Source: Omphalotus guepiniiformis (lineage: Eukaryota > Basidiomycota > Agaricomycetes > Agaricales > Omphalotaceae). From it: a stretch of DNA of 64,000 nt. The stretch lies in contig JAQOOI010000019.1 of assembly GCA_028554645.1 (NCBI GenBank), forward strand, positions 248,001 through 312,000, given 5' to 3'. The notes under the pieces are model-generated. The model was not told the origin of the DNA, searched no databases, and saw only the letters and a list, made by a program, of their open reading frames with translations. The translations under genes were made by a program, and so were the position numbers. How positions within the stretch are numbered: position 1 is the first letter of the stretch; each line of letters opens with the position of its first letter. Below, one piece after another: positions 1-64,000 of this stretch.

Positions 1-602
1 CTACAATCCACCACCGCAAGGTCATCGAGTTTGACTTGTAATCGTTCCATAAACAAGAAAGCCATGAAGATAGCGCTTGTCTCCGGGTTCAAGGTATCCA
101 ACATTCTGATGATGTATGAGGTAAGAGATGTTGCTGCTTTCAAGTTCAGTATTTATCTATATGAGATAAGAATCAGGCTGTACTCACGAACTTCACATGT
201 AAAGAACCTGGGTAGGAAGCAGTGACGAATGAACACGAGGATCGCCCTTTCCTCCTCTTCGCTGCGGAAAAAGGCCCTCTTAGCGAGTTCTTCTTCTTTA
301 TCTTTCGGTGAGCCATCAGCTAGAATTTCCAAGACCAATTGCTGGTCCGGATCCACACCCTCGTGCGAGGAAGCTTGACTTTCGAATTTTTCGGAGAGAG
401 ACGGTACGAAGCTAGTGCCACAGGCGGATGGGGCTCCAGCCATACGTCGGTGAAACAGATCGCCATAAGTAGCCAGGATAAGTGAGCCACCATACAGAGC
501 AGAAGCAGGACGACGAGTTCCACTACTGACAACGACTCGGAGTGGCAGAAACTGAGAAGGTTTCGGTGCGAAAGCTTGGAGAACATTGAGAAGCAGAGAC
601 AT
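1..602 (-). CDS. Partial cyclin-fold-like protein (5' end of gene)
   Basis: The gene reads leftwards and runs off the window. Exon 1 is 602-188 and begins with ATG. A GTGAGT donor follows at 187, and exon 2 starts near 133 and continues to position 1. The acceptor is a CAGCAG (NAGNAG) pair, so two isoforms differing by one codon are possible. The first 138 residues include an acidic stretch. The region across the junction is helical and hydrophobic (around TSLTSYIIRMLDTLNPETS, then FMAFLFMERL). This resembles the first helices of a Pho80/PCL-type cyclin box, but I cannot confirm the family. About 250 bp separates its start from F-box gene 1, which points the other way, so a shared promoter is likely. 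Confidence 0.45.
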
Positions 603-852
603 TGCTGGAAGTGTCGGACAGTACCGCCATCTTCAGCTTTTTTATGTCTGTGCATCCTTGGGGCAAAGCGCAAGCTTGGACCTGGTCAATGCCCCCGATA
701 ACCGATCCAGCGACGCTTGAACACCGTTTTGACCATTAGATATCGCCTGAATTGTTTAAGTGCACAATGTTGGGATATTCTGAGCTTTGATGTAAAGGTT
801 CATCTACCCCCGGTCACAGAGTTGAGGCATAGGAAAGACTGTCAAGGATATC

Positions 853-2544
853 ATGGATTCATGGTCAAGACAGAAAAGTAGTGGCTGGAAAAAATTTGAA
901 GTCCGCATGCTTTATGGACACGGACCGGCCCCGGGCCGGACAAAACGCTTGAATCAACGCTTCCATCCAGTTTCTTGTTACGAAGCTTTGACGAATCATT
1001 TGACTGAAGATTGGCCGAAGCGCCTCATGGAGATACGAAGATCATCTAGGCTCAATGAATCAAGAAAGACCGACTCACAGCCAGTGAATGTTGAGGACAA
1101 TTTCGCTGATCAGTCGCCAAGTCTGGAGCCTGAGGATGATTTCTTCCCAAGCAGCGACGAATCGGACTCGGAAAGATTTAGGCTACATCGTAGAGAGGGA
1201 GGAAAGAAGAGATGCCTGCTCGAGCATGATGAAAGATCAGCTTCAAAATATGTGCGAGGGAGAAGAGGAATCCTCAGGCTGGAGAGAATAACACAGGCTC
1301 CCGTTGATATTCTGCTGGAGGTACGAACACTCAATCTTGTCTTTGCCCTCATTAATATGAATGAACCTCCTTATGTAGATTTTTTCGTATCTTGAACCCC
1401 TTGATGTGCTTCGCTTGTCCCGCACAACGAAAGAGCTACGCGGCTTTCTGATGAAGCGATCCAGCGCCTCCCTAGTAGTGTGGCGCACTGCTCGCGCAAA
1501 CGTTGCGGGATTACCACCACTACCTCAGGACTTGAGTGAACCTGAATACGCAAATTTGGCGTTTGATTCATATTGCCATGTTCGTATTTGTCAAAGCGGC
1601 GCTATTCACACACTGAACTGATTGGGGGTATTTTTCATCAGTTTTGCTTTAGAACACGATGCGAGAATATCATTTGGCAATGTCGCGTTCGTTGCTGTCT
1701 GCGATGCTTTCCTATTGTGTAAGTACTCCTTGTCTGTTGCGTTTTGTTCGGCAGTTATTAATGGCAGTCTCAGCTTTTTCTCTCGACCTGACCTGCATTC
1801 AGTTTGGAGAACCAGCTATCCACTTACATTCCTCGTATTCCAAAAAGTTGCCGGTTACATACCATATGTTTCTGTAACTCAGCCGAGAACCTGTGAGTTA
1901 TTCGTCATGCAAGGATGTTGTCTGCAGTCATGGCTAATTCCCTAGCGCAGGGGGCCTTGAGGACAAAGTTCACCTGCCCTCCATAGTCAGAAAGTTCCGT
2001 CATGAATACAGGGCCGTTCACTCTGATGAGAAATTACTAGAAGAGTGGATCATCAGCAAAAGAGAGCAATACGATGCTCTAGAAAAGGTACGGCGGTATG
2101 TCTAGTTCCAGGTATGAACAAGGCTTAGTAACACAATTTTCATTGTAGCACGTCTCTGCTTGTGTGGAATGGCACAAAGTAAACGCTTTATCACGTTCTG
2201 CAATTCTTTATGAGATGCGCGAACAGCGACGACTTGCGTGGGTCTTCCGTACTTGAGTCAACGTAGAGCTTCGGTTCCAATCTTTATTAGAATCTATCGC
2301 AAGCTACGAGACCTTGGATGGGCCGATGAAATCGATTTCTTTGGTGACGAGGTCTCAAGACATCGATTAGTCAATCGAGCAAAGGAGTTGACAGAGAAAG
2401 GTATTTACTTCAAAGGTGTTTCGAACAATATTTTAATAATCCTTCCTCCTTATAGAGTGGGTCAAGATTGAACCTCATCTTGTGCAGTTCATGGAACCAC
2501 TCAGATCGCGTCGGTTGAACGCATTAAAAGAATGGCGTGACTAA
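853..2544 (+). CDS. F-box protein 1 (short paralogue)
   Basis: Predicted substrate adaptor of an SCF ubiquitin ligase. My model has eight exons: 853-1320, 1379-1579, 1642-1718, 1774-1892, 1951-2087, 2149-2237, 2291-2400 and 2456-2544. They sum to 429 residues in frame. Exons 1-2 encode the F-box (IFSYLEPLDVLRLSRTTKE). Exon 3 encodes a Cys-rich segment (RCENIIWQCRVRCCLRCFP). Exon boundaries and the 77 and 89 nt exon lengths match F-box gene 2 at 58845, which fixed the splice choices. The protein stops about 170 residues before the end of that paralogue and so lacks its C-terminal Cys-rich end. The N-terminal 150 residues are acidic and probably disordered. Substrate unknown. Confidence 0.7.
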
Positions 2545-3282
2545 CCAGTAACTGCGCTCGAAGTCTCCAGTGTGAAGATTTTCATCGATTTAGGGGATAT
2601 CCTAGTTTACGGAGTAGGTCCAATTTCGTCAGGTGGGCTCTATGCCCTGAGGTATATTTGTTCTCAGTCGGAGCGATGATTCCCTTCTTATCATCAGGTG
2701 ATAGTATGGATACTACTGATAGACAATCGTGAGTACCGCGCCGTCAAACAAGTATCTTCGACCGGGATACTGTAGTATATTAGTTGCGCGTCTGAAATAC
2801 CACTTGATCCTGTTCATAGTAACTGTACAATACACTGCTCAGGACGCTCTCGTGGATGTCCATAGTTCAGTACCGAATGAGCCTGTAAACTTGGACAGGT
2901 AAACTACTACTTCGACATTACAAATTAAGAATCAATAATTCTCGAAGCCACTCAATAGTTCTTTTCCCAGCACCAGGTGATATCAATAGCTCGGGAGGCC
3001 ATTTTTACACACTTTCAAGGAACGACAAAAAGCAACATGAGGTGTTCTTTCGTACATTTGTCGAATTTTGTCCGTGCCAATGCCGCTTTGCATGCGTTGT
3101 TTAGAAGAAATATACCAATTGAAAGAGCATAGACACATGGATGCAGGTCATCGAAATCGTACGTATGACAAAAAAAAAAATACAGCTTCCGAGCTCGATT
3201 TAGAATCTGGAAAGCATATAAACCAGGTGAAGGTAGGTAAAAACGTAGTCTCTGCTGCGATGTCTCGACGAATTCGTCTGTT
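2545..3282. other. Intergenic, no gene seen
   Basis: No coding exon is convincing here. A short reading frame from 3068 carries no recognisable domain. A 5' exon of the aminopeptidase with its signal peptide could be hidden here. Confidence 0.4.
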
Positions 3283-4934
3283 ATGGTGCCACCTAACGGT
3301 GTTACTCTACGTCTGTACCGGTGCGCTGCCCAAATTCCACCTGTCTACCATATACTACCATATAAAGCTGACTACTTGGAATCGATCACAGCATTTAGCC
3401 AGCTACCCCCAGCCCAGGACCCTCTCTCGCCTGATACATGGCCTTCAGGTCCCGGACAACCTCTAATCCCCCAACAGCCCAACCAGGAGCTGACAAGTAT
3501 GTTGAATGAGGTCGATCCGCAACGAATCCAAGCTATCATAGAGAAACTGGTCTCCTTCGGCACCCGAAGTACACTATCCAATCAAACCGATCCCGTGCGC
3601 GGGATAGGCGCTGCCCGTGACTGGATCGCATCTCAGATGCAAACATTCGCAGCAGCTTCTGGAGGCAGAATGACTGTGACTGTTCCTAGCTACGTGCAGG
3701 GCCCTGCATCGAGCATCCCACAGGATACCGTGATCAGCAACGTTATCGCCACTCTTAAAGGGTCGTCGGAGCCTAACCGTGTTTATGTGGTTTCGGGGCA
3801 TTATGATTCTAGGAATACGAACAACACCGATGGAATTAATGATGCGCCTGGGGCGGACGATGACGCTTCGGGTGTCGCGGTGTCGATGGAGCTGGCGAGG
3901 ATCATGGCTACGCATGATACAAAAACCACGATAATATTCGCTGCGGTGGCTGGGGAGGAACAGGGACTTTTTGGGTCGAACTTTTTGGCACAGCAGCTTA
4001 AGAATGCTAGCATGGATGTTCAGGGTATGCTGGACAACGATATTGTCGGGGCATCGAAAGGCGATAATGGAATCATTGACCCCTTCAATATTCGGATGTT
4101 CGTCCAGGGTATACCCACTACGGAGACATTCGCTCAAGTGACTTCTCAAGCGTCCATTGGGGCAGAGAATGACTCGCCTGCGCGGCAACTGGGAAGGTTT
4201 GCCGCCGAAGTAGCGTCGAACACAGTCACTAACATGACAGGTAAGCTTGTGAATATCTGAGAATATAACGTTGACGCCTACCAACCACACTGGTATTGAA
4301 CAGTTCAGACAATCTGGCGACCCGACCGCTTCCTTCGCGGCGGTGACCACGAGTCTTTCCTCAAACAAGGGTTTCCTGCTATACGTTTCACTGAGCCCAA
4401 TGAAATTTTCGCTCATCAGCATCAGGACGTTCGCGTAGAGGACGACGTGCAGTTCGGGGACCTAATCGAGTTTTGCGACTTCGACTTCAATGCGCGAGTG
4501 AGTAAATGTTCCTTCGATCCTCGAGGCCTGAAGTATTGAAAGAACCGGTTGTAACCAATCAGAGTGGGGAAAGTCAATGGCGCCGTGCTTTGGTCGATGG
4601 CTCAAGCCCCAGGCACACCACGAAATGTGACGATGGATACCAGTGTTTTGACGAACAACTCGACGTTGACCTGGACGGAAGATCCTCTCGCAGATGCAGG
4701 CTACGAAATTGTTTGGAGAGCTTCTGACCAACCACAGTGGACCCACGTCATACCTGTTGGAAAAGTCAATACGGTGACTATACAGCTATCAAAAGATAAC
4801 GCACAATTCGGAGTGAGCCAACTTCTCATATCAGATAGCCGCCATAGCTCACGGTCTCTAATTGCCATCTTCTAGTGAGAGCAGTTGGGTCTAACGGGTT
4901 CCGGAGTCCCGCAGGATTTCCTTTTAACGGTTGA
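3283..4934 (+). CDS. M28-family zinc aminopeptidase
   Basis: Predicted secreted or vacuolar leucine-aminopeptidase-like enzyme that removes N-terminal residues from peptides using two zinc ions. Exon 1 (3283 to about 4240) carries three metal-site motifs of family M28: [15 protein letters not shown] and [10 protein letters not shown] (Glu-Glu with the catalytic base). Exon 2 (about 4304-4500) carries [11 protein letters not shown] and [17 protein letters not shown], which hold the last zinc ligand. A third exon encodes a beta-rich C-terminal domain. No signal peptide follows the 3283 ATG, so an upstream exon may be missing. The last junction (about 4813/4875) is ambiguous: GTGAG occurs at both sides. 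The frame expected for the family ([18 protein letters not shown], stop 4932-4934) does not fit a strict GT-AG cut. Confidence 0.88.
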
Positions 4935-5438
4935 ATCTACGCGGGAGGTCTGGTGATCTTCTTTGTACAGTATGTAGTACCGGAACTGTGTTTTTGTTGC
5001 TTTAGCGTTTGATCTCGCCTGCTCGGTTCTTGGCCTTAATTCTGCTTCAACCTGTGACGAAAGGTCTGAATCACTGTCGACTGATACCTTGGGTCCGGTG
5101 ACAGCCCGAATCTTTATGTGAGGTTGAGACACTAAGATGCTCAGAACTTGCCGCACAGGCCAGATTCTAACGAATCGATGATGGCGTCATAGGAGATCCT
5201 TTGAGCAGCAATTAGGACTAGATGGAATAGTAGAACCAAACCAAAGCAGACCAAAGCTCACCCTGAGTTACCCCGCCACACACCTTAGGGAAGAGGAGAA
5301 GAGTCAAACTTTCACACGTGAACAAAGGTCGGGTAAATCAAAAAGTGAATAGTATACTGCGAAACCGAGACGATAGTACATTGGAGTTGTACACAGAAAA
5401 AAAGGGCGAGAGTAAATGAAGAGCGGTAGGCTTGATAA
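4935..5438. other. Convergent intergenic region
   Basis: 3' flank shared by the aminopeptidase (+) and SUMO (-). No gene, repeat or structured RNA is apparent. Confidence 0.5.
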
Positions 5439-6085
5439 TTATCGCGAAGAATCTGAGACGCATCCGCATCCTCCAACCTCTGAGCGCTAGTGTGAGAAAA
5501 TGAACAAGAGCAATAAAGAGGGGTTGCAGACGTACGTTCTACCATGACATCGATGGTATCTGCGTACCAAAAACAAACAAAAATAAGATCGAAATTGATT
5601 GTGGTGTTATAGAACGGTGGACGCGTACCGTTATCCTCCATATCCAAAGATGCTGGTGTATCGGTTTCTGATATCCGTGCGCCATCGTACAAGAATCTAA
5701 AGCAGAGTCATATGAGTATCAAGCCAATAGAATAAGGAATCAGAAAGGATTTCTTGGATTACGCGTCCGAGACACTTGAAATCTCAAAGAAAAGAAAAAG
5801 ATATTGCCACTCACCGAATACTGCTCACATCCTTTCCAACCTTAGCAGCATAAGCACCCTGCAGCTTGCTGAGCTTCGTGCTTCGTTTGATTTTGAAGAA
5901 AACCTCGTCTCCCTGAGAACTGACGACCTGAACAAAGAAAAAGAGAATGAAAATCAATCATTTAGTCTATGAAAGGCCCATTCAGGAACGCCGTAAAAAA
6001 GACAAACCTTGACGTTAATGGGCGCGTTAGCGTCCTCAGCTTTGACTTCGTCCTGAGTATGACTCTGCTGTGCTTCTTCAGACAT
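5439..6085 (-). CDS. SMT3: Small ubiquitin-like modifier (SUMO)
   Basis: Ubiquitin-like protein that is conjugated to lysines of target proteins through its C-terminal Gly-Gly. Five exons on the minus strand: 6085-6008, 5927-5815, 5696-5629, 5559-5536 and 5479-5439, giving 107 residues. Exon 4 is only 24 nt. The N-terminal about 25 residues are acidic and flexible. The beta-grasp fold follows (VVSSQGDEVFFKIKRSTKLS, then FLYDGARISETDTPASLDME). The end is MVEQVGG plus a nine-residue tail CGCVSDSSR, which a Ulp-type protease must remove to expose Gly98. Length and motifs are typical for fungal SUMO. The gene is convergent with the aminopeptidase and tandem with the IVY1-like gene. Confidence 0.95.
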
Positions 6086-6476
6086 GATTCGACAAGAAGA
6101 TGGTGGGTTTTGGAATGAAAGTTGGGACAAGGTCCCGAGCGAAGTGTTATAAAGTATTGCTTACGTAACTATAAGTCTCGCCGCTCTGACTCCCTTGAAT
6201 TCTGATGCTGCCAGCTGGTTATAAACAAATATTTTTCCATGTATTACAGTACAAATATGTAGTGATATAGAGCTACGGCAGTAAGCTACGAGTCATACAA
6301 CGATTTTAACCCTCGTCCGGTAAAGTAAAGAATAACAAAAAAACGAAGAAAAAGGAAGGAGTCATCCACAGAAAAAATCAACGAAAATGATACAACACAA
6401 GGGATGAGAAAGAACGAATAAACAGAGAGTGACCAGAAGAATCTATGCCAAATAAAAAGGGAAGAAAAACCATTCG
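6086..6476. promoter_or_regulatory. SUMO promoter / 3' flank of IVY1-like gene
   Basis: About 390 bp, AT-rich toward 6220-6400. It contains the SUMO upstream region and the 3' UTR of the neighbouring gene. No further gene is visible. Confidence 0.4.
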
Positions 6477-9400
6477 TCACCGATGAGCTGCACCCTTTTT
6501 CGACTTTTCCTTCTTCGAAAACCTATTAAGTAACCTACGCGCACGCTGATATTCCACATCCTCATCACTCGAATCAGCCCACATATCCCTTGCATGATCA
6601 TCCTCAGCCGTCGCCGTCGGAACAGCTTTCCAGCCACGTTCCAAAACAGGGTCATCATCATCATCCTCAATAGCAGGAGGCGTAGTCGAAAACGTCGGCT
6701 GCAAAGACACACGAACACTCTTCCGTTTCCTAGGAGGACTTCCAACAGAAACATTTTCATGTGTTTCTGTGGAAGTAGTTGAAGCTGAAACGTCAGAACC
6801 ACCCTGATGATGGTTGACAGCGTGAGGTGTAGGGCCAGCGTGATGTGTAGGGCCAGCGTGATCGTGCGGTCGAGGTGTAGGAGGTGGATGTTCCGTCTCA
6901 TCACCTTCGTCTTCGTCGAATAGCTCATGCCCAGTCTCATAGGAAGAAATTGAAGCAGCATCGTCACCATCGTCCATCTCTTGACGATTTGTAGGTGCCA
7001 CAGCCTTAGCCTTGCCTTTTGCGTCACCGTTCTGTAGCGTAGTTGGTACTTGTTTCGTCGGAGGCGCCAACAGCTCAGCCTTGGGTGGTAATGGTAGCAT
7101 AGGAGAGGGAGTACGACTTGGATTTCGCAATGCACTCTTCAGAGGAGAGTGAGCTGGCCTGCTTGGCTTCACAGCTACCCCATTAACCGCCGGAATGACA
7201 GCGGAGACTACAGGCACGTTTGCAGGTGAACTCTTCTCGCCCTTCGTTTCGCGGTCAAACACCGATCCCGGCGCCCTAGGTATCTCAAACACCGGTCCTT
7301 TAGGTCCAGCACTACTACTACTTCCGGATCTAGAGTGCGATCCAGCGGTGCCATGACCCACGACCTCGTCCAAATCCACATTCAACAACTCATTCTTGCT
7401 GAAACTATGCGGTGCTTTTACAACTTCTATCAACCCTGCTGGCTTGATTGACCCGCCAACACTTCGTACGGATCCAGGCCCAGATGCATGGGAACCCCAG
7501 CCCTCTCGATTGGCTTTCGCGACGTCTTCAACAATTGACATCAAACTGACACTGCCCTCACCGATCGATAGGGCACCGGCCGGTACGATGGATACAGGTG
7601 AACTAACCCTCCGCTGAGCTTTCGAAGTCGAGATCGAGGGAAGGGAAACCGATGTTTGCTCATTCGCTTTGTTCAGATTCTTAGATCCTTCGTCCAAGCT
7701 TCCTGACCGAGCTTTTCTAGACGCGTAATTATGAGTAGTCGTAGGGGCTTGCGTGGGGAGGGTAGATTCTGCAGGCGTTGATTGGGTCAAGGTGACTCGT
7801 CCCGAAGCAGCACGCGCGGCCGTTCTCGGTTGTGAACTTGCCGCGCTTCTCACAGAAGAGTCTCGAGAGAGATTCGCTCCAGCAGCGGAAGAAGGTAACA
7901 CCAACAAATCTGTAATGGTTTGTGTCGGCGTGCTAGCCACAACCGAAGGAGAAGATAATGGGCTCGTCGATGCAGAAACATTCGCTGACTTGCGGTTGGA
8001 TTTCTTGCGCTTCACACTTGCTTTCTTCGTAACACCCGCAGCACCGGCTGAACCTGCGGTAGTATCACTCGGCCAAGCTTTCTCGTCAACCTGCACGCCA
8101 TTCTGACGACTATTCGTTTGGTGATCCACCCACTCCTCCGCCCTAGACAGTCGATTGGACAAATCAACCACATTAGGCTTGCGTCTGCTCGTCGGCGTGG
8201 GGGTAGAAGACCCTTCATGAATCTTCAAGTTGGGATCAAGAGAAGCACTTCTTCTCCTTCCCTTCACCACCCCATCCGGAAGATCACTCGACGCAGTCTT
8301 ACCCCTTGCCCCAACGCCCTTTCTTAACCTCTTCGAGGACCCCACGTCACTGAACACTCGCCCACGCGGAGATCCTTGTGAACTGATGCTCGGGGCTGCA
8401 CCAGCACTGAGACTCGATGCAGGGAAATTCGTCATAGAGGACGAAGGGATACTCACGCTAAACGGCGCAGGAGGTGAACCCGTCGTATTTCCATCTTCAC
8501 CATCACTACCATCCTGCTGAAGCCCTTTGATGTTCTTCTCAGTACGCATGTCCCACACTTTATTCTTCCCAAACCCCAGTCCTTTCCTAGTCTTACTCGC
8601 TCGTTTGGCACGGGTCTCTCCTTGTAGGCTATCGTCATCGTCATCCAGGGAACCGCGATCGCTAGACCCTCGTCCATTACGCAGGAACAGACCACGGATG
8701 CTACCCAGGAATCCACTGCCAGAGCCGGAGGCGGATCCATTCACATGTCTACCTTTGCTTGTTGGGGGCGTTTCCATGGGCCTGCCACTCTTGGCGAACC
8801 TAGGGTTCTCTACAACCCGCACCTCACTCTCAGCAGTGTCCTCGTTATCACTGCTATCAGGTTCTTGAGGAGATCCAGGCAGATGCCCGTTAGGCGTTGG
8901 GTGGGACAGTGACCCAACGCGAAATCCCAGGTCCTCCTCCGTTATTCTGTGGGGAAGAACGTGTCTTTGCGGCAAAGAATTCGTAGGAGAAGTCGGACCG
9001 AGGTTCGTGGAAGCTGAGGGTTGGTTAACAGGGGACAGCGCCCGAGGCGATGTAGGCGTCGAAGTAGGAAGACCCAATTCAGCGATTGCATGTGCCGGTG
9101 GAACATGGAAATGTGGTGTTGAGGCAGATGAGGGTGGAGAGGTCGCTTCCAACTCAGTATAAATGTGCTGAGTGGATGGTGGAGGGGAAAGGTTGACCTG
9201 AGATGCGGACTGCGAAGGCGCGATAGAGGAGAGGTCAGAGGAAGGTCTGTCAGGAAAAGCTGCCGCTGGCGATCCCGCGTGAACAGGTATCGGTGCATGT
9301 ATTTCCGGTAGAGGTTTGTTCGCTGGTGGAAACGGGGAGGACTGCCTACTCGGACGATTTAACGCTATCACATATTATTAGAGCACATTCCACATTACAC

Positions 9401-10359
9401 GCGACAATGACTTACATCCTTCTCCTACTCTGAGACCTAACACAACCTCAACCTCCTTCCCAACTTCAGTCCATCTCATCCCGCACTCTGCAAGAGCACG
9501 AAACCGTATACAAAGACCGTCACGAATGGCACCTGAGCGTTTGTTGTCCAACTCTTGCTCTTTGAGGGCAAGATGAGCTTCACAGGCTTGCAATTCTGAT
9601 TGGGCCGCCTGCATCTTTTTGTTTCCCGGAATTGGACTTGTAGAAGGGCTAGTGAATGGAGAGGATGAGGTTATAGCCGCATACAATGTAGATGGGTCTT
9701 CAGATGACCTAACCGACAACGTAGAGGTCGATCTGGATGGCTGCGGATGGCCGGTTGGTATGGAAGGCGAGGAAGCGAATATTGCGGAGTCTCTGTTGCT
9801 AGACGGTTTCGAGGCGGACTTGGATGCCTTTAGTAGACGTGTTACACTGAAATAAAGTCAGCGAGAGGAAATCCCAGTGCAATGAAGATAAGAAGCGGTG
9901 AAAACGGGTTGGCCTAGAATTTCTGTGTGCTTCATTTCGCCAAAACACTCGGAATCGTGCATATAGCGCGCACGTCGTCGCCACAGAGAGGAACGAGGTC
10001 CAACGAGCAAGTAGCTCCTTGACAAAAGCAAGAATAATGGTGATACACACTCACAGAATTTCTCTGTCCCGCATAATACTTCCGACCTCATCCTCGAGAT
10101 CCTTCAAGCCTTTCAGATGCCTGCTCCATTCTTCGACAGCAGCCGCGTATCCTCTCAGCGCATCATCTGCGCTCGACAGTGAGCCTGCTACAGCCAAAAT
10201 GACCTGTGAAGCTGGAGGTGGAGATGACGAAGCATATGCGGTTAACGACGTGAATGAAGCATGTGAGGTGTCTAGTAAATCCTGCAGCTGTTTCGAGTAA
10301 TCCTTTTCATGGGATATTAGGTTCGCAAGGAGGCGAGAGTCCGCCGACCTATGGACCAT
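6477..10359 (-). CDS. IVY1/BAR-like membrane-binding protein with long disordered tail
   Basis: Three exons (10359-10055, 9846-9416, 9364-6477) sum to 1,207 residues. Residues 1-105 and the first part of exon 2 are helical and charged (SRLLANLISHEKDYSKQLQD; EEWSRHLKGLKDLEDEVGSI; QSELQACEAHLALKEQELDN). This is consistent with the BAR/I-BAR-type coiled coil of fungal Ivy1-like phospholipid-binding proteins; the assignment rests on general resemblance. The remaining roughly 960 residues are Ser/Pro/Thr-rich low complexity with short basic clusters, probably disordered and phosphorylated. They end in an acidic stretch and a Lys-rich tail. The first exon, first intron and upstream 150 bp of this gene were copied repeatedly into the cluster to its right, so it marks the left edge of the amplified region. 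Confidence 0.6.
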
Positions 10360-10604
10360 TCAAAACGAAAAATTGAAAGAAAACGAACGAAAGTTTGAAG
10401 TTGAAGAAATGTGGAGTATATTAGCGCCTCACGCGGTTACGCGACGAACTTTTTATTTGGTCTTGCTTGGAATCAAAGCTCAAACTACCTAACTTGGAAA
10501 GTACCCTTGTTGCCATCCAACCAACATCCAACCAACTTCATCTCATCATACAGACCAGATTTTACAACACTATGTTTTCAGTTTCGCTGACGATAGCTTG
10601 AATA
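10360..10604. repeat. IVY1-like upstream region, seed of a dispersed repeat
   Basis: The segment near 10446-10485 (ttttatttggtcttgcttgg and following bases) recurs near 16180, 25350, 31650, 38020, 40770 and 43205, always on the + strand. Each recurrence lies upstream of a UstYa gene or remnant, or its expected position. It marks the left end of the duplicated unit. Confidence 0.75.
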
Positions 10605-10892
10605 TTACACGGAAATCGAAAGAATCTCAGGTATGTGAACGGATGGACGGACTTTCGCCCAGCTTTGAATTTCGACAAGTATGTGCGATGTCTCCTTCGA
10701 CAATACTCTTATTGAAACTTTCTTCCCATTGCCAGTTGATAAGATCAATGTTAACACATCGACATCTTGAAACATGCGGATTGCGCACACCTTCACGCTT
10801 GTATCGGCGTGGTACATAATTGCCTCCTCTTCATCCCCCAGTGCGGCATCGGTCATGAGAAAACGATACTGTGACTCTGGTCTGAAAGCCAT
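10605..10892 (-). pseudogene. UstYa remnant 1 (N-terminus fused to C-terminal part)
   Basis: It reads MAFRPESQYRFLMTDAALGD at the start, like the intact UstYa genes. It then jumps within exon 1 to the exon-4 motif IMYHADTS and runs to a degenerate exon-5 end. The transmembrane helix and both HXXHC motifs are gone, so this cannot be an active oxidase. It lies 686 bp from P1 in the divergent arrangement seen elsewhere in the cluster. Confidence 0.8.
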
Positions 10893-11578
10893 GGGTTCTC
10901 AGGAGCAATTGATCGGGAGAAACTGGGAATTGTGGGCAACCTGAAAAGCTGCTGCGATGAAGCCCTCATTTCTATCGAAACATCTGTACCGGACCGGACA
11001 ACAGAGATCCGTAGACCCTCTGCGACGAGCCTGGATGCATAACCCGCTCCCTAACTCCCAAGCAACGCGGTATCACATAGGACTTTTAGGAATCAGCATC
11101 CTACTCGCCATCCTTGAATAGGTGAATGACCCTTCCATGGATATTTCAAAGCCCTCGGAAGTAACATTGCCTGATTGAGTGCTCAGAACGCGCGGCTTCA
11201 TGCACCACTGCGTATCATCCTATGAACAGAAGATATGCACTTCGCACTATTGTGGACAGGAAGTCTTTTGCACCATGAGGAACTTGGCTGCGAAACTTCT
11301 GATTGTTACTGAGCTGAGCTAGAGCGCGTTGAATGCCCAACATGAGGGGGACAGGTATATCGCTGATCTCTACACTTCTGGCTGGTGGGTTTCCATCGGG
11401 AGCGTTCAAGGAAGATACGAAAGTCTAAGCAAGAGGGAGTGAGGGCGGCTGGTAAAGCAGGGTCGACTAGACGTCTTTCGAGGCACGAGTGAGTGAATTC
11501 TAACAAGCAAACGAGAAACCTATAAAAACCGTCTCTACAGGTCTATATCATCCAGCATCTTCCGAGTCAGCTACTGCC
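10893..11578. promoter_or_regulatory. Divergent spacer upstream of P1
   Basis: 686 bp between UstYa remnant 1 and P1. It ends in a TATAAAAA box at 11521-11528, 51 bp before the P1 ATG. The upstream GAGT-N2-ACTC element of the family is degenerate here. Confidence 0.55.
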
Positions 11579-11974
11579 ATGCAGACCAAACTCTTTGCTC
11601 TTATCTCTCTCGTACTGGCTGTGACTGTAGCAGCCGCACCCGCACCCGTCGATACGGTAATCACACTCCTGTTCCCCACTTACACTCTTGACTGAGGGAT
11701 TCCAAATGTTCCCAAAGCGCTCTCCACAGCTTGATGGCATAAACGTTCTTTGGGTGCCAAACCCAGGTCACGACAGCATGAATTCCGCGAATTGAACCGC
11801 GTATTAGTAAGTGCTTCAACTCGTACATTTAGTTAGCTGAGGAACTGACCCTTGTTCAGGCGGATCACACAGTGTGTCTTCCGTATGTCGTGTCCATGTC
11901 CTCTTTTCGGTATTACTGTCATTCTTAATGCACTCTCATTACAGGTTGCAGTTGATGAAATCGACGTTCGTTGA
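11579..11974 (+). pseudogene. P1, decayed secreted peptide precursor
   Basis: Exon 1 (11579-11656) encodes an intact signal peptide (MQTKLFALISLVLAVTVAAA). Exon 2, which normally carries the dibasic site, is not recognisable. An exon-3-like segment near 11767 lacks its normal frame. The last exon after an acag acceptor reads VAVDEIDVR and stops, without Cys or Trp. The signal-peptide exon is conserved but the product probably is not functional. Confidence 0.65.
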
Positions 11975-12109
11975 GAACGTCTCGCTATTAGAAGAGTCGA
12001 TCATGTCAATGGTAGTACAATTACGGTGGATTGCGCCAAGGGCTGTATCTAGCTTTCGTCGAAGGTCTCGCCACTGTAGATTCAAATCCGAGAGATAATT
12101 TCTTAGAAT

Positions 12110-12250
12110 ATCAGGGCTCTATGCGCTTGAATATGAGGGTTTCGTAGAGGGAAAACAATTAAGTAAAGTGAGAAATTAAAAGTCGAACGCGTAGCGCCCA
12201 CCGCCTATATGCGGGTAAATGCGCAGAGCGCGCAAAAAGTGACCGGCGCC
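12110..12250. repeat. Cluster flank repeat, left copy
   Basis: About 130 bp downstream of P1 (cgcttgaatat, gtagcgcccac, gcgggtaaa) matches 46440-46565 downstream of P12 in the same order with substitutions. It appears to be the ancestral 3' end of the UstYa-peptide unit. Confidence 0.7.
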
Positions 12251-12341
12251 TTTCTTTCTTCAACGCTCCACTCATTCTCTGACACCGCGAATGTAGCTTT
12301 TCTCCACCTCGTCGCTGTATGTCAAAATAATACAACAATCT

Positions 12342-13429
12342 TCAATCTCGCTGAAAATGGTCTACATGATAAACTGGAATCGAAATATCATCAGGTATCC
12401 GAACGGTTGGATCATAATCATCAAGCAAAACGCGTTCCTTCGCCCAGCTATGGACTTTCGTGAAATCTCGACAAGTATGTGCGATGTCTCCTCTGACAAT
12501 ACTCTTATTGAGACTTTCTGCCCATTGCCAGCTACATAATAAGATCAATATCACGGTCAACACATCGTCATTTTGAACTTGAAGAACGCGGAAAACGCAC
12601 ACTATCACACTTGTATCGGCGTGGCACATAATTGACTGTCTGATCCAGTCCACACAGTGACTGACGTGCTGGGCAGCAGTCGTTGAGTTTGTAATGTTCC
12701 AATCTGGATAATATTCTGGATCCAAAGCCTTCCGCACCATGTTCTGTATCAGCGTTGTCAGTCGCTGGTTCAACTAATGTGCGCAAACGGCGATCCTACC
12801 AAGCAGTGGAGGTTATGGAAAACATCAAGTTCAGCAATATAGTGGTCCTCGTCTCCCGGTATTGCGTGAGTCTTGTTTGGAAGCTGAGATGCTTGATCTT
12901 TTGTTACTCGCGATATACCAACTGAAAAATTTGTACTTCAGATATCGTGTTCTTCGAATTGCATTATGAGGAACGACCCACAGCCGTATAGATCTTCCCA
13001 AGCATTGTCCAGCTCAGGAGAGGATGGAACTTGGAATGATGACATGTCTCCGGGAAATCCAAGGGAGAACACTCTGACTTCAGGTTCTACCACTTCTAAC
13101 GCTGGCGCTGTATGTCGAATGATGAGTCTCATACGTGAAGACATGAAATGATCGCGCTTACAGTATAGTGTCGCTCCTAAAGGTTGCGAATGATGTTTTG
13201 TGCAACTGCCCTTGCGCATGTACAAAGCAGACACCGTTATACAGAGGAGAATTGCCTGAAGGGCGACGATTCCGACCAAGACTCGATACGTTGGCTTCAA
13301 CTTCCACCATACAGGATCTCTAGCTTCACTCGACTGAGATTCAAGCTCAAGTTTTACCCTGATACCCTCCTCTTCATCCTCCAGTGCGGCATCGGCCATG
13401 AGAGGACGATACTCTGTTTCGAAAGCCAT
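12342..13429 (-). CDS. UstYa-family (DUF3328) oxidase 1
   Basis: UstYa proteins are membrane-anchored copper-type oxidases that cyclise or hydroxylate fungal ribosomal peptides in the secretory pathway. Five exons (13429-13162, 13107-12982, 12921-12800, 12743-12601, 12531-12342) sum to 282 residues. The cytosolic tail is followed by one transmembrane helix at about 49-70 (VLVGIVALQAILLCITVSAL). Then come SSPELDNAWEDLYGFGISRV and two metal-binding HXXHC motifs, HNLHC (about 167-171) and HVSHC (about 198-202). The C-terminal HTCRDFTKVHSWAKER motif follows. Without the 60 nt intron after DLYG the gene looks broken by a stop; splicing it closes the frame, and all three copies share this intron. 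It is divergent from P2 across 471 bp. Confidence 0.9.
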
Positions 13430-13900
13430 GACTTCCGAGTCGTAGGAGTAATAGAATGGGGAGAAATTGGTGATTGGGGGCAACCTGAAAAGCAACTACT
13501 GTTCATACGACGCAGTCCTCCATCGTTCGAAGCTTCTCGGACATCTACGTACTAACCCCAATCAGATCCCGTGGGCCGTCTGCGACGAGGACGGATGCAA
13601 GAAGTCAACTTGCTGCACGATAAGGAAGACCATGAGGCCTTAAGGCTTCTGACTGTCGCTAAAGCGAGCTAGAGCTCACCGCACCGCAAACTATGGGTCG
13701 ACAGGAATCTCGCTGGATTTCTCCGCTTCTAAAGATATTCTATGTATTGGGAGCATTGACATTAAAACGAGATGCGGAAGGTCATATGTCTTCCGAGACT
13801 TGTGCGAGTGTACTCTAAATATAACGGTAAAAACAAACGAGAAGCATATAAGAACTGTCTGTCTTTGCAGGTCAATGTTATCCAGCATCTACATACTACT
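13430..13900. promoter_or_regulatory. Bidirectional UstYa-1 / P2 promoter
   Basis: 471 bp between two divergent start codons. It contains the conserved block ATGTCTTCCGAGAC, then GAGTGTACTC at 13806-13815, then a TATAAG box at 13847-13852, 49 bp before the P2 ATG. The same order occurs before P8-P12. Confidence 0.7.
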
Positions 13901-14386
13901 ATGCAGACCAAATTCTTTGCCTTTGTCTCTCTCGTACTGGCTGTGGTTGTAGCAGCCGCACCCACCGATACGGTAACTATCGCTCTATCTTCGTACCTAC
14001 TCTGCTCACTTATCTTTAAACGTATTATGATGTAGAACCTCCACAGCCGATCCATTGAAGAGGGCAAACGCGCTGCGTTGGAAATTGAGAATGTATGTTT
14101 CTTCGACTTTTCATTGACTCATCACAGACTTATGATGTCCTGCCAGGTTCCTGACAATTCTGACAATGCGAATTCCGAAAACGCGAACCCTGTAAACCCC
14201 GTAAGTGCATCGACTTGTAATGCGACGATCTTCTTGGTCAGGCGCGCCACCTGGCAGTGTCGGCATTACCATTTCGCGTCCTATGTAGTGCCATCTCTAA
14301 TGCACTCTTCATAGGTTGATGCCGTCAACTGTGTGTGGTGTTGGTTGCTGGGGCCCGGTGTAGAAGAGCAGAGTGTGTCTGAATAA
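13901..14386 (+). CDS. P2, secreted Cys/Trp peptide precursor
   Basis: Unrecognised family. Four phase-0 exons (13901-13972, 14036-14092, 14147-14200, 14315-14386) encode 84 residues. Exon 1 is a signal peptide (MQTKFFAFVSLVLAVVVAAA). Exon 2 is a pro-region with a Kex2-type dibasic site (SIEEGKRAALEIEN). Exon 3 is an Asn-rich linker (VPDNSDNANSENANPVNP). Exon 4 starts VDAV and continues NCVWCWLLGPGV with a short acidic tail. The C-x2-C-W core matches P8-P10. It is paired with UstYa-1, so a crosslinked secreted peptide is a reasonable inference. The product and activity are unknown. Confidence 0.75.
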
Positions 14387-14837
14387 TCGATAGTACTTAT
14401 ACGCTTTCGCTGTTGTCGTCGCTGTACCGAGAATGTATACTGATTCAAATATCATGCGAGAGATGTACATGAAATACCGAGAATGTTCCTCCCGACCTTA
14501 GCTTCGAGCGATGATCGATGAGTGCTCAGTGGCTTAGTATCATCAAGTTTTTGTCGATGGCAGAGCCCAGACCTGAAATCATCCTTTGGAAAGGAGAGGA
14601 GATACCGTTCCTGGTTAAGTGGTCGGATCCGAATAACAGAAGACAGAACAGGGAACCTTCTGTAGGATGAAGGAGAGCCGCACACTACCGCACAACGTGA
14701 CGGGGCGATAATCCATTGATTCTCGATTCTTTGGCTGTATCCTTAGGGTTTCCATCTCGAGCATTCGATGTCGATGAAAGCTTCAAGTTATAAATACTCC
14801 TTTCGCAAGTCCACATTCGCCAAGTTAAGTACCTGCC
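14387..14837. other. Spacer between P2 and P3
   Basis: Contains degraded spacer sequence also found near 18100-18280. No coding exon is seen. No UstYa gene accompanies P3. Confidence 0.5.
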
Positions 14838-15249
14838 ATGCACAAAACTTTGTTCGTCGCTCTCTTCGCCCTCGCATTGAGTGCGATTGTATCATCCACG
14901 CCCGTCGACACGGTGAGCGACATTCAGTCTTCGCATTTATTCTGTTGACTTAGTCTTTGAATGCATTTAGGACCTCCACAGAGACCGTCGATGCATTGAA
15001 GAGTACAAACGCGCTGCTTTGGCGAGTGTTCACATGTTGCTTTGGCATACATTGGAACCATAGACTTATGCTGTATCATCCTGTCAGAATACTAAGATTG
15101 ACAAAGCGAGTTCCGCAAGCACGAAACCCGTGGTAAGTGGGGCATGGGGAACTGATTTTCTTGGTCAAGCGCACTTTCCATTACAATCCCTAATGCAGGC
15201 TTCACAGGTTGATGTAGGAGACGCTGTATGGGTAGTATGTGATGAGTAG
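14838..15249 (+). CDS. P3, secreted Trp/Cys peptide precursor
   Basis: Four phase-0 exons (14838-14912, 14971-15027, 15088-15132, 15208-15249) encode 72 residues. The signal peptide (MHKTLFVALFALALSAIVSS) has diverged from the MQTKFF type. Exon 2 has the dibasic site (CIEEYKRAALAS). Exon 3 is NTKIDKASSASTKPV. The last exon is VDVGDAVWVVCDE, a W-x2-C core shared in style with P5 and P6. The exon 2 donor is GTTCAC, weak but positioned as in the family. No adjacent UstYa. Confidence 0.65.
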
Positions 15250-15779
15250 CTTGAATCTCAATAATACGGACGCGATGTATTCAAGTTGCGCGAAGGCTGT
15301 ATATAGCTTTCGTCCATGAATCGATGAAGCCCGGTCGCTGTAGAAATTCCGAGTTCGTGAACTGAATGAAATCATGAATCGAGAAGCATAAAAGGTCCCT
15401 TGTTCGAGGCGAAACGTGTCCCTTGTAATAAAAAGTGAATGAATGAACGAGTGTATAGAAACTTCGGACCGACATGAAGAGGTGACCGACGGGTTTGAGA
15501 TGAGCTACCCCGAGAACTACAGAGCGACTTTCAGAAGTAAATCGGAGTGCGGGTGCTCACCTGTGCGTAATTGAGAGTTGCGCTTGTGAAGTGAAGCAAA
15601 TCATGATTGAAAATCACGGTAAGACGATGGTTGAGCTGGGCTCACCGACCTTGAATTCAGTCCTAACTTCCTTGCAGCGTGCGAGTGAACGAGAAGTTTG
15701 AAAGGCTGTATTCTCGAATGTGGATCTGTACAGGAAAACTCGAAATCAGCACGGGGGATGCCCGGGATGCCCGGGATGC
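15250..15779. repeat. Spacer with short GC-rich tandem repeat
   Basis: No gene seen. At about 15756-15783 the 10-mer gatgcccggg is repeated about three times. Confidence 0.5.
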
Positions 15780-16095
15780 CCGGTTGGTACCTATGGAAGG
15801 CGAGGTTATCGGACTCTCGTTGTTAGACGGCTTCGAGGTTTCGCTGTCCCGCTCATCCTCGAAATCCTTCAAAGCTCTTCAGATGCTGGCTCCATTCCTC
15901 TACCGCCGCGTATCCTCTTAGCGCATCATCTGCACTAGACAGCGAGACCGCTACAGCCAAGATGATCTGTGAAGCTGGAGGTGGAGAAGGCGAAGCATAT
16001 ATGCGGTCAAACATGTGTTTAGTAAATCCTGACGCCGAGTAACCCTTGTTAGTTTCGCAAGGAGGCGAGAGTCCGCCAACATATGGAACATTCAA
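15780..16095 (-). pseudogene. IVY1-like 5' fragment, copy A
   Basis: Reads YASPSPPPASQIILAVAVSL and SSADDALRGYAAVEEWSQHL, matching exon 1 of the IVY1-like gene, then a piece of exon 2 (KPSNNESPITSPS). The first intron and flanking codons are deleted at the join. Stops and frame changes make it non-coding. The upstream repeat (ttttatttggtcttgcttgg) follows at about 16180. Confidence 0.8.
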
Positions 16096-16294
16096 AGCGA
16101 AAAATGAAAGAAAACGACCGAGAAATATTGAGGAGCATAGCATAGCACGGTACCAGATTGAGGCTTACTCAACGGACTTTTATTTGGTCTTGCTTGGAAT
16201 CAAAGCTCAGAATACCTATTTGAGAAACTACCCTTCTTCCGTCCAACTTCCATCTTCATCTCCGAGCCATTTCTTATCTTCGTATACCGTACGG

Positions 16295-16400
16295 TATGTC
16301 TTCAGTTGCTCTGAAGATGGTCTGAACGATACACGGGAATCGAAATCTCCGAACGGTTGGATCATATTGATCAAGCAAAACGCGTTCCTTCGCCCAGGCG
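16295..16400 (-). pseudogene. UstYa remnant 2 (C-terminal exon only)
   Basis: Carries WAKERVLLDQYDPTVRRF and the preceding bases, equivalent to exon 5 of UstYa-1. It is then joined directly to the sequence normally upstream of the UstYa start codon. All catalytic exons are deleted. It lies upstream of P4. Confidence 0.75.
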
Positions 16401-16924
16401 ATTGGGGCAACCTGAAAAGCAACTACTGTACAAAGGATGCAGTCTGATGCAGTCCTCCATCGTTCGAAGCTTCTCAAACATCTACGTAACCTCAATCAGA
16501 CTCGGTGGGCCATCTGCGACGAGGACGGGGGCAAGAAGTCGAGCAACGTGTGACTCTAGATCTTTCGGTATCCTGTCATCTTCGGGAAGGTGAGTGGTTA
16601 GAGCGTTCTGCGGTATGCCCTACTTACACTTCACATTGTTCTAAGAACAGAAGATAACCTCCCTCGTACACCCTCGACATGGAATCTTCTGCATGATGAG
16701 GAAGGCCATGAGGCGTCTTACTGTCGCTAGCCGAGCTAGCTGAGCTCGCTGCAAGGGGCGACAGAAATTCGCTGATTTCTCCGCTTCAATGGCTGGGGAA
16801 TTTCCATCGGGAGCATCAAAGGAAGAGGCGGAAGGTGAGTGTATGTACTCTAACTATAACGGTACAAGCAAATGAGAAAGGTATAAAGTTGTCTATACAG
16901 GTCAATGTTCCAGCATCTACTATC
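16401..16924. promoter_or_regulatory. Spacer and promoter upstream of P4
   Basis: The GAGT/ACTC half-sites lie at 16837-16850 with a wider 6-nt gap. A TATAAAG box is at 16882-16888, 37 bp before the P4 ATG. Confidence 0.55.
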
Positions 16925-17341
16925 ATGCAGACCAAATTCTTTGCTTTTGTCTCTCTCTTTCTGGCTGTGGTTGTGACAGCGGTACCTGCATATACGGTGA
17001 TTATCGCTCTTTCTTTGTACTCACTCTGTTGACTAAGTTTTTGAACGGACCCTGATGCAGAATCTCCATGTCAGCCGATCTCTTGAAGAGAGCAAACGTG
17101 CTACGTTGGAAGTTGTGAGTGCATGTGCCTTTATTAAACCACAGATTCATGATATGATGCCCTGCCAGATTCCTGACAATGCTAAATCCGCAAAAGTGAA
17201 CCCGGTAAGTGCATAGCTAAGGAAGTGACCTTGGCCAGGAGGGCCAAGTAGCCTTGTCTTCTGTATCTCTTATCTGAAATTTCTATGTTCCTAATACACT
17301 GTTCATAGGTTGACGAGGCCTTTTTATGTTGGCCATGTTAA
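16925..17341 (+). CDS. P4, secreted Cys/Trp peptide precursor
   Basis: Four phase-0 exons (16925-16996, 17061-17114, 17169-17204, 17309-17341) encode 64 residues. They are a signal peptide (MQTKFFAFVSLFLAVVVTAV), a pro-region with KR (SRSLEESKRATLEV), a linker (IPDNAKSAKVNP) and a last exon VDEAFLCWPC. The core C-W-P-C has two cysteines two residues apart around Trp-Pro. A disulfide or an oxidative Trp/Cys link is possible but not shown. The partner UstYa has decayed to one exon. Confidence 0.72.
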
Positions 17342-18428
17342 GTACAAGTAGAAGAAGATCCGAATGCTAGATACACGGTGGATTACGCCAACGGCTGTAT
17401 ATGTCTTGCAGTGTGGATGACGTCGTCCCTGTATAGTATATGAGCTCGGACTTTTCGAGTCGTAAATGAATAAAGCAATGGCATGATACGAAAGTACTTA
17501 CTTATGAGAGATGACATGCTGAGACTGTACCTTCCTTCCTACGACGTCCGAAACTGGTTTCCCTTCATAGATTTCCTTCTTCCGTCTCTATTATCGATCT
17601 GATGAACAGGTGCGATAGTACTTCTGGAATTATTGCTGGGGACCTGAGATGATAGACTTCGTATGCTGTAGAAAGTCGAGTGTCGAGTGTCGAGCGTCGA
17701 ACGTCGAACGTCAGGAGAAAAAACCGACGGGCCGTATATAATGCCGGTAGCCGGCGCTGTTTAGCGCGCCGAGATAGCCTTTTTTGTTTCGCCTCTCACC
17801 GAGAAGAGCTCTAACTTCGCTCAAACATGATTTCCTGTTAGCTCCCCACTCGCGTTAAGGTCCTCCAGCCATGATCGGAGGAGCAATGAATTGGGGTAAC
17901 ATTGGTGACTTCGACTGCGCAGTCGCTTTTCCAGCCGTCGAAGCCTCAGTTCTAAGCTTTCCAGACGCTTCATTGGATCTGATTCGGAACCGTATACTAT
18001 CTGCGACGAGGCTGGATGCGAGAATTAAGCTACATGTGGCACAAGATCTTCAGTATCCTACAATGGTATCATCTTCCTCCGACAGATGAACCGTCAGGTG
18101 TTTCTCGATTCTGGCAGAGTCCAGACCCAAAAGCAACCTATAGAGAGGAATTATACTTCCTGGTTCAGTGGTCAGACTGCATCGTCCCAACAACAAAAGA
18201 TACGCTCCTCACGGCACACTCTCAAGAGGAAGACTGTCTGCAGGATGAAGAAGGCCACACATCGTGGGGCGCGAGACATTCATTGATTTCTTTAATTTGT
18301 TGGCTACAGGACTTCCATCGGGAGCATTCGAGGAAGGAAGATACGGCTGTTTAGAAGTTGCGATTGTGACAGTACAAGTAAGCAGAAAATCTATACTTAA
18401 GAACTGCTCATACAGACCTAACTTAGCC
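17342..18428. other. Spacer between P4 and P5
   Basis: No convincing gene. Contains a degenerate 6-8 bp tandem repeat of the gtcgagt type at about 17685-17717. Near 18000-18280 there is spacer sequence shared with 14520-14690, 19240-19330 and 40260-40340. Open frames here lack recognisable domains. Confidence 0.5.
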
Positions 18429-18900
18429 ATGCAGACCAAGTTCTTTGTTCTCGTCTCTCTCGTACTGGCTGTGGCTGTAGCAGCCGCACCCGCCAATACG
18501 GTGACTATCGCTCTCTCTTCGTACCTCTCTGTTGACTGAGTGTTAAACGCATGATGATGTAGAACATCCGTGAAAGCCGATCCGTTGAAGAGAGCAAACG
18601 CGCTCCGTTGGAAATCGAGAATGTACGTGTCTATGGCCTTTCATGGAACTTGAACCACAGACTCATGCTGTACCATATTTCCAGATTCCTGACAATGCTA
18701 ATGTCGCAACCCCCAAAGTAAGTGCGCCACTGACTTATGCGGAACGAACTTCTGGTCAGGCCAGCGTCGCCGCGGAAGCACTATATCACGTCCACGGTCC
18801 TTTACTACTGGTATCACAGCTGTTCCTCACGCACGCTTCACAGGTTGATTGGGTGAATAATTGGTGGATATGCCACCCCGGATGCATAAATGAAGCCTAG
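18429..18900 (+). CDS. P5, secreted Trp/Cys peptide precursor
   Basis: Four phase-0 exons (18429-18500, 18563-18622, 18685-18717, 18844-18900) encode 73 residues. They are a signal peptide (MQTKFFVLVSLVLAVAVAAA), a pro-region with KR (SVEESKRAPLEIEN), a linker (IPDNANVATPK) and a last exon VDWVNNWWICHPGCINEA. This is the Trp-richest member (three Trp) with two Cys. No UstYa gene sits directly upstream, so modification would have to be in trans. Confidence 0.7.
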
Positions 18901-19648
18901 TCGCATGAGTTCCTTAAAAACCGCAGGATAAGTATGGTGCATTCCAGTCGCGTCAAAGGCTATATCTCACCAGAGTGTATCTAGCTTCATAGATGATGTC
19001 TTCGCTGTAGAAAATTCGAGCTCATATACTGATCCAAATCATGGAATGAAGCACAAGATCGCATGTGTGACTTAGTACTGATGAATCTGAGTCCAACCTA
19101 TGAGTCAATTGCAGGTTCAAGCAACCAGGAATTGGATTCAAGCCGTTCATGGACTTTCCCCTTCGTTTCTTGTTTCATTTCGAAATACAATGGCTTGAAG
19201 TTTTCCCAAAATCGCCGTCGGACTTAATTTAGTCATCTGCGACGAGGCTGGATGCAAGAAGCCAGGCAACATGTGGCACTAGATCTTCCAGTATCCTACA
19301 TACTATCCTCGGAGCGGTGAGTGGTCAAACCGGTCAAACTGTGTGTTCCTATGCGCTGCACTGAATATCGAGGAAGACCGTGACAATGCTTCTGACTGTC
19401 GCTGAGCCGAGCTAGAGCACATTGCGCAATTGGACAGGAATTTCCCTGATTCATCAACTGTGTTGGCTGCAGGATTTCCTTCGGGAGTTTTTAAGGGAAG
19501 TAGCGGCGTTCAACGTCAATGTCCAGGCCTCAGGCCACAGGATGTATGCCAACTAGAATAACATAAGCGATGTCGATGAAAGCTTCAAGGAATAAATACT
19601 CCTCTCTTGCACTTGTTCTGTTTGATTCAGTTCTTGAATGCGTTTAAA
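18901..19648. other. Spacer between P5 and P6
   Basis: Holds shared spacer sequence (19240-19330). Near 19568-19615 there is the P3-type promoter sequence (gatgtcgatgaaagcttcaa, aataaatactcct). No coding exon. Confidence 0.5.
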
Positions 19649-19947
19649 ACCTCCACAGAGACCGTCGATGCATCGAAGAGTACAAACGCGCTGCCTTGGA
19701 GAGTATTCATGTATGCGTCTTCAACCTACCATTCAACCACAGACTCACGTTGTATCGTCCCGTCAGGTACCTGACATTAACAAAGCGAATTTTGCAAGCG
19801 TGAAATCAGGGGTAAGTGGATCAACTTGTATTGGGGAATTGAGTTTCTCAGACGCACCACCTCACACAATCCCTTCCACAATCCCTAATGCAGGCTTTGC
19901 AGGTTGATATTAAAGATTACATATGGGCTTGCCACTTCCATGCGTAG
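19649..19947 (+). pseudogene. P6, precursor lacking its signal-peptide exon
   Basis: Exons 2-4 are recognisable: a pro-region with KR (CIEEYKRAALES, acceptor AG lost), a linker (VPDINKANFASVKSG), and a last exon at 19903-19947, VDIKDYIWACHFHA. Relative to P3, exon 1 is deleted cleanly: promoter sequence joins sequence just upstream of exon 2. It cannot be secreted as modelled. The core exon is still open. Confidence 0.75.
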
Positions 19948-21162
19948 ATGATTGAGTCTCAACGATACAAACGCGGTGGGTTCAAGTTGGCAAGGCTGCA
20001 TCGATAGCTTTCGTCGAGGATGTCCAATCGCCGTAGAAATTCCGAGTTCGTGTACTGAATCCAACCATAAACACACAAAGCGTAGTAAAAAGTCTTTTGA
20101 GGTGCTCCCCTGCACGTAATTGAGAATATAGCCTGTAGAGTGAATCAAATCAGAACTCAACGAACAGCATGGTAAGACGATTAGAGCTCACCGGTCTTGA
20201 ATTGAGTCCTACCATCCTTGCAGCTCGCGAGTAAACGAGAATTTTGGAGTTTATGCTTCGTTTCAAGCCATGAATGGGTTTACCCCCTTCGAGTCGATGA
20301 TTAGTAGGCTGTATGCTGCGGCCTCGAATGTGGTCAGTCTTGAACGCGGGGTGTATTGAAGAAATTATGTAATTTCTGGCGCCTCTTATCATCGTGTGCG
20401 CCTCCTTCGTCGACTCTCATCGAGCTCAATAAATTCCAGTTGAATAACGGAGTTCTGGCTTCATTCAACTCAACTTCAATATTCAAAATCAAATGCTTAC
20501 TCTGTTCATCTATTCCTCTCCACTCCGGTCTCAAAACCATGGACTCGCAGGAGCAACGGATTGGGAAGAAAGTGTAGTGACAACTTGAAGGCGCCGGCAA
20601 CCAAAATTCAGAACCAGTACACGCAATAATACTCTCAGCTCTACTCAAAGTAAATGCAACTTGAAGCTTACTATTGTCCAAGTATACCTGCGACGAGGAC
20701 GGATATAAGCAGTCCAGCAACATCTGGGAGGTCTGGATCTTTCCAGTACACTACGTACATTTTCATGGAGGTGAGTGAAAGCTGTATCGTCAGGTTTCCT
20801 TTACTGAAAGAGCAGCTTCTATAGCCTGAGCCGGAAGCATTATTGTGCCTAGTTGAACGGTCAGACTGAGTTTGACTCTATGCGATACCCTGCTACGCCG
20901 TCCTTGCACGCCGTCTGGAAGCTTTCTGCAAATTAGGCAGGTGTGCCTCTGAGCAGCTGATAACGAGTTATCTACATAGATTGCAACAGCGGGCAACTTT
21001 AATCTCGCCACAGTGTGTATACTGCGGAATTTCGTTCGGGAAGAAGAAAGTACTACGGGGCCAATGTGAGTACACTCTAACTATAACTTTACATGAAAGC
21101 GGCTCGAAAGACTTATAAAAGCAGACCCTATAGGTGCAAATTATCCATCATCTTCAGCTACC
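19948..21162. other. Spacer between P6 and P7
   Basis: No gene supported. Short frames on both strands lack domains. A GAGTACACTC element is at 21068-21077 and a TATAAAA box at 21114-21120, 43 bp before the P7 ATG. Confidence 0.5.
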
Positions 21163-21483
21163 ATGCAGTTCAATACCCAGCTCTTTGCTCTCTTCTCTCT
21201 CATGCTGGCTGTAACTGTAGCAGCCACACCCGTTGGTGACACAGTGATTGCAATTTTTCCCTCGTGCTGTTCTATTCTGTTCTCAAACGTCTCTATGTAG
21301 CACCTCCACATTGAAAGGCGCAGACCTGTGGCTCTGGGAAACGTTCATGTATGCGTCTTTTGTCTTCCGTTCCACACAGGTTTATGATGATGTTTCACCT
21401 GCTGGTAGGCCCGCGTCCAAGATGTCGATTCTGTAAATGAGGGATGGGTTATCACAGTGCCAGTGAGTATATTGCTGAAATGA
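21163..21483 (+). CDS. P7, divergent secreted peptide precursor
   Basis: Three exons in my model (21163-21243, 21301-21348, 21409-21483) give 67 residues. Exon 1 is a signal peptide (MQFNTQLFALFSLMLAVTVA). Exon 2 is HLHIERRRPVALGNVH with an arginine run instead of KR. The final exon holds VQDVDSVNEGWVITVPVS. The linker exon seems fused into or replaced by the last exon. The core has one Trp and no Cys, so it may be decaying or functionally distinct. It ends 393 bp before the convergent sedolisin 1. Confidence 0.5.
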
Positions 21484-21875
21484 TCAGAGAAAATGCATAA
21501 CCCTCCTGGTCTGTTTTATCCGTACAAGCCCGTATGATTACAACGGTTATTATAACTGAATAATTAGTCCGAAGCTCAATTTACGTTAGTACCATTCAGC
21601 TGTAACCTTCGAGAAAATTGTACTGCTTGATAGTAACCATTTGTCCCGCCTTAGATCCTGTGTAACGAATTAATTTTCCTCAAAGTATTTTATCGGAAAG
21701 TTTTATATAGCATATAAAGACCAGAATTTTGAGAATGTAAAATCACAAATTGTATCACGCTTGAACTAGTAGTCACGAATATCGCAATCAAAGTCGATGG
21801 GAGACAAAAGTCGTAATTACTTTAAATTGATCTGTAAGGTTGGGTATACATTTAACATCATATAATGTACTTTTT
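21484..21875. other. AT-rich convergent spacer
   Basis: 3' flank of P7 and of sedolisin 1; AT-rich, no gene seen. Confidence 0.5.
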
Positions 21876-24525
21876 CTAATCTAACGCAAGCCAAAGCTCT
21901 AACAATTTCAAAAAATCAGGGGTACCCAGACCCGTAACAGGATCCCACCCAGCTACGGCGGTAAACCCTTCAGTCCCACAACCCTGGTTCCCTCCGGTCG
22001 TAATGTCATTGAAGGCGCATTGGAACGAAGAGTCGTATATCTAGAAAAGAAAAAACATTTTAGGACCCGCTGAGAAATTAAGGGAAAGAACATATTGTAG
22101 GATTAATAAATCCAACCGGAGACTTCCCAGCAGCGATACGAGCATCATTTATCATTGAAATCATTGATCCGATAACAGGTGTAGAGGCTGAAGTTCCGTA
22201 CACAAGTTCAAACTGTCCGACAAGCTGTCGACAAAATCGACAATCAAAACCAAGTATCAAAATCTGGAGATACTCGGAGACTTACAGCAACGATATAGTT
22301 GGCACTATAAGATCGAAGAAATTTAACCCGCGGATTGCTGCACAATAGGATAAGTAACTCACCCGTTGGCAGAAATGTCAGGATATCCTCGGCTCTACAC
22401 GTACGCAATGTACAAATCAGCCTCAACGCAGACACAAAATCATCAGCAAGAAACGCCAACTCACAGTGCCACTCGAGTTGTAAACAGAGGACGTAAAGTT
22501 GGATGTGCTCCAGGTGTCGAAAAACTGTGAAACCGCCGACTGCTGATAGCTGGGTATAGAGAAGTAATTGCTGAAGCCTCCACCGCTGTAAATGACTTGC
22601 TCGCAGGCGCTTTCGGAGTCTGAAACCGTGTTTCCGGGGGAGACTTGTGTCGCCTCGACAGTAGTTACGTAGGGACATGTACCCGGGAAGGAGGGGCTGA
22701 AGATTTTGCCGCTCATTGATTGAGAGCCTAACAGGTAAGAACGCCCGCGTCAATTTATGCATGTGGGAGGGATATTTAACGCATACCATCCGAGTTCAAG
22801 CATACTCCTCCGTAGCCTTCGCAAAAAAGTATGAAGAGTAGCTCAGGCGGGAAAGAGAATAAGGGATTTTACTCACCAGCTACACCGTCATCTCCTGAAC
22901 AATAAAGAACTGTCACGCCCATCAATCCGAGTTTAGCTTTGAACCAAATTAGCCGGTTACAGTAATATTATCCAAACCGGCCATACCATACTCATTGCAC
23001 TGACGAGCAGTGTAGAAAGGCGTGAGGTCTGCTTCGTTATAAAAATAAGAAGTCGATATAACGTATGCAGGAGTAACCGTTCCACAATCCTCGGCGCCTA
23101 ATGATTTACCATCAGCACTGTTAATCAATTTGTGAATACTCGCAATGACGCTCGCATACCTTTATAACCTCCGGGGGCAGGATCAGGATAAACAGCATCT
23201 TGTGTTAAATCGTCACCTCCATCGTACGTGCAGTAAGAGCCATCGAGAGCATCGAGGAGGTTATTGAAAGATGCACCTTCAAAAAGATGAAATTGATTCT
23301 AGAAGATATCGGGATGCGGCCTAGACAAACCTTCTTGAAGATCTCCGACTTGATAGAGGGAGATATTCAGCCCTGAAGTCACGAGTGCCATCGCATATTG
23401 AAGGTCCAGGTCAGGTTCGCCCTCATAAGCGAAACTTTCGTTCAGCGTTTGTTGGAAACCTACATTTTTGGGCAAGACATTATGATCTTCATTTGTGAGA
23501 GTTGAGTGATGAGAAAATATTGTACATACCTCCGTCAATTGATACTTGAATTGGGGGCTTGCCAACCAAATCTGGTGCGTATTCCGCAAAGAATTTGTCT
23601 AGATCAGATTGGAGGAACGCCTCGGGTGTATATTCGACTGTAAAAGACCTTTCAATGGGCTGGACCACATATATCAAAAGAGATACACTCACCAATGCCA
23701 TAACTATTGGTAGAAGATACCGGGGTATAATGGAAGTTGTACAACGCTCGCAAGCAGGCAACCGTTATTTGCTTGTCACAATTGCTTGTGTCGTCCGCGC
23801 TAGAAAGTATCTCGACTGCTCCAATTGATTTCGGTCCATTTTTGAACGAGGGTCGACCAACATCCTTCGCAGCACGTTCCTTCGAACGTTTACCAAGAAT
23901 ACTGTTAAAGTGAACGGATGGTGTGACGAGATCGACGTGTGAGGAAACATGCGAGGGCAGGTGATATTCGTCACAAGCTAAGAACAATTAAGTTGATATC
24001 AAAACTTAGTATATGTAGAAAATGTAAGAACGAGAACTCACCGATATGCTCTTGTCCAGTTTCGTGAGAGTAGACATGATATTCGGTAGACAGCAATTCC
24101 TCTGCTTCAGCCACGGTTGCATTAACTTCGATCCAACCCTTAGTTGGCGTCATCCGGAGTCGCTCAACGGAAATTCCACTCCCAACTAGCCACCCATGCA
24201 CCGTGCTGATACTTTCGTCGCTCGGAGCAAACGTAGCAGCAATTTTAGAAGGCGACCAATGGTTTCCGTAGTTGGCAGAGCCAGGGCGCGAGACATCTAG
24301 GAGGAACTCCTCGATAGCGTCAATGTTGGATTGTTTCAACCCGAAACGCAAGGGAAGGACTGCAGAGGGGTCATATCTTCGTGCTCGAAGCCATCCAGAA
24401 GGTGTGTGCGCGCGCTTCTCGTGCAGGACGTATGGAGAGAGCACCGCAGAGGGCCCACTGGCAAGAGAGCCAGGAACGACCAGACCAGACAGGATGGAAA
24501 CAGTCAAGACCAGTGAATTCAACAT
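21876..24525 (-). CDS. Sedolisin 1 (S53 tripeptidyl-peptidase-like)
   Basis: Secreted acid serine-carboxyl protease, made as a pro-enzyme. It has at least ten exons on the minus strand. The signal peptide ([20 protein letters not shown]) is followed by a pro-domain (pro-kumamolisin type: [20 protein letters not shown]). Catalytic motifs: Glu/Asp in [14 protein letters not shown] (near 23410), the oxyanion Asp in SGDDGVAG (near 22890) and Ser in YGTSASTPV (near 22190). The calcium-site end is [16 protein letters not shown] before the stop at 21876-21878. I found no frame break. It is a diverged relative of sedolisins 2 and 3. In this cluster it could trim or release secreted peptides; that role is inferred from position only. 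Confidence 0.9.
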
Positions 24526-26079
24526 GGCTGGCGTCGGATAATGGATAATCTCTTGTTCGCCCTCCTTTATATAAACGTATCCAGGGGTTCATTAACGTTA
24601 CCCACATTGAAGATGAAAGATTTGCGAGTCGCACCAAGATCAAAAATGCGACGTAGCATTGAACAGACACTAATTGACCGGGATGTAAGACGTCTGAAAG
24701 CACAAGCACCACTTGAAAAATTTCGGCGTTTAGGTGCCATCGAGAACATTTTGGTGCCGTGACCCTCAAGCTTCGCAGTCAAGGCAGGCCGCAGGACAAC
24801 GAACTTGAGTGCAAGATGTTACAAAGATGCAATCAAGTCCGTGCACTTCAAATCCAGCGATCCGCATGAACGCAGCCCCTTGAAGGCGGACGACGATGGA
24901 GTCGAAAGGCTATGAATCTAAGACTCTGCGTCTAAGACTGTGAGTATGAGGCATGAAAGTCGCTTAAAGCAATAGGATGTAATCCACCCAGTAACGAGAT
25001 TGATACACAGGTCTTTGGAGTTAATGACAGACGGCCCGTACGTTTTTCTTGATATGCTGCTGGTTCTACTTTTGTATGCTGAAAAGCTGCAGTGCTGCAG
25101 TGCCGTCAGCGCTGCGAGTTTGTGAGTTGCCGGGTGCTCGAGTCCGTCTCTGGTCTTACGAGCAGAGCTTGCCTAGATATTGAGCTTCATTTCGCCAAGA
25201 CACTCGGAGTCAAGCACACGGCGCATGTACATCGTTACAGAAATGAAAGACAAAGAGCTGCTTGACGAAAAACGTGAAGGAGTCCGAGATGCAGTGGAGT
25301 AAGCGCCGAATGGCGGGGTAACGGCCCGGACGGAGGGTAACGTGACAGCCTTTATTTGGTCTTGCTTAGAATCGAAGCCGTGGCTCGGACCTTTGCATTT
25401 CATCTCGACAGTTCGATACGCTAATGCAATGATATACTGCCCAAACGGCGACGACAGAGCTCTGCTGCACGACTTGGAAACTGAGAAGGCTACTACTTTT
25501 CTTCAGCTTTTAGTCTCGGAGAAAAAGTTCGACCAAGCGCTAATAATTGTTTTCTCTTGAACCCCTCTCGGCCATCAGAGGACGACAATGAAAACTTCAC
25601 CTGCTATTATGGATGGAATCCGCTGCGCTACAGGGGGCGGGAGCTGGTCGGTAGTCTGCAAAGAATGACCGCGGTGTAACTGGTATGTTGAATGAAGATT
25701 GAAAGGCGAAGGTGTCCTGAACCGGGCCCAAGTCTCTGCAGCAGATAATGGTACATGTTCAGTCATAAATAGAATATTTCGCTTGGTGAGCTGTTTCTCA
25801 TTTACCTTTTTTTTTCACATCATTCTTACCTCCAGCCGCATCCAACGGGGCGGCGTAGTCAGCAACTCAAACCTTCTAGAACCTTAGAAAACATCACTAA
25901 TTCAGAAATAATGAATACACTTTATGGGTTATGAGAACACGAATTGGAGCTGCTCGCCACCATCGGCTCGGACGAATCGAGCTACCTTCCATCCAACCTG
26001 ACAATCAGAGAACATTGGGCGCTCATGCTAGCATATGCGCGACTTTCAACCCGGTAATTGCTCTCAATCACAACAGTCT
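24526..26079. other. Spacer: sedolisin 1 promoter and IVY1-like intron/promoter repeat
   Basis: 24526-24960 matches the upstream regions of sedolisins 2 and 3. Around 25180-25245 is sequence derived from intron 1 of the IVY1-like gene (ttgagcttcatttcgccaag). It is followed near 25350 by its upstream repeat; the IVY1 exons are lost. No gene. Confidence 0.6.
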
Positions 26080-26401
26080 TCAGTTTCACTGAAGATACTC
26101 TGCATGTAGGAGCTCGGGAGTGGCGATATCATCCTCTATTTGAACGGGTCTGGACTTTTGACGACAGGCTGATGTTGTGTGCAACCGCCCTTGCGCATAT
26201 ACAAAGCAGACAACGTTATGCAGAGGAGAATTGCTTGAAGGGCGACGATTACGACCAGGACTCGGTACGTTGGCTTCAGCTTCCGCCATAAAGTGCTTTA
26301 GTTTCACTCTACTGAAACTCAAGTTTGACTCTGATACCCTCCTCTTCATCCTCCAGTGCGGCATCGGCCATGAGAGGACGATACTCTGTTTCGAAAGCCA
26401 T
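26080..26401 (-). pseudogene. UstYa remnant 3 (internal deletion)
   Basis: Keeps the start, most of exon 1 including sequence for the transmembrane region, and the last about 20 codons (VQIEDDIATPELLHAEYLQ). Everything between is deleted, including both HXXHC motifs. The reading frame is shifted in exon 1. It is 414 bp divergent from P8. Confidence 0.8.
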
Positions 26402-26815
26402 GACTTCCGAGTCGTAGGAGTAATAGATTGGGGAGAAACTGGCGATTGGGGCCTGAAAAGCAACTACTGTACACACGACACAGTCCTACTTTCTTCGAAG
26501 CTTCTCAGACGTAACCTCAATCAGATCCCATGGGCTATCTGCGACGAGGACGGATGCAAGAAGTCAAGCTGCACGATGAGGAAGACGGTAAGGCTTCTGA
26601 CTGTCGCTAAACCGAGCTAGAGCTCACTGCAAACCATGGGGCGACAGGAAATTCGCTGATTTTTCCGCTTCAATGGCTGGGGAATTTCTATTGGGAGCAT
26701 CAGAGGATTATTCGGAAGGCCAGATGTCTTCCGAGACTTGTGTGAGTGTACTCTGACTATAACGAGAAACGTTATAATAATCGTCCATACAGGTCTAAAT
26801 CATCCAACATCCATC

Positions 26816-27237
26816 ATGCAAACCAAATTCTTTGCTTTCGTCTCTCTCGTACTGGCTGTGGTTGTAGCAGCCGCACCCGCCGATATGGTGAATACCGCTT
26901 TCTTCGCACTTATTCTGTTGACTGATCACTTGAACTTATCATAATATGAACCTCCGCGACAGCCGATCGATTGAAGAGGGCGCTGCGCTGCAAATTGAGA
27001 GTGTATGTGTCTTCGACTCTTCATCGAACCACAGACTCATGATGTGCCGTCCTGCCAGGTTCCTGACAACGCGAGATCCGTAAGTGCATCGACTTGTACT
27101 GCGACGATCTTCTTGGTTAGGCGCGCCACCTGGCAGCGTTGACAGTACCATTTCGCGTCCTTCTAGTGCTATCTCTAATTCACTCTTCATAGGTTGATGA
27201 GACCAACTGTGGGAAATGTTGGTATGGACCATTCTAG
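26816..27237 (+). pseudogene. P8, peptide precursor with disabled exon 2
   Basis: Exon 1 (26816-26887), exon 3 (27059-27079, VPDNARS) and exon 4 (27193-27237, VDETNCGKCWYGPF) are intact and phase 0. The exon-2 homologue (26949-27002, SRSIEEGAALQIES) has lost its acceptor (tg instead of ag) and its KR codons. Because all exons are phase 0, skipping exon 2 would still give a secreted 45-residue peptide with the C-x2-C-W core but no dibasic site. I call it a pseudogene with reservation; it may be a working short form. The GAGTGTACTC element is at 26744-26753. Confidence 0.55.
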
Positions 27238-27459
27238 AAGAGCGGAATGTGTCTCAATAATCGACAGTACTTATACGCTTTCGTTGATGTTATCGTCGCT
27301 GTGTAGAAACACCGAGATTGTATACTGATTCAAAAATCATGACTGGATAAACTTCCATGATACGACAGTACGAGACATGTTCCGAGCCATGAAATACAAG
27401 ATTGTACTTCCTCCCGACCTTAGCTTCGAGTCGATGAGCTCAGCTCCTCGTATTGAAAC

Positions 27460-27590
27460 TGTACCACGCACAACCGTTAACACGGTGATCGACATTCTTC
27501 GTACTTGTTCTGTCGATTGAGATTTTATGTGTTTTTAGAACCTACACAGAGAGATCTTCCTTTGTACATCATCATTTCATATACACTGCA
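27460..27590 (+). pseudogene. Relic of a P3-type precursor
   Basis: Short match to the end of P3 exon 1, its first intron (acacggtgatcgacattc) and the start of exon 2 (AACCTACACAGAGAG). No open frame remains. The same relic is in unit B at about 33827-33957. Confidence 0.65.
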
Positions 27591-27931
27591 GGTATGTCTC
27601 TACTTTGAGAATTTCCCGCCCTATAAACTAACACTAACGAACTTGTGAATGTGAAGGAAAGGAGGTTGTACTTGAAGGGTTTGCTTTAAATGAGTTATTC
27701 CGATAGATATGAAGAGAAATTTTTCTTGAACAAAGAGTTGAAAAGCTAAACGTGGAAGAATTCTGGAAGTGTAATTGTGTAGTTTACGATATAAAATATA
27801 TTTGTAGTCGAGAAAGTTACATGATGTGTACGAATAACACAATCATGATTAATCGAAAAATGTTTCACGATTCATAAATATTTTGATTAGTCCGTGGATG
27901 GTATACAATTAGCATCAGGTAATATACTTAT

Positions 27932-30571
27932 TCAATCTAACGCAAGCCAAAGATCTAACAGTTTCGAGAAATCAGGAGTGCCCAAACCTGTAACAGGATC
28001 CCATCCAGTTACAGCAGTGAACCCTTCAGTTCCACAACCCTGATTCCCTCCAGTCGTAATATCATTGAAGGCGCATTGGAATGAAGAGTCATATATCTAG
28101 AGGGTACATGTCAACAATCGCTGAGAAATTAAGGGAAAAACATATTGTAGGATTGATAAATCCAACTGGAGCTTTCCCAGCAGCAATACGAGCATCATTT
28201 ATCATTGATATCATTGATCCGACGACAGGCGAAGAGGCGGAAGTTCCGTAAACAAGTTCAAACTGTCCGATAATCTAGATGACGAAATCGACAATCAAAA
28301 TCAGAAGTTGAAGTCTGGAGATACTCAGAGACTTACGGCAACGACATAGTTTGCACTATAAGATCGAGAGAATTTAGCACGCGGATTGTTGTGCAACATG
28401 ATAAGAAACTCACCCGTTGGCAGAAATGTCAGGATATCCTCGACTCTGCAAGTAATGTCCAAATCAGCCTCACCGGAAAAGACGAAATCATCAACAGGAA
28501 GCCAACTCACAGTACCAGTCGAGTTGTAAACAGAAGACGTAAAGTTCGACGTGCTCCAGGTGTCGAAGAAATGTGAAACGGCTGACTGCTGGTAATTGGG
28601 TATGGAGAAGTAATTGCTGAAACCTCCACCACTGTAAATGACTTGCTCGCAGGCGCTTTCGGGGTCTGAGACTGTGTTTCCGGGGGAGACTTGGGTCGCG
28701 CCGACAGAGGTTACGTAGGGACAAGTACTTGGGAAGGAGGGGTTGAAGAACTTGCCGCTCGTTGATTGGGAGCCTAACAAATACCAAGACATCCGCGTCA
28801 ATTTGTGTATGTGGAGGAGTTATACAACACATACCATCTGAGTTCAAGCATAATCCGTCGTTACCTTCACAAGTGAAGGGTATAAATTAGCTCAGGTGGA
28901 AAAGGCAATAGGAGTGTTGTGCTCACCAGCTACACCATTATCTCCTGAAGAATAAAGAACCGTCACGCCCATTAATCCGAGTTTGGCTTTGAACTAAATC
29001 AGCGGGTAACAATATTATGATTCGAGACAGCCATACCATACTCATTGCACTGACGAGCAGCGTAGAAAGGTGTAAGGTATGCTTCGTTAGCCCCATAAGA
29101 AGTCGATATAACATATGCAGGAGTGACCGTTCCACAATCCTCTACACCTAATGATTATGTTTTGGAATCAGAATATAGTCCGTGAATACTCGCAATGACA
29201 TACCTTTATAACCTCCAGAGGCAGGATCAGGATAGACAGCATCTTGTGATGAATCGTCACCTCCATCGAACGTGCAGTACGAACCATCGAGAGCATCGAG
29301 GAAGTTATTGAAAGATGCATCTTCAAACAAGATGAGATTGATTCTAGAAAATATCGGGATGGGGACTAGACAAACCTTCTTGAAGATCTCCGACTTGATA
29401 GAGGGAGATATTCAGCCCTGAAGTCACAAGTGCCATCGCATATTGAAGATCCAGGTCAGGTTCGACCTCATATGCGAAACTTTCGTTCAGCGTTTGTTGG
29501 AAACCTACATTTTTGGACAAGCATTTTAATCTTCATTTGTGAAAGTTGAAAGGACAAAATATTGTACGTACCTCCATCAATTGAAACTTGAATTGGTGGC
29601 TTGCCAACCAAATCTGATGCGTATTCCGCAAAGAATATATCCAGATCGGATTGAAGGAACGCTTGGGGTGTGTACTCAACTGTGCGACAAATATTCAACG
29701 GGCGCGACTACATATATCAAAAAGATAGACTCAACAATACCATAACTATTGGTAGAAGATACCGGGGTGTAATAAAAGTTGTACAGCGCTCGCAAGCATG
29801 CAACCGTTGTTTGCTTGTCACAATTGCTTGTGTCGTCCGCGCTAGCAAGGATCTCAACTGCTCCAGTTGATTTCAGTCCATTTCTGAACGAGAGTTGACC
29901 AACATCCTTCGCAGCAGATTCGCTCGAACGTTTACCAAGAATGCTGTTGAAGTGAACGGATGGTGTAACGAGGTCGACGTGTGAGGAGACATGCGAAGGC
30001 AGGTGATATTCGTCACAAGCTAATACCAATAAAGTTGATATCAGAACTTAGCATATGTAAAATATGTAAGTGAATGCGAGAACTCACCGATATGCTCTTG
30101 TCCAGTTTCGTGCGAGTAGACATGATATTCGGTAGACAGCAGCTCTTCAGCTTCAGCAACGGTTGCATTAACTTCGATCCAACCTTTCGTCGGCGTTATC
30201 CGGAGTCGCTCAACGGAAATTCCACTCCCAACTAGCCACCCATGCACCGTGCTGATACTTTCGTCGCTCGGAGCAAACGTAGCAGCAATTTTAGAAGGCG
30301 ACCAATGTTTTCCGTAGTTGGCAGAACCAGGGCGCGAGACATCTAGGAGGAACTCCTCGATAGCGTCAATGTTGGACTGTTTCAACCCGAAACGCAAGGG
30401 AAGGACTGCAGACGGGTCATATCTTCGTGCTCGGAGCCATCCAGAAGGTGTATGCACGCGCTTCTCGTGCAGGACGTATGGAGAGAGCACCGGAGAGGGA
30501 CCACTGGCAAAAGAGCCAGGAATGACCAGACCAGACAGGATGGAAACAGTCAAGACCAGTGAATTCAACAT
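27932..30571 (-). CDS. Sedolisin 2 (S53 tripeptidyl-peptidase-like)
   Basis: Same exon plan as sedolisin 1: signal peptide and pro-domain ([20 protein letters not shown]), catalytic Glu/Asp segment ([18 protein letters not shown]), oxyanion motif SGDNGVAG (Asp retained, the next residue Asn instead of Asp), and catalytic Ser in YGTSASSPV. The C-terminal calcium motif is [14 protein letters not shown]. No frame break found. It is nearly identical to sedolisin 3, its partner in the tandem duplication. Expected extracellular or vacuolar acid protease acting on peptide N-termini. Confidence 0.9.
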
Positions 30572-32398
30572 GACTGGCGTTAGATAGTAGATTACTTCTT
30601 CTTCGACCTCCATCGACCTCCTTGTATATATAAACGTATCCAGGGGTTCATTAACGTCACCCACATTGAAGATGAAAGATTTGCGAGTCGCACCAAGATC
30701 AAGAATGCGACGTAGCATTGAACAGACACTAATTAACCGGGATGTAAGACGTCTGAAAGCACAAGCACCAGTTGGGCAAAATTTCGGCGTTTAGGTGCCA
30801 TCGAGAACGTTTTGGTGCCGTGACCCTCAAGCTTCTCAATCAAGGCAGGCCGCAGGATAACAACATGAATGCAAGATGTTGCAAAGCTGCAATCAAGTCC
30901 ATGCACTTCAAATCCAGCGATCCGCATGAACGCTGCCCCTTGAAGGCGGACGACGATGGAGTCGAAAGGCTATGAATCTAAGACTCTGCGTCTAAGACTC
31001 TGCGTCTATGTATTAGGCGTGAAAGTCACTTAGAGCAATAGGATGTGATCCACGAGATTGATACACAGTTAATTACAGACGGACGATACGTCTTTCTTGA
31101 TACGCTGAAGAGCTGCAGTGTTGCAGTGCCGTGGGCCCTGCGAATTTGTGAGTTGCCGGGTGCCCGAAAAGTCCGTCTCTGGTCTTCGCAGAGTCTGCCG
31201 AGATTCAAATCATGACCTAGCCTTATGATAGATGTACATGTGATGAAATACCGAGATTGTCCTTTCTTCCAATCTGCGAGCCGATGAGTGCTCAGAAGCT
31301 TTTGCCAAGTGGTGTAAGACCCTTGCCTTCATCTCTGATTTCGGTGTTAATCGCCAGGTGCTTCGATTGCCTATAATGAGCAACTTACTGTACATAGAGC
31401 GCAAAGCAGGCAACTTAACTTCGTCGTAGTGTAGCGTCGTGGGGGCCTAAGGGTAGGAATTCCCAATGAAAATGGTTTGACCAGGAATTTCTGTAATTAT
31501 TGAGCTTCATTTCGCCAAGACCTTCGGATTCAAACACACGGCGCGTGTACATCGTTACAGAAATGAAAGACGTCCGCAGAGCAAAGAGCTGAACGTGAAG
31601 GAGGATGAGCGCGTAGTCGCGGGGTAACCGCCCGGGACGGAGAACCTTTTATTTGGTCTTGTCTAGAATCGAAGCCTATAGCGTGGCTCAGACCTTGCAC
31701 CTCGTCTATGATCTCGACAGTTCGATACGCTAATGCAATGATATACTGCCAAACCGGCGACGACAGAGCTATGCTGCACGACTTGGAAACTGAGAAGGCT
31801 ACTGCTCTTAAGCTTTTTAGTCTCGGAGAAAGCATCGACTCGTCCAAACGCTAATAATGTTTTCTCTTGAACCCCACTCGGCCATCAGAGGACGACAAAG
31901 AAAACTTCACCTGCTGATATAAAAGGAATGCGCTCTCCACGAGATTGATATGAATGGGCGGGAGCTGGTCGGTAGTCTGCAAAGAATGACCGGGATGTGC
32001 AACTGGTTGATTGAAGATTGAAAGGCGAACGTGTCCTAATCCTCAAGTCTCTGCAACAGATACTGGTACATATTCAGTCATCAATAGAATGTTTCGCTTG
32101 GTTAGCTGTTTCTCATTTACCTTTCTCTTGACATCATTCTTACCTTCAGCCAACGGGGCGGCGTAGTAAGCAACGTAACTTTCTAGAAACTCAGAAAAGA
32201 CCGCTACTTCAGAAGTAAAGTATACAGTTTATGGGTTGTGAAGAAGACGAATAGAAAAAGGAGGAGCTGCTCGCCACCATCGGCTCGGACGAGTCGGGCT
32301 ACCTTCCATCCAACGTGACAATCATAGAACATTGGGCGCTCATGCTAGCATATGCGCGACTTTCAACCCGGTGATTGCTCGCAATTCACAAAATTTCT
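30572..32398. other. Spacer of unit A
   Basis: Sedolisin 2 promoter, then IVY1-like intron and promoter repeat (31498-31670), then the region leading to UstYa remnant 4. No gene. The 31020-31200 part differs from its unit B counterpart much more than the surroundings do. Confidence 0.55.
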
Positions 32399-32768
32399 TC
32401 AGTTTTGCTGAAGATAGTCTGCATGTAGGAGCTCGGGAGTCGCGATATCATCTTCGATTTGAACGGTCCGATCGAATTCACCATGTATGACTCGCTCTTT
32501 TGCCCAGGTCTGGACTTTTGACGACAGGCTGATGTTTTGTGCAACTGCCCTTGCGCATATACAAAGCAGACACCGTTATGCAGAGGAGAATTGCCTGAAG
32601 TGCGACGATTCCAACCAGGACTCGGTATGTTGGCTTCAGTTTCCACCATAAAGGAGCTGTAGCTTCACTCGACTGAGATTCAAGCTCAAGTTTTACTCTG
32701 ATACCCTCCTCTTCATCCTCCAGTGCGGCATCGGCCATGAGAGGACGATACTCTGTTTCGAAAGCCAT
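32399..32768 (-). pseudogene. UstYa remnant 4, with an open N-terminal frame
   Basis: From ATG at 32768 the frame is open for 96 residues. It has the conserved tail (MAFETEYRPLMADAALEDEE) and the transmembrane helix, then switches to sequence from the C-terminal exon and stops at 32478. Residues after the join are PVVKSPDLGKRASHTW. The HXXHC core is deleted, so no oxidase activity is expected, but a small membrane protein could be made. It is 414 bp from P9. Confidence 0.78.
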
Positions 32769-33182
32769 GACTTCCGAGTCGTAGGAGTAATAGATTGGGG
32801 AGAAACTGGCGATTGGGGCCTGAAAAGCAACTACTGTACACACGACACAGTCCTACTTTCTTCGAAGCTTCTCAGACGTAACCTCAATCAGATCCCATGG
32901 GCTATCTGCGACGAGGACGGATGCAAGAAGTCAAGCTGCACGATGAGGAAGACGGTAAGGCTTCTGACTGTCGCTAAACCGAGCTAGAGCTCACTGCAAA
33001 CCATGGGGCGACAGGAAATTCGCTGATTTTTCCGCTTCAATGGCTGGGGAATTTCTATTGGGAGCATCAGAGGATTATTCGGAAGGCCAGATGTCTTCCG
33101 AGACTTGTGTGAGTGTACTCTGACTATAACGAGAAACGTTATGATAATCGTCCATACAGGTCTAAATCATCCAACATCCATC

Positions 33183-33604
33183 ATGCAAACCAAATTTTTT
33201 GCTCTCGTCTCTCTCGTACTGGCTGTGGTTGTAGCAGCCGCACCCGCCGATATGGTGAATACCGCTTTCTTCGCACTTATTCTGTTGACTGATCACTTGA
33301 ACTTATCATAATATGAACCTCCGCGACAGCCGATCGATTGAAGAGGGCGCTGCGCTGCAAATTGAGAGTGTATGTGTCTTCGACTCTTCATCGAACCACA
33401 GACTCATGATGTGCCGTCCTGCCAGGTTCCTGACAACGCGAGATCCGTAAGTGCATCGACTTGTACTGCGACGATCTTCTTGGTTAGGCGCGCCACCTGG
33501 CAGCGTTGACAGTACCATTTCGCGTCCTTCTAGTGCTATCTCTAATTCACTCTTCATAGGTTGATGAGACCAACTGTGGGAAATGTTGGTATGGACCATT
33601 CTAG
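33183..33604 (+). pseudogene. P9, near-identical copy of P8
   Basis: Exon coordinates are those of P8 plus 6367: 33183-33254, 33316-33369 (disabled), 33426-33446, 33560-33604. The signal peptide differs at one residue (FFALVSL for FFAFVSL). The last exon is the same VDETNCGKCWYGPF. The same lost acceptor and missing KR are present, so the lesion predates the duplication. GAGTGTACTC element at 33111-33120. Confidence 0.55.
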
Positions 33605-33826
33605 AAGAGCGGAATGTGTCTCAATAATCGACAGTACTTATACGCTTTCGTTGATGTTATCGTCGCTGTGTAGAAACACCGAGATTGTATACTGATTCAA
33701 AAATCATGACTGGATAAACTTCCATGATACGACAGTACGAGACATGTTCCGAGCCATGAAATACAAGATTGTACTTCCTCCCGACCTTAGCTTCGAGTCG
33801 ATGAGCTCAGCTCCTCGTATTGAAAC

Positions 33827-33957
33827 TGTACCACGCACAACCGTTAACACGGTGATCGACATTCTTCGTACTTGTTCTGTCGATTGAGATTTTATGTGTT
33901 TTTAGAACCTACACAGAGAGATCTTCCTTTGTACATCATCATTTCATATACACTGCA
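33827..33957 (+). pseudogene. Relic of a P3-type precursor, unit B copy
   Basis: Duplicate of the relic at 27460; same content, no open frame. Confidence 0.65.
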
Positions 33958-34298
33958 GGTATGTCTCTACTTTGAGAATTTCCCGCCCTATAAACTAACA
34001 CTAACGAACTTGTGAATGTGAAGGAAAGGAGGTTGTACTTGAAGGGTTTGCTTTAAATGAGTTATTCCGATAGATATGAAGAGAAATTTTTCTTGAACAA
34101 AGAGTTGAAAAGCTAAACGTGGAAGAATTCTGGAAGTGTAATTGTGTAGTTTACGATATAAAATATATTTGTAGTCGAGAAAGTTACATGATGTGTACGA
34201 ATAACACAATCATGATTAATCGAAAAATGTTTCACGATTCATAAATATTTTGATTAGTCCGTGGATGGTATACAATTAGCATCAGGTAATATACTTAT

Positions 34299-36938
34299 TC
34301 AATCTAACGCAAGCCAAAGATCTAACAGTTTCGAGAAATCAGGAGTGCCCAAACCTGTAACAGGATCCCATCCAGTTACAGCAGTGAACCCTTCAGTTCC
34401 ACAACCCTGATTCCCTCCAGTCGTAATATCATTGAAGGCGCATTGGAATGAAGAGTCATATATCTAGAGGGTACATGTCAACAATCGCTGAGAAATTAAG
34501 GGAAAAACATACTGTAGGATTGATAAATCCAACTGGAGCTTTCCCAGCAGCAATACGAGCATCATTTATCATTGATATCATTGATCCGACGACAGGCGAA
34601 GAGGCGGAAGTTCCGTAAACAAGTTCAAACTGTCCGATAATCTAGATGACGAAATCGACAATCAAAATCAGAAGTTGAAGTCTGGAGATACTCAGAGACT
34701 TACGGCAACGACATAGTTTGCACTATAAGATCGAGAGAATTTAGCACGCGGATTGTTGTGCAACATGATAAGAAACTCACCCGTTGGCAGAAATGTCAGG
34801 ATATCCTCGACTCTGCAAGTAATGTCCAAATCAGCCTCACCGGAAAAGACGAAATCATCAACAGGAAGCCAACTCACAGTACCAGTCGAGTTGTAAACAG
34901 AAGACGTAAAGTTCGACGTGCTCCAGGTGTCGAAGAAATGTGAAACGGCTGACTGCTGGTAATTGGGTATGGAGAAGTAATTGCTGAAACCTCCACCACT
35001 GTAAATGACTTGCTCGCAGGCGCTTTCGGGGTCTGAGACTGTGTTTCCGGGGGAGACTTGGGTCGCGCCGACAGAGGTTACGTAGGGACAAGTACTTGGG
35101 AAGGAGGGGTTGAAGAACTTGCCGCTCGTTGATTGGGAGCCTAACAAATACCAAGACATCCGCGTCAATTTGTGTATGTGGAGGAGTTATACAACACATA
35201 CCATCTGAGTTCAAGCATAATCCGTCGTTACCTTCACAAGTGAAGGGTATAAATTAGCTCAGGTGGAAAAGGCAATAGGAGTGTTGTGCTCACCAGCTAC
35301 ACCATTATCTCCTGAAGAATAAAGAACCGTCACGCCCATTAATCCGAGTTTGGCTTTGAACTAAATCAGCGGGTAACAATATTATGATTCGAGACAGCCA
35401 TACCATACTCATTGCACTGACGAGCAGCGTAGAAAGGTGTAAGGTATGCTTCGTTAGCCCCATAAGAAGTCGATATAACATATGCAGGAGTGACCGTTCC
35501 ACAATCCTCTACACCTAATGATTATGTTTTGGAATCAGAATATAGTCCGTGAATACTCGCAATGACATACCTTTATAACCTCCAGAGGCAGGATCAGGAT
35601 AGACAGCATCTTGTGATGAATCGTCACCTCCATCGAACGTGCAGTACGAACCATCGAGAGCATCGAGGAAGTTATTGAAAGATGCATCTTCAAACAAGAT
35701 GAGATTGATTCTAGAAAATATCGGGATGGGGACTAGACAAACCTTCTTGAAGATCTCCGACTTGATAGAGGGAGATATTCAGCCCTGAAGTCACAAGTGC
35801 CATCGCATATTGAAGATCCAGGTCAGGTTCGACCTCATATGCGAAACTTTCGTTCAGCGTTTGTTGGAAACCTACATTTTTGGACAAGCATTTTAATCTT
35901 CATTTGTGAAAGTTGAAAGGACAAAATATTGTACGTACCTCCATCAATTGAAACTTGAATTGGTGGCTTGCCAACCAAATCTGATGCGTATTCCGCAAAG
36001 AATATATCCAGATCGGATTGAAGGAACGCTTGGGGTGTGTACTCAACTGTGCGACAAATATTCAACGGGCGCGACTACATATATCAAAAAGATAGACTCA
36101 ACAATACCATAACTATTGGTAGAAGATACCGGGGTGTAATAAAAGTTGTACAGCGCTCGCAAGCATGCAACCGTTGTTTGCTTGTCACAATTGCTTGTGT
36201 CGTCCGCGCTAGCAAGGATCTCAACTGCTCCAATTGATTTCGGTCCATTTCTGAACGAGGGTTGACCAACATCCTTCGCAGCAGATTCGCTCGAACGTTT
36301 ACCAAGAATGCTGTTAAAGTGAACGGATGGTGTAACGAGGTCGACGTGTGAGGAGACATGCGAAGGTAGGTGATATTCGTCACAAGCTAATACCAATAAA
36401 GTTGATATCAGAACTTAGCATATGTAAAATATGTAAGTGAATGCGAGAACTCACCGATATGCTCTTGTCCATTTTCGTGAGAGTAGACATGATATTCGGT
36501 AGACAGCAGCTCCTCAGCTTCAGCCACGGTTGCGTTAACTTCGATCCAACCTTTCGTCGGCGTTATCCGGAGTCGCTCAACGGAAATTCCACTCCCAACT
36601 AGCCACCCATGCACCGTGCTGATACTTTCGTCGCTCGGAGCAAACGTAGCAGCAATTTTAGAAGGCGACCAATGTTTTCCGTAGTTGGCAGAACCAGGGC
36701 GCGAGACATCTAGGAGGAACTCCTCGATAGCGTCAATGTTGGACTGTTTCAACCCGAAACGCAAGGGAAGGACTGCAGACGGGTCATATCTTCGTGCTCG
36801 GAGCCATCCAGAAGGTGTATGCACGCGCTTCTCGTGCAGGACGTATGGAGAGAGCACCGGAGAGGGACCACTGGCAAAAGAGCCAGGAATGACCAGACCA
36901 GACAGGATGGAAACAGTCAAGACCAGTGAATTCAACAT
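34299..36938 (-). CDS. Sedolisin 3 (S53 tripeptidyl-peptidase-like)
   Basis: Duplicate of sedolisin 2 with the same signal peptide, pro-domain, [19 protein letters not shown] and YGTSASSPV motifs, and no frame break. Around 36225-36275 and 36470-36535 several bases agree with sedolisin 1 rather than sedolisin 2. This suggests gene conversion after duplication. HETGQEHI of sedolisins 1 and 2 reads HENGQEHI here. Confidence 0.9.
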
Positions 36939-38770
36939 GACTGGCGTTAGATAGTAGATTACTTCTTCTTCGACCTCCATCGACCTCCTTGTATATATAA
37001 ACGTATCCAGGGGTTCATTAACGTCACCCACATTGAAGATGAAAGATTTGCGAGTCGCACCAAGATCAAGAATGCGACGTAGCATTGAACAGACACTAAT
37101 TAACCGGGATGTAAGACGTCTGAAAGCACAAGCACCAGTTGGGCAAAATTTCGGCGTTTAGGTGCCATCGAGAACGTTTTGGTGCCGTGACCCTCAAGCT
37201 TCTCAATCAAGGCAGGCCGCAGGATAACAACATGAATGCAAGATGTTGCAAAGCTGCAATCAAGTCCATGCACTTCAAATCCAGCGATCCGCATGAACGC
37301 TGCCCCTTGAAGGCGGACGACGATGGAGTCGAAAGGCTATGAATCTAAGACTCTGCGTCTAAGATTATGTATGAGGCGTGAAAGTCGCTTAGAGCAATAG
37401 GATGTGATCCACGAGATAGATACACAGGTATTTGGAGTTAATGACAGACGGTCCATACATTTTCCTTGATGCGCTGAGGTGCTGCAGTGCTGCAGTGCCG
37501 TCGACGCTGCGAATTTGTGAGTTGCCGGGTTTCCGAAAAGTCTGTCTCTGGACATACAAGCAGAGTCTGCCGAGATTCAAATCATGACCTAGCCTTATGA
37601 TAGATGTACATGTGATGAAATACCGAGATTGTCCTTTCTTCCAATCTGCGAGCCGATGAGTGCTCAGAAGCTTTTGCCAAGTGGTGTAAGACCCTTGCCT
37701 TCATCTCTGATTTCGGTGTTAATCGCCAGGTGCTTCGATTGCCGATAATAAGCAACTCACTGTACATAGAGCGCAAAGCAGGCAACTTAACTTCGTCGCA
37801 GTGTAGCGTCGTGGGTACCTAAGGGTAGGAATTCCCAATGAAAATGGTTTGACCAGGAATTTCTGTAATTATTGAGCTTCATTTCGCCAAGACCTTCGGA
37901 TTCAAACACACGGCGCGTGTACATCGTTACAGAAATGAAAGACGTCCGCAGAGCAAAGAGCTGAACGTGAAGGAGGATGAGCGCGTAGTCGCGGGGTAAC
38001 CGCCCGGGACGGAGAACATTTTATTTGGTCTTGCTTAGAATCGAAGCCTATAGCGTGGCTCGGACCTTGCACCTCATCTATGATCTCGACAGTTCGATAC
38101 GCTAATGCAATGATATACTGCCAAACCGGCGACGACAGAGCTATGCTGCACGACTTGGAAACTGAGAAGGCTACTGCTCTTAAGCTTTTTAGTCTCGGAG
38201 AAAGCATCGACTCGTCCAAACGCTAATAATGTTTTCTCTTGAACCCCACTCGGCCATCAGAGGACGACAAAGAAAACTTCACCTGCTGATATAAAAGGAA
38301 TGCGCTCTCCACGAGATTGATATGAATGGGCGGGAGCTGGTCGGTAGTCTGCAAAGAATGACCGGGATGTGCAACTGGTTGATTGAAGATTGAAAGGCGA
38401 ACGTGTCCTAATCCTCAAGTCTCTGCAACAGATACTGGTACATATTCAGTCATCAATAGAATGTTTCGCTTGGTTAGCTGTTTCTCATTTACCTTTCTCT
38501 TGACATCATTCTTACCTTCAGCCAACGGGGCGGCGTAGTAAGCAACGTAACTTTCTAGAAACTCAGAAAAGACCGCTACTTCAGAAGTAAAGTATACAGT
38601 TTATGGGTTGTGAAGAAGACGAATAGAAAACGGAGGAGCTGCTCGCCACCATCGGCTCGGACGAGTCGGGCTACCTTCCATCCAACGTGACAATCATAGA
38701 ACATTGGGCGCTCATGCTAGCATATGCGCGACTTTCAACCCGGTGATTGCTCGCAATTCACAAAATTTCT
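36939..38770. other. Spacer of unit B
   Basis: Same content as 30572-32398. The patch 37360-37580 is closer to 24940-25160 beside sedolisin 1 than to unit A. No gene. Confidence 0.55.
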
Positions 38771-39128
38771 TCAGTTTTGCTGAAGATAGTCTGCATGTAG
38801 GAGCTCGGGAGTCGCGATATCATCTTCGATTTGAACGGTCCGATCGAATTCACCATGTATGACTCGCTCTTTTGCCCAGGTCTGGACTTTTGACGACAGG
38901 CTGATGTTTAGTGCAACTGCCCTTGCGCATATACAAAGCAGACAACGTTATGCAGAGGAGAATTGCTTGAAGGGCGACGATTCCGACCATGACTCGGTAT
39001 GTTGGCTTCCGCCATGAAGGAGCTCTAGCTTCACTCTACTGAGATTCAAGTTTGACTCTGATACCCTCCTCTTCATCCACCAGTGCGGCATCGACCATGA
39101 GAGGACGATACCCTGTTTCGAAAGCCCT
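38771..39128 (-). pseudogene. UstYa remnant 5
   Basis: Same internally deleted structure as remnants 3 and 4. The start codon position reads AGG instead of ATG (gccctg on the + strand), so translation from the conserved start is lost. It is about 0.42 kb from P10. Confidence 0.75.
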
Positions 39129-39551
39129 GACTTCGTAGGAGTAATAGATTGGGGAGCAACTGGCGATTGGGCAATTTGAAAAGCAACTACTGTTCATACG
39201 ACGCAGTCCTTCATCCTTCGAAGCTTCTCAGACGTAACCTCAATCAGATCCCGTGGGCTATCTGCGACGAGGACGGATTCAAGACATCAAGCTGCACGAT
39301 GAGGAAGGCGATAAGGCTTCTGACTGTCGCTAAACCGAGCTAGAGCTCACCGCAAACTATGGCGCGACAGGAACTTCGCTGATTTCTCTGCCTCCATGGC
39401 TGGGGAATTTCTATTGGGAGCATTAAAGCGAGATGTGGAAGGTCCGATGTCTTCCGAGACTCGTGTGAGTGTACTCTAAATATAAATAAAAGCAAACGAG
39501 AAACATATAAGAACTGTCTATGCAGGTCAATGTTATCCAGCATCTACTACT
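39129..39551. promoter_or_regulatory. P10 promoter
   Basis: Conserved GATGTCTTCCGAGAC box at about 39446, GAGTGTACTC at 39467-39476 and TATAAG at 39506-39511, 41 bp before the P10 ATG. Confidence 0.65.
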
Positions 39552-39979
39552 ATGCAAACCAAATTCTTTGCTTTCGTCTCTCTCGTACTGGCTGTGGTTG
39601 TAGCAGCCGCACCCGCCGATATGGTGAATACCGCTTTCTTCGCAATTACTCTGTTGACTGATCTTGAAATTATCATAATATGAACCTCCGCGACAGCCGA
39701 TCCATTGAAGAGGGCGCTGCGTTGCAAATTGAGAATGTATGTGTCTTCAACTCTTCTCCGAACCACAGACTCATGATGTGCCATCCTGCCAGGTTCCTGA
39801 CAATGCGAAATCCCCAAACGTGAGCCCCGTAAGTGCATTGATTTGTATTGCGACGATCTTCCTGGTCAGGCGCGCACCTGGCAGCGTCGACAGTACCATT
39901 TCGCGTCCTTCTAGTGTTATCTCTAATTCACTCTTCATAGGTTGATGACGCCGACTGTATGAGGTGTTGGTTCGGCTAG
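39552..39979 (+). pseudogene. P10, peptide precursor with disabled exon 2
   Basis: Exon 1 39552-39623 (signal peptide, MQTKFFAFVSLVLAVVVAAA), exon-2 homologue 39683-39736 (SRSIEEGAALQIEN), exon 3 39793-39828 (VPDNAKSPNVSP), exon 4 39941-39979 (VDDADCMRCWFG). Exon 2 has the same lost acceptor and missing KR as P8 and P9. The core differs from P8 at most positions except C-x2-C-W and the aromatic-Gly that follows. Exon skipping would leave an in-frame secreted peptide. Confidence 0.55.
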
Positions 39980-40374
39980 AAGAGCGGAGTGTGTCTCAAT
40001 AATCGATAGTACGCTTTCGTTCATATTGTCGTCGCTGTAGAAACACCGACTGATTCAAATATCACGACTGGATAAACTTGCATGATACGACAGTACGAGA
40101 GATATTCATGAAATACCGAGATTGTGATTCCTTCTTCGTTTCTTTGGAGTGCCTACATAGACCCCTTTTGCAGCATTGATAAAGGACTTGAAAAGCAACT
40201 GTGTTGAAGTTCTTCTATCGAAATACAATGGCTTGAACATGGAATTGCCATCGGACCTGAGTTAAGCCACCTGCGACGAGGCTGGATGCAAGAAGCCAGG
40301 CAACATGTGTCACTAGATCTTCCAGTATCCTACATGCTATCCCCGGAGCGCTTAGTAGTCAAAACGCTCAGGCC

Positions 40375-40690
40375 TCTCCCCGTTGCTAGACGGCTTCGAG
40401 GTTTCGCTGTCCCGCATGATACTTCCGACCTCGTCCTCGAGATCCTTCAAAGCTCTTCAAGTGCCAGCTCCATTCCTCTACAGCCACGTCTCCTCTTAGC
40501 GCATCATCTGCACCACTAGACAGTGAGACCGCTACAGCCAAAATAACCTCCAAAATGACCTGTGAAGCTGGAGGTGGAGACGGCAGAGATGAAGGTGTCT
40601 AGGAAATCTTGCAGCTGTTTCGAATAATCCTTTTCATGGGATCCTAGGTTCACAAGGAGGCAAGATTACGCCGACATATGGACCATTCAA
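40375..40690 (-). pseudogene. IVY1-like 5' fragment, copy B
   Basis: Matches the start of the IVY1-like gene in the same orientation, with the same intron-spanning deletion as copy A (gaggtttcgctgtcccgc join). It retains a few more bases (gcatgatacttccgacctcg). The upstream repeat follows at about 40765. Non-coding. Confidence 0.78.
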
Positions 40691-40885
40691 AGCGAAAGAT
40701 TGAAATAAAACGAACGAGAGTGTGAAGGATTAAGAAATTGAGAAGCGGCGTGAGCGCAGGGCGCGACGAACTTTTATTTGGTCTTACTTGGAATCAAAGC
40801 TCACAATACCTAGTTTGGAAAGTACCCTTCTTCCGTAACAACTTCCACCTTTATCCACCCTCATCTCTGATTCATACAATACTTT

Positions 40886-41937
40886 TCAGTTTCGCTGAAG
40901 ATGGTCTGAATGATACACGGGAATCGAAATATCATCAGGTATGTGAATGGTTGGATCGTATTCACCGAGCATAATGTGTTCTTTCGCCCAGCTCTGAATT
41001 CTTGTGAAATTTCGACAAGTATGTGCGATGTCTCCTTTGATCATAGTCTTATTGAAACGTTCTTCCCATTGCCAGCTAATAAGAGCAATGTCAACACGTT
41101 GTTCCTCTTCAAAATGCGGATAACATACACTATCACGCTTGTATCAGCATGACACATGATTGACTGCCTGATCCACTCTACACAGTGACTGATGTGTAGG
41201 CTAGCTGTCGTGGAGTTTGTGATGTTCCATTCTGGATAGTATGCTGGATCCAAAGCCTTCCGCATGGTGTTCTATGTCAAGTTTGTCAAGTCGCTGGGAA
41301 TGCTGGGAACGCGGACTTACCAAGCAGTGGAGGTCGTGAAAAACGACAAGTTCTGCAACATATTGACCCTCGTCACCCGGGATTGCGTGCGTCTTGTTCG
41401 GAAGGTGAGATGCTTGCTCCTTTGTTATTCGCGATAAACCAACTAGAAACTCTAGCTCAGCTATCGTGTTCTCCGATTTGCAATATGAGGAGTGACCTAC
41501 AGCCGTATAGATCATTCCAAGCATTGTCCAGCTCAGGGGAGGAGGGGATTTGGAACTGTGACATGTCTCCAGGGAATCCAGTGTGAAAAACTCGGACTTC
41601 TGGTTCGACCACTTCTAAAGCTGGCGCTGCATCGTCTAATGATGAGTCTCAGGTGCAGACATGAAAGGACGTTGTGCTTACAGTACAGCATCGCGCCCAA
41701 AGGCTGATATTCTGTGCAACTGCTCTTGCGTAGACATAAAGCAGAGACTGTCATGCAGAGGAGGATTGCCTGAAGGGCGACGATTCCGACCAGGACTCGG
41801 TATGTCGGCTTCAACCTCTGCAATAAAGGAGGTTTGGCTTCACTCGACTCAGACTCAAGCTTGACTCTAATCCCGTCCTCTTCGTCCTCCAGGGCGGTGT
41901 CGGCAATGAGAGGACGATACTCTATTTTGAAAGCCAT
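40886..41937 (-). CDS. UstYa-family (DUF3328) oxidase 2
   Basis: Five exons (41937-41682, 41626-41501, 41442-41321, 41271-41129, 41075-40886) sum to 278 residues. There is a single transmembrane helix (VLVGIVALQAILLCMTVSAL), then SSPELDNAWNDLYGFGLSRI, then HXXHC motifs HDLHC (about 163-167) and HISHC (about 194-198). WQWEERFNK and HTCRNFTRIQSWAKEH follow. The 58 nt intron after DLYG (GTAGGT to TTTCTAG) is needed for an open frame. Exons 2-5 have the same lengths as UstYa-1. It is divergent from P11 across 432 bp. Likely role: oxidative modification of the P-family peptides in the secretory pathway. Confidence 0.9.
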
Positions 41938-42369
41938 GACTTCGTAGGAGTAATAGATTGGGGGGAAGCTGGAGATTCTGAAAAGCTGTACGATGAAGTC
42001 CTCACTTCTATCGATCAAGGCTTTACTTGGAGTTTACCAAACTCCGTAGACTTATCCGATGCGACGAGACCGGATGTATAACCCGCCCCTAACTTCCAAG
42101 CAACGCCACATCATGAGGAACTTGTCTGCGGAACTTCTGATTGTCACTGAGCCAAGCTAGAGCGCATTCAATGCGCAACATGGAGTGACAGAAAGTTCGC
42201 TGATATCTCCACTTCAATAGCGGGGAATGTATATCAGGAGAAGATACGGAAGGTCAGATGTCTTCCAGACCTGCGTGAGTGTACTCTAATGCTATAACAG
42301 TACAAGCAAAGCAGAAACATATAAAAACAGTCTATACAGCTCAATGTTCATTCATCTTCAGCTACTACT
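41938..42369. promoter_or_regulatory. Bidirectional UstYa-2 / P11 promoter
   Basis: 432 bp. GATGTCTTCCAGAC box near 42258, GAGTGTACTC at 42277-42286, TATAAAAA at 42320-42327, 43 bp before the P11 ATG. Confidence 0.7.
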
Positions 42370-42777
42370 ATGCAAACCAAATTCTTTGCTTTCGTCTCTC
42401 TCGTACTGGCTGTGGTTGTAGCAGCCGCACCCGCCGATATGGTATTTATCGCTCTTCCCTCGCACTCGCTCTGTTGACTGGGTTTTGAACGTTTATCATG
42501 ATGTAGAACCGTCGCGACAGCCGATCCATCGAAGAGACTAAACGCGCTGCGTCGGAAATCGAGAATGTATGTGTCTTCGACTTTTCGTGGAACCGCCGTG
42601 ACAAAATCATGGTGTGCCATCCCAGGTTCCTGATACTGCAAATTCCGCAAACGTGAACCCCGTAAGTCTATCAGCTTCTAGCTGAGGAGGCCAAGTAGTG
42701 TCTTCTGTATCTCTTATCCGTATGACTGATGTTCCTAACAGGTTGACGACCTTTTTGGAGGATGTTGGGTATGTTAA
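42370..42777 (+). CDS. P11, secreted Cys/Trp peptide precursor
   Basis: Four phase-0 exons (42370-42441, 42507-42566, 42626-42661, 42742-42777) encode 67 residues. They are a signal peptide (MQTKFFAFVSLVLAVVVAAA), a pro-region with KR (SRSIEETKRAASEIEN), a linker (VPDTANSANVNP) and a last exon VDDLFGGCWVC. Its first exon matches P8-P10, but exon 2 keeps the normal atgtag acceptor and the dibasic site, so it shows the ancestral state of that subgroup. It is paired with intact UstYa-2. Confidence 0.75.
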
Positions 42778-43936
42778 GGACGAGTGTCTTAATGAAAGAA
42801 GACCCGAATGATAGATACACGCCGGTGGATTGGATTGCGTCAGGGGCTGTATGGTAGCTTTCATCGCTGATGTCGTCGCTGTAGAAACTCCGAGCGATTC
42901 AAGTATACCGATTCAAGTCGTAACTAAATAAAGCATGACACAACAGTATGAGAGAGATGACACGAAATACCGAGACTGTACTTCCCTCCGATCTCAGGCT
43001 GCTCGGAATCGATAGTTTAGGGAGACTAACTTGAAGGCATTCGCCCGGATTTGGCTTCATGTGACTGTCCTTCATGTATTTCCTCTCTTTTTCTCTATCC
43101 TGATGACCAGGTGTTTCGATTCGTACTTCGAAAATACTTTGCCTTGGGTAAGGGGCCGCCTGTGATGCCACCGTGCCGGTAGCCGCTGCGGCTCATGGCT
43201 GCGAGCTTTTATTTGGACATGCTTGGAATCAAAGCTCAAGATAACGTGATTTTTATTCTGTAACATCGTCGGTCGCAACACTATTGATACCGCTTCAATG
43301 CAATGATATACGGCCCAGTTGGCGACAACAGAGCTATGCTGAAAGACTGCTCTTAATCTTTGAATCTCGGAGAAAAAGCATCGACTCGACAGGACTCGAC
43401 CAATTTGTGCTAATCCATAGAGTTTTCTCTTAAATCCCACTCCGCCATCAGAGGACGACAACAAACTTCACCTGTTATTGTGGAAGAAACCCGCTCTGCA
43501 CTAGATGCGTTACAGGGGGCAGGAGCTGGTCGGTAGTCTTCAAAGAATGCCCGGGGCGTGCAACTGGTATGTTGAATGTATTTTGAAAGGCGAAGGTGTC
43601 CTTACCTCAAGTCTCTGCAGCAGATACTGGTACATATTCAGTCATAAATAGAGTGTTTCGCTTGGTGAGCTGTTTCTCAGTTACCATTTTCTTGTCATCA
43701 TTCTTACCTCCAGCCAACGAGGCGACGTAGTAAGCAACGTAAATTTCTAGAAACTCAGAAAACACCGCTACTTCAGATGTAAAGAAGACACTTTATGGGT
43801 TATAAAGAAGACAAATAGAAAACGGAGGAGCTGCTCGCCACCATCGGCTCGGACGAGTCGAGCTTCCTTCCATCAAACAGAGAACATTGGGCGCTCATGC
43901 GCGACTTTCAACCCTGTATCGCAATCACAACAGTTT
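42778..43936. other. Spacer between P11 and UstYa-3
   Basis: Includes the IVY1-like upstream repeat at about 43205 and the spacer shared with 25350-26070 and 31650-32390. No gene. Confidence 0.55.
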
Positions 43937-45014
43937 TCAGTTTCGCTGAAGATAGTCTGCATGTAAGAGCTCGGGAGTCGCGATATCATCTTCTATTTGA
44001 ACGGTCGGATCGAATTTACCAAGCATAGCTCGCTCTTTTGCCCAGTTCTGGACTTTTGTGAAGTTACGACAGGTGTGTGCGAAGTTTGGTCGTGCAGCAC
44101 TCTGATTGCTATGCTTGTCCCATTGCCAGCTATTATGTCTTGTTAAAGTCGTTATTTCTGACAATGTGGAAGACGTACACCATCAAGCTTGTATCGGCGT
44201 GGCACATAGTTGATTGCCTCATCCAGTCTATACAGTGACTGATGTGCTGGGCAGCCGTCAGAGAGACTCCTGGACTCGCGCTCGCGTTTGCGATGTTCCA
44301 CTCCGGATAGTATACTGGATCCAAAGCCTTCCGTATCATGTTCTGTTGTCAGCGTTGTCTGTCAATTCGCTGATGAGTGTGCGCAGATGAAGATCCTACC
44401 AAGCAGTGGAGATTATGAAAAACATCAAGTTGAACAATATAGTGGCCTTCGTCTCCTGGGATTGCATGAGTTTTGTTCGGAAGCTGAGATGCTTGTTCTT
44501 TCGTTATTCGTGACACACCAACTAAAAAATCTGGCTTAGATACCGGTTTCTCCGATTTACAACACGAGGACCCACAGCTATATAGATCATCCCAGGCATT
44601 GTCCAACTCAGGCGAGGATGGAATTTGGAATGAAGACTCGTAACCAGGTAATCCACTGTAGAAAACCTTGACTTCGGGTTCTACCACTTCTAATGCTGGC
44701 GCTGCATTGTTTGGTGGTGAGTCTTATAGGTGAGGGCATGAGATGATGCTGATGATGCTGTGCTTACAGTACAGTTTCGCGTCGAAGGGCTGAGGTTTCG
44801 AGTAATCGCTCTTGCGCAGGAGCATCATGCAGAGGATTGCCGCCTGAAAGGCGATGATTCCTACCAGGACTCGGTATGATGGCTTCATCTTCCGCAACAA
44901 AGGGACTCCGGCTTCGGAGTCACTTGACTGAGGTTCAAGTTTGACTGTAATCTCTTCTTCGGACTCCAGCGCAGCATCCATCATGAGAGGATGATACTCT
45001 TGTCTGAAAACCAT
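43937..45014 (-). CDS. UstYa-family (DUF3328) oxidase 3
   Basis: Five exons (45014-44768, 44701-44576, 44521-44400, 44342-44179, 44129-43937) sum to 283 residues. The start is MVFRQEYHPLMMDAALESEE, then a transmembrane helix (VLVGIIAFQAAILCMMLL), SSPELDNAWDDLYSFGVSRI, HNLHC (about 160-164) and HISHC (about 198-202). The end is HTCRNFTKVQNWAKER. Exon 4 has a 21 nt insertion relative to the other two genes (ASASPGV region) just before the second metal motif. The 54 nt intron after DLYS is in frame and has no stop, so its retention would also be read through. It is divergent from P12 across 673 bp. Confidence 0.9.
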
Positions 45015-45687
45015 GACTTCGTAGGAGCAATGGATTTGGGAGAAACTGGAAATTTGGGGGGTAATATGGAGAGCAACTAAGTATGCTGTAGTTTTCACTT
45101 CTATCGACAAAGGCTTTTGCCTGAAGTTCACCGAACTCCGCACCGGAACTCCGGGATTCGTGAATTATCCGCGACGAGGCCGGATGCAGGAAGCCAACCC
45201 AGCGTGTGGTAGTACATGGCATTTTCAAGAATTAGTATTTCTACTAACTATCCTTGGAGACATCCATCGTCAGGTGTTTGTCCAAGGTGAATTACAAAGC
45301 AACCAGAGGCAATATTGTAACCTGGTTGAGGGAGGTTGAGGGTCACGATGTGTCTTAAACTGCATATCGTCCTAAGAATAGAAGATACCTTCATCGCACG
45401 CCCGACAAGGAAGCCTTCTGAACGATGAGGGAGGCGGCTGCAAAGCATCTGAGCCGAGCTAAAAGCGCGTTGCGCAACGTGGGGTAACAGTAACAGTAAT
45501 TTCGCTGCTTTCTTCACTCTAATGGCTAGGGAATTTCCATCTCGAATATTTGAGGAAAGAGCAAAAGTTCGGATGTCTTATGAGGAATGTGTGAGTACGC
45601 TCTCACGATAACAGTCGAAACGAGCGAGAAATCTATATAAGAACTCCCCATACAGGTCCAAATTATCATCCAGCATTCTCAGCTAGT
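45015..45687. promoter_or_regulatory. Bidirectional UstYa-3 / P12 promoter
   Basis: 673 bp. Ggatgtctta box near 45571, GAGTACGCTC at 45593-45602, TATATAA at 45634-45640, 48 bp before the P12 ATG. Confidence 0.65.
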
Positions 45688-46137
45688 ATGCAGACCAAGT
45701 TCTTTTCTCTCCTTTCTCTCGTCCTGGTCGTGGCTGTAACAGCCGCCCCCGTTGATACGGTGATTGACATTCGCTTTGCGCACCTCATCAGGTTTACTTA
45801 GCGATTCCACGCATATACTTAGAACCTTCACAGCGACAGCCCCCAGTCCACCGAGGACCGACCTGCCGCTTTGGAATCTGTGGATGTATGTGTCTTTGGC
45901 TTCTCATTGACTCACCAACTCATGATGTGCCGTCCTGCCAGGTTCCTGACAATACAAATTCTGCAAACCCCGTAAGTACAACAACTTTTACGCTGCAGGA
46001 TGATCTTTTTGGTCAGGCGCGCGCGGCCCGCCAGTACCATCATGGATATATCACTTCAATCACTGTTCTGAATGCACATTTCACAGGTTGATGAGCTCAG
46101 CAATCTTTACTATTGTATAGTTTGCTCTCAATGGTAG
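45688..46137 (+). CDS. P12, secreted Cys/Trp/Tyr peptide precursor
   Basis: Four phase-0 exons (45688-45759, 45823-45885, 45942-45971, 46087-46137) encode 71 residues. They are a signal peptide (MQTKFFSLLSLVLVVAVTAA), a pro-region in which KR is replaced by RP (STEDRPAALESVD), a linker (VPDNTNSANP) and a last exon VDELSNLYYCIVCSQW. The core has two Tyr, two Cys and a terminal Trp. It is the rightmost member, paired with the most divergent UstYa. Confidence 0.72.
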
Positions 46138-47132
46138 ATACACAGTAGATTGCTCTGGGAATTGTATCTACTAGTAGCTTTCGTCGATGATGTTGTCGCT
46201 GTAGACTCATCCGAAATGTACTGGTTCAACAAAGTCACTACGAATACTACGTACTAACCTCTGACACAGTTGTGAATGAGCCGTTCCGCCGTTCGTAATG
46301 GACCTTACTTGAATTCAATTTGTAGGAGGCACGGTGTTGAATCAGCCAACTTTGCCGTGTCTTTTTGCTTTCCTCGTAATCCTTCTTTCTAATTCTGAAG
46401 GAAGGTCCTTCAGTGAGGCAATTTGCTGCATACTTTGAGGACTTTACGCGCTTGAATATTACGGTACCGTAGAAGGAAAAACAATTCAGAAAGTGAAAAG
46501 CTGGCGCCTAGAGTAGTAGCGCCCACGAAGCCTAATGCGGGTAAAGGCGCGTGGTATGATTAGCGCCCAGAAAATGCCTTCGTTTTTCAACTTTTCTCAG
46601 CGGTGGCACTCCTTTTCTTTGTCATTCCATTCATCGCGATTCTCGCAGTGGGCCGAAACACATTCAACGCTCGGAGATACACAAGCGACGAACAACTCAA
46701 CGTTCAACGCGTATCTGTGTCTTTCATCGCCAGGGTCGAGATCTATCAACCAACATTGTATGGCTCAAACTCTCCCATTGTGCTTAGAAATACTATTGTC
46801 CAATTTGGCAACATTACGGTGTATCCTGGTGGCTCCTGGAGGAGGATGCTCCATTTACGGGCTTATCTACGGCCCTACGGATGGTAGAGATACCTTTTTT
46901 GGTGAACCGTGAACCACAATGATCCGTTCGTACAAAGGACAATGGAGGAGATCAACATGATATAACCGTGCGTGGCCAGGATGGGCCACTCATAGGGGAG
47001 TTTATAAAGGGCAAGCAAGAGGTCGTGTTGTGTCCTCAACTCCCTTCCGGATTCCTTTCGTTGTGACATTCTTCATACACACACCTACACATCTGTGTTT
47101 GGCATTTGCGATAAAGACATAAAGATACGAAA
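46138..47132. repeat. Right flank of the cluster, with flank repeat copy
   Basis: 46440-46565 matches 12110-12250 (see there). The rest, including open frames at 46535-46912, shows no family resemblance or convincing start. I see no gene. Confidence 0.6.
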
Positions 47133-48940
47133 ATGCAGAAAACTTCTGTACAACCTCATGTTACTTGTTCTGAAGACGGTACGTTCTATTCTTTGTTGAA
47201 TCTTATCCGAAGAGTTCTAATAGGTTGCCTGCCACCCCCCACAGGTGCTGAAACAGCAACAAGTACGACGACTGTATATCGTCGGGACGACGTAGGGCAA
47301 GTTGATGTAGATGACACTGTCTTACCCTCGGATCCCTCTCCGCCTGCGACACTCCTACCACAAGACCTTCGGGAGGAGATCATTGCGACAGGCAGTGCCT
47401 CGTCTGAGCTACCACTCACCGGATCATCGCTCGAGCGTCTGAATGCATTACCACCAACTCCCAGGATTGAACCCCGAATGATATCCTCCAGAAACAACCA
47501 CCCGGCCCAACGAACGTCAGCTCAGAGTCTTGCATTGGCGACTTGGCTGTGCTTTGCTCTCTCGGACACTATACAGTGTGATAGAAGGATACCAGGTGTG
47601 TTTCGCCTCTACTTTTCCCCTTCTTTACACCGCATTGACGAGTCGCCTTATGATTATTAGATGAAGTTCTGGAAAAGTTGTTGAATGTTTTTAAGCTTGC
47701 TCTGGACAAAGCTTTGGCTCATTTTAATTGCACCACGGCAACCGCGCTTTTGGGATCGTTGTATATCTGTCGGATGTTTCCTCTAGGCGCTAGATATTCT
47801 GGTCGACCAGATGATCAATATGTGACCGCGCTCCTGAGGGTATTCTTTGCTGGTCTTCGCTTGGCGATGCTGTGGACCTTCGACGCCGATTATACCCTAG
47901 CCAACTGGTAAGGATTCGTTGAAAGTCCTCGAGCCTTCGCAACTCACTTTTGTTCTCCTATTGTTAGGGGTGACCTCATGCAGCTCACTGAACGCAATAT
48001 CAAAATATTAGAAGGCCAAGCACTCGTTCTGCTCGAAAACAACCTAGCCGTTTCCAACGATACCTGGCGAACATGGCTCGGTCGTCTCCGAGACGAAATG
48101 GACACCATATCCGATGAACTCCCAGGCAAACTTCACTTCACCGCTGTACAACTCATCGAGAAAGTTCCAACGCACCTCAGTTTCGAATGCGAAGGACTGA
48201 CATGTCCTGGTTTACCCGCTGCGTTCCCAGACTGTTTGTACAAGAAACAAGATTGGCGACGAGATCTCGAAGGCAACCGAACTCGTTTTGTTACTTTCGT
48301 GACGTTCGGTACTGAAGAATCTGATGATGAATCGGAGTGGGAGACATTCATCAATGAAATGATTGCTTCGCCGACGTTTACGAATTGTAGGCTTTTTGCT
48401 ATGCTTGACTCGGATATGCTTGACTCGAACTCGATACCGAAGTATGAGGGGGATGAGGAGTATGTGTTGGAGGATGATTCTTTTACTGAGGGAGCTTCGG
48501 TTTTTGCTGGGTTGCTTGCTAACGAGGAAGTCGGAGCAGAGGTAGAGAGGGACGAGGTTTCCGCGCCGGTTCATGACGATGAGCTTACTTCGAGTTCTGT
48601 CGAGAGCAAGCCAGAGTCGGAGAGCCAGGAACAGTCCGAGGAGGTTGACTTAGAGGAGGAAAAGGAAGAGGAAAAACCAGCTCCAGCTCTACCCGCTCGT
48701 CAACCCGTTTTCACCCTGCCACCACCAGGCTACAAGGATTTTTATCGATTGTCAAAGTCCACCACTTCTTCGAAAGAGTCGGACTCTTTGTTGAACGAGC
48801 GATTTGACAAGATGAATGTGGGTGGTGCTCCTTCGACGCCTGAAAGGAGGAGGAGAGCCGTTTTTGGATCCCCGTTTCACGTCATACCCATGAGCAAGAG
48901 TCAAACTGACAGGCCTTGTGAACGATTCGTTTGTGAGTGA
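47133..48940 (+). CDS. Cyclin-box-like protein (Pho80/PCL type?)
   Basis: Four exons (47133-47178, 47245-47595, 47661-47907, 47968-48940) sum to 538 residues. Residues about 110-260 are helical with a cyclin-box-like pattern: LALATWLCFALSDTIQCDRR, ATALLGSLYICRMFPLGARY, ALLRVFFAGLRLAMLWTFDA, and LLENNLAVSNDTWRTWLGRL. This resembles fungal PCL/Pho80-type cyclins that partner Pho85-like kinases; I am moderately sure of the fold, not the subfamily. A long acidic, Glu-rich stretch follows (around 48540-48680) and then a Pro-rich and Ser-rich tail. It is not related to the peptide cluster. Confidence 0.6.
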
Positions 48941-49819
48941 GGACTCCGGAGAAGATCAAAAGTGGATTGTATCACTAGGAAGTGCTTGTACTTGTGGTCA
49001 TATCGTTATTTTTATGCATTATATATGTATGCCTTATTATCGAAATGTGTGTATTGATCCCACTTGACTTCAATGTATATCTCCTGGGACAAGGGCCTTT
49101 CTTCGGTGCCATTTCGGCATTAGGCGACATGATTTGTCAGCGGCTGGTATCAGCGCGCCGACCTTTCTTGACTCTATCAACCCTACTACGACCGTCCCTA
49201 GTACCTTGCGCAGCAACGTTTCCAAATCTCCAATTTTACCGCAGTTGTCTATTCATGAAAGATCTAAAAAGGATGCTCAATCCCGTTCCATCGCAGAGGC
49301 TAACAACTTCATATCGATATCCAGCTTCGACGGTCTGTTGAAACCCTTTGAAGGTACGTTAACGTTACTGCACGTTGAGTTCACGCTGTCACCTCAGGAT
49401 GATTTTCTGATCCTTCTGTTACCAGTTCTGAGTCCGTTCTGAGTTATACTTTTAGATCATATCAATTGAAGCATGAAGAAAACATGGTCGAATAAAAATA
49501 GTGCTAACATAGCCCTTTTGGACCTATTTTTAGTTCTAAAGCTAAAGATCCGCAAGGCCGCGACTGAACGATTTCGTAGGCGCAGCACTGTATCCTACCC
49601 AGTCACAGTGGTCTATTCATAAAAATAGGTCCATCGTGACCTTCTTGTTTACGCTCCTTCTTCCCCTTTGCTTTGCTCCCGGTTCTTCCTTGACTCTTAC
49701 CATCATCCCTCCGTGCTGTCCAGCAAAAAGACTTTCGTTTTCATATCCTACAGGAGCAAAAAAAGACAGAACTAATACAATACATACCTCTCTTCCTCCT
49801 CCTCCCTCTACTCTTCAAG
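48941..49819. other. Intergenic, possible unassigned exon
   Basis: A Ser/Thr-rich frame around 49150-49360 (DSINPTTTVPSTLRSNVSKS) reads like coding sequence but has no ATG or flanking exons I can join. Otherwise this is the promoter of the next gene. Confidence 0.35.
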
Positions 49820-51284
49820 ATGTTCGCCGTTTCTGCCACAGCTGCCTTGCTTCTAGCCACAGCTTCCTCTGTGTCCGCACAATCTACAACCTCGTTCCCC
49901 GAGGGTGTCATTGCTACTGGTACAATGGGTACCACTAACCCCCCGGAACCAACTATGCCCACGTCGATCAACCAAACGTCTTATGCTCGTCTTTTGACGG
50001 TTAACTCGATTGATGATTGGTGTATCTTTGCTCCTCCTTATTTGAGCAACATTTCCGACTCTGAGGTATATTTTTCTTTCAAATTTCACCCTTTTTTTGT
50101 TTTTGGTTCTTATCTCTCGTGTGTAGACGTTCGAAGTGGCTTGGTGTACTCAGGCCCGCAACGATGCCCGCGTTATTCCTGATGGCACTGTTACAGGTGT
50201 TTCGCTTCTCAAGACGGGTATGTTTCTCCATTGATTCGCATCTCATCTTTTTTTTGTTGGGAGCGCTGATAATAGATAACGTATCATAGACTTCTACGTC
50301 CAGATCATGGGATACGGTGATTTTACAAAACTGAACATTCCTTATGGTGATTACGGAGGTAAATTTATTCTTAGACGCCGATAATGTATGTGGTCGTGTC
50401 CTCATGCACATGACTTGACAGGTGAACTCGACCCTCATGGAGCCTATGGTAGCGGAAATCCAGTCGGAGGAAATGTTACTACGAACATTACTGGTTCAGA
50501 CATCAACGTCGCGGAATGGATGGTAAGAATGCTTGTTTTTGTCGCTTAAAGTTTTCCAAATCGTTGATATTTCTATTCAAATATAGCTCTACGTGGACTA
50601 CAACCAATTCTGCTTCCGTGCTTGCACAAATGCCAACTCGACTTACGCGGCTGAATACATGTGCTGGCATGAGCTCGACGAGATGGGCTGTGAATTCGTC
50701 ATGCCCGGAAACTATAACTTTAACGGTACTTTCGAGACATGTCAGGCTGATGTTGCTTGTACGTCCTCTTCTTCTTTTTTCCTTGTTCCGTCAATACTGT
50801 AAATCGACTCATAATGCAATGCCAAACACACACAGATCCTCCTGGTTGGTACCCCACCGCCACAGTCTCAGGCAGCACCCTCTTCTCCACCTTCGCTCAA
50901 TACTGGACCGGCACAATCGACGGAACCTCCTACACAGTCGGCGACACTATAACCCCCTCAACAGCATACAGCACTCCATCTTCATCGAGTTGCGTCACAG
51001 TCCCGACAATTTCAAACGGTATCGCTCTCGAGTCACTAACAACGGGTGTGTCGGGCTCCGAAGCTACTTCGGGGGCTGCAGCAACTGCTTCTGCTGGCCA
51101 AACCTCGTCACGCGAGTCAGGTTCAGCACAAGTATCTGGTACAGCTGGATCTTCTGGTTCGACGACGTCTACGTCTTCGTCTTCTAATGCTGCTTCACAT
51201 GCTGTGGTTAAGGCTGGTTTGAATGAGTGTGTTATACTCATTTCGTTGGTTTCTGGGATTGCTGCTGTTGCTTTTCTTCACTGA
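49820..51284 (+). CDS. Secreted glycoprotein, macrophage-activating-glycoprotein type
   Basis: Six exons (49820-50065, 50127-50217, 50290-50358, 50422-50522, 50587-50758, 50836-51284) sum to 375 residues. The signal peptide is MFAVSATAALLLATASSVSA. The conserved domain runs from WCIFAPP through EVAWCTQARNDARVIPDGTV, GDFTKLNIPYGDYGGELDPH, and FCFRACTN to EMGCEFVMPGNYNFNGTFET with paired cysteines. A Ser/Thr/Ala-rich stalk and a C-terminal hydrophobic segment (CVILISLVSGIAAVAFLH) suggest a GPI anchor. Agaricomycete and Cryptococcus relatives are annotated as macrophage-activating glycoproteins. The native role is likely at the cell wall. Confidence 0.8.
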
Positions 51285-51793
51285 GCGACGGTTATAATCA
51301 GGATTTGGTTTCATTAATGACGAGACGACGGGTTTTCCTTTTTCACTCATATCAGTCAGTTCATTCAGTTTTATTGCATAGCTATAGCACCGTGCATATT
51401 CTCTTCTAGTTATTTTGTTTGATCCTGGTGACTTTGTTCAGAATGCATACATACCCACACGTTGCCAATCTTGGCACTCACTCTCGTTTCAATTTACTAG
51501 TGATCTAAAGGACTTGTTTACATCGCTAGTTTAGGTTAATCTGTTGTGTTGGAGGCCGTATCTTATCGCTGCTTTTTCTATACAGGACCAAGTTCTAACT
51601 GTGTGAGCTTACAGTCTTGCTGGCCCCGAAGTGCCAAAGTCTTTCCGTGGTATTATTATTACTCAACCCTGTACAAGGATATCGAAATCAATACCATGCA
51701 CGAGTTGCACAATACATGGTCTGTAGTACAATACGACAACAACATAAATGACACCTGTAGCATATTAATAGTATCGGTTTCTACACTTAACAT
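51285..51793. other. Convergent intergenic region
   Basis: 3' flanks of the glycoprotein gene and MON2; no gene seen. Confidence 0.5.
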
Positions 51794-54700
51794 CTAGGAA
51801 ACACCCATCTCCTTGCCCACAATCTTCAAACACTCCCTCGCCAACACCCGCGCATCCAAATGCTTCAAAGGCTCCTCCGTGGTATGATCACGATCTGAAC
51901 TGGACGCGTTGGGGTCAGCCGTAGACTTCCGTGGCGAACCAGGGGTCGACGACGAAGGCATAACGACCCATGTGGATGGAGATCGGCGGGGAATAGAAGC
52001 GATCTCGCACAAGACAGGGTAGAAGTGGAAGAGGTGGGCGACTGAGGATCGCTTGACTGCATCGGCGATTAACACAGAGGGGGTGGATCCAGTTGGTATG
52101 TCTACAAACAAGGAAGAATTAACGTTTAGCAACAACGCGAAGAAAGTGAGCACAACGCACCAGATTGCTCTATACAATACGCCGTTGGGTTGTCAGATAA
52201 TGCTGCCCATAATGACCCCGGCCACAATCTCAATTCCAGCAATTTCCGTAACACATATAAAAGTTCATCTTCGCGGGCCCTAGGAAGAAACAGAAATCGT
52301 AAGGTCAATTTTGCAAACGGGACTCATGAAGTCGTACCTTGGGAATGGTAGATTGCCCCGTAATGCTTCGTCTGCGCAATATCCAACCATTGTAGTTTTA
52401 CATCGGTTCAGTAACGATGGTAGACTCAAAGCAGCAAGCCGCCTTCGCGAGGGTTCCTGGTCTACAGGCAGAGCATAAATATGGAAGTTAACGCTGAAAT
52501 ATGCAGGACACATACCCTTTGTAATATCGGAACAGACCAAGAAAAGAAGGTCTAAACACCAGTACGAAAACCGCTCACGAGGTAGCAACGAACCAGAGTC
52601 CGTGCTCCCATGGCCATAATGTCGCTCGATATCAACCTTGACATACTCCTGCGAATATCTTGATCCATTACTCTGCGCTGAGGACCCATCAGGTGTTCGA
52701 CTCCTTGAGCGGTCAAAGACTCCGTAATCTGAATCATACAGGCGGCTCCCTCGAGCGAGTACTTTTGACAGCTGTGCCACAATGGAATCTGGGACTCTAC
52801 GATCACCCAAGTGAGGCACCACGTCAATCTCAAGAGCCGCTATCAGAGCCAAATCAAAGCTTTCTTCTTCCTCTTGTATATGCAAAGGAAAGGCTTCTGC
52901 TGCAGAACTAGAAATGGAGTTGTCTGAGTGGGTTCGTACGATGGATAAGTTTAACGTACCAGTCGGCCAGGATGCCGCCACGGAATACATCAAGTATTTG
53001 CCGCCAGATGCCCTCGATATGTTCATCCGAGATCTCTAAAAGAGGCAGCATTCAGCTAATTGTATCACCCAGGCAAGCTCCACGACTGACCTTCATCGAA
53101 AGACCTAACCTTTGGGGTACATTCCTTAACAATTTGCAAGAAGCAATTCGTGGCAGTCTTCCAAAGCGGTAAATCCTTCTTGCCATGCTTAAACGGTGCT
53201 GGGCAATCATACTTGAGCTTGATAGGTATGGAGTAGGCCTGCATTCAGAAATCACTACATTTGTTTTTGAGTACAAGTAAACGGAAAGGGACGTACAGAC
53301 AACACAGCCTCCAGAGTCCCATCGGTGTAAAGTTCTGTTCTGTCCTTGAACTGGAGACAAAGATCGACTAGTAGAGGCATCGACTTCTTAGCAAGAGCGA
53401 TATACGTTATTCGTTTCGGAGGCAATTGACTCTTCGGTTCTGGAGGTACATCGAAGGCAGCAAGGAAAGGAAGGGTTGCGAAATCCGACAAATCCCGCAT
53501 AATGAGAGAGGGGGAACCAGGGGCGGATAGGTCTATGCCGGCGACGGCGGTCATCACTACCGTCTAAAGAATTGTCAGCTCAAATACAGAATGTTCCGGA
53601 CTTGTCCTCTTACCTGTACAGGAGGAAGAGCGTCTATGTCAGGACGATAATCCGGGGAACTTGGGTACATAAGGACACCTGTTAAACTAGTCAACAGTTG
53701 AAACGCTGAACGTATATAGTTCACTAACCCTTCAAGATGGCCATGAGACGTGTTAATCTGTCTAGAGGCCATTCAACTCCGTCGAGAATCCGACTGATCT
53801 TCCGAGTGCACTGAATCACATCGACGAACGCTACTAAACTCTCCTGAGTGAAAGGCTTGGGCAATACAGACTCCGTCGGAGGCGTTTGAGAACCGCTTCT
53901 GCGCAACACCGCATCACCAATAATATCAATAGCTTTCCAAACGCGTTCTTTCATCTCTGCAACTCTATCCTTCATTTCAGGAAAGGATGCAGAGGATGCC
54001 TTGATGGCTTTCTCCAAACACCGCAACGAGGGGCTGCTAATAGATCTGTTATCGAGTAGAACACAGTCTTGAATGTGGGTCACAAAAACGTCCCAGGCCT
54101 TGGCACAGGAGTCTAGGTGTATTATTTTGGATGAAAGGAAGTCGTGAAATATGGAGCTTATAGAATTGAAAGCAAGAATTTTTGATTCATCCCAAGCCTG
54201 CTCTCCGACAGGATCCGCCGATGAGCCTGAACGATGCCGAATCTCTGACGTTAAAGAGTCGATCAACGGGAATGTGACTTTCCAAATACACTCGTCCCAA
54301 GTCTCCAAGCTAAGAGTCGCGCCATAGAGCTGCATTGTCCGGAAGAGTGTCTGAATTGCGCCATCGCGTACTTCAGGACGCTCATCTGTGCAAAGGCCCA
54401 AAACTTCCAACAACAGAAACATCCAAAGGGTGCTATACTCAGGTTCTTGCTGTGCGTCTTTACGTTTCGACTGAATTGCATCTGAGACACTCCACAACAG
54501 ACTCGCAGCAGCAGTCAGCGCGATATTCGTATCGACCTGACGACCAAATTGACCTAGAGTGCTGATGCAGAGACGAAGATGTTCAGGGGACAAGATGGAA
54601 ACTGAATCGCAAACAAGAGTAAGCGATTGGAAGGCGATTTTAATTAGTGCCGTGTAATTCTTCTCTGAGGGTACTCCAAGACCCAAAGGGATTGGTTTGG

Positions 54701-57700
54701 CTCGCAGAGGAGGTGAAGCTGACGGACTCATCATAGAGTCCGTCGAGCCGGACCTAGTCAACGGCGGGGGCTTGCAGACACTCTCGAGCATGGAGAATAT
54801 GGTCTCCCAACCCACCACAAGTGTATGACCTGATGCTTGAAGAATTTGATGCAATGTCTCCAAGCCCATCCGACGAAGCTCAAAGGTAGTGCTGATACTT
54901 GCAGAATGATACGAATAATCAGGCATGACTTGTTGGGAGAGCACATCCAGAACACGTCTTTGCACTTGAGCTTGGAGCTCTCCGGCAGTGGTAAGATTGC
55001 GAGGTACGATTATGAGAATCTCATCCAACACCCGTGCGGCCTGGACACGAATCGCTGGAGGAGCGAAAGCAAGACGAATGATGGATAACAAATGGCTAGT
55101 CATAGTATTCCATGCAATTTCGGGAGGTCGGTATATGAGTCGATGTATATTCAATAGGGAAACACCTCCCAGCTTGTTGATACCAAAGTCGCCCGAACGC
55201 TGAGGTGATATTGTCAGCATCAATTATTCGATCTCAATATCGATGAAACTCACCAGAGTGCGCGGTAAATGAATCCCGCTTACCCTTCTCCGATGAGCCC
55301 TCTCAGTCATCGAAGAATGTGGAGAAAGCGTCGTACTAGCAGTACTCGCAGCACTACTGAGCTCCTCCACACTCTCGTCAATAACTTCAAGACTATCAGC
55401 AGTCTGCATCCCAACCATTTCTGCACTCAACCTGCACAACGCATCGGTGAAATGCTTGAACGCCGAATCCTCCAGATTCTTCGAAGCATCGAACAGCCGC
55501 TGTATGGCACTCTGCATGGTCTCTACATCCAAATCGCTCAAAAGCGGATGCCGAGCAGTAGATGAAGCCGAAGAACTTGGTGACATGGATGCAGAGCCTG
55601 AGGTAGATCGGTTCATAGCAGCGGGCCCGACACCAGGGGTAAACGATGCACGCTTATTAGGTGTAGACTGCTGTACACCTTTCGAAGTCAAAACGTAGTC
55701 CGCATTCTGCAACGCCTCCAATATTCCAAACCAGCTTTCACCTAAACTCCCCGCTAAAAACATCGCACTGGATATCAGAACTTTCAAGCAGGCAAGATTC
55801 CGTTCCGAAAATCCAGGAGGCTGCGTTGGTCCTCCCAAACCGAAATTCTCAGATAGTGTTCCTGCGGAACGAGGTGTCTGGGGTTCGGTATAGGAATCGA
55901 GACTCGATACTACGAGTGTAGGCACCGCGAATTTTGACAGGCTAGTGAAGAACGCATCACGAGGGGTGGTGAGTCCGAGCATACCAGAAACATTCGTCAT
56001 CGCTTGATAGCTCGCCAGAACGTCAACGAATAGCTCATCAGAGAGATTGGTTGCAATGACAAACGAAAGCGCAGCAAGTAGAGCCGGCCACCCATTTTCA
56101 ATGATATCGCGGACAGTAAGAAGTTGTTTTGTAGACGGTTCTTCCGGAGCAAGGATTGAGAAGTCCAAGGCAGGGGGAGCACGAACAACAGCCTCGCCTG
56201 CTGCTCGGGGTTTTTGTATCACGATCGAGCTGTATAGGGGAGCGGAGAAGGAAGCGAATCCTTCACATAGGGAAACGAGGCATTGTACCGCGAGCAGATA
56301 GATGTAAGAATCCGGAATCGGTGGCGAGTCAGCTTTGTCTAACTGATCAATGCTAATGCCGTATATGAGTAAAGATGAGCGTTTAGCGAAATCAGTGACA
56401 CGCACCATTGTAACTTCATCGCAGATCCATGTAGACTGAGACCTGCGCTAGACCCCATCATCCCCACCACATTCGAGACGGTAGCACTCGCTGCAGTCGC
56501 GACCATCCCAGCCATACCTCCCACATCGAGCCCATAGCCAGATCCGCCAGAGCTCGAAGGCGACATAGAGGAGTCAGGTTGAACTCCTACGCCAGACATC
56601 TGAGTACTAACACCAAGAAGCGCTGGCTTCTCAGTGATGAGGCGCTTGAGTGCAGTTACCAGTGTACTAAACACTTTCGAACCATGTTCTTGCGCATCGT
56701 AACGATCCCAAACGTTCCGCATAAGCTCGGCATCGCTACACAAGCTGCAAAGGAACGATTCAGAGCTGATTCGACTGATTTCTTATAGCTGTAACGTACC
56801 CCCGCATGATCTCCATAGCTAGAACCCTCATCCATTGTGGTCGGGCCGCATGCGACGACTCTCCTGGCGGCGCTTCCCCATCATCGGTGATTATCCGGAT
56901 CAGGAGCATAAGAAAGACTTCTGCCTCGGTTTGCAGCTCCAGTGAAAACTGTTTGAGGAGGAGGAAGACGACACGAGTGCATCTCAGAGTCAGAGGAAAT
57001 ATTGGGCGGTCCGACAACGCTTTGAGTAGTAACGGGCAAAGATGGTGTCGTAGAAGCTGTATCAGCTCTATGCGCTGAAGATGTGAATAAGCAGATGAAG
57101 GCTATCTTCTGGATGAGCATTCCTCACCTTCCTGAAGAGTACGTGGTAATTGGTCAAAACACTTTCTATAAGCTCGAGTGCGAAAGTTTTATGGAGAAAT
57201 TCGAGTTTTAGGAAATTTGGTTTTTCAGAGTTGGCTAACAAACACAGGTCTTCGAAAACCGAGAAGGCATCTTGGGCAGAGGGACCCAAAGTTTGTGTTG
57301 TTCCGTCTGGTAACCTCACGGTTGAGAGTTGTTCGGGATCTAAGCTTTCTCTGCGGTCTTCTTCCACCATCTTGTCCACCACAAACATAACCAATTGACG
57401 TAGCGTAGCGGCTGCTGTTGAGGACACGACGGCGATCCTTGATTCCTGCAACCTGAAGCATAGCAATAGTGCCTGTAGCGTACCTAAGCATACATCTCTG
57501 GATATGAAGAGTAGAGACCACGTGCGTCACCTAGCAATGTGCCATGTACTTCCGAGAAGTTGGTAATGAGAGATAAGAGCGTCTGCAATATCTTCAACTG
57601 AATATCCACCCCCTGGCTCATGGCGTCACCCATAGTGTTGATGATGAGTGTTACTGCGGATTGCGGAACAGCTTTGAGGGCAATGAGACGTTGAAGCGAT

Positions 57701-58108
57701 CCAAGAGAGATTGCGACGACCTTGGCATTCTTCGTTGCACATCCCATGAAGACAGGTTTGAGTAGTTCGTCAGATTGGGGTCCATCTACGTATCGTCATT
57801 TCAACGTGAATTCGGACTGTATACGTCTTGTTATTCACCTGAGGCTAAATTTGCGGTTGCTTGTTCAGGTGAAGCTCGTAGAATAGCCAGTGATTTCTCG
57901 GCTGCCTGTATGAACAAGACTTTCAGGAGATCCAATACCCTCGGATGAGACAATCAATAACGCACTTCACGGACTTCGGGATGTTTTCTCCTGGTTTCAC
58001 TGGACAGAGACTATCAGAAAGAGGCAAATGCGTAAGGAAATACCAAATGTAAAGAGTAGGTTGAACTCGTACCTGAAGCTCAGTCACAAGGAATGCTAAC
58101 GAGCTCAT
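51794..58108 (-). CDS. MON2: MON2-like Golgi/endosome trafficking protein
   Basis: Large scaffold protein related to the non-catalytic parts of the Sec7-type ARF GEFs. It acts at the trans-Golgi and endosomes with Dop1. It is multi-exon on the minus strand, starting MSSLAFLVTELQ (58108) and ending KIVGKEMGVS (51796-51794). Diagnostic segments in order: an N-terminal armadillo-like domain (KVVAISLGSLQRLIALKAVP, LQTLLSLITNFSEVHGTLLG), a helical region (RCTRVVFLLLKQFSLELQTE, WMRVLAMEIMRG), a central domain (LISSAMFLAGSLGESWFGIL) and a C-terminal domain (YGATLSLETWDECIWKVTFP, AWDESKILAFNSISSIFHDF). Estimated 1,700 residues, typical for the family. Part of its first intron was copied, inverted, to 62778-62862. 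Confidence 0.9.
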
Positions 58109-58844
58109 GGCCTTTCAAAGGGCTTCTACCGTAACAAAAGAACCAGTCTTGCACTTCCTTTGGCGATATTCCAGGTGATATCAGAAGTGAGTATTCCAAA
58201 AAAAATCGATGCAGAGGAAGGAAATACAAGTCCGATGAAGGTCAACTACAAGCCGCAGAATTCTGCTACGTCAGCGTGAGCGCGTAATGACCACGTGGCT
58301 ACGTGCCTCAGCAATGAACCCCGCTATCGAACACTTTGTCAGATACCGTCCATATCACTGCTTTGACGAGAACTGTTTCGAAGGACCTTTCTTTACCCAG
58401 GCTCTGTCAAAGACTCGGAACAGAAGATACCAGGAAGGTTCCATCAACTTCAAGTACTGGCAGTACCGAATATCAAGAATTCATCAAACCCTGATGCTTG
58501 AAGAGGTACCTTCAAAAACGCCGTAAATCTTTGGTCAAAGTTCAGATGAATGGTACTCTGGTGGGACGCCTATTGTCATCGTATCTTGTGAGTGTTATGT
58601 CGGTTGGTGTACACTCATAAGTCACCATGCATTCAAAGGTTACATTGTCATTGTCAGTCGCGATTCTTTCATACAGAAATATCATGGGCGCCCGTTCATG
58701 ATCACGAGAAGTCCTGTATAAGCGCTCTTCCCGTCATTTCCGAACTGCATGCTTTCTTTATAAGTGCCCTCGCCATTTCGGAAGTTCTGCTTGTATAAGC
58801 TGCGTCGCCATTCCAGATCTCCTCTCATCCTCCCTTAAACCTCC
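58109..58844. promoter_or_regulatory. Bidirectional MON2 / F-box 2 promoter region
   Basis: 736 bp. From about 58280 to 58480 and 58640 to 58845 it matches the region upstream of F-box gene 3 (62945-63540). The duplication therefore included the promoter. Confidence 0.6.
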
Positions 58845-61136
58845 ATGAATGCCATCGCTCGAAGCACCAGTCCAGCAAAGCGTTTGCAGGAGACCTCCAA
58901 TGACAACGCCTCCACCTGCACACGACCAGCGGCCACCAGTGGATTCAAACGCCGTCGAACGCTTTCGACCAATCTTGGTGACAAACGCAGACCTAAGATC
59001 ATTCGTGCCCCCCAGCCATGCTTTCTCAGCGAAATAACTTTGGACATTCTATTTGAGGCAAGTGGGTTTCAGTTATGTTCTTGCCAACTCGACTCACATC
59101 AACACTACCAGATCTTCAGCTACCTCGAGCCCTTGGACATCCTACGTCTGTCTAGAACTTGCAAAGACGCTCGATCGCTTCTTTTGGAACGTTCATCATC
59201 CGCCTTCCTTTGGAGGAGAGCTCTCTGCAATGTTGAAGGGCTGCCTGAATTGCCATCGGATCTTACTGAAGTGGGGTACGCGAACCTAGCATTCTCTGCT
59301 TCATGCCATGTAAGCTCTTCACTTCGTTGCATCCTAAACGTGCGTGCCTGAGCTTCAGATGTAGATTTGTCTAGTTTCTCGATGCGAGAAGGTCTTCTGG
59401 GAGTGCCGGATTAGATGCTGCAAAAGATGTTTTCCGTCTATGTACGTCATATCTCAACGTATCACCTCATCAACACCGGGTCATTCATGTTGCATCCTGC
59501 AGCTTCGTCAAGGACACGGAGCTGCAGGCCGACCCGAGCTATTCCGTTCTCGTCTCTCATAAAGTCTCGCATCTGGTACCAAAAGTGACCGTTCATGGTC
59601 AGTACAACATTAACTCACGGCGAGACTCGGGACCACTAACATGTACGCTGAATGCAGGGAGATGGCAGAGATATTGCTTCAAGATAGCTATCGATCGTCT
59701 GTGCACTGAGCTCCTGCAACTCAAAGGTGAAGCCGAAATAGAGACGTGGAAATCCGATAAAGAATTGCAAAAGAGAAGTGTACACGAGGTGAGTCAAGTA
59801 GCCCCTGGTTTATGCGTGAAATGAAAAATCTAATAATTCGCCCCTAGCATGCAACGCAATGTGAGGTGTGGGAAAGAGACACAAAGGTTCAGCGTGCAGA
59901 AGAGCGCAGGAAACTACGCAAAATCCGTTTAGATTCGTAAGTCTTTACTTCTGTACGGACACGCCGACGTGAAGACCTGAAATATTTTTCCCCTGTTCTC
60001 CAGCGTCAAGGAGAGGCTATCGGGCATAGGGTGGGGAGGAGAGTTTCAAAGGCTGGATCTAGCTGCTCTTTCACGGTTTCGACGCCTCCGAGGAGTGAAT
60101 AGCGCGCATGCTCTCTCAGACAATGGTGTGTTCCGAGAGCTTCTCAGTCCAAATGATTGATTGATTCATGTCATTTCAAGCTTGGACAAAAGTAAAGCCC
60201 GTCGTGGTCGAGTTCCTCCTACGACATCGCTCAGCTCGATGGGATACCGAACGAAGACGACGATATGACATGTTAAAGGACCGCTACACCGAATACGAGA
60301 ACAATGCAGTGTTGGCAGATTTGGGTATCCGGCCCAGACTCGGAGACGTTCTGATGTCAAAGGATTTCAGAACGATCATTGAAGAAACATCTTTCGACCA
60401 ACATCTCTCTATCGAAGCTTTTGATCCTGCATTTATCCGCTTGTCAGTATTCACCAACGAATGGCGCATAGAGAAAGAGATGGAGTTGTATGCAATGCTC
60501 TGTGATGCAGTGCCGGAGACGCGTAGCATATCGGACCTCTGCCGAGCTACCACTGTGTTCAAGTGTAATGCTGTAGATTGCGGGGAACTCCTCTGTTACC
60601 CCGATATGCTCGAACATCCATGCTCTACGTCGTGCTCGTTCCGCGCCGCTGACGGTTCAAGCGAATTCTCTTCACCACAAGCTGGTCAAGATTCCGCATC
60701 GTTTGATCCTTGTCTCTTTGTCGGATCTCGGCCATGGAACGAAGGAAAGAATAGACTCGTGTTTTGTGATTCCGCTTCCCGTATTGCCATGCAAATCCTC
60801 GGGCAGTCTGCTATGGACCCTCATTCGACTGTTGAGCTAGTCCAGCTGTGGAATCCTGTTATCATGTGCGAAACATGTCACGATGGGGAGTGCATGTCAT
60901 GGAAGGAAGCGGTGGGTAACTTCTCGTGTTCAATCAAGGCTATACATTAATTGTTCTTACCTTTGACTTTTTGTCCGGCGCTCTAGCTCCAGCACGACGA
61001 ATCTCATTCGCTTATCACCAGGTCTGTAGGTTACGACGCAGCGCGAATTCGCTTTGGGATCTCCTACGACTTATGCAATGCTTGCGGGATGTTAGTGCGA
61101 CCTGACCTGTTTTCGCATCATCTTAGTTCCGTGTAA
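58845..61136 (+). CDS. F-box protein 2 with C-terminal Cys pairs
   Basis: Predicted SCF substrate adaptor. Nine exons (58845-59057, 59112-59309, 59365-59441, 59503-59597, 59658-59788, 59848-59936, 60004-60125, 60181-60911, 60987-61136) sum to 601 residues. F-box at about 66-110 (IFSYLEPLDILRLSRTCKDA); Cys-rich segment RCEKVFWECRIRCCKRCFP at about 145-165. The C-terminal part has further Cys pairs, ending MCETCHDGECMSWK and YDLCNACGM (Cys about 582 and 585). Intron 1 has a GC donor (GAG|gcaagt). It is the longest of three paralogues in the window. Substrate unknown. Confidence 0.8.
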
Positions 61137-61537
61137 GAGGCTTTCCACGTGCATTTGGGACACTAATAACCATTTCTCATATGTATGACACTGATAGACA
61201 CCACAGATTCAATGTAACCGAGTGATTGGACTTTCAGTGTCACGAAAGCCATCCAGATCTAAATTGCTTTGATTCTTAGTTAACAAATCTACTCAATGTC
61301 TCATTAATGGAAGGAAGGAAGGAAAATAGCCGACATGGGTTCAAGTGGGAGTGGAAATACAAGAATAAAGAAGACGGACTTTAGTCTGTAGAAGATTGTG
61401 TACAACTTGACAGTGCATTGAATGTACTTGTGTAATGACTCGGATATCTGCTTTATGCCTATCGCTACATGATCGAAAAACGAAGGTGATTAGAAATAGA
61501 AAGTAAGACAGTGCATAGACTCTTGACCAGAACTATC
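61137..61537. other. Intergenic, short ggaa microsatellite
   Basis: No gene. A ggaa tract lies at about 61310-61324. Confidence 0.5.
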
Positions 61538-62445
61538 ATGGCCAGACTCAACGCTGCAGATCGTGCCCTGGTCGAAGAGCTCGGCCAGAAAATATTCGAC
61601 TGGGAAAGACTTGCCGAGGAGCACTCCGCGGTACTGCGGACAGATCCTAACGCGTACGCTGAGGCGTGGCAGGCGTACGCCGCCAAAGCACCGCAGATTG
61701 GCACTGTCCCAACACGAGACAATTATGAGGAGCACATTCGGCTTGGGGAGGAATTACTTCAAAAGGAATGTGTTACAATTTACGAGTAAGCACATATTTC
61801 GATTTGATTCGGTACTATCTTCTAACTGTTTTTTTTCAGTCATGTCGAAGCCTTCAACACGCTCGTATATCTATGTCGTCTCCAGCTGACCCTTGTCTCT
61901 GAGCTGAAGTGGCCGGTTCACAAGGCAATATTGGAACGTATCACAGCTAAACAGTACGCTTGCTGTCGCATTCTTTCATGTATCGAGATTAACCCTAGCG
62001 TAGCGCGAACCATCAATATGCGCCACATCACGCTGTCGTTCCGCAAAACCCACATCCGCTTATTAGAGAGTATTTTGGCGGACGCGGTGCAAGCAAGTCT
62101 GCAGCATCAGCATCAGCGCCACCCACCAGTGAATATCCCATCGTTCTTCCCGGAAAGTCATTCTCTTGGAACGACATTTTGGACTATCCCCGCACACCGA
62201 CGCTGCCAGCAGAAGTAGCTTGTTACAAGCATAATCCGGAACCTCTCAGCCGACTCACTTTCATAACGACTGGCGATATGGGTGACGAAGCGTTTCGGGT
62301 TTCGTCTTTCCTGACAGTAGAGGACGAGAAGATATTTTACCTTGTTTTTGCAGATGAGGGTGCAGAGGCTGTCAGCTACTCCAGCTCTGCCTTTTTTACT
62401 CTTTTAGAAGCATCACAGCGTGTTATCACTCCAGATAGCAAGTAG
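61538..62445 (+). CDS. Hypothetical protein, 246 residues
   Basis: Not recognised. Three exons (61538-61785, 61840-61953, 62067-62445) close in frame. The N-terminal half is helical (ADRALVEELGQKIFDWERLA, VEAFNTLVYLCRLQLTLVSE). An Ala/Ser/Pro linker follows (SKSAASASAPPTSEYPIVLP), then a beta-rich segment (RLTFITTGDMGDEAFRVSSF, EDEKIFYLVFADEGAEAVSY). No signal peptide, transmembrane helix or catalytic motif is evident. Reading through the second intron instead gives an earlier stop, so the splice is an inference from the better frame. Confidence 0.6.
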
Positions 62446-63574
62446 TCCGCGCCTTTTCTATTGTCTCTTCAACGTCAATTCAGTGTTTGTCCTTACGTTC
62501 ATAGTTGAGAACCCCACGATACAAACGAGGATCGTTGCACGCGCTCGCGCTGAACTTTGAAACGACCTTCACTGAACGTATTTTTCTTGTCTGCCTCGAA
62601 CTTTGGCATACTCACCTCTAATATTACCGAAATATCGAAAAAGGCGCAAGAATGGCTCTTTATCACTGAAGAAATCCACTGAAAGGTCGTGAACTCGTTC
62701 GCATTCCCTGTGACTGAGCTTCAGGGCGAGTTCTTTGCAATTGGTCACATTTCCTGACGCATTTACCTCCTTCTGATAGTCTTTGTCCGATGAAACTAGG
62801 AGAGAGCACGCCAAAGTCCCTGAAATGCATTAGTGATTGTCTCATCCGAGGGTATTGTCCTTTATACATGCAGCCGAGAAAAAGCAGAAATAGCTTCAAT
62901 GGCCGATGAACGTAATGTGACAAGTAACATCAAGCGTTATGCGAACGTGGCTACATGCAACCACCACGCGAACCACCACGCGAACCGGTCAACAACACCT
63001 TTGTCAGATACCATCATCATTGCTTTGACCAGACTCGCGTTCGGAAAATGCGCCTTTTTACCTGGGCTCCGTCAAGTAATCGGAACAGAAGATGAGGAAG
63101 GTCCCGTCAAGTTTAAATACTGACAGTGGCAAATCTTGAAGAAAAACACCGTATGTTGGTTGATCAAATTTAGATGGATGTGTTTTGTGAGTGTTTCAGA
63201 TCCATGCCTATGTCGGTGCGAAAAACAGACTCACGCTCAACCTAAATTTATCATGCCCATCAAGTATCTACAAGTACCGCTCGATCGATGATTCCAGTCA
63301 CCAGAGTTACCAAACCTTCCACTCATCCCTTTCCTTCCAAAGCTCATAAAGATACAACCAAAGGACTCATTGTCACTGTCAGCTGTGATTCTTTCATTCT
63401 TTCATACAGAATTATCATAGGCGCCATGGGATTTTGATCACGAGATCTATAAGCTCCCCTATATTAAGTGGTCTCGCGTCTGCTATCCATTCCAGTTTCA
63501 CGTTCCTCTCAGACTCCCTCAAAGCTTCATGAAAGCCATCGCTAGTCGAGCAGAGTGTTTGCAAGCTACCTCTA
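62446..63574. repeat. Spacer with inverted MON2 fragment and duplicated F-box promoter
   Basis: 62778-62862 matches the reverse complement of 57933-58015 in MON2 intron 1. 62945-63540 matches the F-box 2 upstream region. An 11 bp unit (accaccacgcg) is repeated at about 62969-62995. No complete gene is seen. Confidence 0.65.
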
Positions 63575-64000
63575 ATGACAACACCACCACCACCTGCAGG
63601 CAACCAGCGGCCACCAGGGGCACCCAAACGCAGTCGAGATCCTTCGACCAATCTTGGAGCGCCCACTTCAGACAAACGCAGACGTAAGATCAGTCGTGCG
63701 CCCCAGCAATGCTTTCTCACCACAACAACTTTGGACGTTGTGTTTGAGGCAAGTAGCTTTCAGGTGCTTTGTTCTTGCCACTCTTCGACTCACATCAGCA
63801 CCTACCAGATCTTCAGCTACCTCGAGCCCTTGGACATCCTACATCTGTCTAGGACTTGCAGAGATGTTCGGGAAATTCTTATGGAACGTTCATCTGCCTT
63901 CCTGTGGAGGACAGTTCGCTGCAATTTTGAACCGCGGATGCCCGAATTGCCATCGGACATTACTGAAGTGGGGTACGCGTACTTGGCATTCTCTACTTTA
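63575..64000 (+). CDS. F-box protein 3, partial (runs off the window)
   Basis: Exon 1 63575-63748 (MTTPPPPAGNQRPPGAPKRS), a GC-donor intron (gcaagt at 63749), and exon 2 from 63809 with IFSYLEPLDILHLSRTCRDV and PSDITEVGYAYLAFS. It is close to F-box 2 at the DNA level, including the promoter. Its N-terminus is read in a different frame because of indels, so it starts at an ATG 46 nt downstream of the position equivalent to F-box 2's start. Its completeness cannot be judged here. Confidence 0.7.
   Translation, partial: MTTPPPPAGNQRPPGAPKRSRDPSTNLGAPTSDKRRRKISRAPQQCFLTTTTLDVVFEASSFQVLCSCHSSTHISTYQIFSYLEPLDILHLSRTCRDVREILMERSSAFLWRTVRCNFEPRMPELPSDITEVGYAYLAFSTL

Follow-up and report, generated by a model that had tools for sequence, protein, structure and literature searches.

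The window, by which we mean the whole 64,000-nt stretch of DNA analysed here, contains a ~35-kb row of twelve related small precursor loci with UstYa and S53 genes interspersed (P1 to P12, all on the + strand; window positions 11,579–46,137, and all coordinates below are window positions). The preliminary description had counted three intact and five broken UstYa genes, three S53 genes and twelve loci that share four exons. The first two counts were borne out, by Pfam UstYa matches in three five-exon models together with five remnants recognised by DNA, and by three S53 copies found through DNA similarity. As to the third, the family is real, as are its coordinates and neighbours, but all four exons are present in 5/12 loci only. 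Head-to-head pairing, a rule for two Cys and Trp in the last exon, and tandem duplication go beyond that description.

The five whole genes possess four exons separated by GT-AG introns. P2 (13901–14386; exons 13901–13972, 14036–14092, 14147–14200 and 14315–14386) ends in the tail VDAVNCVWCWLLGPGVEEQSVSE, P4 (16925–17341; exons 16925–16996, 17061–17114, 17169–17204 and 17309–17341) in VDEAFLCWPC, P5 (18429–18900; exons 18429–18500, 18563–18622, 18685–18717 and 18844–18900) in VDWVNNWWICHPGCINEA and P11 (42370–42777; exons 42370–42441, 42507–42566, 42626–42661 and 42742–42777) in VDDLFGGCWVC, each with Lys-Arg upstream of the tail. P12 (45688–46137; exons 45688–45759, 45823–45885, 45942–45971 and 46087–46137; tail VDELSNLYYCIVCSQW) is the exception, having no dibasic site. 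The remaining seven loci are decayed or short of an exon. P1 (11579–11974) is decayed, with a signal exon (11579–11656), unrecognisable exons 2 and 3 and a last exon from 11945 (VAVDEIDVR) that has no Cys, and P3 (14838–15249; ATG at 14838) has lost the family exon-2 donor and carries one Cys in its last exon from 15208 (VDVGDAVWVVCDE). P6 (19645–19946) is without exon 1; its exons 2–4 are readable with splice sites placed by eye, and its tail (VDIKDYIWACHFHA) has one Cys. The divergent P7 (21163–21462) combines a signal exon with an Arg-Arg-Arg pro-region, and the family last exon was not recognised in it. In P8 (26816–27237; tail VDETNCGKCWYGPF), its duplicate P9 (33183–33604; exons 2–4 identical to those of P8) and P10 (39552–39979; tail VDDADCMRCWFG), the family exon-2 acceptor and Lys-Arg are both gone. 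A splice test of P1, P3, P8 and P10 found these four readable through shifted splice sites only, and in DNA comparison the similarity of P1 and P7 to the rest of the family is confined to the 5' part. Motif search recovered ten signal exons; P3 carries a related one and P6 none.

Eight UstYa copies lie on the − strand, three of them intact genes with five exons: U1 (12342–13429; 282 aa), head-to-head with P2 at a distance of 472 bp, U2 (40886–41937; 278 aa), facing P11 at 433 bp, and U3 (43937–45014; 283 aa), facing P12 at 674 bp. Their models were spliced by hand. Pfam UstYa matches each of them with E values of 6.2e-49 to 9.2e-53 (167–180 bits, cut-off 25), and both motifs of the HxxHC(x)nHxxHC signature are present in each. 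By Pfam score and motifs, U1, U2 and U3 are members of the UstYa/DUF3328 family, whose proteins are tied to peptide oxidation in the accessible text of two reports (PMC12435403, PMC7329392). Close UstYa homologues are present in marasmioid and mycenoid genomes (Marasmius crinis-equi, M. tenuissimus, Paramarasmius palmivorus and Mycena spp.); a search of the sequences of solved structures with U3 gave 0 matches. The remnants lie at 10578–10892 (facing P1, 687 bp), at 16302–16399 (3' end only; facing P4, 526 bp) and, with both 5' and 3' ends left, at 26080–26401 (P8, 415 bp), 32399–32768 (P9, 415 bp) and 38771–39126 (P10, 426 bp). Because all eight copies sit head-to-head with a precursor locus, across a spacer of 415–687 bp in 8/8 cases, we read the repeating unit as a divergent UstYa/precursor pair, with 8/12 precursor loci paired with a UstYa gene or remnant. 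The eight pairs are not equivalent to eight events, since they descend in part from shared duplications. The precursor is whole in 3/3 loci that face an intact UstYa gene versus 2/9 of the others (one-sided p 0.045, for copies that are not independent). Two observations run counter to the reading that we prefer below: P5, although whole, has no UstYa partner, and P12 faces an intact UstYa gene yet has no dibasic site.

The three S53 genes are likewise on the − strand. S1 (21878–24525), of the sedolisin type, is assigned by 87% DNA identity to S2 and an automatic model; S2 (27932–30571) contains a GTSAS motif; and S3 (34299–36938) is 99.6% identical to S2, with a Pro-kuma_activ match of 2.8e-44 in the modelled protein. 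M28 peptidases are present as well. Since the genome holds many other S53 genes, those of the locus may be mere passengers. No methyltransferase or transporter was found among 10 flanking ORFs scanned, which cover part of the genes.

Rules common to the precursors were derived from the seven aligned, non-identical copies P2, P4, P5, P8, P10, P11 and P12; P9, whose exons 2–4 are the same as those of P8, as well as P1, P3, P6 and P7 stood outside these comparisons. Exon 2 occurs in four different lengths and exon 3 in five, all multiples of three in 7/7 copies, while intron lengths vary out of phase across the same copies, which argues that the family is more than chance and rules out non-coding repeats. 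Cys and Trp are absent from exons 1–3 in 7/7 precursors. Conversely, all 7/7 last exons contain exactly two Cys, spaced as CxxC in six and CxxxC in one, together with at least one Trp. Damaged copies break this rule, as the last exons of P3 and P6 contain a single Cys each and that of P1 lacks Cys altogether. A two-Cys tail could also form a plain disulfide, which is a further point counter to our main reading. Each window precursor has one tail and at most one dibasic site ahead of it; a second Kex2 site that would delimit a core is absent, and a long Asn/Pro-rich linker precedes the tail. A repeat scan of the window pieces 10,001–20,500 and 38,401–47,000 revealed no core repeats. The family last exon was picked by homology and not by top splice score; in a splice enumeration, an alternative last exon outscored it by 0.6–2.5 in P2, P4, P5 and P12, which, like the missing second Kex2 site, counts against our main reading. 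A TATA-like box lies ~43–58 bp before the ATG in 8/11 loci with a start codon, the strict pattern missing P5, P8 and P9.

The possibility that the small exons belong to a larger known gene was rejected, as no Pfam family was found for P2 or P5, the two precursors scanned. Dispersal across the genome was likewise rejected: a DNA search with P2 hit 9 places and a search with a composite protein 11, all inside the window. Two database searches (12 and 2,668 candidates) yielded no precursor-like proteins, and an Rfam scan of the window returned 0 matches at the gathering score.

How the copies arose can be read in part from their DNA. Tandem duplication has left copies 6,367 bp apart, and P11 is a mosaic with a last exon of the P4 type. 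A recombination test on up to 105 ordered triplets gave ≤2/1,000 permutations for 37 (the triplets are dependent and the values uncorrected). The break was placed at 17333, inside the last exon, with P4 as query and at 42678, the start of intron 3, with P11 as query; because the former falls later in the gene than the latter, the breakpoint is only loosely located. Around the Cys pair, tail sequences differ widely from copy to copy. Positive selection acting on them was rejected (dN/dS 0.29, a value that is near saturation and biased by the protein alignment). Judging from these sequences, one-core precursors likely multiply by gene duplication and recombination.

Elsewhere in the same genome, a second one-core family lies on contig C69, where three genes (Q1–Q3) unrelated to the window precursors adjoin a UstYa gene. 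All three end in C-x-W-W with a dibasic site upstream and have a single Cys per tail. Searching the genome for C-x-W-W followed by a stop returned four matches versus four in the control; the pattern was too narrow even for the C69 genes, so the result is uninformative. In addition, two multi-core precursors with Kex2 repeats lie near UstYa genes on contigs C22 and C65. Both devote a separate exon to each core, as the window genes do to the tail, and that on C65 has six repeats, with a dibasic site after each of the first five. Repeats at L019 and L021, beside other UstYa genes, were rejected as cores, as they look, read from their sequence, like 33-residue ankyrin-type repeats. The C69, C22 and C65 loci indicate that UstYa accompanies peptide precursors in this genome, and the presence of one-core and multi-core layouts side by side opens them to direct comparison.

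Taken together, we consider it on balance probable that the five whole genes encode predicted secreted precursors, each with one tail carrying two Cys and at least one Trp, and that the UstYa-type oxidase encoded back-to-back would cross-link this tail. That is, dikaritin-like RiPP chemistry likely acts on one-core precursors, for which we infer modification, processing and product as follows. Precursor and UstYa would be co-expressed from the short divergent spacer, and the signal peptide would lead the precursor into the secretory pathway. UstYa carries an N-terminal membrane stretch and the two HxxHC motifs; it is expected from its family to face the lumen, where the Cys/Trp/Tyr-rich tail would be oxidised by it. 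Kex2 cleavage would follow the Lys-Arg that all whole genes except P12 possess, and trimming of the Asn/Pro-rich linker would fall to a further protease, possibly one of those encoded by the S53 genes close by. The sequence evidence above suggests that novel peptides come about as pairs duplicate, older copies decay and copies recombine with one another, and not by repeats within a gene. The earlier proposal, in which each gene of a RiPP-like locus linked to UstYa carries one core, therefore survives as the best reading and gains support from the C69 family, but only 5/12 genes are whole. One core instead of repeats holds for the window but is not a rule of the lineage, because the multi-core genes on C22 and C65 exist in the same genome. 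In contrast to the repeat precursors, the window genes do not bound the core by two Kex2 sites, and P12, one of the five whole genes, has no Lys-Arg.

Alternatively, the window genes could encode ordinary secreted peptides with a disulfide loop, similar to effectors or signals, with UstYa acting elsewhere and the pair being kept only through block duplication. The conserved feature of the tail is a Cys pair two or three residues apart, for which no dedicated enzyme is required; P5 has no UstYa partner and is nevertheless whole, and the tail follows a long linker instead of being a Kex2-bounded core. We nevertheless regard this explanation as unlikely, given that Trp is found in 7/7 tails and in none of exons 1–3, that whole precursors go with intact UstYa genes, and that the unrelated C69 family, with Cys and Trp, also adjoins a UstYa gene. 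The damage in 7/12 precursor loci and 5/8 UstYa copies would suit a relic, i.e. an old RiPP cluster without function in which a few copies are open by chance; intact copies, however, number three for UstYa and five for the precursors, pairwise dN/dS among U1–U3 is 0.23–0.32, and the TATA-like box is kept at most start codons, which makes mere decay improbable. That the CxxC peptides supply copper(I) or electrons to the facing UstYa instead of being its substrates is very improbable: the tails do contain CxxC, and the DUF3328 enzyme CctR needs copper and electron input, an accessory electron-transfer protein being suggested by its authors in the accessible text (PMC12435403), but conservation would be expected of carriers whereas the sequence flanking the Cys pair differs widely between tails, other UstYa loci of the genome carry substrate-type repeat precursors, and the C69 tails have one Cys only.

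Returning to oxidative cross-linking of one-core precursors, a bolder version, which we put forward as a rather doubtful speculation, would see in these loci libraries of Cys-Trp precursors in which each working gene has its own UstYa copper enzyme. The product might then contain a Cys-Trp (tryptathionine-like) or Trp-centred cross-link, and mushrooms might possess a second, copper-based route to the bond type of the Amanita toxins. Diversity would then stem from duplicated genes and exchanged last exons and not from in-gene repeats.

One-core families may also bear on how often such precursors are found. In a kingdom-wide survey, UstYa-type neighbours were recorded for 103/1,680 basidiomycete versus 1,647/5,372 ascomycete repeat proteins (PMC7329392, accessible text). 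KEPs are defined there by three or more tandem repeats, each of eight or more residues, between Kex2 sites; because at least three in-gene repeats are required, the survey as described in that text would miss one-core families such as those of the window and of C69. The tiny exons of one-core families are likely overlooked by gene annotation as well, and for both reasons part of the apparent scarcity of UstYa-linked precursors in mushrooms may stem from the way searches are made. A search rule for marasmioid and mycenoid genomes could ask for a small gene head-to-head with UstYa in which Cys and Trp are confined to a last exon with two Cys and Trp.

Compared with known systems, the window shares with the dikaritins (ustiloxin, phomopsin, asperipin-2a) UstYa/DUF3328 genes next to a precursor that has a signal peptide and a dibasic site, with a peptidase-type gene in the neighbourhood. 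A dikaritin cluster is defined, in the accessible part of PMC12048977, by five genes, namely a precursor with leader and repeated cores, multiple DUF3328/UstYa genes, a tyrosinase, a methyltransferase, and a transporter or peptidase. Multiple UstYa genes are present in the window, whereas in place of repeated cores each of the five whole genes has a single tail, and the paralogous genes are many; the cores contain Cys and Trp, in contrast to the Tyr cores of ustiloxin, phomopsin and asperipin. None of the 30 PF00264 (tyrosinase) matches listed falls on the window contig (C19), a further point counter to our main reading, and the host is likely a basidiomycete; asperipin-type clusters are likewise without tyrosinase (PMC12048977, same part). 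With KEPs the window precursors have signal peptide and dibasic sites in common, but they and the C69 genes carry one tail each instead of at least three repeats; the C65 gene, judged by eye and not by the published pipeline, does qualify as a KEP. UstYa-type genes without a repeat precursor are known from lichen DUF3328 clusters, for which a single core peptide was named as one possibility; the accessible part of that report identifies no precursor family (PMC12048977), whereas the window has both a precursor family and its UstYa pairing. We did not find this layout described in the open-access literature that our search covered. Families of small one-core genes also occur in mushrooms as the MSDIN precursors of amatoxins and phallotoxins in Amanita and relatives, which have no signal peptide and follow a prolyl oligopeptidase route, in contrast to the predicted secretion and UstYa of the window. 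Their products contain a Trp-Cys cross-link (PMC9233826, accessible text). Conotoxin precursors combine a conserved signal, a dibasic pro-region and one variable Cys-bearing C-terminal peptide per gene, and their families grow by gene duplication. All of these features recur in the window, although organisms and sequences are unrelated and the window adds an oxidase gene beside most precursors.

Twelve related small loci (P1–P12), all in the same orientation on the plus strand, were located between positions 11,579 and 46,137 of the window (G000:C19:248001-312000), which belongs to a genome of 42.5 Mb in 80 contigs. The preliminary description had all twelve sharing four exons; their relatedness holds, but all four family exons together with GT-AG introns are kept in only five of the twelve loci (P2, P4, P5, P11 and P12). 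The exons encode, in this order, a signal peptide, a pro-region, an Asn/Pro-rich linker and a C-terminal peptide, the tail, which in the whole precursors comprises 10–23 residues and starts with VD. A motif search detected ten signal exons of type MQTKFFAFVSLVLAVVVAAAP in the window; the signal exon of P3 is a related variant (MHKTLF...), and P6 consists of exons 2–4 only. In the five whole models, every exon represents a whole number of codons. Splice enumeration ranked the family model top for P11 only. For P2, P4, P5 and P12, a different last exon outscored the family exon by 0.6 to 2.5, and the family exon was picked over these higher scorers because it is homologous between copies. Short P3-like relics (72% over 97 bp) at 27460-27552 and 33827-33919, downstream of P8 and P9, appear to be traces of further lost precursor copies.

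To assess coding capacity, seven non-identical copies were aligned (P2, P4, P5, P8, P10, P11 and P12); P9, a duplicate of P8, as well as P1, P3, P6 and P7 are outside this set. Exon 2 has lengths of 54, 57, 60 or 63 and exon 3 of 21, 30, 33, 36 or 54; every one of these is divisible by three. By contrast, six different lengths (59–65) were observed for intron 1, and the lengths of introns 2 and 3 are not kept in phase either. Pooled identity is highest in exon 1 (0.87), as compared to 0.74–0.79 in the introns and 0.72–0.76 in the flanks. The last exon is at flank level (0.73) and represents the lowest segment when gaps are counted (0.49). Taken together, exon lengths and conservation argue that the precursor family codes. 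The pooled dN/dS values are 0.35 (exon 1), 0.42 (exons 2 and 3 combined) and 0.29 (last exon); synonymous change in the last exon is near saturation, and nothing points to positive selection on this exon. In all seven copies, the last exon encodes exactly two Cys and at least one Trp, and exons 1–3 encode neither, although shared ancestry means that the seven tails are not seven independent events. Six tails carry CxxC (CVWC, CWPC, CGKC, CMRC, CWVC and CIVC), and P5 has the spacing CxxxC (CHPGC). As a control, the two other reading frames of the last exon yielded at least two Cys in P2 only. The rule is broken by P1, which has no Cys, and by the damaged P3 and P6, with a single Cys apiece.

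Three whole UstYa (DUF3328 family) genes of five exons apiece, U1, U2 and U3, face P2, P11 and P12, respectively. All match Pfam UstYa (E 6.2e-49 to 9.2e-53), each contains both HxxHC motifs, and their pairwise dN/dS is 0.23–0.32. Five UstYa remnants map to 10578-10892, 16302-16399, 26080-26401, 32399-32768 and 38771-39126, in agreement with the three intact and five broken genes described previously. All eight copies occupy the minus strand; the nearest plus-strand precursor locus begins 415–687 bp away, measured for the remnants from the remaining edge. Thus, the unit is a divergent UstYa/precursor pair. Precursors facing an intact UstYa gene are whole in three of three cases, the remaining ones in two of nine (one-sided p 0.045, the copies not being independent). 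P3, P5, P6 and P7 are without a UstYa partner; P5 is nevertheless whole. Of 578 candidate database proteins, 108 matched U3 at E values of 0.001 or below; those from Marasmius crinis-equi, Paramarasmius palmivorus and M. tenuissimus rank first (54–55% identity), and Mycena proteins for the most part come next. The host is therefore probably a mushroom of the marasmioid or mycenoid groups.

The middle of the locus harbours the three S53 protease genes (S1–S3) noted earlier. Their connection with the peptides is tenuous, as S53 genes are numerous elsewhere in the genome (30 Pro-kuma_activ domain matches were listed on a per-exon count, and three of these fall in the window). S2 and S3 are 99.6% identical and lie within a tandem duplication (26134-33749 versus 32495-40107, 96.4% identity). 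P11 is a mosaic, resembling P10 to about 42678, the start of intron 3, and P4 beyond (0 of 1,000 permutations); the last exons of P11 and P4 share 94% identity. Among up to 105 ordered triplets, 37 displayed a recombination break at no more than 2 of 1,000 permutations, in dependent, uncorrected tests. The family thus appears to grow by unit duplication and mosaicism, and recombination between copies likely shuffles last exons among leaders.

Nine stretches around the other UstYa matches of the genome were also examined for precursors. Contig C65 encodes a multi-core Kex2-repeat precursor of 138 residues (G000:C65:2601300-2611299, 1313-2172, plus strand) with six LPQPDVVF-type cores and a dibasic site after each of the first five. 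Another on C22 (G000:C22:2877500-2887499, 7437-8630, plus strand; 148 residues) has six IFAKDAWE-type cores, whose exons alternate with dibasic linker exons, one of them uncertain. Both precursors use one exon per core; the UstYa gene is head-to-head at C22 and tail-to-tail at C65. On C69 (G000:C69:191900-201899), a signal-peptide scan revealed one-core precursors, that is with a single tail per gene, at 6967-7235, 8360-8613 and 9321-9562 on the plus strand (Q1–Q3). Each has two exons, a 62-bp intron and a leader unlike those in the window. Their tails (...SRK-CDWW, ...TRR-ARGGGCEWW and ...RKR-AAEEAAPCIWW) follow shortly after a dibasic site and all end in C-x-W-W; each first exon adds one leader Cys. 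A UstYa gene over the Pfam cut-off is located upstream of Q1–Q3, at distances of 1.7 kb and more; a second UstYa-like frame is weak (tblastn E 0.065). No further Q copies were present in the flanking 10-kb stretches on either side (L035, L036 and L037). The genome thus carries both layouts, and its one-core genes occur in two families, the second behind an unrelated leader yet once more with tails containing Cys and Trp. In the six remaining UstYa stretches, crude scans turned up no clear precursor. Further unannotated precursors could be represented by the signal-peptide-like exons at L022:3854-3958 (C79) and L025:1085 (C71), which are close to other UstYa genes. Twice in the genome, UstYa-like frames adjoin long arrays of 33-residue repeats, which look like ankyrin repeats (C78:1053600-1063599, L019; C65:2592900-2601299, L021).

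The gene structure, the tail rule, the pairing, the intactness of the enzymes and the presence of both layouts are observed directly, and a pathway may be proposed from them. The precursor would be secreted, Kex2 would cleave after Lys-Arg, which is present in P2, P4, P5 and P11 and absent from P12, the linker would be taken off, and UstYa would modify the tail, presumably with bond formation. The UstYa-family protein CctR is described as a membrane-associated binuclear copper enzyme using the HxxHC pair (PMC12435403), and core cyclisation of ustiloxin, asperipin-2a and phomopsin is stated to require DUF3328 proteins (PMC7329392). That UstYa acts on the tail Cys or makes a Trp-Cys bond is a bold reading; the literature consulted mentions no UstYa enzyme acting on Cys or forming such a bond.

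For the basidiomycete Pleurotus ostreatus, 16 UstYa-like genes, six of them developmentally expressed, are reported (PMC8893723). In line with the preliminary description, which knew of no account of this layout, we found neither head-to-head UstYa/one-core pairs nor such families described in the open-access literature. Protein-database searches with the window precursors gave no matches; this counts for little, as genes of this kind probably go unannotated. For lichens, DUF3328 clusters without repeats are mentioned, with a single core peptide named as one possible reason (PMC12048977). The kingdom-wide survey of Kex2-processed repeat proteins (KEPs) asked for three or more repeats, each of eight or more residues, between Kex2 sites (PMC7329392); the one-core families of the window and C69 lack such repeats and therefore fall outside it. 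As judged from sequence, the window system would be dikaritin-like in enzyme and leader, yet its single cores place it outside the repeated-core definitions of both dikaritins and KEPs.
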